Part shown: in pieces, positions 1 through 33,419 of the stretch
How the letters are laid out: every line of letters starts with the position of its first letter
Numbering within the stretch: the stretch's first letter is position 1
NCBI GenBank assembly: GCA_902779315.1
Contig: CACZBC010000025.1
Span: 1-33,419, forward strand
Direction of reading: 5' to 3'
DNA length: 33,419 nucleotides
From: an uncultured Bacteroidales bacterium
GTDB taxonomy: Bacteria > Bacteroidota > Bacteroidia > Bacteroidales > Bacteroidaceae
Translations under genes and position numbers: made by a program
The notes under the pieces: model-generated
Told to the model about the DNA's origin: nothing
What the model saw: the letters and a program-made list of their open reading frames with translations, nothing else
The model's database searches: none

Positions 1-17
1 CCGGTTTGGAAAAAGTC

Positions 18-33
18 GTCTATTGGAATAGAC
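18..33 (+). promoter_or_regulatory. Small hairpin in the leader of the L28 operon
   Basis: GTCTATT (18-24) and AATAGAC (27-33) are perfect complements and form a short stem-loop 19 bases before the rpmB start codon. Ribosomal-protein leaders often carry control structures. Whether this one does is inference, and the upstream part of the leader lies outside the window. Confidence 0.3.
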
Positions 34-52
34 TAAAAAGAGAAGATTAGAA

Positions 53-313
53 ATGTCTAAGATTTGTCAAATTACCGGTAAGAAGGCCATGATTGGCAAC
101 AACGTGTCACACTCTAAGCGTCGCACGAAAAGGACTTTCGACGTGAACCTGTTCACCAAGAAGTTCTACTATGTAGAAGAGGACTGCTGGATCAGTCTGA
201 GCATCAGCGCTTCCGGTTTGCGCTATATTAATAAGGTAGGACTCGACGCCGCTCTCAAGAATGCCGTGGCTCAGGGTTATTGTGATTGGAAGGATATTCG
301 TGTAATCGGTTAA
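53..313 (+). CDS. rpmB: 50S ribosomal protein L28
   Basis: An 86-residue protein starting [11 protein letters not shown], the characteristic L28 N-terminus, followed by a basic stretch ([10 protein letters not shown]) and the conserved [12 protein letters not shown] region. L28 is a small protein of the large ribosomal subunit that binds 23S rRNA. It has only one cysteine near the N-terminus, so it is not the zinc-ribbon form with paired CxxC motifs. It is first in a run L28-L33-DUF4295 that is a common Bacteroidetes arrangement. rpmG follows after 20 bases, so the two are surely co-transcribed. The length is typical for the family. Confidence 0.97.
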
Positions 314-333
314 CCGCTAAACGTTCAGAAACT

Positions 334-522
334 ATGGCAAAGAAAGTTAAAGGTAACAGAGTCCAGGTGATTCTGGAATGCACAGAGATGAAGCAGAGCG
401 GTCTGCCCGGTACATCTCGCTACATCACAACGAAGAACAGGAAGAATACTCCCGAACGCCTCGAGCTTAAGAAGTACAACCCCATCTTGAAGAAGATGAC
501 TGTTCACAAGGAAATCAAGTAA
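334..522 (+). CDS. rpmG: 50S ribosomal protein L33
   Basis: A 62-residue protein beginning [18 protein letters not shown] and ending [10 protein letters not shown], with the L33 core [18 protein letters not shown]. An upstream in-frame ATG at 286 lies inside rpmB. The start at 334 gives the family N-terminus and is preferred. Only one cysteine is present, so this is the zinc-independent C-minus type. L33 sits near the E site of the 50S subunit. It is separated from the next gene by 82 bases that are mostly a 7-bp tandem repeat. Confidence 0.97.
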
Positions 523-523
523 T

Positions 524-586
524 CGGACAACGGACAAGCGACAACCGACAACCGACATTCTGTAGTCTGTGGTCTGTTGTCTATAG
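524..586. repeat. Nine-unit 7-bp tandem repeat with two opposing halves
   Basis: Five units of the form CGGACAA/CCGACAA (524-558) are followed in the same 7-bp register by four units of the form TCTGTNG or TCTATAG (559-586). The second half is roughly the reverse complement of the first (for example GACAAC against GTTGTC), so the transcript could fold into a long imperfect hairpin. It starts one base after the rpmG stop and fills most of the gap before the DUF4295 gene. Confidence 0.85.
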
Positions 587-604
587 TCAAAAAAATTAAA
601 AACT

Positions 605-763
605 ATGGCAAAGAAAGCAGTCGCTACCCTGCAGACGGGTAGAACCGAAGGTCGTTCCTACACCAAGGTTATCAAGATGGTGAAGAACCCTCAGACGGGC
701 TCCTACTCTTTCGACGAGCAGATGGTTCCCAACGAGGCCGTTAAGGATTTCTTCAAGAACTAA
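605..763 (+). CDS. DUF4295 family small protein
   Basis: A short gene encoding 52 residues, MAKKAVATLQTGRTEGRSYT at the start and VPNEAVKDFFKN at the end. It matches the small basic protein (DUF4295) conserved in Bacteroidetes immediately downstream of the L28 and L33 genes. Position and size suggest a ribosome-associated role, but the function is not established from sequence. Its N-terminus resembles that of L33 (MAKK...). It is the last gene of this operon, because a strong hairpin followed by a T-run begins 22 bases after its stop. The ftsY gene often found next in relatives is absent. Confidence 0.9.
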   Translation: MAKKAVATLQTGRTEGRSYTKVIKMVKNPQTGSYSFDEQMVPNEAVKDFFKN

Positions 764-785
764 GCATTTAGCAAAGATATGATGG

Positions 786-820
786 AAGGCGGGAAGCAAT
801 AAAAGCAGCCCGCCTTTTTT
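786..820 (+). terminator. Rho-independent terminator of the L28-L33-DUF4295 operon
   Basis: AAGGCGGG (786-793) pairs with CCCGCCTT (809-816) around a 15-base loop, and the sequence continues as a T-run to 820. It closes the ribosomal operon before the protease gene. Confidence 0.9.
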
Positions 821-824
821 AATA

Positions 825-852
825 TTCAATGTTCAATCTTCAATCCTCAATG
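825..852. repeat. 7-bp tandem repeat overlapping the M16 protease start
   Basis: Units TTCAATG, TTCAATC, TTCAATC and CTCAATG run without gaps. The ATG in the last unit (850-852) is the preferred protease start, and the ATG in the first unit (829-831) is in frame with it because three units equal 21 bases. Confidence 0.85.
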
Positions 853-2085
853 TTCACAACCTACACGCTTCCCCAAGGCCTTCGCGTTGTCTGTGCTCCG
901 GGACAGACGGATGTGGTGTATCTGGGTATCGCCGTTGATGCCGGGACCCGCCACGAACTGCCGTCCGAGAGCGGAATGGCGCATTTCACCGAGCACATGT
1001 CGTTCAAGGGGACCTCTCGGCGCTCGGCTCGTCAGGTCATTTCGGCCATGGAGAGTGTGGGAGGCGAACTGAATGCCTTCACGGGCAAAGAGGAGACGGT
1101 CTACTATTGCACCTCCCTTCGCGAGCATGCATCCCGCGCCATCGACCTCCTTCTCGACATAGCCCTCGGCAGCACCTATCCGCAGGAAGAGATGAACCGC
1201 GAGGTAGAGGTCGTCATCGACGAGATAGAGAGCTATCAGGACCAGCCCTCGGAGCTCATCTTCGACGAGTTCGAGAGCCTTCTTTTCCCAGGTCATCCCC
1301 TCGGACGCAACATACTTGGTGATGCCGAAACGCTCCGAACCTTCCGTTCAGCCGACATGCAGCGGTTTGCCCGCCGCCTCTATCATCCCGAAAGGATGGT
1401 GCTTTATGTCCTGGGAAATGTGGAGCCCGAGAAAGTGCTCCGTTGTGTGGAGAAAAACATGGCACGTTACGATTGCAATCGTCACACTAGTAAATTGCAA
1501 TCGTCACACTATACGATTGCCAACGTCACACGTGACGTTTCGCACATCACCCGCCATCGTGAAACACATCAGGCTCACGTATTGATTGGAGCCCAAGCCT
1601 TCGCCGCGACAGACCCCCGCCAACTTCATCTCTATTTCCTCAGCAACCTGCTGGGCGGACCAGCCATGAGCAGCCGTTTGAACCTTGCCCTTCGCGAGCG
1701 GAACGGTCTTGTCTATACCGTCGAAAGCAATTGCGTGGCCTATACCGACACAGGCATTTGGGCCATCTATTACGGTTGCGATGCAAAAGACCGCAACCGT
1801 TGCCGCCGACTTGTCCTTCACGAACTGGACAAGTTGACACAACACCCCCTCTCCAGCCACGCCCTCGAAGCAGCCCGTCGGCAGTTCAAAGGGCAGATAG
1901 GCATCTCCTACGACAACTTCGAAAACGTAGCCATCGGTATGGCGAAACGTTACCTCCATTATGGCAAAACGCTCTCCAAAGAACAGCTCTTCGAGCGCCT
2001 CGATGCCATAACGCCGGAAAATCTGCTCCAGACGGCACAATTTGTCTTCTCTCCCGACAAGTTTCTGACACTCGAATACGTCTGA
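850..2085 (+). CDS. M16 family zinc metalloprotease (processing-peptidase-like)
   Basis: About 411 residues from the ATG at 850, which gives MFTTYTLPQGLRVV, the normal start for this family. An in-frame ATG at 829 would add seven residues encoded by a 7-bp repeat and is less likely. The inverted zinc motif HFTEH is at residues 45-49, and the third ligand glutamate lies in VVIDEIESY, about residue 125. The C-terminal half carries the usual SSRLNLALRERNGLVYTVES region that helps form the active site. Such proteins are single-chain M16B peptidases. There is no signal peptide, so it is probably cytoplasmic. The linker between the two halves (about residues 203-232) is encoded by a 22-bp repeat array and reads as an unusual Thr/Ser/His-rich stretch. 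A 10-bp inverted repeat lies after the stop. Confidence 0.93.
   Translation: MFTTYTLPQGLRVVCAPGQTDVVYLGIAVDAGTRHELPSESGMAHFTEHMSFKGTSRRSARQVISAMESVGGELNAFTGKEETVYYCTSLREHASRAIDLLLDIALGSTYPQEEMNREVEVVIDEIESYQDQPSELIFDEFESLLFPGHPLGRNILGDAETLRTFRSADMQRFARRLYHPERMVLYVLGNVEPEKVLRCVEKNMARYDCNRHTSKLQSSHYTIANVTRDVSHITRHRETHQAHVLIGAQAFAATDPRQLHLYFLSNLLGGPAMSSRLNLALRERNGLVYTVESNCVAYTDTGIWAIYYGCDAKDRNRCRRLVLHELDKLTQHPLSSHALEAARRQFKGQIGISYDNFENVAIGMAKRYLHYGKTLSKEQLFERLDAITPENLLQTAQFVFSPDKFLTLEYV
1458..1545. repeat. 22-bp repeat array 1 (four units, inside the M16 gene)
   Basis: Units at 1458-1479, 1480-1501, 1502-1523 and 1524-1545. The last three begin CGTCACAC, and the fourth contains the perfect 6-2-6 inverted repeat CGTCAC-AC-GTGACG. 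The period is exactly 22, and the array is read through as codons, so successive units are translated in different phases. Confidence 0.88.
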
Positions 2086-2120
2086 GCCTTTCCCTTTTTG
2101 TACTTTTATACCCTTTTTCA

Positions 2121-2146
2121 TCCTTGTTAACATAATTTAACAAGGA
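2121..2146. promoter_or_regulatory. Perfect 10-bp inverted repeat upstream of the dockerin protein gene
   Basis: TCCTTGTTAA (2121-2130) and TTAACAAGGA (2137-2146) are perfect complements with a 6-base spacer. There is no T-run after it on the plus strand, so it is a poor intrinsic terminator for the protease gene. An operator for the gene at 2243 or an mRNA end structure are both possible. Confidence 0.5.
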
Positions 2147-2242
2147 AAAGGACACATTTTGTGAAAGAATGTGTAATTTTACGGAGCGAAGTTTAATTAT
2201 ATATAATGTATAATAATGTTTAACCCTTAATATTATATGATT

Positions 2243-5200
2243 ATGAAAAAATTATTTACTCCATTGTTAATGCTTGCAGCGCTGCTCAGCAGCACACAAG
2301 CTTGGGCCGCCACTTACAACCTTATTGTCTGTGGTGTTCAGGTCACTGACGCAAACAAGGACAACATCACGGCCTCTGGTATTTCTGGCTCCATTAGTTA
2401 TAATCCAGATAACAAACGACTGACAATTGGTGCCGGCACGACCATTAATTCGAGTGTCGATGGCATAAACAATACAGGCATCGACGGCCTGTCTATTCTT
2501 TTCGCAGGTGACGCTACCATTAAAAGTGGAGCGAATTCTGGCGCAGGCATTTTCTGTCAGGCGAGAACAACCCTGACATGTTATTCTGGTCCTAAGGCTC
2601 CTAATGTAACCATTGAGTGCACGGGAAATGGTAATGCCATCTGTAGTTACAACGGTTCCAATATTTCTATGTATGCTTTACGCCTCACTGCCAAGGCTAA
2701 AAACAACCATGCAATTTGTTCAAAAATACAAGGAACCCAAACGCCATCTATCTCTTTCGGTTGGACCAAACTCTATGCTTCAGCGCCTAGTGGTTATGCC
2801 GGCTTAACCGGCTTTACAGGCGGTATCAACTTTACCGCATCAACGTTATATGGAAACGAACAAATATCGAGTGGCACCGTGGTCAACAGCTCAGGCGATG
2901 CTTTGAAAGAAGTCTATGTCTATCCTCACGTGATGATTGGCGCTTGTAATCTGGGCACAGGCAAGACTACTTTGACAACTAATAATACAGGCGCCACGTC
3001 TGCATCGGGTACAGTCGAATACTCTACTTCGTCAAAGACGCTGACATTTACCAATGTCAATCTCAATGGCGCAGATCTTTTAACCTTTGCACCTGGCGAC
3101 TTGGCTATCAAGTTCAGTGGTGACGGCACAATCTCCTCCAGCGGCTATACGATGGACTTATATAGCAGCAACACAACAGTAACCAGTGATGGCACAGTAA
3201 CCATTACTTCTACAGGACAGGCTGCTGTGTACGTCAATGGAAGCAAAACCCTTTCCATTAGCGCACCACAATTCATAGCTCAAAGTACGGCAACAGATAA
3301 AAAGGGCCTGTATGCCGGATCAGGTACGGTGACGCTGAATAAATACGGTTCTTCTTGCGTTTACAAGTTTGCTGGTCCTGGTGCTAATATGCAGGTGAAG
3401 AAGCTTGTGATGAATGATATGGACATCTCGACACCAAACAGCTATTGGAATGCTTCAGATGGCTATTCCTACTACAGTGGTGCGATTGCCAAGGGAACGT
3501 CTGTCGGCAATGGCACATGGTTCATGCCAACCAGTTCAATCAGCTACTACAATCTCTGGGTAGCAGGTACGCACATCAAGCAGAACAACACAGAATACTT
3601 CTACAGTCCGTACCTTACTGCAGGTACTGTGAAGTATGATAACAATACGAAGACGCTGACATTAACTGATGCTACAATCTCAGGCCAACCCAGCGACGGG
3701 GCAGCGGAAACAAGATCTGCCATCTATAGCACCATCTCAGGTCTGACCATCAACGCAACAGGAACAAATAACTGGACATCCGATTGGATAACCGTGAACC
3801 TTGGTGGTGGCGGCACCAACACCATTAAAGGCACTGGTGACTTGAAAATTACCTCTAATCAATACCATGCAATGAACGCTTGGAATAATACTGGCATTAC
3901 GCTGGCACGTTCTAGTGGCTCAATGTCCTTAAAGGGTAAAAATCGTGGCATATACGGAAATAACACCACCACTCTAACCATCAACAAGGATGGCTCCGGT
4001 GCCCTTTATAAGTTTGCAGGCGAGGAAGGTAACATTACCAACCTCTCGTCGCTCACTTTCGGCTCTGGTGTGAATATTCAGGATGGGTACCAGTGGTTCA
4101 ATGCTGATGAAAAGGCTGTTTATTACAGGAGCGGTTTGGCAAAGTGTGCCACTATAGACGGAAGCACATCCACATGGATTCGTAGCAACGTCACATGGGA
4201 AACCTATCCTATTTATATCGCCGGCACACAGCTCTATGGAAGTGGTAGCTACGGCAATATTAGTGGTTGCTGGAACAAGTATGTCAAGGGAGGAGATATC
4301 ACATACAATCCCTCAACCAAGACCTTGACGCTCAATAATGCCAAGATAGAGAGTGTGGGAAGTCATGGTATTGAGATGAAATTGGAAGGAAATATCAAAC
4401 TTGTGGGAACAAACAGTTTATCTGCCAAAACTACCAATAATTCTAGGTATAGTGCCATCTGCGCCAATAAATTCAACATTACCATTACTGGTGATGGTTC
4501 ACTCAATGCAACAAGTGACAAGAATTGTGGTATACATGCACACGAGGGCATAGTTACTATCACAGATAATGTGAAGATAGATGCGACGGGCGACTGCGGC
4601 GGTCTCGGAAGTATTTCCAGCGACTACGCAGGAACATTCATTATCTCTGGCAATGCTCAAGTTAAGTCCAACAAGATTACTAATGTTGCAAGCCTTACTC
4701 TCGAAGATGGTCAGACTATCGTAGAACCTTTCAAGGCTGCTTTCAACTCAACGAACAAGCGTGTTGAGGTTAACGGATCTGTTGCTCAGAACGTAGTCAT
4801 CCAGAAAGTTGAGAAGTACGACTTGGCTGTCTGCGACATAGATGTCAATAGCTACAACAAGGACGACATTCTCCGCGACGGTGGTGCGTTCAAGTACACC
4901 CCGAACACAAAGCGTCTGACCATCAAAGATGCAAATATCGACGACCCCAACGTCTCCGAGGGTGTTTACAATTATGGCATCGAAGGCCTGAATATTGCCA
5001 TTGAGGGCGAGAACCACTTCAGGGTCACGGACGATGTCTTCAAAATGAAGAAATCCACTACTTTCAGCGGCAATGGTTCCGTCAAGGGCGAACTGACAGC
5101 AAGCGACGGCTGGGGCATCTATATGAACGGCAGCACCTATACCTGCACCCTCAACGGCCCGAAGTTCGAGTTCACAGGTCAAATAGCAGTTGGTGGTGGT

Positions 5201-5566
5201 GCAAATAATCTTGTAATTGAAAAGGGCGTATTGGCATTCAATCCAAATTCGTCCTCGGATGCTACAATTCTCAGGGTCAAAGGTCTGACTCTCGGCACAG
5301 GCATGATAATCGCAAAACCAGAGGGCGGTGTGTTCGATGACACCACACAAGGCATCGTCGTTAACGGCAGCCTGTATCATGGTCACGCAGTCATCTGTCA
5401 GAAGGGCGACGTGAACGTCGACGGTTCCGTAACCATCGCGGATGCTGTGGCAGTCTTGAACGCAATGGCAGGTCAGGAAGTTGCCGGCAATCCTGATGTG
5501 AACGGTGATAAGGAAGTTTCTATTGCCGACTTCGTAGCAGTCCTGAACATCATGGCAGGTCAGTAA
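2243..5566 (+). CDS. Secreted repeat protein with C-terminal dockerin-like module
   Basis: About 1107 residues from the ATG at 2243 (MKKLFTPLLMLAALL); an in-frame ATG at 2237 only adds two residues. A Sec signal peptide ends near AWA-ATY. The mature protein has five repeats of roughly 210 residues starting near 25, 231, 436, 655 and 859. Each opens with a strand such as YNLIVCGVQV, YNLWVAGTHI or YPIYIAGTQL, followed by a signature like YNPSTKTLTLNNAKI. The repeats resemble beta-helical, carbohydrate-binding-like domains of gut Bacteroidetes. Residues 1056-1107 hold two calcium-loop repeats (DVNVDGSVTIAD and DVNGDKEVSIAD), each ending in MAGQ, which is the type I dockerin pattern. Likely cell-surface or secreted. 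Ligand unknown. It has its own terminator. Confidence 0.85.
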   Translation: MKKLFTPLLMLAALLSSTQAWAATYNLIVCGVQVTDANKDNITASGISGSISYNPDNKRLTIGAGTTINSSVDGINNTGIDGLSILFAGDATIKSGANSGAGIFCQARTTLTCYSGPKAPNVTIECTGNGNAICSYNGSNISMYALRLTAKAKNNHAICSKIQGTQTPSISFGWTKLYASAPSGYAGLTGFTGGINFTASTLYGNEQISSGTVVNSSGDALKEVYVYPHVMIGACNLGTGKTTLTTNNTGATSASGTVEYSTSSKTLTFTNVNLNGADLLTFAPGDLAIKFSGDGTISSSGYTMDLYSSNTTVTSDGTVTITSTGQAAVYVNGSKTLSISAPQFIAQSTATDKKGLYAGSGTVTLNKYGSSCVYKFAGPGANMQVKKLVMNDMDISTPNSYWNASDGYSYYSGAIAKGTSVGNGTWFMPTSSISYYNLWVAGTHIKQNNTEYFYSPYLTAGTVKYDNNTKTLTLTDATISGQPSDGAAETRSAIYSTISGLTINATGTNNWTSDWITVNLGGGGTNTIKGTGDLKITSNQYHAMNAWNNTGITLARSSGSMSLKGKNRGIYGNNTTTLTINKDGSGALYKFAGEEGNITNLSSLTFGSGVNIQDGYQWFNADEKAVYYRSGLAKCATIDGSTSTWIRSNVTWETYPIYIAGTQLYGSGSYGNISGCWNKYVKGGDITYNPSTKTLTLNNAKIESVGSHGIEMKLEGNIKLVGTNSLSAKTTNNSRYSAICANKFNITITGDGSLNATSDKNCGIHAHEGIVTITDNVKIDATGDCGGLGSISSDYAGTFIISGNAQVKSNKITNVASLTLEDGQTIVEPFKAAFNSTNKRVEVNGSVAQNVVIQKVEKYDLAVCDIDVNSYNKDDILRDGGAFKYTPNTKRLTIKDANIDDPNVSEGVYNYGIEGLNIAIEGENHFRVTDDVFKMKKSTTFSGNGSVKGELTASDGWGIYMNGSTYTCTLNGPKFEFTGQIAVGGGANNLVIEKGVLAFNPNSSSDATILRVKGLTLGTGMIIAKPEGGVFDDTTQGIVVNGSLYHGHAVICQKGDVNVDGSVTIADAVAVLNAMAGQEVAGNPDVNGDKEVSIADFVAVLNIMAGQ

Positions 5567-5618
5567 CAGACGCACTCCCCAGCCTTTTCCAAAGGTAAGG
5601 GAAACTGATACAAGCAAA

Positions 5619-5656
5619 AGCCGCTTCGTCCATAAGGGCGAGGCGGCTCTTTTTTC
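5619..5656 (+). terminator. Strong terminator after the dockerin protein gene
   Basis: AGCCGCTTCGTCC (5619-5631) pairs, with two G-T wobbles, with GGGCGAGGCGGCT (5636-5648) around an ATAA loop, followed by a T-run. It separates the secreted-protein gene from the dcw cluster. Confidence 0.92.
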
Positions 5657-5895
5657 CAAAAACAGCAACACTCTTTTGCCAAAACATCAGCATTTTTCTG
5701 CTAATTCGTCATCTTTCCTCGTTTTTCCCCCACCATTTTGTAATGTCATGAAAAAAGTTTTCAACAACATTTCGTTGGGCTACGTAATGTGCTGAAACCC
5801 CTTTGCTTATGGGCTTTCGCGAAGGTGAAAGGCAAGCACATCGGCAAGTTATCAACAATATAGGCTAACTTGCTAAGAAAAAAAAGTTTAAATAA
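5657..5895. other. Gene-free stretch upstream of the mraZ promoter
   Basis: No convincing gene in either strand. It is A/T-rich with many short runs and contains one clear inverted repeat, GCAAGTTA (5844-5851) with TAACTTGC (5866-5873), spaced by 14 bases that include a TTATCAACA sequence. A 15-codon reading frame at 5748-5795 has no support. Confidence 0.6.
5844..5873. promoter_or_regulatory. Inverted repeat upstream of the mraZ promoter
   Basis: Perfect 8-bp arms, GCAAGTTA and TAACTTGC, with a 14-base spacer, ending 22 bases before the proposed -33 element. It could be a regulator site for the dcw cluster. No factor can be named from the sequence. Confidence 0.4.
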
Positions 5896-5929
5896 TTTGT
5901 GGGGAATTGTGGGGAATTTTATATCTTTG
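5896..5929 (+). promoter_or_regulatory. Bacteroidetes-type promoter of the dcw cluster
   Basis: TTTG at 5896-5899 and TATCTTTG at 5922-5929, a match to TAnnTTTG, spaced by 22 bases. Transcription would start a few bases after 5930, which rules out any mraZ start upstream of it and supports the ATG at 5961. Confidence 0.75.
5900..5914 (+). promoter_or_regulatory. Putative MraZ operator: two TGGGG boxes
   Basis: TGGGG at 5900-5904 and TGGGG at 5910-5914, separated by exactly five bases, lie between the -33 and -7 elements. MraZ of E. coli is known to bind TGGGN direct repeats with 5-base spacers in its own promoter, so the arrangement here fits autorepression. Confidence 0.7.
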
Positions 5930-5943
5930 CAGCAGAAAATGCA

Positions 5944-5964
5944 ATGAAAGCCCCAAATCGATGA
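5944..5964 (+). CDS. Possible six-codon leader peptide coupled to mraZ
   Basis: ATG at 5944 opens a frame encoding MKAPNR whose TGA (5962-5964) overlaps the mraZ ATG (5961-5963) as ATGA. It falls just downstream of the predicted transcription start. The overlap type matches the murG-murC and murC-ftsQ junctions, suggesting translational coupling, but a frame this short may be chance. Confidence 0.3.
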   Translation: MKAPNR

Positions 5965-6410
5965 GATTTACAGGAAGCATAGATGCCAAAACAGACGAGA
6001 AGGGACGTGTCTTCGTGCCTAGCGTCTTCCGCAAAATCCTTCAGAAAGAAGAGGAGGAAGGACTGGTGTTGCGTCGCGACATCTTCGAGAACTGTCTTGT
6101 GCTCTACCCCAAAAGTGTGTGGGATGCTCAGGTCAACTCCGTCAGAGCCCGCACCAATCCTTTCGACCGCCATCAGCGGCAAGGTTTGCGTCTCTTCACT
6201 GCCGATGCTGAAAACATCACCCTCGACAGTGGCGGACGTATGCTCATCCCTCGCCGATACATGGAACATGCCGGCATAAAGAGTGATGTGCGATTCATAG
6301 GAGTTGACGACACTATCGAAATCTGGAGTCGTCAGGCTGCCGAAGGACTGCTCAGCAATCCTGAGGAAGTGGCGAACATCCTGGAAGAGATGATGAAGGA
6401 CGACACATAA
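5961..6410 (+). CDS. mraZ: Transcriptional regulator MraZ
   Basis: 149 residues from the ATG at 5961 (MRFTGSIDAKTDEKGRVFVP). The frame is open upstream to 5907, but that lies within the promoter. Two tandem AbrB/SpoVT-like half-domains carry the MraZ signatures DEKGRVFVP near residue 12 and DSGGRMLIP near residue 92. MraZ forms a ring oligomer that binds DNA and represses its own operon. It is the first gene of the dcw cluster, with matching TGGGG boxes in its promoter. rsmH follows after 11 bases. Confidence 0.95.
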   Translation: MRFTGSIDAKTDEKGRVFVPSVFRKILQKEEEEGLVLRRDIFENCLVLYPKSVWDAQVNSVRARTNPFDRHQRQGLRLFTADAENITLDSGGRMLIPRRYMEHAGIKSDVRFIGVDDTIEIWSRQAAEGLLSNPEEVANILEEMMKDDT

Positions 6411-6421
6411 TTACATATGTA

Positions 6422-7348
6422 ATGAGCGTGAAATGTGAGGAATATCATGTGCCGGTTCTCTTGCAAGAGACAGTTGACGGACTCGATGTCAAGTCCGGAG
6501 GCATATATGCGGACCTCACATTTGGCGGAGGTGGCCATAGCAGGGAGATTCTGCGGCGCCTGAATGGCACGGGACACCTCTACAGTTTCGACCAAGACGA
6601 GGATGCGATGAAGAATGCAAGCGAGTTGGAAAGCGAAGGGAACTTCACTTTCGTTCGCAGCAATTTCCGTTTCCTGAAGAACTGGATGCTCTACTATGGG
6701 CATGAGCAGGTGGATGGCATTCTTGCCGACTTGGGTGTGAGCAGTCATCATCTCGACGAGGAAGAAAGGGGCTTCAGTTTCCGTTTCGATGCTCCGCTGG
6801 ATATGCGAATGAACCGTAAGGCCAGCCTCAATGCTGGGCGTATCGTGGCAGAGTATAGCGAAGAACAGTTGGCCGACATCTTCTACCTCTACGGAGAGTT
6901 GAAGAACAGCCGTCGCATTGCTGCCGCCATCGTCAAGGCTCGTCAGCAGAAGCCCATCACCACGACGACAGAACTGGTGGAAGTGCTGAAGCCTTTGATG
7001 GGATACGACCGCGAGAAGAAAGATTTGGCACGCGTCTTTCAGGCACTTCGTATAGAGGTGAACGGAGAGATGGTCGCCTTGAGGCAAATGCTTAGCGCTG
7101 TCACAGAAATCCTCAAGCCGGGTGGCAGATTGAGTGTTCTCACCTATCATTCTCTCGAAGACCGTATGGTGAAGAATATCATCAGAGCAGGCAATGCAGA
7201 AGGAAAGTTAGAGACTGACGTCTTCGGTCGCAGCGACGCTCCGCTCGAAGCGGTCAACAGGAGTGTCATCACTCCAAGCATTGAAGAGCAGGAAAGCAAT
7301 CCTCGAAGCCGTTCGGCAAAGCTTCGGGTAGCAAGAAAAAGAGATTAG
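6422..7348 (+). CDS. rsmH: 16S rRNA (cytosine-1402 N4) methyltransferase
   Basis: 308 residues, the expected length for RsmH (MraW). The N-terminus EEYHVPVLLQETVDGL is typical. The S-adenosylmethionine site is YADLTFGGGGHSREIL near residue 30, and VDGILADLGVSSHHLD near residue 97 is the family signature, followed by the substrate-binding helical insert. GGRLSVLTYHSLEDRMVKN is the conserved C-terminal motif. The enzyme methylates the 4-amino group of C1402 in the decoding centre of 16S rRNA. It is the standard second gene of the dcw cluster and lies 11 bases after mraZ. Confidence 0.97.
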   Translation: MSVKCEEYHVPVLLQETVDGLDVKSGGIYADLTFGGGGHSREILRRLNGTGHLYSFDQDEDAMKNASELESEGNFTFVRSNFRFLKNWMLYYGHEQVDGILADLGVSSHHLDEEERGFSFRFDAPLDMRMNRKASLNAGRIVAEYSEEQLADIFYLYGELKNSRRIAAAIVKARQQKPITTTTELVEVLKPLMGYDREKKDLARVFQALRIEVNGEMVALRQMLSAVTEILKPGGRLSVLTYHSLEDRMVKNIIRAGNAEGKLETDVFGRSDAPLEAVNRSVITPSIEEQESNPRSRSAKLRVARKRD

Positions 7349-7354
7349 TAACCT

Positions 7355-7876
7355 ATGGCAGAGATAGAAATAGATAACTTCGACGAACTCCAGGAAGAAG
7401 TTCAAGAGACCCAAGAGCAAGAGGTACAAGAGCAGGAGACCCAAGAGGTTGAAGAGGCTCAGGAACAGGAAGTTCAAGAAGCGGAAGTGGCTCAAGAGCA
7501 AGTCAGCAACAAGGAAAAGCTGATGCGTTCATTGGTTAGCGACGACGATGAAGTGGACGAGCTGACTGCTGCCAACATCCGTCAGATGCTGGATGCCGCT
7601 CCTAGATGGTTCCTCAGTCAATGGAAGATGTTGCTCCTTGTCTTGGCTGGAATATTCCTTTACATCACGAATGGCTATCAGGCTCAAGTCGAGATGATGA
7701 AGGAAAACGAACTCGAGGCAGAACTCAAGGACTGGCGTTACAGAAGCATTACCAGAGTGAGCGAACTCACACAACTCTGTCGGCAGAGCCAACTCGAGCA
7801 AAAGCTTCGTGAACAGGGCGACAGCACACTCACGCCAAGCAAGGTTGCGCCATTCATTATCAACGTGAAGGAATAG
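7355..7876 (+). CDS. ftsL: FtsL-like division protein with acidic Glu/Gln-rich N-terminus
   Basis: 173 residues. One transmembrane segment (about residues 93-111, KMLLLVLAGIFLYITNGY) is followed by a short periplasmic helical domain that could form a coiled coil with FtsB-like partners. The assignment rests on position between rsmH and the PBP gene plus this topology, since FtsL is poorly conserved. The cytoplasmic part is unusually long, about 90 residues. Residues 13-50 are almost only Glu, Gln and Val in a repeated EVQEQETQE-like pattern. A very similar EQETQETQE run occurs near the C-terminus of FtsA in this cluster. It starts six bases after rsmH. Confidence 0.8.
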   Translation: MAEIEIDNFDELQEEVQETQEQEVQEQETQEVEEAQEQEVQEAEVAQEQVSNKEKLMRSLVSDDDEVDELTAANIRQMLDAAPRWFLSQWKMLLLVLAGIFLYITNGYQAQVEMMKENELEAELKDWRYRSITRVSELTQLCRQSQLEQKLREQGDSTLTPSKVAPFIINVKE

Positions 7877-7888
7877 GGATAAAAGATT

Positions 7889-9997
7889 ATGCAAAAAGGC
7901 AAAGATAAAGCTCCAAGACGTTACATCTTCATCTTCGTGTTGATGTGCCTGGCCGGAATGTATATTTTGGCTAAGGCTCTCTATACGATGTTGCCGCCAG
8001 AAAGCGATTATTGGAAGGAAGTGGGGCGCAACAGCAAGACCGCCAAGATTCCTGCCAATCGCGGCAATATCCTTTCTTGCGACCGTCAAGTCCTCTCAGG
8101 CACTGTCCCAAAGTACGCACTTTACATGGACTTCGCTGTGCATGACCCTGATTCGTCGATAGAAAGGAAGACGCGTGAGTATCGCGACACAACGTTTGTT
8201 CAGAAGCTTGACAGCATAGTTGAGGGTTTGGCTCGTATCTTCCCAGATCGTGATGCAGACTGGTTCCGCCAACGTTTGCTTAAAGGCAAGGCTCGCGGCA
8301 AGTACTCATGGCGCATCTATCCGAAGCTTGCAAGCTATGTTCAGTATCGTGCTTGCAAGGAGTTGCCTTTCTTGAAGGAAAGCATGTATCGCAGCGGTTT
8401 CCATGCTGACGAGATGTTGCTTCGCCTGAAACCTTATGGAGGATTGGCAAGCAGAACTATTGGTGAGCTTTATAACGATACAAGCAGTCAGCCCAAATGT
8501 GGTTTGGAGTTGAGTTTCGACAGCATTCTTCGCGGCAAACCCGGTTCAAAGCACTTCATAGTGGTTCGTAATCGTCAGGTTCCCATCATCGATACTCAAG
8601 CAGAGAACGGGCATGATCTGCTCACTACAATTGATATCAACATTCAGGACTTTGCCGACAGAACGCTTCGCAGCAAGTTGAAGGAGGAATTGGTGAATGG
8701 CGAAGTGGGTGTTGCCGTTGTGATGGAAGTCAAGACTGGCGACGTGAAAGCTATTGTGAACCTGACTAGAGGCGAGGACGGCGAGTACTACGAGATGAAG
8801 AACAATGCCGTGAGTGACCTTTGGGAACCAGGTTCAACGTTCAAGACGGCGAGCATCATGGTTGCTCTCGAAGACGGAAAGATAACGTTGAACAAGACCG
8901 TAGATTGTGCTCCAGGCATCGTCAATATGCATGGTCGCAAGATGAAGGACCACAACTGGAACAGAGGTGGTTATGGTGTGCTCAAGGTTGAGGACATCCT
9001 TGGCCAGAGTAGTAATATAGGTGTAAGCACCATCATTGATGAAGCATATTGCGACAATCCTTCTGCTTATGTTGATGGTTTGCATAGAGAAGGTGTCGGA
9101 ATTCCTCTCAATCTTCCTTTCGTTGGAAAAGGTGAGCCTTATGTTCCGCATCCAAAAGACAAGAACCGTTATTGGAGCAAAACCGACCTACCTTGGATGA
9201 GCATAGGTTATGTAACGATGCTTCCTCCCATCAGCACCCTTACATTCTACAATGCGATTGCAAATGGCGGCAAGATGGTGAAGCCTCGCTTCGTGAAAGC
9301 GGAACTGAAGGATGGTATGGTGATACGCGAATTCCCGACAGAAGTCATCAAGGAGCGTATTTGCAAACCTTCCACACTTCGCGATATCCAGTATTGTCTG
9401 GAGCACGTTGTGAGTGGAGGACTTGGCAAGAAGGCCGGCAATGGAGGTAAACTCTTCAAGGTAAGCGGCAAGACAGGAACTGCACAATTCAGCGAAAATG
9501 GTTCTTATGCAGGTCGAAAGTACATGGTTAGCTTCTGTGGTTACTTCCCAAGTGATGATCCAAAGTACAGTTGCATCGTTTGTATCAGGAAGAAAGGCTT
9601 GCCTGCTTCCGGTGGTGGTCAATGTGGTCCTGTCTTTAGCGAAATCTCGCAGTTTATCATGTCGAGGGATTCGATGAGAAGCGCGATTGCAGCTGCCGAT
9701 ACGAACTCTGTCTTCATTCCTGAAGTGACGAAGGGAAGCAAGCGTCGAGCAGAAGCCATCGTGGAAGGAATGGGACTTTCGAAGAAGCAATTGAATCTGG
9801 TCGAAGAAGATACTGTGGCTTTGAACAAAGTTCCTGATGTGACGGGAATGGGAGCCAAAGATGCTGTCTTTGCCTTGCAGAAACGAGGTTTGAGGGTTCG
9901 CATTAACGGATGTGGTCAGATTACGAAGCAGGATATCCCGGCAGGTTCTGTTGCAGTCAAAGGGAAACAGATTACGCTAACTGCTTCAACAAATTAA
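7889..9997 (+). CDS. ftsI: Division-specific class B penicillin-binding protein with PASTA domain
   Basis: 702 residues. A short cytoplasmic tail and one membrane anchor (about residues 10-33) precede the PBP dimerisation domain and then the transpeptidase domain. All catalytic motifs are present: S316-T-F-K319 with nucleophile S316, S374-S-N376, and K528-T-G-T. A single PASTA domain (about residues 645-702, VPDVTGMGAKDAV onward) ends the protein, as is usual in Bacteroidetes FtsI/Pbp. It crosslinks septal peptidoglycan together with the SEDS glycosyltransferase FtsW encoded downstream. It lies 12 bases after ftsL. The name pbpB or spoVD-like could also be used. Confidence 0.95.
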   Translation: MQKGKDKAPRRYIFIFVLMCLAGMYILAKALYTMLPPESDYWKEVGRNSKTAKIPANRGNILSCDRQVLSGTVPKYALYMDFAVHDPDSSIERKTREYRDTTFVQKLDSIVEGLARIFPDRDADWFRQRLLKGKARGKYSWRIYPKLASYVQYRACKELPFLKESMYRSGFHADEMLLRLKPYGGLASRTIGELYNDTSSQPKCGLELSFDSILRGKPGSKHFIVVRNRQVPIIDTQAENGHDLLTTIDINIQDFADRTLRSKLKEELVNGEVGVAVVMEVKTGDVKAIVNLTRGEDGEYYEMKNNAVSDLWEPGSTFKTASIMVALEDGKITLNKTVDCAPGIVNMHGRKMKDHNWNRGGYGVLKVEDILGQSSNIGVSTIIDEAYCDNPSAYVDGLHREGVGIPLNLPFVGKGEPYVPHPKDKNRYWSKTDLPWMSIGYVTMLPPISTLTFYNAIANGGKMVKPRFVKAELKDGMVIREFPTEVIKERICKPSTLRDIQYCLEHVVSGGLGKKAGNGGKLFKVSGKTGTAQFSENGSYAGRKYMVSFCGYFPSDDPKYSCIVCIRKKGLPASGGGQCGPVFSEISQFIMSRDSMRSAIAAADTNSVFIPEVTKGSKRRAEAIVEGMGLSKKQLNLVEEDTVALNKVPDVTGMGAKDAVFALQKRGLRVRINGCGQITKQDIPAGSVAVKGKQITLTASTN

Positions 9998-10009
9998 ATA
10001 ATGTAGGAA

Positions 10010-11464
10010 ATGAAACTTATACAACTCATACAAGATTGCGCGCCACAAAAGGTGGTGGGAAGTGTCGAAAAGGAAGTGACAGGCATCGAGATTGATAGCC
10101 GTCGCATCCAGAAAGGTGCAGTTTTCGTAGCTATGAGAGGCACTCAGGTTGACGGCCATACTTTCATCGGAAAGGCAATCGAACTGGGAGCGAGTGTTGT
10201 GGTTTGCGAAAAGTTGCCCGAAACGGTTCAAGACGAAGTGACTTATCTCGTCTATCCCAATACTGAGGATGTGGTCGGAACGTTGGCAACTCACTATTTT
10301 GGTGACCCAAGTCAGAGGATGCACCTCATCGGAGTGACTGGTACGAATGGCAAAACCACCATCGCAACCGTGCTTTACAACATTTTCCGCCAGCGTGGAT
10401 ACAAGTGCGGACTTTGCAGTACTGTCTGCAATTACATTGATGGAGAGGCAGTTCCTACAGAAGTGACGACTCCAGACCCCATCACTTTGAACCGATTACT
10501 CGGCAGAATGGCGGATGAGGGCTGTGCCTATGCCTTTATGGAAGTCAGCAGTCATAGTGTCAGCCAAAAGCGTATAGGAGGTCTCAACTTCAGTGGAGGC
10601 ATCTTCACCAACCTGACTCGCGACCATCTCGACTATCATGGAACGTTCGAGAACTATCGTGATGCCAAGAAAGGTTTCTTCGATGCTTTGCCTGCAGACG
10701 CTTTCGCCATCATCAATGCGGATGACCGTAATGGAATGGTTATGGTGCAGAACTGCAAGGCGAAGGTCAAGACATACTCGCTCCACTCTGCTGCCGACTT
10801 CAAGGCTCGCATTATGGAGGAGAGTTTCGAGGGTATGGACTTGGAGATTGACGGCAGAGACGTGAGTGTCCAGTTCGTTGGACGATTCAATGTGAGCAAC
10901 TTGTTGGCCGTATATGGAGCTACAGTCATGCTTGGAGTCGAGCCGCAAGAAGCCCTCGTTCTGCTAAGTGCTCAGAAACCCGTAAACGGCCGCTTCGAGG
11001 CGATTCGCTCGCGAGAAGGGGTTACGGCTATCGTCGACTATGCCCACACACCTGATGCTCTCGTCAATGTTCTCACTACTATCAACGAGGTTTTGCAGGG
11101 GAAGGGACAGTGCTGGACCGTTTGTGGAGCTGGTGGGAACCGCGATAAAGGCAAGCGTCCCATCATGGCTCAAGAGGCTGTGAAGAATAGCGACAGAGTC
11201 ATCATAACGAGCGACAATCCCAGAAACGAAGACCCTCAGGAGATCATCAACGACATGTTGGCTGGTCTCGATACAAGCCAGCGAAGAAATGTCATCAGCA
11301 TAGTTGACCGTAGAGAAGCCATCAGAACGGCTTGCACGATGGCCCAACCTGGGGATGTGATCCTCGTTGCAGGCAAAGGTCACGAAGACTATCAAATCGT
11401 AAAAGGAGTGAAGCATCACTTCGACGACCACGAGGTGATTCGCGAAGCCTTTAACCTGATATGA
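10010..11464 (+). CDS. murE: UDP-MurNAc-L-Ala-D-Glu:meso-diaminopimelate ligase
   Basis: 484 residues with the three Mur ligase domains. The ATP loop is [12 protein letters not shown] near residue 108. The central domain contains [14 protein letters not shown] and [13 protein letters not shown]. The C-terminal domain has [10 protein letters not shown] and the motif [14 protein letters not shown] at this site is the known signature for adding meso-diaminopimelate rather than lysine, so the organism should have DAP-type peptidoglycan. It acts in the cytoplasm at the third amino-acid addition to the UDP-MurNAc peptide. It starts 12 bases after ftsI and is followed by an unusual 160-base gap. Confidence 0.96.
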
Positions 11465-11467
11465 AAA

Positions 11468-11577
11468 CGTCACACTAGTAAATTGCAAACGTCACACTAG
11501 TAAATCGCAAACATCACACTAGTAAATCGCCAACGTCACACTATACGATTTCAAACGCAACACTAGGTCGTCATAAA
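11468..11577. repeat. 22-bp repeat array 2 (five units, murE-mraY gap)
   Basis: Units at 11468-11489, 11490-11511, 11512-11533, 11534-11555 and 11556-11577, beginning four bases after the murE stop. The first three carry the core CACACTAGTAAAT followed by TGCAAA or CGCMAA. The fourth has CACTATACG in place of the ACTAGT core, and the fifth is degenerate. This is the cleanest array in the window. Confidence 0.93.
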
Positions 11578-11624
11578 GAAGCAACAGAAAACAATATAAC
11601 ACAACAAACGGACAACATAAAGAT

Positions 11625-12890
11625 ATGCTTTATTACCTGTTCAGATACTTAGGCGAATTCGGAGTTTCAGGAGCCCATGTTTGGCACTATATCTCCTTCC
11701 GAGCAGTCCTCACCTTGGTCTTGAGCCTTATTATTTCCATGTGGTTTGGCGAATATTTCGTCAGATGGATGAGGAAGCACAATGTCAGCGAGGAACAAAG
11801 AGATGCCAGCATCGACCCCTATGGTGTGGAGAAGAAGGGCGTTCCCACTATGGGAGGCATCATCATCATAGTCGCCACACTCGTTCCTTGTCTGCTTCTG
11901 GGCCGACTTCGCAATATCTATATGCTCATCATGCTTTTCACCACAATTTGGCTTGGAGCACTTGGTTTTGCCGACGACTATATCAAGATGAAGGTCACGA
12001 AGGACGGACTTCGCCCCATCTGGAAGCTCCTCGGCCAAGCAGTACTCGGCTTGGTGATTGGCCTGACACTTTGGATGAGCCCCGATGCCGTTATCTGCGA
12101 GAACATTCAGGATGAGAGACAAGGCACAGAGCAAGTTGTGACACATAGGAGCGAAGAGGTGAAGAGCACCATCACTACTATTCCGTTCGTCAAGAACAAC
12201 AACCTCAACTATGCGGATATCTTCTCGTTCTTGGGCAAATACAAGTCCGCAGCAGGTTGGATCTTCTTCGTTCTTGTCACCACCTTCATTGTGATGGCGG
12301 TCAGCAACGGTTCCAACCTGAACGATGGAATGGACGGTTTGTGTGCCGGAAACGCGGCAATCATGTGTATCGCCCTGGGCATCCTGGCTTATGTGAGCAG
12401 TCACATCCACATGGCTGCCTACCTTAATATAATGTATATCCCAGGTTCGGAAGAGCTCGTCATATTCATCTGTGCTTTCGTAGGTGCTTTGATTGGTTTC
12501 CTCTGGTATAACGCCTATCCAGCCCAAGTGTTTATGGGCGATACGGGAAGCTTGGCAATAGGTGGCATCATAGGTGTTACGGCCATCATCATACACAAGG
12601 AACTGCTTTTGCCTCTGCTTTGCTTCGTCTTCTTGATGGAAAGCATAAGTGTGCTTTTGCAGACCAACTATGCCAAGATGGGCAATAAGCGAGGACAGAA
12701 ATGGCGCGTTTTCAAACGTGCTCCTCTACATGATACATTCAGAGTAAAGCCAGGACAATTGCCTGCAGACTTCAAGGTGCTCATCAATTGGCCTAAAGGA
12801 TGTTGGTTGGAATCAAAGATAACTGTCCGATTCTGGATTGTGACAATCATCATGGCGGCTCTCGCCATCGTAACATTGAAGATTAGATAA
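11625..12890 (+). CDS. mraY: Phospho-N-acetylmuramoyl-pentapeptide transferase
   Basis: 421 residues with about ten membrane segments. It makes lipid I by moving phospho-MurNAc-pentapeptide onto undecaprenyl phosphate at the inner membrane. Family motifs are GVPTMGGIIII, the Asp-rich FADDYIKM, SNGSNLNDGMDGL and NAYPAQVFMGDTGSLA, all intact. It is longer than the roughly 360-residue E. coli enzyme because of a hydrophilic insert around residues 150-195 (ICENIQDERQGTEQV and on), a feature of Bacteroidetes MraY. It is preceded by a gap of 160 bases that contains repeat array 2, with no clear TAnnTTTG promoter. murD begins two bases after its stop. Confidence 0.97.
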   Translation: MLYYLFRYLGEFGVSGAHVWHYISFRAVLTLVLSLIISMWFGEYFVRWMRKHNVSEEQRDASIDPYGVEKKGVPTMGGIIIIVATLVPCLLLGRLRNIYMLIMLFTTIWLGALGFADDYIKMKVTKDGLRPIWKLLGQAVLGLVIGLTLWMSPDAVICENIQDERQGTEQVVTHRSEEVKSTITTIPFVKNNNLNYADIFSFLGKYKSAAGWIFFVLVTTFIVMAVSNGSNLNDGMDGLCAGNAAIMCIALGILAYVSSHIHMAAYLNIMYIPGSEELVIFICAFVGALIGFLWYNAYPAQVFMGDTGSLAIGGIIGVTAIIIHKELLLPLLCFVFLMESISVLLQTNYAKMGNKRGQKWRVFKRAPLHDTFRVKPGQLPADFKVLINWPKGCWLESKITVRFWIVTIIMAALAIVTLKIR

Positions 12891-12892
12891 AG

Positions 12893-14227
12893 ATGAAAAG
12901 AATAGTGATACTTGGAGCTGCCGAAAGTGGTGTTGGAGCCGCAGCCTTGGCTAAGGTGAAGGGCTTCGACGTCTTCGTCAGCGACATGAGCAAGATAAAG
13001 GAGAACTACAAACAGGTTCTCCAACAATATGAAGTGCCTTTCGAAGAGGAAAAGCACACGGAAGAACTCATCCTGAATGCAAGTGAAGTGGTGAAGAGTC
13101 CAGGCATTCCTGAGGATGCACCAATGGTGTGCAAAGTCAGAAAGGCAGGCATTCCCATCATCAGCGAGATAGAATTTGCAGGTCGTTACACGAATGCCAA
13201 GATGATTTGCATAACTGGCTCGAACGGTAAGACCACCACCACAAGCCTGATCTACCATATCTTCAAGAAGGCAGGCTACAATGCAGGTCTTGCAGGAAAC
13301 ATAGGCCGCAGCTTGGCTCTGCAGATAGCTGAGGGAAAGACCTACGACTACTACATCATCGAGCTTAGCAGCTTCCAGCTCGACAACATGTATGATTTCC
13401 GAGCAAATATCGCCATCTTGCTCAACATCACACCCGATCATCTGGATCGCTACGAGAATTCGATGCAGAAATATACTGATTCAAAGATGAGGATCATACA
13501 GAATCAGACTGAGGAAGACGCTTTCATCTATTGGAACGACGACCCCATCATCTCTGCCGAACTCAAGAAATATGGCATCAAAGCCAAGATGTGTCCCTTC
13601 AGTATCCTCAAGAAAGAGGGCATGATAGGCTACATCGCAGACGACCAATACGTTATAGAGTATCCTACTCCCTTCAATATGGAGCAGGAAAGCCTGAGTC
13701 TGCGAGGCAAACACAACATGTATAACAGCTTGGCAGCAGGTATTGCAGCCCATATTAGCGGCATAGACGATGAGACACTACGGCAGAGTCTGAGCGACTT
13801 CGAAGGTGTGGAACATCGTCTGCAGAAAGTGGCTCGAGTTGGTGGAGTCCAGTATATAAACGACTCCAAAGCCACCAATGTCGATGCTTGCTGGTATGCT
13901 CTTGAAAGCATGACTACGCCCACAATCCTCATCATCGGAGGTAAAGATAAGGGCAACGACTATAATGCTATCAAGGAACTGGTGCAGAAGAAGTGTGCAG
14001 GCCTTGTCTATCTTGGTGCTGACAACACGAAGTTGCACAATTTCTTCGATGGAATGGGCATTCCTGTAGCTGACACAAACAATATGAAAGACTGTGTTGA
14101 GGCTTGCAGCCGAATGGCTAAACCAGGCTATACAGTATTGCTCAGTCCCTGCTGTGCCAGCTTCGATCTCTTCAAGAACATGGAAGACAGAGGCGAGCAA
14201 TTCTGCGAACAAGTGAGGAATCTATAA
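12893..14227 (+). CDS. murD: UDP-MurNAc-L-alanine:D-glutamate ligase
   Basis: 444 residues, the normal length. A Rossmann-like N-terminus (RIVILGAAESGVGAA) binds the uridine nucleotide. The ATP loop is ITGSNGKTTTTSL near residue 105. The central domain contains the conserved ELSSFQLD and NITPDHLDRY motifs, and the C-terminal domain has VQYINDSKATNVDA and GGKDKGNDY. The enzyme adds D-glutamate to UDP-MurNAc-L-Ala in the cytoplasm. It is packed two bases behind mraY and nearly touches ftsW, so all three are co-transcribed. Confidence 0.97.
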   Translation: MKRIVILGAAESGVGAAALAKVKGFDVFVSDMSKIKENYKQVLQQYEVPFEEEKHTEELILNASEVVKSPGIPEDAPMVCKVRKAGIPIISEIEFAGRYTNAKMICITGSNGKTTTTSLIYHIFKKAGYNAGLAGNIGRSLALQIAEGKTYDYYIIELSSFQLDNMYDFRANIAILLNITPDHLDRYENSMQKYTDSKMRIIQNQTEEDAFIYWNDDPIISAELKKYGIKAKMCPFSILKKEGMIGYIADDQYVIEYPTPFNMEQESLSLRGKHNMYNSLAAGIAAHISGIDDETLRQSLSDFEGVEHRLQKVARVGGVQYINDSKATNVDACWYALESMTTPTILIIGGKDKGNDYNAIKELVQKKCAGLVYLGADNTKLHNFFDGMGIPVADTNNMKDCVEACSRMAKPGYTVLLSPCCASFDLFKNMEDRGEQFCEQVRNL

Positions 14228-14241
14228 GAACAGAAGTGAAG

Positions 14242-15462
14242 ATGAAACTGAATAAACTAAAAGAAAAGACCCTGATACATGGCGACTTAGGCATTTGGGC
14301 AGTGTTCCTCATCCTTTGTGCCATCTCGCTGATAGAGGTGTATAGTGCCAGTTCACGCATGACCTTTGCCTCTGGAGCGTATTGGGACCCCATTATGCAA
14401 CATGGTTCTTTCATGCTGATGGGCATCTTCATTGCTTGGCTCGTACATTTCATTCCTTGCAATTACTTCAAGTTGCTCTGTACGATAGGCATGTTCCTGT
14501 CGCTCTTCTTGCTGATTGCCGTACTTGCCATCGGTCAGAAGACAAACGATGCAGGCAGATGGATATCGATAGGTTTCATCCGTTTCCAGCCAAGCGAACT
14601 CGCCAAGTTGAGTTTGGTGGGCTTTAGTTGCTTCATCCTTTCCTCGCTTCGAGATGAGAAAGGTGCCAGTCAGATGGGCTTCAGGATAGTGGCTTTGACC
14701 GCCTTCATCACGATTCTTCTCATCTTTACGGAGAACGCTTCCACTGCTTTCATCATTGCCATTGTCATGTATGGCATTTGCTTCTATGCACAGATACGCA
14801 AGAAAATACTTATCGGAGCGCTTCTGCTTGGAATGCTTGGCGTGGGCAGTGTCTTTGCTATTGCTTATTCCATACCAGAGAAGACACTTACCGAATGGCA
14901 AATGTCAAAAGGTCCTTTGCATCGTGTGCCAACTTGGATACATCGCATAACTGACAAACAGGAGCGTCCTGCCGACCCAAGCAAGTACAAGCCTCAAGAG
15001 AATCCGCAAAAAGCATATGCAAAAGTTGCCATTGCTACAAGTAATGTAATTGGTCGTGGTCCTGGCAACAGTCGTCAGCGTGACTTCATTCCACAAGCAT
15101 TTTCCGACTTCATCTATGCTATTATCATTGAGGAACTTGGATTTCCTGGCGCTTTTATCGTGTTAAGTCTCTATTTAATACTGATGTACCGATCTATGCG
15201 CATTGCCCAGAAATGTAAGGCACTCTTCCCATCCTATCTGGTAATGGGATTAGCTCTAATGATAGTCGTTCAGGCAATGATGAACATGGCCGTAGCAGTT
15301 GGGGCTTTCCCTGTAACAGGACAACCCTTGCCCCTTGTCAGTCGAGGCGGCACAAGTCTCTTCATTACCTGTACTTACATCGGTATGATATTGAGTGTCA
15401 GCCATACGGCAAAGCGCAAACCAGAATACGAAAACAAGCAGCTGCAAGCTGCAGAAGCATAA
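14242..15462 (+). CDS. ftsW: SEDS septal peptidoglycan polymerase FtsW
   Basis: 406 residues from the ATG at 14242; a GTG at 14236 is in frame but less likely. About ten membrane helices. Conserved SEDS sequences are seen: NDAGRWISIGFIRFQPSELAK, GRGPGNSRQRDFIPQAFSDF with IIEELGFPGAF, and VTGQPLPLVSRGGTS near the C-terminus. FtsW polymerises lipid II at the septum with the class B PBP encoded upstream. Its position between murD and murG is canonical, which favours FtsW over its elongation paralogue RodA. The loop around IHRITDKQERPADPSKYKPQ is extended, as in other Bacteroidetes. Confidence 0.95.
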   Translation: MKLNKLKEKTLIHGDLGIWAVFLILCAISLIEVYSASSRMTFASGAYWDPIMQHGSFMLMGIFIAWLVHFIPCNYFKLLCTIGMFLSLFLLIAVLAIGQKTNDAGRWISIGFIRFQPSELAKLSLVGFSCFILSSLRDEKGASQMGFRIVALTAFITILLIFTENASTAFIIAIVMYGICFYAQIRKKILIGALLLGMLGVGSVFAIAYSIPEKTLTEWQMSKGPLHRVPTWIHRITDKQERPADPSKYKPQENPQKAYAKVAIATSNVIGRGPGNSRQRDFIPQAFSDFIYAIIIEELGFPGAFIVLSLYLILMYRSMRIAQKCKALFPSYLVMGLALMIVVQAMMNMAVAVGAFPVTGQPLPLVSRGGTSLFITCTYIGMILSVSHTAKRKPEYENKQLQAAEA

Positions 15463-15470
15463 TATATATA

Positions 15471-16595
15471 ATGTATATGAGTGAACTTAGAGTTATAATA
15501 AGTGGTGGTGGTACAGGAGGACACATTTTCCCCGCTGTAAGCATAGCTAATGCACTTCGTGAGATCAATCCCGATGTGGAGATTCTCTTTGTGGGTGCAG
15601 AGGGCAGGATGGAGATGCAGCGTGTACCTGCTGCCGGATACAAGATAATCGGACTGCCTGTACGCGGTCTGCTTCGCCCCTTATGGAAGCCAGGCAACAT
15701 TAGCGTCTTAATGGATTTCTTTAAGAGCAAGCGTATGGTAAAGCAGACATTGCGCGAGTTCAAACCACAAGTGGCAGTAGGAGTAGGAGGTTATGCCAGT
15801 TCGGCAACTCTCAATGCAGCATACGAACTGGGCATACCTTGTCTCATTCAAGAGCAGAACAGTTTTGCAGGACTTACAAACAAAACGCTCGCAAAGAAAG
15901 CGAAAAAGATATGTGTGGCATACGAGGGAATGGAACGCTTCTTCCCCAAAGACAGAATCTTGCTCACAGGCAATCCTGTACGACAAAGCCTTTTCAATGA
16001 CTCTTTGAAACGCGAGGATTGTGCCGCAGCCTTTGGTCTTAGTGCAGCAAAGCCTACCATTCTTCTCATAGGAGGCAGTTTGGGTGCTCGCACTTTGAAC
16101 GAAAGTGTCTTGAAAAACCTCTCCCGCATTGCCGCTTCATCAGTTCAGTTTATCTGGCAGACAGGAAGTTATTATAAGAAGGAAATAGAGCAGATGCTTG
16201 ATGTAAAAGGCAAGCCTGGTAATCTTGTCGTTACTGATTTTATCAGTCGTATGGATCAGGCTTATTGTTTAGCTGACCTTGTCATCAGTCGTGCTGGTGC
16301 AGGCAGTATCAGCGAACTTTGCCTGTTAGGAAAGCCAAGCATCCTCGTGCCAAGTCCCAACGTAGCAGAAGATCATCAGACACATAATGCGATGGCGCTC
16401 GTCAATAAGCACGCTGCCTTGCTTGTTCGCGATGCAGAGGCTCCAGAGAAGCTTATTCCACTAGCTTTGGAAACAGTCGTAGATACGGACAAACTACAAG
16501 AACTTGGGAAGAATGCTAGCGCAATGGCTTTGCGCGATTCGGCACGCATCATTGCAGAAGAAGTTATCAAACTTGCACAACAAAAGAAGTCATGA
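15471..16595 (+). CDS. murG: Lipid II synthase (UDP-GlcNAc transferase) MurG
   Basis: 374 residues. The N-terminal glycine loop is ISGGGTGGHIFPAVSIA, and AVGVGGYASSATLNAA follows. The C-terminal UDP-GlcNAc site includes LLIGGSLGARTLNE and VISRAGAGSISELCLLGKPSILVPSP, with the conserved E near ISE. A further in-frame ATG at 15477 is an equally plausible start. MurG converts lipid I to lipid II on the inner face of the membrane, using the product of MraY encoded upstream. Its stop overlaps the murC start by four bases (ATGA), which implies translational coupling. Confidence 0.96.
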   Translation: MYMSELRVIISGGGTGGHIFPAVSIANALREINPDVEILFVGAEGRMEMQRVPAAGYKIIGLPVRGLLRPLWKPGNISVLMDFFKSKRMVKQTLREFKPQVAVGVGGYASSATLNAAYELGIPCLIQEQNSFAGLTNKTLAKKAKKICVAYEGMERFFPKDRILLTGNPVRQSLFNDSLKREDCAAAFGLSAAKPTILLIGGSLGARTLNESVLKNLSRIAASSVQFIWQTGSYYKKEIEQMLDVKGKPGNLVVTDFISRMDQAYCLADLVISRAGAGSISELCLLGKPSILVPSPNVAEDHQTHNAMALVNKHAALLVRDAEAPEKLIPLALETVVDTDKLQELGKNASAMALRDSARIIAEEVIKLAQQKKS

Positions 16596-17971
16596 AGGTA
16601 GAGCAGATAAAGGCAGTTTACTTCGTAGGTATTGGCGGCATTGGCATGAGTGCTATTGCCCGCTATTTCATAAGTCGTGGCGTTGTTGTTGCAGGCTACG
16701 ACAAGACTCCGAGCGACCTTACAGAGCAACTTTGCAAGGAAGGTGCGTTGATTCATTATGAAGATAATGTTGCCCTCATTCCTACACAATGCCAAGACAA
16801 AGAGAGTACTCTTGTGGTCTACACTCCTGCCATCCCTGCAGAACATTCAGAGTTGACTTTCTTCCGCAAGAATGGTTTTGAAGTCCAAAAGCGTGCCCAA
16901 GTGCTTGGCACTTTGACGCGCTCCCTAAAAGGACTTTGTGTGGCTGGAACACACGGCAAGACAACAACTTCGAGCATGACAGCTCACATACTTCATCAAA
17001 GTCATGTGGATTGCAATGCCTTTTTGGGTGGCATCACGAAAAACTATGGAACAAATTACATTCTGAGTGATAAGAGCCCCTATGTTGTTATTGAAGCCGA
17101 TGAATTCGACCGCTCTTTCCATTGGCTGACGCCATATGCTAGTGTTATCACAGCTACAGATGCCGATCATCTGGATATCTACGGCACAGAGGAAGCTTAT
17201 TTGGAGAGCTTCAGCAAGTACAGTAGTCTGATACTTCCAGGTGGCTACCTAGTCATGCATACAGGCTTGAAGATGAAGCCAAACGTACAGGAAGATGTGA
17301 CAATCTATACCTATAGTCGTGAGAAAGGTGACTTCCATGCTGAAAACGTCTGCATTGGCGATGGCCGCATTACTTTCGACTTTATCTCGCCACTCGGCAA
17401 CATTCCAGGCATTGAACTCGGCGTACCTGTCAGTGTCAACATAGAGAACGGCATTGCTGCCATGGCGTTGGCACAAATAGCAGGTGCAACAGCAGAGGAG
17501 ATACGCCAAGGCATGGTGTCCTTCAGTGGCGTGGATCGTCGCTTTGACTTCCATATCAAGACAGACAAGATGGCATACCTGAGCGACTATGCCCATCATC
17601 CTGAAGAGATACGTCGCAGTCTTGAGAGTCTTCGAGAACTCTATCGTGGACGTCGCATCAAGGCTATCTTCCAACCGCATCTCTACACACGTACTCGCGA
17701 CTTTTACAAGGACTTTGCCGATGCACTTTCGTTGCTGGATGATGTATGCATAGTGGATATTTATCCTGCACGCGAACAGCCCATCCCAGGTGTGACAAGT
17801 GCTCTCATCTACGACAATCTCAAGCCTGGTATCAAGCGTCAGATGTGCCGTAAAGATGAAATACTCGATGTCGTTCGACAGGGTGGCTTTGATGTGCTTG
17901 TTACGCTTGGTGCTGGTGATATTGAAGACTATGTTCAACAGATAACAGAAATACTTCGACCCCTATCATGA
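16592..17971 (+). CDS. murC: UDP-N-acetylmuramate:L-alanine ligase
   Basis: 459 residues. The N-terminal dinucleotide-type loop is FVGIGGIGMSAIARYF. The ATP-binding loop is VAGTHGKTTTSSMTA near residue 115, where the His replacing Asn is typical of MurC. Central motifs are VIEADEFDRSF and TATDADHLDIYG; C-terminal ones are YLSDYAHHPEEIRRSL and FQPHLYTRTRDFYKDFADAL. It adds the first amino acid, L-alanine, to UDP-MurNAc. Both ends overlap neighbours by four bases (murG and ftsQ). There is no ddl gene between murC and ftsQ, unlike in proteobacteria. Confidence 0.97.
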   Translation: MKVEQIKAVYFVGIGGIGMSAIARYFISRGVVVAGYDKTPSDLTEQLCKEGALIHYEDNVALIPTQCQDKESTLVVYTPAIPAEHSELTFFRKNGFEVQKRAQVLGTLTRSLKGLCVAGTHGKTTTSSMTAHILHQSHVDCNAFLGGITKNYGTNYILSDKSPYVVIEADEFDRSFHWLTPYASVITATDADHLDIYGTEEAYLESFSKYSSLILPGGYLVMHTGLKMKPNVQEDVTIYTYSREKGDFHAENVCIGDGRITFDFISPLGNIPGIELGVPVSVNIENGIAAMALAQIAGATAEEIRQGMVSFSGVDRRFDFHIKTDKMAYLSDYAHHPEEIRRSLESLRELYRGRRIKAIFQPHLYTRTRDFYKDFADALSLLDDVCIVDIYPAREQPIPGVTSALIYDNLKPGIKRQMCRKDEILDVVRQGGFDVLVTLGAGDIEDYVQQITEILRPLS

Positions 17972-18714
17972 AGACTGCAATAAAGATATTCCTACTTCTG
18001 GCAGTGGTTGGTTACCTCGTGGTCGCTGTCTGGAAGTTTAGCGGACAAGCGGAAGACAGAACCTGCGAGGGCGTTCGTGTCGAGATAATCGACAGCATAC
18101 CTGATGGTTTTATTACAGGAGAGTATGTACGTTCTGTCTTGACGCGCAATAAGCTTTCGCCCGAGGGAATGAAAATAAGTGACATCAATCTGGAAAAGAT
18201 AGAACAGTTGATGCTCGAAGAGTCGCATATAGAACGTGCTTCCTGCTATTATGATGCAGCAGGCAAACTCTGTATCAAGGTTGTGCCACAACAACCGATA
18301 TTGCATGTTATAAGCCAGAAGGGCGAGGATTATTATCTATCTAGCACGGGCCTGTCAATGCCTACTGCCAGTTTCAACGTTGATTTATGCGTGGCAACAG
18401 GCAATATTACGAAGAAGTTTGCTTCTGAGCATCTTCTGGAACTTGCCAGATACATTCACGACGATCTCTTTTGGAGCGAACAGATAGAACAAATCTATGT
18501 TGTCAGTCCAGAAGAGATTAGGCTATATCCTCGTGTGGGACAACATATTATAGAATTAGGTAATTCTGATAACTTCCAGGAAAAGCTCAACCGTCTGCGC
18601 ATCTTCTATCGTGAAGGATTGGAGCGTGTCGGGTGGAACAAATATCAAATGATCAGCTTGGCTTACGATGGTCAAGTGGTATGTACTAAAGCCAACAATA
18701 AAAAGAACAAATAA
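17968..18714 (+). CDS. ftsQ: Cell division protein FtsQ
   Basis: 248 residues. A short cytoplasmic end, one membrane helix (about residues 4-23, IKIFLLLAVVGYLVVAVW) and a periplasmic region. Residues about 37-105 have the POTRA pattern (VRVEIIDSIPDGFITGEYVR, then ERASCYYDAAGKLCIKVVPQ). FtsQ bridges the cytoplasmic ring and septal enzymes. Its primary sequence is weakly conserved, so the call rests on topology, POTRA-like content and its place between murC and ftsA. It overlaps murC by four bases (ATGA). Confidence 0.9.
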   Translation: MKTAIKIFLLLAVVGYLVVAVWKFSGQAEDRTCEGVRVEIIDSIPDGFITGEYVRSVLTRNKLSPEGMKISDINLEKIEQLMLEESHIERASCYYDAAGKLCIKVVPQQPILHVISQKGEDYYLSSTGLSMPTASFNVDLCVATGNITKKFASEHLLELARYIHDDLFWSEQIEQIYVVSPEEIRLYPRVGQHIIELGNSDNFQEKLNRLRIFYREGLERVGWNKYQMISLAYDGQVVCTKANNKKNK

Positions 18715-18715
18715 T

Positions 18716-20047
18716 ATGGGAGCAGAAAAAGACATTATCATTGCAGTAGAACTAGCATCGACCGCTATACGTGCTATTGCAGGCAAAAGAGAACCCGACG
18801 GCAGTATGCAGGTGCTTGCTTTTGCTCAGGAAGAATCGCCTAACACCATTCGCAAAGGAATCATTGACAACATCGACAAAACAACTCAGGCGCTGACACG
18901 TGTTGTTGCTAAACTCAGCGACAAGTTAGGTGTCAGAGTCAATAGTGTTTATGTCGGTTTGGGTGGCCAATCGTTGCGTTCAGTACACAATCGCGTGCTT
19001 TTGCAGTTTGATGGGCTTGAGTTACTTTCGCACAAGACTATCGACAAGATGCGCGATACCAATAGTGGCGTTGTGTATCCCAATGCGGAGATAAAGGAGG
19101 TCGTACCACAAGAGTTCACGATTGGTAGCCGTAGTATTGTCGACCCTGTTGGTATGCAGGCAGAAATGCTCGAAGCAAACTTTATCAATATCATTGCACG
19201 TCCTACGCTTGAAGAGAATATCCGCAAGTGTGTCAATGCTGCAGGTTTGGAAGTACAGGAAGTGTTCATCTCGCCTTTATGCGAAGCGAACGCCCTGCTC
19301 ACCCCCAACGAGAAGCGTTCGGGATGTGCCTTGGTAGATATGGGAGCTGATACGACAACAGTAAGCGTTTACCTTAACAATATCTTACGCCACCTTTGTG
19401 TCATTCCTCTTGGCGGTTCTAATGTTACGAGTGACATAACAAGCCTTAAGGTTGAAGCAGAAGAGGCAGAAGAGTTGAAGAAGAAGTATGGCACAGCTTT
19501 TCGCTCCGATAGTGAGGACAAGACTGGGCAGAAGATTAGCTTAAGTTTCGACCGAACAGAAGACGAGGAGAAGTTGCAGGAGATTGTTGAGGCGCGTTAC
19601 GAAGAGATAATAGCTAATGTATGGCATCATATCTCGGCTTACAAAGACAAGATGCTTTCCGGTATTATTTTGACGGGTGGTGCTGCACGTATTCCAGACC
19701 TTCCACAGGCTTTTGCAAGACAAACGGCTGGAGAACTTAATATCCGAATAGCAAAGGGTCTTCCGGAAAATGTTACTATCTCCTTTGGCGTGCAGGTTGG
19801 CGAGCCTGATCGTCTTTACACACTCTACTCTTTGTTGCTTGCAGGCAAGGAGAATTGTGTGGGCGAGCTTTCCAAGACTCCTGCTCAAGGCACACTCGAC
19901 TTTGAAGAAGAACAGAAAGATGAGGTCGAAGTAGTTGCTGAGCAAGAAACACAAGAAACGCAGGAAAGTCCAGAGAAGCCAAAAGGCCCCTCAGCCTTCA
20001 GTCGTTTATGGAAGACGTTGGGCGATATGCTTTCCGATGAATCATAA
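18716..20047 (+). CDS. ftsA: Cell division protein FtsA
   Basis: 443 residues from the ATG at 18716, one base after the ftsQ stop (MGAEKDIIIAVELAST). The upstream in-frame ATG at 18668 lies within ftsQ and is not preferred. An actin-like ATPase: phosphate loop IIIAVELASTAIRAIAG, second loop ALVDMGADTTTVSVYL and adenosine site SGIILTGGAARIPDL. It tethers FtsZ to the membrane. The tail SAFSRLWKTLGDMLSDES can form the membrane-binding amphipathic helix. Between core and tail is an acidic linker with EQETQETQE, strikingly like the N-terminus of the FtsL-like protein in the same cluster. Confidence 0.96.
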   Translation: MGAEKDIIIAVELASTAIRAIAGKREPDGSMQVLAFAQEESPNTIRKGIIDNIDKTTQALTRVVAKLSDKLGVRVNSVYVGLGGQSLRSVHNRVLLQFDGLELLSHKTIDKMRDTNSGVVYPNAEIKEVVPQEFTIGSRSIVDPVGMQAEMLEANFINIIARPTLEENIRKCVNAAGLEVQEVFISPLCEANALLTPNEKRSGCALVDMGADTTTVSVYLNNILRHLCVIPLGGSNVTSDITSLKVEAEEAEELKKKYGTAFRSDSEDKTGQKISLSFDRTEDEEKLQEIVEARYEEIIANVWHHISAYKDKMLSGIILTGGAARIPDLPQAFARQTAGELNIRIAKGLPENVTISFGVQVGEPDRLYTLYSLLLAGKENCVGELSKTPAQGTLDFEEEQKDEVEVVAEQETQETQESPEKPKGPSAFSRLWKTLGDMLSDES

Positions 20048-20072
20048 CACATTACCTTAAACAGATACAACT

Positions 20073-21383
20073 ATGGAAGAAGAAAAGAACATACAGCCTT
20101 TTGGCGGCATTAACTTCAATGTGAAGAAGACCGAGAATCCTTGTATCATCAAGGTAGTGGGCGTAGGTGGTGGTGGCGGCAACGCCATAAACCATATGTA
20201 TCGTGAAGGCATACATGAGGTAACCTACGTAGTATGTAATACAGATAAGAAAGCACTCAACGACTCTCCTGTCCCCAACCATTTGCAGCTTGGTAAGGAT
20301 GGCCTGGGAGCAGGCAACAATCCTGCTGTCGGTCGGCAGCGTGCAGAGGAGAGTATCGACGATATCCGCGAGATGCTTAACGATGGAACTCGCATGGTCT
20401 TCATTACAGCAGGCATGGGTGGTGGCACAGGTACTGGCGCAGCTCCAGTTATTGCACAATGTGCTAAAGATGCGGGCATCTTGACCGTTGGCATTGTTAC
20501 TATTCCCTTCAAGTTTGAGGGCAATAAAAAGATTAATCAAGCTCTTGACGGTGTCGAGGAAATTGCTAAACATGTAGATGCGCTGCTAGTCATCAACAAC
20601 GAACGTTTGCGCGAGATATATACTGAACTGACCGTCATCAATGCTTTTGCGAAGGCAGACGACACCTTGAGCATTGCTGCTAAGAGCATCGCGGAAATCA
20701 TCACGATGCATGGCACCATAAATCTTGATTTCCAGGATGTCACGACAGTTCTCAAGGATGGCGGCGTGGCTATTATGAGCACGGGCTATGGTGAAGGTGA
20801 GAATCGTGTCACGAAGGCTATTCAAGAGGCATTGAACAGTCCGCTTCTCAACAATAATGATATTTTCAACTCGAAGAAGGTGCTCCTCAACATCAACTTC
20901 TGCAGCGAGAACGAGACTGGCAATCTGATGATGGAGGAGATGAACGAAGTGAACGACTTTATGAGTCGCTTCCGCAAGGATGTTGAGACAAAGTGGGGTT
21001 TGGCTACCGATAGCTCGCTTGGCGACAAGGTGAAAATCACATTGCTCGCTACAGGTTTTGGCTTGCAGAATGTTCCTGGTGTTCGTAGTATCGTAGACCA
21101 GAAAGAACAAGAGAAGACCGCTGTTGATCAAGAGCGTGAAGACTACAACGAAGAACGTGCAGGCTTCTATTATGGCTCATCCACTGGTTCACCTGTTCGT
21201 CGTCGCCGTCACAACACTTATGTCTTTACAGACGAGGATCTTGACAATGACGATATCATTTCGATGGTTGATGCCCGTCCTGCATACAATCGAACGAAAG
21301 ACGAAGTGAACAAGATAAAGGAGAAGAGTTGTCCCACTCAGGAAAACGATTCACCGACAATAGGTGTTGCCTTCGACCTGTAA
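20073..21383 (+). CDS. ftsZ: Cell division protein FtsZ
   Basis: 436 residues. A tubulin-like GTPase that forms the division ring. The GTP-binding signature is GGGTGTG at residues 116-122, with an earlier glycine loop GVGGGGGNAINHM. The T7 catalytic loop NLDFQDVTTVLKDGG is intact. A variable linker (from about residue 345) leads to the terminal peptide DSPTIGVAFDL, the likely binding site for FtsA and other partners, which is of a different type from the proteobacterial one. It is the last gene of the dcw cluster. It lies tail to tail with recO with only four bases between, and no intrinsic terminator is visible there. Confidence 0.98.
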   Translation: MEEEKNIQPFGGINFNVKKTENPCIIKVVGVGGGGGNAINHMYREGIHEVTYVVCNTDKKALNDSPVPNHLQLGKDGLGAGNNPAVGRQRAEESIDDIREMLNDGTRMVFITAGMGGGTGTGAAPVIAQCAKDAGILTVGIVTIPFKFEGNKKINQALDGVEEIAKHVDALLVINNERLREIYTELTVINAFAKADDTLSIAAKSIAEIITMHGTINLDFQDVTTVLKDGGVAIMSTGYGEGENRVTKAIQEALNSPLLNNNDIFNSKKVLLNINFCSENETGNLMMEEMNEVNDFMSRFRKDVETKWGLATDSSLGDKVKITLLATGFGLQNVPGVRSIVDQKEQEKTAVDQEREDYNEERAGFYYGSSTGSPVRRRRHNTYVFTDEDLDNDDIISMVDARPAYNRTKDEVNKIKEKSCPTQENDSPTIGVAFDL

Positions 21384-21387
21384 AGGT

Positions 21388-22116
21388 TTAAGCCAATACC
21401 TCCCGCAGAACGGCAAGTGAGCGAAGGTCGCGGAATTCAGGCACATGCAACCGATAGTATAGGGTGAGCACATCCAACATTCGGTTGCGTTGCTTTCTTG
21501 TCAGGAGGAAACGATGCATGTTGCGCACGTTCATCCTTAGCAACTTAGGCATCATCGCCACTTCTTCGCCTTTGAGGAAGAAGTTGTGCGAAGGTTCTGT
21601 ATCAGTGGCAATGCTGTCTTTCAAATCAAAGAAAGGCAGCTTGTTCTTTTTGTCAATGTTTGGCCAGAACCCCAAATAATAGGTTAGGCGTGTAAGGAAG
21701 GTGACGTGAAAATTGGCCAATCCCTCAGATGTAGTATCAAACCACTGGAAACTATATAGTATATAATGAAACAGGTTCTCGTTTTTCACCTCGTTTCGCA
21801 AAACATTATGCAGGAACTCGGACAGGAAGAGAGCAACTGTCTCCTTAATTGGGTCGTAAGGTAAGGATGTGTAGCAATGGGCAATATGGAGTTCCTGTAT
21901 TTTGTGCAGCGAGGCAGAGGGACGAAACTCGAATACCAGTTCCACAATGTTTAGCGGTCGTAGAAGTGTGGCGTGTATGCTGTTTTTGCGTTGATGCCGA
22001 CGGTCACGCACAAGAAATGACACACTGCCTCGCGATAATGTATAGATGTCTACAATGGCACTGTCATCGTTGTATCTGTTGTAATGCAGTACGATTCCTT
22101 GCGTTGTTTCAAGCAT
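21388..22116 (-). CDS. recO: DNA repair protein RecO
   Basis: 242 residues on the minus strand from the ATG at 22116 (MLETTQGIVLHYNRYNDDSA); a GTG six bases upstream is in frame but less likely. The N-terminal OB-fold region (IVDIYTLSRGSVSFLVRD) and the following helical domain match RecO. It helps load RecA by displacing single-stranded DNA binding protein, in the RecFOR pathway. The zinc-finger cysteines found in some RecO proteins are absent, as is common in Bacteroidetes. It converges on ftsZ and does not belong to the division operon. Confidence 0.9.
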   Translation of the reverse strand: MLETTQGIVLHYNRYNDDSAIVDIYTLSRGSVSFLVRDRRHQRKNSIHATLLRPLNIVELVFEFRPSASLHKIQELHIAHCYTSLPYDPIKETVALFLSEFLHNVLRNEVKNENLFHYILYSFQWFDTTSEGLANFHVTFLTRLTYYLGFWPNIDKKNKLPFFDLKDSIATDTEPSHNFFLKGEEVAMMPKLLRMNVRNMHRFLLTRKQRNRMLDVLTLYYRLHVPEFRDLRSLAVLREVLA

Positions 22117-22220
22117 ATTCACTTTTCTTCTTTCAGTATGTAAAGGTACAAAAAAACGAGCACTTTGTAGGCTTCGAATAGGAAAAATGCAAAGAAAGTA
22201 ACATTTTTCTTTGAAATAAT

Positions 22221-22251
22221 TTTGTCAGTCTCAGAAAATGTTATACCTTTG
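22221..22251 (+). promoter_or_regulatory. Promoter for tRNA-Glu and rpsT
   Basis: TTTG at 22221-22224, a 19-base spacer, and TACCTTTG at 22244-22251 form a near-ideal Bacteroidetes primary sigma factor promoter. It lies about 55 bases before the tRNA and most likely drives both tRNA-Glu and rpsT. Confidence 0.85.
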
Positions 22252-22305
22252 CACCCGCAATTGAGCCCTCGTACTCAAAAGCACTGGCAAAAAAGCCGAA
22301 GGTAA

Positions 22306-22377
22306 GGTCCCTTCGTCTATCGGTTAGGACGAGAGATTTTCATTCTCTAAAGAGGAGTTCGACTCTCCTAGGGACTA
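22306..22377 (+). tRNA. tRNA-Glu (anticodon TTC)
   Basis: A 72-base cloverleaf. Acceptor arms GGTCCCT and AGGGACT pair with a G-T wobble at the end, and the discriminator base is A. The anticodon stem AGAGA/TCTCT holds the seven-base loop TTTTCAT with anticodon TTC. The T arm AGGAG-TTCGACT-CTCCT is standard. The genomic sequence continues CAA, so the CCA end is not encoded. The next gene, rpsT, is 34 bases away and probably co-transcribed. Confidence 0.96.
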
Positions 22378-22411
22378 CAAGAAAAAGTAATAAAATAAGA
22401 TAGAAAAACAG

Positions 22412-22666
22412 ATGGCTAATCACAAATCATCACTTAAGCGCATCCGTCAGGAGGAGAAGAGAAGACTCCACAATCGCTATTACGCTAAGACTATGCGTAA
22501 TGCAGTGCGCAAGCTTCGTGCTACAACCGAGAAGGCTGCAGCAATTGAGATGTATCCCAGTGTTCAGAAGGCACTTGACAAACTCGCTAAGATTAACGTC
22601 ATTCACGCTAATAAGGCTGCTAACCTGAAGTCTAAACTGGCAAAGTACATCCAGAAGCTCGGCTAA
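22412..22666 (+). CDS. rpsT: 30S ribosomal protein S20
   Basis: 84 residues, highly basic, starting [20 protein letters not shown], the typical S20 N-terminus, and ending with the conserved helix [21 protein letters not shown]20 binds 16S rRNA early in small-subunit assembly. It follows tRNA-Glu behind the promoter at 22221-22251 and is closed by a strong hairpin shared with gyrB. Confidence 0.98.
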
Positions 22667-22700
22667 GAAGCCAAATCTCTTTTAGCTATAACGGAACAAA

Positions 22701-22730
22701 AAGGCAACTCATTTCGAGTTGCCTTTTTTG
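22701..22730. terminator. Bidirectional terminator between rpsT and gyrB
   Basis: AAGGCAACTC (22701-22710) and GAGTTGCCTT (22716-22725) are perfect 10-bp complements with an ATTTC loop, with a T-run after it on the plus strand and an A-run before it that serves the minus strand. It can end both convergent transcripts. Confidence 0.93.
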
Positions 22731-22751
22731 TTTATGCTTGTGTTGTGTGGG

Positions 22752-24929
<2,178 letters not shown>

Positions 24930-25089
24930 TTACATCTTCGAACTTCGAGGCAGAAGTTTACACACTTGAGACAAGGTGAATTCTCACGGTGAAATGGGTG
25001 ATTTTTATGCATTTCGTGTGGTTTTGGAGATGCTGAGGCATGGGATAGAAAACGTGAAGTTATTGGACATTTGCTGAGGGTTTTCATGG

Positions 25090-25199
25090 TGTGGCACTTT
25101 ATGATCGAAATCTTATAGTGCCACGTTTGCAATCGTGACACTATACGTTTGCAATCGTAACGTGTTACGTTTGCCTTTTACACGTGCCACGTTTTCAAT
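25090..25199. repeat. 22-bp repeat array 3 (five units, upstream of the sensor/phosphatase gene)
   Basis: Units at 25090-25111 (degenerate), 25112-25133, 25134-25155, 25156-25177 and 25178-25199. The unit at 25156 contains the perfect inverted repeat CGTAAC-GT-GTTACG. Most units end in TTTGCAAT or a close variant. The array ends about 90 bases before the predicted -7 element of the downstream gene. Confidence 0.88.
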
Positions 25200-25249
25200 T
25201 TAGCTTGCCTGCGTTTTGTGTTTTTACGTATTATGGAATTTTTTTCGAA

Positions 25250-25276
25250 AAGATTAGTATGAAAAGTACTAATCTT
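25250..25276. promoter_or_regulatory. Inverted repeat overlapping the promoter of the sensor gene
   Basis: AAGATTAGTA (25250-25259) and TACTAATCTT (25267-25276) are perfect 10-bp complements with a 7-base spacer. They end 13 bases before the -7 element, covering the region where a -33 element is expected. This is typical placement for a dimeric repressor or activator site. Confidence 0.6.
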
Positions 25277-25289
25277 ACAGAAAATTGTG

Positions 25290-25297
25290 TATTTTTG
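25290..25297 (+). promoter_or_regulatory. -7 element for the sensor/phosphatase operon
   Basis: TATTTTTG matches TAnnTTTG and lies 18 bases before the ATG at 25316. No clear -33 TTG is seen at the normal distance; that region is the inverted repeat at 25250-25276, which suggests activator-dependent or repressed expression. Confidence 0.55.
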
Positions 25298-25315
25298 TAG
25301 AGCGTAGTACGTAGA

Positions 25316-27511
25316 ATGTCGAATTGCATGGGTATACTGAATAAAATAATAGATGTATTTAGGAAAAGGAGAGGACTTTCCCTTGTTATTGTGGCGGTTG
25401 TGCTGCTGGAATTGTTGTCAGCAGTTCAGTACTACTATACCCACCACTTGATGGAAGACGAGTTGGAGAAGTATGCTGGAATGGAGTTGACGACGAAAGC
25501 CATCATCACAAAGCGCCTTGTCGAGGATACAGAACACGCCTTGAAGAGCCACATTATGGAGATTAAGTACAATCTCTCCACTCCAGACTCTATGTTCAAC
25601 ATTTTGGCACAGATTGCCAAATACACTCCCAATCTGCGTGGTTGCGGCATTTCCTTCAATCCAGGCTACTATAAAGACAAAGACAGGCTGTTCGAACCCT
25701 ATGCCTTGAGAACGGATACTGACATTGTCCGGCTGCAGGCAGCGTCTGACGGGTTTGATTACACGAAGGACGGCTTCTACAAAGACATTATGGAGAGGAA
25801 AGCCAACAGTTGGGTTGGACCGTACGACGATATCTACTTGGAAATGAGGCTCGTCAGCTATGCTGTGCCCATTTACGATTTCACGGGTGATACTGTGGCT
25901 GTGTTTGGCGTAGATATCGATACGCACAGCTTGGGCGATACGCTGAACTACCGACACATCTATCCCTCGTCTTTCGTTCTTCTCCTTACCGAAGAAGGTG
26001 AACCGATAGCCGGCCCGTCAGACCCCAGTTTAGATAAAGAAGTGAAGTATGTCACCTCTCTCATCAATGATAGCACCGTTGCTCGCCGTCTGAGCCATAA
26101 GGGACGAGGCAAAGTGATAGACTTCGACACAGACAAACGCGATGGTGCCGTCTTCTATGTCAATATGAGGGGTATACCACATTGGCAAATAGCCGTCGTT
26201 TGCTACGATGATGAAGTGTATGGCTCGCTCCTGAAACTGAGGTATCGTCTCCTATTGCTTTCGTTGTTGGCGTTTGGCATTCTGCTCTATCTGGTCCGTC
26301 GTTTTGCTAAAGACGAGCAGAAGTTGAGAAACCAAACATTGGAGCAGGAACGTTTGGCAGGCGAACTTCGTATTGCAAACAACATACAGCAAACCCTTTT
26401 GCCAGAGGAAGAGTCGTCGTTGAACAGCCTCGATGACGTTCGAGTAGAGGGCCGACTGATACCTGCAAAGGCTGTCGGAGGCGATCTCTACAATGCCTTC
26501 GTCCGTGATGGAAAGGTGTTCTTCTGTATTGGCGATGTTAGCGGCAAAGGCATTCCTTCGGCTCTCATCATGGCTATCATTCAAGCACTCTTCCGCAATA
26601 TTGCTTCTCGCGAAGACAATCCTGCCCACATCATGAAGCGCCTTAACGAGACGGCCTGTCGTAACAACAAAGCCAACATCTTTGTCACGCTATTCATAGG
26701 CGTTCTCGACTTGCCGACGGGCCATCTCCGCTATTGTAATGCAGGACATGAAAAGCCCATACTCGTCGATCAATGTTCTTTGTTGGAGACAAAGCCAAAC
26801 CTTCCTATCGGACTTTTCGACGACTTTGACTACGTCATGCAGAAGTTGGTATTGAAGCCTGGTTCGACTCTCTTCTTCTATACTGACGGACTTACAGAAG
26901 CGCGTAACGAGAAAGGCAAGTTGCTCGGACGGGAAAAGCTGATGCAAATGATTTCGGAATGTGGCACGAAAGAACCCAAGCAACTGGTCGAAGCAATCAT
27001 CAACCAATGGCATCAGTTCATCGGCTCAACAGAGCAAAGCGACGACCTGACCTTGCTTGCGCTACGCTATACACCATCGCAGGAGGAAAACATTCTGGGT
27101 GAAAGCATTACGCTGGAGAATGACGTGAAGGAAGTCGAAGCCCTCGGCTCCTTCGTAAAGCAAGTGACAGAGCACTTGTCGCTCGACAAATCAATGGCAA
27201 ACAAGTTGCGTCTTGCCGTAGAGGAAGCCGTAGTAAACGTCATGGAATATGCCTATCCGAAAGGAACAAAAGGCGATGTGAACATACGGGCCGCCTCGGA
27301 TGGCCATAAGCTGGAATTCATCATTACCGACTCTGGCACTCCCTTCAATCCGACAGAAGTCACAGCTGCAGACACGACACTTTCTGCAGAGGAACGACCC
27401 GTAGGAGGTCTCGGCATATTGCTTGTCCGCGAGCTCATGGACTCTATCAATTACGAACGTATCGACGGCAAAAACGTCTTGACAATAAGCAAAATAATTA
27501 AAAAGGAATAA
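25316..27511 (+). CDS. Membrane sensor fused to PP2C phosphatase and RsbW-like kinase domains
   Basis: 731 residues; an ATG at 25328 is an alternative start. A membrane helix (about 18-40), an extracytoplasmic Cache-like sensor region (about 45-310) and a second helix (about 314-335) lead to a short coiled coil. A SpoIIE/RsbU-type PP2C phosphatase follows (about 370-585), with metal-site residues G389-D390, GDVSGKG at 406-412, YTDGL around D524 and SDD at 575-577. The C-terminal domain (about 600-731) is a GHKL ATPase of the RsbW/SpoIIAB anti-sigma kinase type, with N641 in EEAVVNVMEYAY, ITDSGTPFNP and VGGLGILLVREL. Thus opposing phosphatase and kinase activities sit on one chain. The STAS gene four bases downstream is the evident substrate. 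No sigma factor gene is nearby. Confidence 0.9.
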   Translation: MSNCMGILNKIIDVFRKRRGLSLVIVAVVLLELLSAVQYYYTHHLMEDELEKYAGMELTTKAIITKRLVEDTEHALKSHIMEIKYNLSTPDSMFNILAQIAKYTPNLRGCGISFNPGYYKDKDRLFEPYALRTDTDIVRLQAASDGFDYTKDGFYKDIMERKANSWVGPYDDIYLEMRLVSYAVPIYDFTGDTVAVFGVDIDTHSLGDTLNYRHIYPSSFVLLLTEEGEPIAGPSDPSLDKEVKYVTSLINDSTVARRLSHKGRGKVIDFDTDKRDGAVFYVNMRGIPHWQIAVVCYDDEVYGSLLKLRYRLLLLSLLAFGILLYLVRRFAKDEQKLRNQTLEQERLAGELRIANNIQQTLLPEEESSLNSLDDVRVEGRLIPAKAVGGDLYNAFVRDGKVFFCIGDVSGKGIPSALIMAIIQALFRNIASREDNPAHIMKRLNETACRNNKANIFVTLFIGVLDLPTGHLRYCNAGHEKPILVDQCSLLETKPNLPIGLFDDFDYVMQKLVLKPGSTLFFYTDGLTEARNEKGKLLGREKLMQMISECGTKEPKQLVEAIINQWHQFIGSTEQSDDLTLLALRYTPSQEENILGESITLENDVKEVEALGSFVKQVTEHLSLDKSMANKLRLAVEEAVVNVMEYAYPKGTKGDVNIRAASDGHKLEFIITDSGTPFNPTEVTAADTTLSAEERPVGGLGILLVRELMDSINYERIDGKNVLTISKIIKKE

Positions 27512-27515
27512 AGAT

Positions 27516-27818
27516 ATGAAAACAAACATTGAACAACTGGAGGACAAAATCCTCGTGGTACTCGAAGGTGAACTCGACACAGCAGCTGCTGCCGAAGTGG
27601 AAAAGACTTTGCAACCACTCTATGCTACAAACGGCAAGGATGTCATCATCGATTGCGAAGGCTTGGACTACATCGCATCAAGCGGTTTGCGTATCCTCAT
27701 CAGCATCCTGAAAGGGGCAAAAGCAGGTGGCAGTAAGGTTGTCTTGAAGAACATGAACGAGGACATCAAGAGCGTCTTCAAGCTGACAGGTTTCATCAAC
27801 ATTTTCGATGTGGAATAA
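27516..27818 (+). CDS. STAS-domain anti-sigma factor antagonist-like protein
   Basis: 100 residues, one STAS domain of the SpoIIAA/RsbV type. The phosphorylation loop is LDYIASSGLRIL with serines at 55 and 56, so the acceptor serine is present. Family knowledge says the dephosphorylated form binds a kinase or other target and the phosphorylated form does not. It starts four bases after the phosphatase/kinase gene, which carries both matching activities. Its stop overlaps the porin start (TAATG), so all three genes are translated from one message. Bacteroidetes generally lack sigma-B, so its downstream target is unknown. Confidence 0.92.
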   Translation: MKTNIEQLEDKILVVLEGELDTAAAAEVEKTLQPLYATNGKDVIIDCEGLDYIASSGLRILISILKGAKAGGSKVVLKNMNEDIKSVFKLTGFINIFDVE

Positions 27819-29119
27819 TGAGAAAAGGAGTTATTCTGCTGCTTTTGCTTGTAGCGACAAGTGCTTTTGCTCAAGAGGAAGCGGATAAAGGTAAGAACCA
27901 GCTCGACATAGACTTGAATATGTTGGGTCGTGGCGAGATGCGATTCGGTGGTTTCACTGAAGGCGCTGAGGAGAATCGTGCCCAGTTCCTTTTGGAGAGA
28001 ACACGTCTGTCGATAGGTTACAAGCGCCCCTACATCGAGGCAAAGGTGACTGCCCAGCATAGTGGAGTTTGGGGACAAGGCAACAAGGGCAGCTTCAATC
28101 TCTATGAAGCATGGGCAAAGCTGACTGCAAAGAACGGCCTCTTTGCCAAGATGGGACGACAAGTGCTTTCCTACGACGACGAACGCATCATTGGTGCCAA
28201 CGATTGGGCGATGGCAGCGAACTCGCACGACGTCTTGAAGTTCGGCTATGAAGGCTTCGGACACAAAGTTCATGCGATATTCGGCTTCAACCAGAATGCA
28301 GAGAACATCAGTGGTGGCACGCTGTATACGGGTGACTCGTACAAGCTCATGCACACCTTATGGTACCATTACGACGTTCCAAAGATACCGATTGGCGCTT
28401 CTCTTCTGTTCATGAACATTGGCATGCAGGGCGACGAACACAATTATGACGATTATTCGGAACCTTGCAACAGATACCAGCAACTGGTAGGTGGATACCT
28501 TTCCTACAAGCCAAAGAAATTGGCAGTGGAGGCTTCGTATTATCACCAGTTAGGCCGTACCGAGGAAAATAGCAAGATAGATGCCTGGATGGCAAGTATC
28601 AAGGCACAATATCAAATCTCCCCCAAAGTGGGAGTTGTATCAGGTTACGATTATCTGAGTGGTGACGATTACTTCGTCGTTCGCAAACATGGGGGGATAG
28701 GCCTCGTCCAACATAAAGTCTTCAAATTCTTCAACCCCGTATATGGCTCTCACCATAAGTTCTACGGCTTGATGGACTTCTTCTATGTGCAGGCCTTTAG
28801 CGACACGTTCTCGCCAGGTTTGCAGAACCTTTATGCAGGAGCGTCCTACAGCCCCATCAAAGGATTGAACCTGAGCGCGACATACCACTATTTGGCAACG
28901 GCAACATCGCTGAAGGGCTTGAACAAGACTTTGGGACACGATATCGACTTCGAAGCGTCCTATCAGATACTGAAGGATGCTCGAGTTTCACTCGGCTTCT
29001 CGTATATGGCAGGCACGGATACGATGGAACAATTAAAGCGAACCGAGGGCAACGACGACCTGAAGTGGGCCTGGTTCACACTCATCGTTTCGCCTCGCAT
29101 CATATCAAAGAAATGGTAG
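27818..29119 (+). CDS. Outer-membrane beta-barrel porin, alginate-export-like
   Basis: 433 residues with a clear signal peptide (MRKGVILLLLLVATSAFAQ, cleaved near AFA-QEE). The rest is a run of amphipathic strands ending in a C-terminal tryptophan. LYEAWAKLTAKNGLFAKMGR followed by QVLSYDDERIIGANDWA resembles the alginate-export porin family (Alginate_exp), and the strand-rich C-terminal half fits. The substrate cannot be inferred. It overlaps the STAS gene by one base, so it belongs to the same transcript as the sensor module. It is followed by repeat array 4 and then the NRPS gene. Confidence 0.85.
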   Translation: MRKGVILLLLLVATSAFAQEEADKGKNQLDIDLNMLGRGEMRFGGFTEGAEENRAQFLLERTRLSIGYKRPYIEAKVTAQHSGVWGQGNKGSFNLYEAWAKLTAKNGLFAKMGRQVLSYDDERIIGANDWAMAANSHDVLKFGYEGFGHKVHAIFGFNQNAENISGGTLYTGDSYKLMHTLWYHYDVPKIPIGASLLFMNIGMQGDEHNYDDYSEPCNRYQQLVGGYLSYKPKKLAVEASYYHQLGRTEENSKIDAWMASIKAQYQISPKVGVVSGYDYLSGDDYFVVRKHGGIGLVQHKVFKFFNPVYGSHHKFYGLMDFFYVQAFSDTFSPGLQNLYAGASYSPIKGLNLSATYHYLATATSLKGLNKTLGHDIDFEASYQILKDARVSLGFSYMAGTDTMEQLKRTEGNDDLKWAWFTLIVSPRIISKKW

Positions 29120-29227
29120 AGGCATGGAATGATTCCAAACGTAACACGTGACGTTTGCCGATGACACACGTGACGTTTGCCAACGACACACGTGATGATC
29201 GCCAACGACACACGCCTAATTTTCCAG
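29118..29227. repeat. 22-bp repeat array 4 (five units, porin-NRPS gap)
   Basis: Units at 29118-29139 (degenerate, touching the porin stop), 29140-29161, 29162-29183, 29184-29205 and 29206-29227. The core ACACGTGACG plus TTTGCC recurs. The unit at 29140 has CGTAAC-AC-GTGACG, one mismatch from a perfect 6-2-6 palindrome. No intrinsic terminator or TAnnTTTG promoter is visible in this gap. Confidence 0.88.
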
Positions 29228-29283
29228 CCATGATAATCAACGACTTGGATAATTGATTTAATAACGCAAAAAAAACATACATC

Positions 29284-32200
29284 ATGATGGCACCTTTAAG
29301 CAAGACGCAATACGGCATCTATGTAGAATGCGTCAATCATAGTGGCGAGATTTGCTACAATCTGCCTTATCTCCACACGCTCGACCCGACGCTCGATGCA
29401 GACAGGCTCTGCAGGGCAATAGAGACGACGGTGAAGGCGCACCCCACGCTCTTCACCCGCATCACCCTCAACGACGAGGGCGAGCCCATGCAGACCATCG
29501 CAGATGAGTCATTCTCCGTCGCCGTAGAGGACATCGACGACATCGAGGCCGTGAAGCCCTCGCTCGTCAAGCCCTTCGACATCTACGCCGACCGACTCTT
29601 CCGCATCCGCCTCCTGCGCGACGCACACCACCTCTATCTCTACACCGAGTACCACCATATCATCGTCGACGGCACATCAACACAACTGATGCTAAGCGAC
29701 ATAGAAAAGGCTTACAAGGGGCTTGAGTTGGAAAAGGAAGGCATGACACAGGCTGAAGCGGCTGAAGCGGAAGCCGCCGAACGACAGACTCCGGCATTCG
29801 ACGAAGCGAAAGCATGGTTTGCCCAGCACTTCGATTGCGGTGACACCTACTCGCCGCTCATACCGGATGTGGACACAGGTCAGACCGTCACTCCACAGCT
29901 GGACACCGAGGTTCATCTCCTGCGTGCACTTGGCACAAGCATGGAGCGCATCGACGCCTTCTGCCAGGCAAACGGCATCTTCAAGAGCACCTTGTTCACA
30001 TCGGCTTTCGCATTCCTGCTTGCAAAGTACAACAACGAACAGGAATCCCTTTTCACTAACATCTACAGCGGCAGGCAGAACAAACTTTTGAAGCATACCG
30101 TCGGCATGTTCGTCAAGACGCTGCCCTCCTATGCTAAGTTCACAAGCGACACCTCGGTGCTCGACTTCCTCAAGGCAGGGCAGGAGCAGATGACAGGTTG
30201 CCGTCAGCATGAGGCATACGCATACAGCGACCTTGTGACCGACTTCGGCCTGCAGTCGGCAGCGGCATTCGCCTGGCATGGAGAGATATTCAACAATCCG
30301 ACCTTCGACGGCAAGCCGATGTCCACACTCCTCCTTGTGAACAACACTCGCGATGTGCCCATCTACATTAAGACATACTTGAGCAACGGGCAATGTTGCA
30401 TTGAGGCGGAATACAACTCCCTGCAGTATACTGAGGCATTCGTAGGGCAACTCTTGGAGAGCTATGAGGTCGTGATGGAAGGCTTCCTTGCCAAGGAATA
30501 TCTGCGCGACATATCCCTTGTCGATGCGGAGCAGGCGAAGTTGCTCGACAGCTTCAACGAAACGGACGAATCGTACGACGACAGTCAAACGATTGTCTCG
30601 CTGTTCCAGTATCAAGCACAAAGCGTGCCTGACAAGATTGCCGTGACGTTCCGCGAGAATCGATACACCTATAGAGAGGTGGACGAACTCAGTGACCGCA
30701 TTGCAGGCTATATTGCCGGCAAGGGTTTGGGCTTGGAAGATGTTGTTGCGATACTGATTCCTCGATGCGAATGGATGGCGATAGCATCTCTAGGCGTACT
30801 GAAAGCAGGCTGTGCATTCCAGCCGCTTGACCCAAGTTACCCGAAGGAACGGCTGAACTTCATGGTGCAGGACACCAAGGCGCGCTTGCTGATTGCCGAC
30901 GAGTCCCTGCTGCCAATAATGGACGAATACAAGGGCGATGTGCTGCTGACCAAGGACCTCAAAGACCTTAAGGAACCCAAGGATCTTAAAGTCACCCCGA
31001 AGCCTGAAAGCCTCTTTACCTTAATATATACTAGCGGCTCAACCGGCGTGCCCAAGGGAGGTATGTCTGAGCATCGCAATTGGGTAGCGTTCTGCCACAT
31101 GCATCAACTTACCAATAACATCAATGCTCAGAGTCGTGTGGCAGCTTATGCCAGCTTTGGCTTCGACGCCTCACCCATGGAAATCTTCTCCGCGCTAACT
31201 ATTGGAGCAGAACTCTACATCATACCAGAGGAGTTGCGACTCGACCTGATTGCCCTGAGCGATTATTTCGAGGCAAATGGCATCACCCACACGTTCATGA
31301 CGACACAAGTGGCCTACCAGTTTGCCACCAGCATAGAGAACCACTCGCTGCAGGTGCTGATGACAGGTGGCGAGAAACTGCCTTCCCTGACACCGCCCAC
31401 GACATTCAGCCTCACCAATGGCTATGGTCCGTCGGAAACGATATGTTATGTCACCAACTATTGGGTGAAGGAGCAGAAGAAGAACATTCCTATTGGAAAA
31501 GCTGTCCAGAACTGCAAACTCTATATCGTGGACAAGGAAGGTTTCCGCTTGCCTGCAGGAGCCTGCGGCGAGCTGTGGGTAGCAGGCCCGCAAGTGACGC
31601 GTGGCTATCTGAACCGTCCCGAGAAGACTGCCGAGGTGTATGTCAGCAACCCGTTTACTGATGAGCCTAAGTACAACCGCGTCTATAAAACAGGCGACAT
31701 CGTGCGCTACTTGCCCGATGGCAACATCGAGTTCGTTGGCAGAAGAGACGGGCAAGTGAAGATTCGCGGCTTCCGTATCGAACTGAAGGAAGTCGAGTCC
31801 ATCATCCGCGAGTTCCCCGGCATCAAGGATGCTACGGTGCAGGCCTTCGACATGGAAGGCGAAGGAACCGGCAAGTACATTGCTGCATACATCGTCAGCG
31901 ACGAGAAGATAGACATCGAAGCACTCAACAATTTCATCCTTGAAGAGAAGCCGCCATACATGGTGCCTGCTGTCACGATGCAGATCGATGCCATACCTCT
32001 CAACCAGAACCAGAAGGTCAACAAGCGTGCTCTGCCTAAACCAGAGAAGAAGGTTGAGGCTGTTGAGGCAGTCAATGCGCCGATGAATGTGCTCGAGCAA
32101 GAGTTGTTCGATATGATTGCAGGCATCGTGAACAACAAAGACTTTGGTATCACGACAATCCTTGGTTATGCCGGACTCACTTCCATCTCGGCTATCAGGC

Positions 32201-33419
32201 TTGCGGTGCTCATCAACAAGCGCTACGACGTGGCGCTCGATGCCAAATCACTCGTCAAGACAGGTACGCTGCAAAGCATCGAGAATGAAATCCTGAAGAG
32301 CCTGATGCAGCCAGGAGCAACCCATTCAACTTCTTCGACACAGGAAGCCCAGCCTGTTCAAGAACTCCATAAGGTTCCGCTTTCCTATGCCCAGACAGGC
32401 GTTTATGTGGATTGCATGAAGAACCCCACTTCGACTATCTACAATATACCACTGAAGATAGCGTTCCCTCTCACGACCGACGTGCAGGCTCTTGCCGCAG
32501 CTCTGAGGACCTTTGTGAAGGCTCATCCGGAGCTGAGCATACACTTCGAGACAGAAAACACCGAGATTACTCAGGTGCAGGACCTCGAGCAGACCATCGA
32601 CATCCCATTGACTGAGATGAGTGAGGACGAGTTGTCGAACTATAAACTCGAGTTCGTGAAGCCTTTCAACCTGAATAAGGGACCCTTGTACAGGCTGGAG
32701 ATTGTGAAGACATCGCAGAAGGTCTATCTGCTCACCGACTTCCATCATCTCGTGTTTGACGGCGGTTCTTACGACATCTTCCTCCATCAGTTGTGTGACT
32801 TGATGAATGGTGGCGAGATAGAACCCGAGGTTATGAGCTATGCGGCCTTCGTCGTGGCAGAGAAGGAGGCAGAGAAAGGTGCTGACTATGCCGCTGCACG
32901 CGACTACTTCCAGAGTCGCTTGGGGGCAGTCGAAGGACCGACTGAGATTCCATCTGACTTGACGAATCCGCATGACCAGGGCGTCATCGGAGTGGCCTCT
33001 TCTGCCATCGACATGGATGCCGTCAGCGACTTCTGCCGCAAGCATCAGGTCACGCCGGCTCACCTCACATTGGCTGCCGTGTTCTATGCCCTGTCGCGCT
33101 TCTCCAACAACGAGCGCCTGTGCATCACCACAATCAGCGGCGGTCGCAGCAACCTAAGCATTCAAGGCACGATAGGCATGTTCGTCAACACGCTTGCACT
33201 CAGCGCCAATATCGGTTCGCAAAGCGTAATGGAGTTCATACGGGAGACGAGCGAGGACTTCGACACGACGCTCACTCACGAGAACTATCCTTTTGCTCAG
33301 ATAGCATCGGACTACGACCTGACTGCCGAAATCATGTTCGCCTATCAGCTTGGGCTGTTTACTGACTACAAGTGTCAGGGCACATCGCTTGAGATGGAGA
33401 ACCTCGAGCTGAATGTGCC
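29284..33419 (+). CDS. Nonribosomal peptide synthetase, C-A-T-C..., incomplete at the right edge
   Basis: At least 1378 residues, open at the window end. Starts MMAPLSKTQYGIYVEC with no loading domain before the first condensation domain (about 1-430), whose active site is HHIIVDG at 124-130. The adenylation domain (about 440-915) has YTSGSTGVPKG near 582-592, FDASPME at 627-633, NGYGPSET, YKTGDIVRYLPDG and GRRDGQVKIRGFRIELKEVE, ending in NQNQKVNKRALPK. The carrier domain has its attachment serine at S967 in GLTSISAIRL, lacking the usual GGHS/GGDS sequence. A second condensation domain follows with HHLVFDG at 1154-1160. By hand alignment to GrsA the specificity residues read D, A, M, F, M, G, G, C, Y, K, suggesting a nonpolar substrate, which is tentative. 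It lies 164 bases after the porin gene. Confidence 0.96.
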   Translation, partial: MMAPLSKTQYGIYVECVNHSGEICYNLPYLHTLDPTLDADRLCRAIETTVKAHPTLFTRITLNDEGEPMQTIADESFSVAVEDIDDIEAVKPSLVKPFDIYADRLFRIRLLRDAHHLYLYTEYHHIIVDGTSTQLMLSDIEKAYKGLELEKEGMTQAEAAEAEAAERQTPAFDEAKAWFAQHFDCGDTYSPLIPDVDTGQTVTPQLDTEVHLLRALGTSMERIDAFCQANGIFKSTLFTSAFAFLLAKYNNEQESLFTNIYSGRQNKLLKHTVGMFVKTLPSYAKFTSDTSVLDFLKAGQEQMTGCRQHEAYAYSDLVTDFGLQSAAAFAWHGEIFNNPTFDGKPMSTLLLVNNTRDVPIYIKTYLSNGQCCIEAEYNSLQYTEAFVGQLLESYEVVMEGFLAKEYLRDISLVDAEQAKLLDSFNETDESYDDSQTIVSLFQYQAQSVPDKIAVTFRENRYTYREVDELSDRIAGYIAGKGLGLEDVVAILIPRCEWMAIASLGVLKAGCAFQPLDPSYPKERLNFMVQDTKARLLIADESLLPIMDEYKGDVLLTKDLKDLKEPKDLKVTPKPESLFTLIYTSGSTGVPKGGMSEHRNWVAFCHMHQLTNNINAQSRVAAYASFGFDASPMEIFSALTIGAELYIIPEELRLDLIALSDYFEANGITHTFMTTQVAYQFATSIENHSLQVLMTGGEKLPSLTPPTTFSLTNGYGPSETICYVTNYWVKEQKKNIPIGKAVQNCKLYIVDKEGFRLPAGACGELWVAGPQVTRGYLNRPEKTAEVYVSNPFTDEPKYNRVYKTGDIVRYLPDGNIEFVGRRDGQVKIRGFRIELKEVESIIREFPGIKDATVQAFDMEGEGTGKYIAAYIVSDEKIDIEALNNFILEEKPPYMVPAVTMQIDAIPLNQNQKVNKRALPKPEKKVEAVEAVNAPMNVLEQELFDMIAGIVNNKDFGITTILGYAGLTSISAIRLAVLINKRYDVALDAKSLVKTGTLQSIENEILKSLMQPGATHSTSSTQEAQPVQELHKVPLSYAQTGVYVDCMKNPTSTIYNIPLKIAFPLTTDVQALAAALRTFVKAHPELSIHFETENTEITQVQDLEQTIDIPLTEMSEDELSNYKLEFVKPFNLNKGPLYRLEIVKTSQKVYLLTDFHHLVFDGGSYDIFLHQLCDLMNGGEIEPEVMSYAAFVVAEKEAEKGADYAAARDYFQSRLGAVEGPTEIPSDLTNPHDQGVIGVASSAIDMDAVSDFCRKHQVTPAHLTLAAVFYALSRFSNNERLCITTISGGRSNLSIQGTIGMFVNTLALSANIGSQSVMEFIRETSEDFDTTLTHENYPFAQIASDYDLTAEIMFAYQLGLFTDYKCQGTSLEMENLELNV

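Follow-up and report, generated by a model that had tools for sequence, protein, structure and literature searches.

Evenly spaced, 22-bp-phased repeat arrays in a Bacteroidales genome as candidate chromosome-organizing elements

REP and BIME elements are described as hundreds of palindromic units, mainly extragenic, that cluster with alternating orientations; their sequences are species-specific, with complementary changes preserving the palindrome, and the same accounts report binding of BIMEs by gyrase and IHF and suggest a role in chromosome organization (PMC2817692, PMC3733652). BrickBuilt, a minisatellite/MITE of Porphyromonas gingivalis, is presented as a 23-nt unit with 19 genome copies of 1 to 22.8 repeats, flanked by leader and tail segments of up to ~300 nt with terminal inverted repeats (PMC4596501). 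Here, we analyze a 33,419-nucleotide stretch of DNA from an uncultured Bacteroidales bacterium (the window), which contains four arrays of a 22-bp unit, together with the genome to which it belongs (G000, 84% complete) and related genomes. Porphyromonas gingivalis belongs to the same bacterial order as this organism. Mu and Tn7 likewise have repeated transposase end sites of ~22 bp, and their target immunity spaces copies several kb apart.

To our knowledge, few sequences are available that mark fixed boundaries between the supercoiled domains of bacterial chromosomes, which leaves the way these domains are laid out an open question. For E. coli, 400-500 domains have been described (PMC3820752), which would correspond to ~10 kb each. 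A repeat that recurs roughly every 7 kb, at sites that persist, would offer a fixed candidate boundary open to testing, and a unit that changes between species while phase and place are kept would clearly exemplify either coevolution or the rewriting of dispersed repeats in place.

The window arrays and their genome-wide relatives

Tandem Repeats Finder returns a period of 22 at each of the four loci (1468-1531, with 6% indels; 11465-11543; 25123-25174; 29144-29214), confirming that the arrays of the preliminary description are real and lie where Table 1 places them. Array 1 is located past the start of the second domain match of the M16 peptidase, at about residues 210-239, and the stop codon that ends an outer-membrane-type gene lies ~20 bp before the first unit of array 4. 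We take the gene upstream of array 2 to be murE and the one downstream, on gene order and sequence, to be mraY. The preliminary description was silent on the host gene of array 1 and on the murE stop codon directly before array 2. By eye, array ends are often similar, with AAAACG at one end and CGTTTT at the other.

Table 1. Coordinates of the four window arrays and their neighboring genes
Feature	Position	Strand	Description
M16 peptidase gene, host of array 1	829-2085	+	Peptidase_M16 residues 26-165, Peptidase_M16_C residues 175-352
Array 1	1458-1545	+	~4 copies of the 22-bp unit, in frame within M16 peptidase gene
murE-like gene, upstream of array 2	10010-11464	+	Mur_ligase, Mur_ligase_M, and Mur_ligase_C domains
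Array 2	11465-11577	+	~5 units of 22 bp, immediately 3′ of murE stop codon
mraY-like gene, downstream of array 2	11625-12890	+	Glycosyl transferase family 4
gyrB, left of array 3	22752-24794	-	Domain match
Array 3	25090-25199		Orientation of the 22-bp units mixed (centers AC and GT), located in the gap between gyrB and SpoIIE-type gene
SpoIIE-domain gene, right of array 3	25316-27511	+	Domain match
Alginate-export (porin-like) domain gene, upstream of array 4	27818-29119	+	Domain match
Array 4	29118-29227	+	~4 units of 22 bp

The unit pattern TTGCNANCGTNACACNNNACG, with up to three mismatches allowed, has 15 matches in the window compared to 1.03 expected from shuffles, none of 100 shuffles reaching 15, and 13 of the 15 fall in the four arrays. 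Throughout the G000 assembly, the same search yields 863 matches vs 102 for a reversed-pattern control; with at most one mismatch, the counts are 183 and 0. The preliminary description had counted four loci and held that a functional family should extend beyond them. Four is too few, and the family is genome-wide: 89 arrays were counted in 789 kb of G000, about one per 8.9 kb, which extrapolates to ~300 arrays per genome, short for the most part. We rejected a CRISPR assignment, as the 8 bp between cores are not unique (ATTGCAAA, for example, occurs 36 times among 331 units).

A lag scan that uses no unit sequence recovers the same period. At lag 22, 400 kb of G000 contain 36 places (0 at lag 20, 3 at lag 21, and 0 at lag 23, the unit length of BrickBuilt), 408 kb from 16 further genomes of the clade contain 40 (0, 2, and 0 at lags 20, 21, and 23), and 400 kb from 20 genomes of 18 other genera contain 13 (0 at each of these lags). 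The peak is sharp in the clade and weaker elsewhere in the genus; outside the genus, it is present in 5 of the 18 genera sampled, and E. coli K-12 gave 0 places at lag 22 in 200 kb. The period had initially been called strict, which is nearly right: within arrays of the relative G092, 44 of 61 steps are exactly 22 bp, the others being 21 (8 steps), 23 (4), 43 (2), and 44 bp (3).

Persistence at orthologous sites and symmetry of the unit

Arrays persist at three orthologous sites with units that differ between species. Lag 22 is the best lag at the M16 site in 17/22 genomes, at the murE-mraY site in 19/23, and at the porin site in 9/17, the 22-bp array being missing from the porin site in 8/17. 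The period is kept in many related genomes rather than lost to random drift, the outcome that the preliminary description had set against its own proposal; it had missed that position and period stay while unit sequence varies between species. M16 orthologues carry different 22-bp units at the same location, with in-register identity averaging 50%, and at both the M16 and murE-mraY sites the unit changes while the array stays in place with its length unaltered or almost so. Between near relatives, orthologous arrays are either equal in length or offset by a whole multiple of 22 in 27 of 30 pairs (32 listed minus two duplicates). The murE-mraY gap of G128 is 22 bp shorter. Outside the clade, this gap measures 3-95 bp (median 12; 25 of 29 loci measurable) and contains no array by eye; the murE-mraY array was probably gained within the clade.

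These observations bear on a serious rival explanation, which we judge unlikely: a mobile minisatellite, that is, a non-autonomous element similar to the BrickBuilt MITE, moved by a putative transposase whose target immunity, an avoidance of sites close to existing copies, would produce even spacing, with the species-specific units representing different element lineages. The hundreds of copies, their intergenic preference, the similar array ends, the probable murE-mraY gain, and the missing porin-site array in some species are all consistent with such an element. However, insertion alone is insufficient to account for units that change at an unchanged site with near-equal length.

Arrays are fairly homogeneous internally, and several unrelated 22-bp units can coexist in one genome. 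The commonest right arms among 331 anchored units (789 kb), TAGTAA (87) and TATACG (49), do not complement CGTCAC. The two arms covary where the right one is of the GTnA type: of 78 such units, 46 are complementary vs 32.7 expected (chi-square p = 1.3e-4, computed over units that are not independent within an array). The original suggestion that symmetry itself is maintained is only partly right, since the commonest G000 units are not full palindromes. Dyad symmetry at p ≤ 0.05 is in excess in G000 (9/36), the clade (17/40), and the rest of the genus (9/19); the 2/13 in other genera is not significant. A universal AC center, an idea formed by eye from many units, was discarded, as other arrays are centered on AT, TA, or others.

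The idea that arrays are better conserved than the DNA next to them was also rejected: at short evolutionary distance, arrays (0.905) show no extra conservation over 30-bp margins (0.896) or gene flanks (0.920). This equality, the free unit sequence, the within-array homogeneity, the mostly whole-unit length changes, and the tolerant sites (gene ends, the M16 linker) would agree with repeats that have no function and are repeatedly generated and homogenized by slippage in 22-bp steps, template-switch correction of imperfect palindromes, and gene conversion between copies, wherever DNA tolerates them. We nevertheless consider this explanation quite improbable, since a sequence-independent 22-bp step across several genera needs a ruler and such a peak is absent from 200 kb of E. 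coli.

Placement, spacing, and a possible role in chromosome shape

The arrays lie mostly near gene ends: 48/52 are intergenic, and in codirectional gaps 27/29 are closer to the upstream stop than to the downstream start (our count from the tabulated arrays). Relative to transcription, 11 arrays are sense and 10 antisense, 12 mixed or unclear ones being set aside, and these 21 scorable arrays have no clear strand preference. Transcribed gene-end arrays could act as terminators or mRNA 3′-end stabilizers, as their stop-codon-proximal placement might suggest, but the balanced orientation of their centers, and the fact that none of the four arrays in the window matches an Rfam family, led us to reject an RNA-level role. 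It is made very improbable also by the array within a coding region, by the one in the murE-mraY gap, which is probably intra-operon, and by a density too sparse for general terminators.

Arrays in G000 are evenly spaced, with a median of 6.8 kb. Their spacing CV is 0.62 vs 0.91 in a stratified null (1/5000 draws as low), only 4/76 spacings are below 3 kb vs 19.2 expected (0/5000 null draws), and the result is robust across ten detection settings. Partial support comes from two relatives, where among the first 100 places listed, 0/35 spacings (G092) and 0/51 (G039) are below 3 kb vs 7.2 and 7.4 expected. In G148, the only genome of another genus tested, the effect is weak (11/61 vs 17.9 expected, P = 0.03), and even spacing was therefore rejected as a family-wide rule. 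The even spacing of G000 and the lack of close pairs among the listed places of both relatives would be unexpected for functionless repeats. Five stretches of G000 longer than 18 kb are array-free, three with a GC content below that of the genome sample (0.40, 0.44, and 0.45 vs 0.49) and two above it (both 0.53); these stretches count in favor of the mobile element.

We tentatively favor, as possible though short of probable, DNA-level multi-site binding platforms that act on chromosome shape. A putative two-fold symmetric DNA-binding protein, or gyrase, would dock once per 22 bp, and as this step is close to two helical turns, bound dimers would be aligned on one face. Such platforms, about every 7 kb and mainly in gaps between genes, would probably anchor or bound supercoiled domains. 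Protein binding, coevolution of the protein with the unit sequence, and a chromosome-organizing purpose are what we infer from these sequence comparisons. Against such platforms, one genome can carry several unrelated 22-bp units, more than one protein with a specific target sequence would be expected to bind, most G000 units are not full dyads, and arrays are no more conserved than margins over short distances; the weak spacing in G148, the nonsignificant dyad excess in other genera, and the empty porin sites point the same way. The preliminary description had likewise preferred an element with a structural role or with several protein-binding sites over random satellite DNA. Even spacing adds to that proposal, but no binding protein was found, slower evolution than the margins is not seen over short distances, and full arm symmetry fails in the commonest G000 units.

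A wider reading appears rather doubtful: a Bacteroidaceae-wide chromosome-organizing system in which evenly spaced, 22-bp-phased arrays mark ~7 kb domains and bind a putative protein, with a recognition sequence that is replaced across the whole genome from one species to the next, whereas array positions and phase, and in many cases the number of units, are retained. If true, each species would have its own "dialect" of the array recognition sequence.

Comparison with described repeat systems

A search for the Y1 transposases that accompany REP elements (PF01797) was negative in 15/22 genomes, including the array-rich G000, G054, G058, G039, and G092, which argues against a mobile minisatellite, although five of the 7/22 genomes with matches are array-bearing (G016, G081, G091, G102, and G128); the control was positive in 5/14 genomes. 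REP/RAYT membership was rejected for G000, where this transposase was not found, while the arrays may still work in the manner of E. coli BIMEs. Of the tags at one foot of the REP stem (GTAG or CGTC), CGTC starts many G000 cores but is, by eye, missing from most other species' units. The Mu-type transposase C-terminal domain (PF09299) had no match in 23 genomes, and 14 control genomes were equally silent. Open-licence literature, judged by title and abstract start, contained no description of these arrays, which is weak evidence.

Like BrickBuilt, the arrays consist of a short tandem unit that is dispersed and intergenic; unlike it, their unit is 22 bp, and they number ~300 per genome by extrapolation and are mostly short. 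They resemble Mu and Tn7 in having repeated sites of ~22 bp and copies that lie several kb apart. With REP/BIME elements they share a high copy number, a mainly extragenic location, orientations that alternate within clusters, sequences specific to the species, complementary arm changes, and a dyad excess, although the commonest G000 units are not full dyads. Unlike REP/BIME elements, they occur without a Y1 transposase match in G000 and 14 of 21 other genomes searched, keep a single period of 22 bp in several genera while the unit sequence is free to vary, and persist, evenly spaced, at orthologous sites.

Four 22-bp arrays and the periodicity of related genomes

The preliminary description reported four arrays with a 22-bp period in the window, and its coordinates and period hold for all of them. 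A pattern of the unit, a near-palindrome with a left arm of the CGTCAC type, a variable right arm, and an 8-bp spacer, matched 15 times in the window versus 1.03 by chance; 13 of these matches fall inside the arrays.

Positions and surroundings of the four arrays in the window
Array	Coordinates	Location	Host domains
1	1458..1545	approximately residues 210-239 of an M16 peptidase gene, in frame	Peptidase_M16 26-165, Peptidase_M16_C 175-352
2	11465..11577	starts directly 3' of the murE stop
3	25090..25199	gap between gyrB and a SpoIIE-domain gene
4	29118..29227	starts some 20 bp 3' of the stop codon of a porin-like-domain gene

Positions 2237-5566 encode a 1109-aa protein with a dockerin-like domain at its C-terminus, followed by a terminator-like hairpin. 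At 5642-5720, directly 3' of a terminator-like hairpin, lies a weak, T-rich fifth place of 22-bp self-similarity, which exceeds the lag threshold without a clear unit and is included in both array counts (433-kb and 789-kb sets) for G000, the window's own genome.

The period is also detected without reference to sequence. Scans for self-matching (40-bp windows, at least 28 matches, lags 12-39) found 36 places at lag 22 in 400 kb of G000, with 0, 3, and 0 at lags 20, 21, and 23. The corresponding values were 40 and 0, 2, and 0 in 16 further genomes of the clade of close relatives (408 kb), and 19 and 1, 6, and 2 in 752 kb (39 stretches) from elsewhere in the genus. Beyond the genus, 20-kb samples from each of 20 genomes in 18 genera gave 13 places at lag 22 and none at lags 20, 21, or 23; these represent six genomes of five genera, with G148 alone giving six. 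E. coli K-12 gave 0 places at lag 22 in the 200 kb scanned. Some steps deviate from 22 bp: of the 61 steps counted inside arrays of G092, 44 measure 22 bp and 12 measure 21 or 23 bp.

Orthologous sites and their units

We compared the sites of arrays 1, 2, and 4 across species, picked because the window has arrays there, with array 3 (gyrB side) not included. The M16 search matched in 139 of 139 genomes (E ≤ 0.001). Of 30 loci retrieved, 22 had a protein identity of at least 71% and entered the period test. Lag 22 was the best period in 17 of these, and no period was found in G032, G027, G085, G067, and G076. All 24 clade genomes searched had a murE match, and 17 of them had a match to the porin-like gene. 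Lag 22 was best in 19 of 23 murE-mraY gaps (G124, whose locus is cut by a contig end, is left out, and G058 is represented by contig C163), with no period in G067 and G032 and best lags of 18 in G076 and 27 in G007. At the porin site, lag 22 was best in 9 of 17.

The units themselves differ by genome. At the M16 site they are CGTCACACTAGTAA in G000, CGTAACACGTTAAG in G039, CGCCGCGTGCGGGG in G092, GAGCCACACCATTA in G024, and ACTCCAGTACCACCACGGGAGT in G058. Site length is identical in 14 of the 17 array-bearing genomes, and in-register identity among these 14 over 80 bp averages 0.50 (range 0.28 to 1.00); G024, G050, and G081 carry an additional 21 bp, one unit minus one base, which keeps the frame. 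The linker is about as long, and free of visible repeats, in eight more distant orthologues (G121, G074, G086, G071, G072, G021, G101, and G104). In the M16 genes of G099, G116, G049, G042, G073, G018, G075, and G126, each one long open frame, the match stops at about residues 207-212 and restarts at about 237-244, a break at the place of the window's array; in G099, approximately 310 bp separate the two pieces.

Exact length at the M16 site would also be expected from constraint on a coding linker; the murE-mraY gap offers a less constrained test. Judged by eye, this gap is equally long in G000, G054, G058 (contig C163), and G088; in G128 it is 22 bp shorter. A second G058 murE copy has an array of about two units instead of five. 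The two copies, L127 (C163) and L150 (C122), are 98% and 96% identical to that of the window and perhaps represent two strains in one draft assembly. Outside the clade, 25 of 29 murE loci (six from the same genus, the others from other genera) were measurable; their gaps span 3-95 bp (median 12) and by eye lack an array, so the murE-mraY array was probably gained within the clade.

Between G000 and near relatives, 32 array pairs were listed, or 30 after removal of duplicates (L060/L097 and L003/L012). The length difference was 0 in 15, 22 in eight, 44 in three, -44 in one, -10 in two, and 89 in one; these pairs were found via array matches, a selection that inflates the apparent frequency of arrays retained in both genomes. 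Identity was 0.905 in arrays, 0.896 in 30-bp margins, and 0.920 in gene flanks, with no significant difference between arrays and either margins or flanks (Wilcoxon p 0.79 and 0.93; 23 arrays, one a duplicate).

Copy number, placement, and spacing

The G000 assembly (107 contigs, 2,825,570 bases, 84% complete) contains 863 matches to the unit pattern versus 102 to the reversed pattern, and 183 versus 0 at ≤1 mismatch. At this stringency, the window's unit type is abundant in 4 of 139 same-genus genomes (G058, 202; G000, 183; G054, 138; G039, 73); G052, G085, G088, and G092 have 4-7 matches each, and the remainder have 0-2, the control level. Clade genomes are drafts with listed completeness of 57-92%. 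Other exact cores are abundant elsewhere: GCCGCACGCGG in G092 (426 vs 1), TTAACACGTTA in G039 (109 vs 1), and GCAGCRCTTTT in G148, from another genus (419 vs 1). A scan of named-genome contigs returned 58 stretches with the unit. Of these, 55 carry Bacteroidaceae in the title, most of them from yak rumen or omasum assemblies, and one each is from Bacteroidales, Nitrosomonas, and Chloroflexaceae; the latter two (L047 and L087) have one exact match each, perhaps by chance.

With genes called by a crude, home-made caller, 48 of 52 arrays (including a few single units) in 433 kb of G000 lie between genes; in 789 kb, 3 of 89 lie in genes. Of the gaps in this larger set, an array is present in 21 of 65 between convergent genes, in 57 of 440 between codirectional genes, and in 8 of 61 between divergent genes. 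Codirectional arrays of the 433-kb set are closer to the upstream stop than to the downstream start in 27 of 29 cases. Of 21 arrays scored for the AC centre, 11 have it on the sense and 10 on the antisense strand, with 12 mixed or unclear arrays left out of the count.

G000 arrays lie a median of 6.7-6.8 kb apart. For intergenic arrays (76 spacings), the CV is 0.62 and four spacings fall below 3 kb, compared with 0.91 and 19.2 when equal numbers of arrays are placed randomly in gaps matched for orientation and residual length; values as low were reached in 1 of 5000 draws (CV) and 0 of 5000 (close pairs). Ten detection settings concur (P ≤0.015 and ≤0.0003, respectively). Among the first 100 listed of the 426 and 109 exact-core places in G092 and G039, which miss many arrays, no spacing falls below 3 kb (0 of 35 and 0 of 51, versus 7.2 and 7.4 at random; P about 3e-4 each, under a null without regard to genes). 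For G148, 11 of 61 are below 3 kb versus 17.9 expected (P = 0.03). A 33.6-kb stretch of G000 (C1 59314-92957) without detected arrays has a GC content of 0.40 versus 0.49 and is perhaps acquired DNA. Even spacing would also be expected of a mobile element with target immunity, the main rival explanation.

Symmetry and possible role

Relative to shuffled versions, consensus units show an excess of dyad matches (p ≤0.05) in 9 of 36 arrays in G000, 17 of 40 in the clade, and 9 of 19 in the rest of the genus; in other genera, 2 of 13 arrays reach this level, which is not significant. In G000, the left arm is not complemented by the two commonest right arms, and the arms covary in the 78 GTnA-type units; units of one array are not independent of each other. 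Tandem repetition of a dyad unit gives two dyad centres per unit, spaced by 11 bp, and such an array can therefore be described as a series of alternating 11-bp half-sites.

A structural role at the DNA level agrees with the phase that the arrays share, their two-fold symmetry, the absence of a strand preference, and their regular spacing. A putative protein could dock on each 22-bp unit, and a shift in its sequence preference between lineages would change the unit of many arrays together. Several unrelated 22-bp units can coexist in one genome, which a single unit-binding protein does not account for. The Y1 transposase of REP elements (PF01797) had no match in G000 or in 14 of 21 other genomes searched; matches to it are present in five array-bearing genomes.
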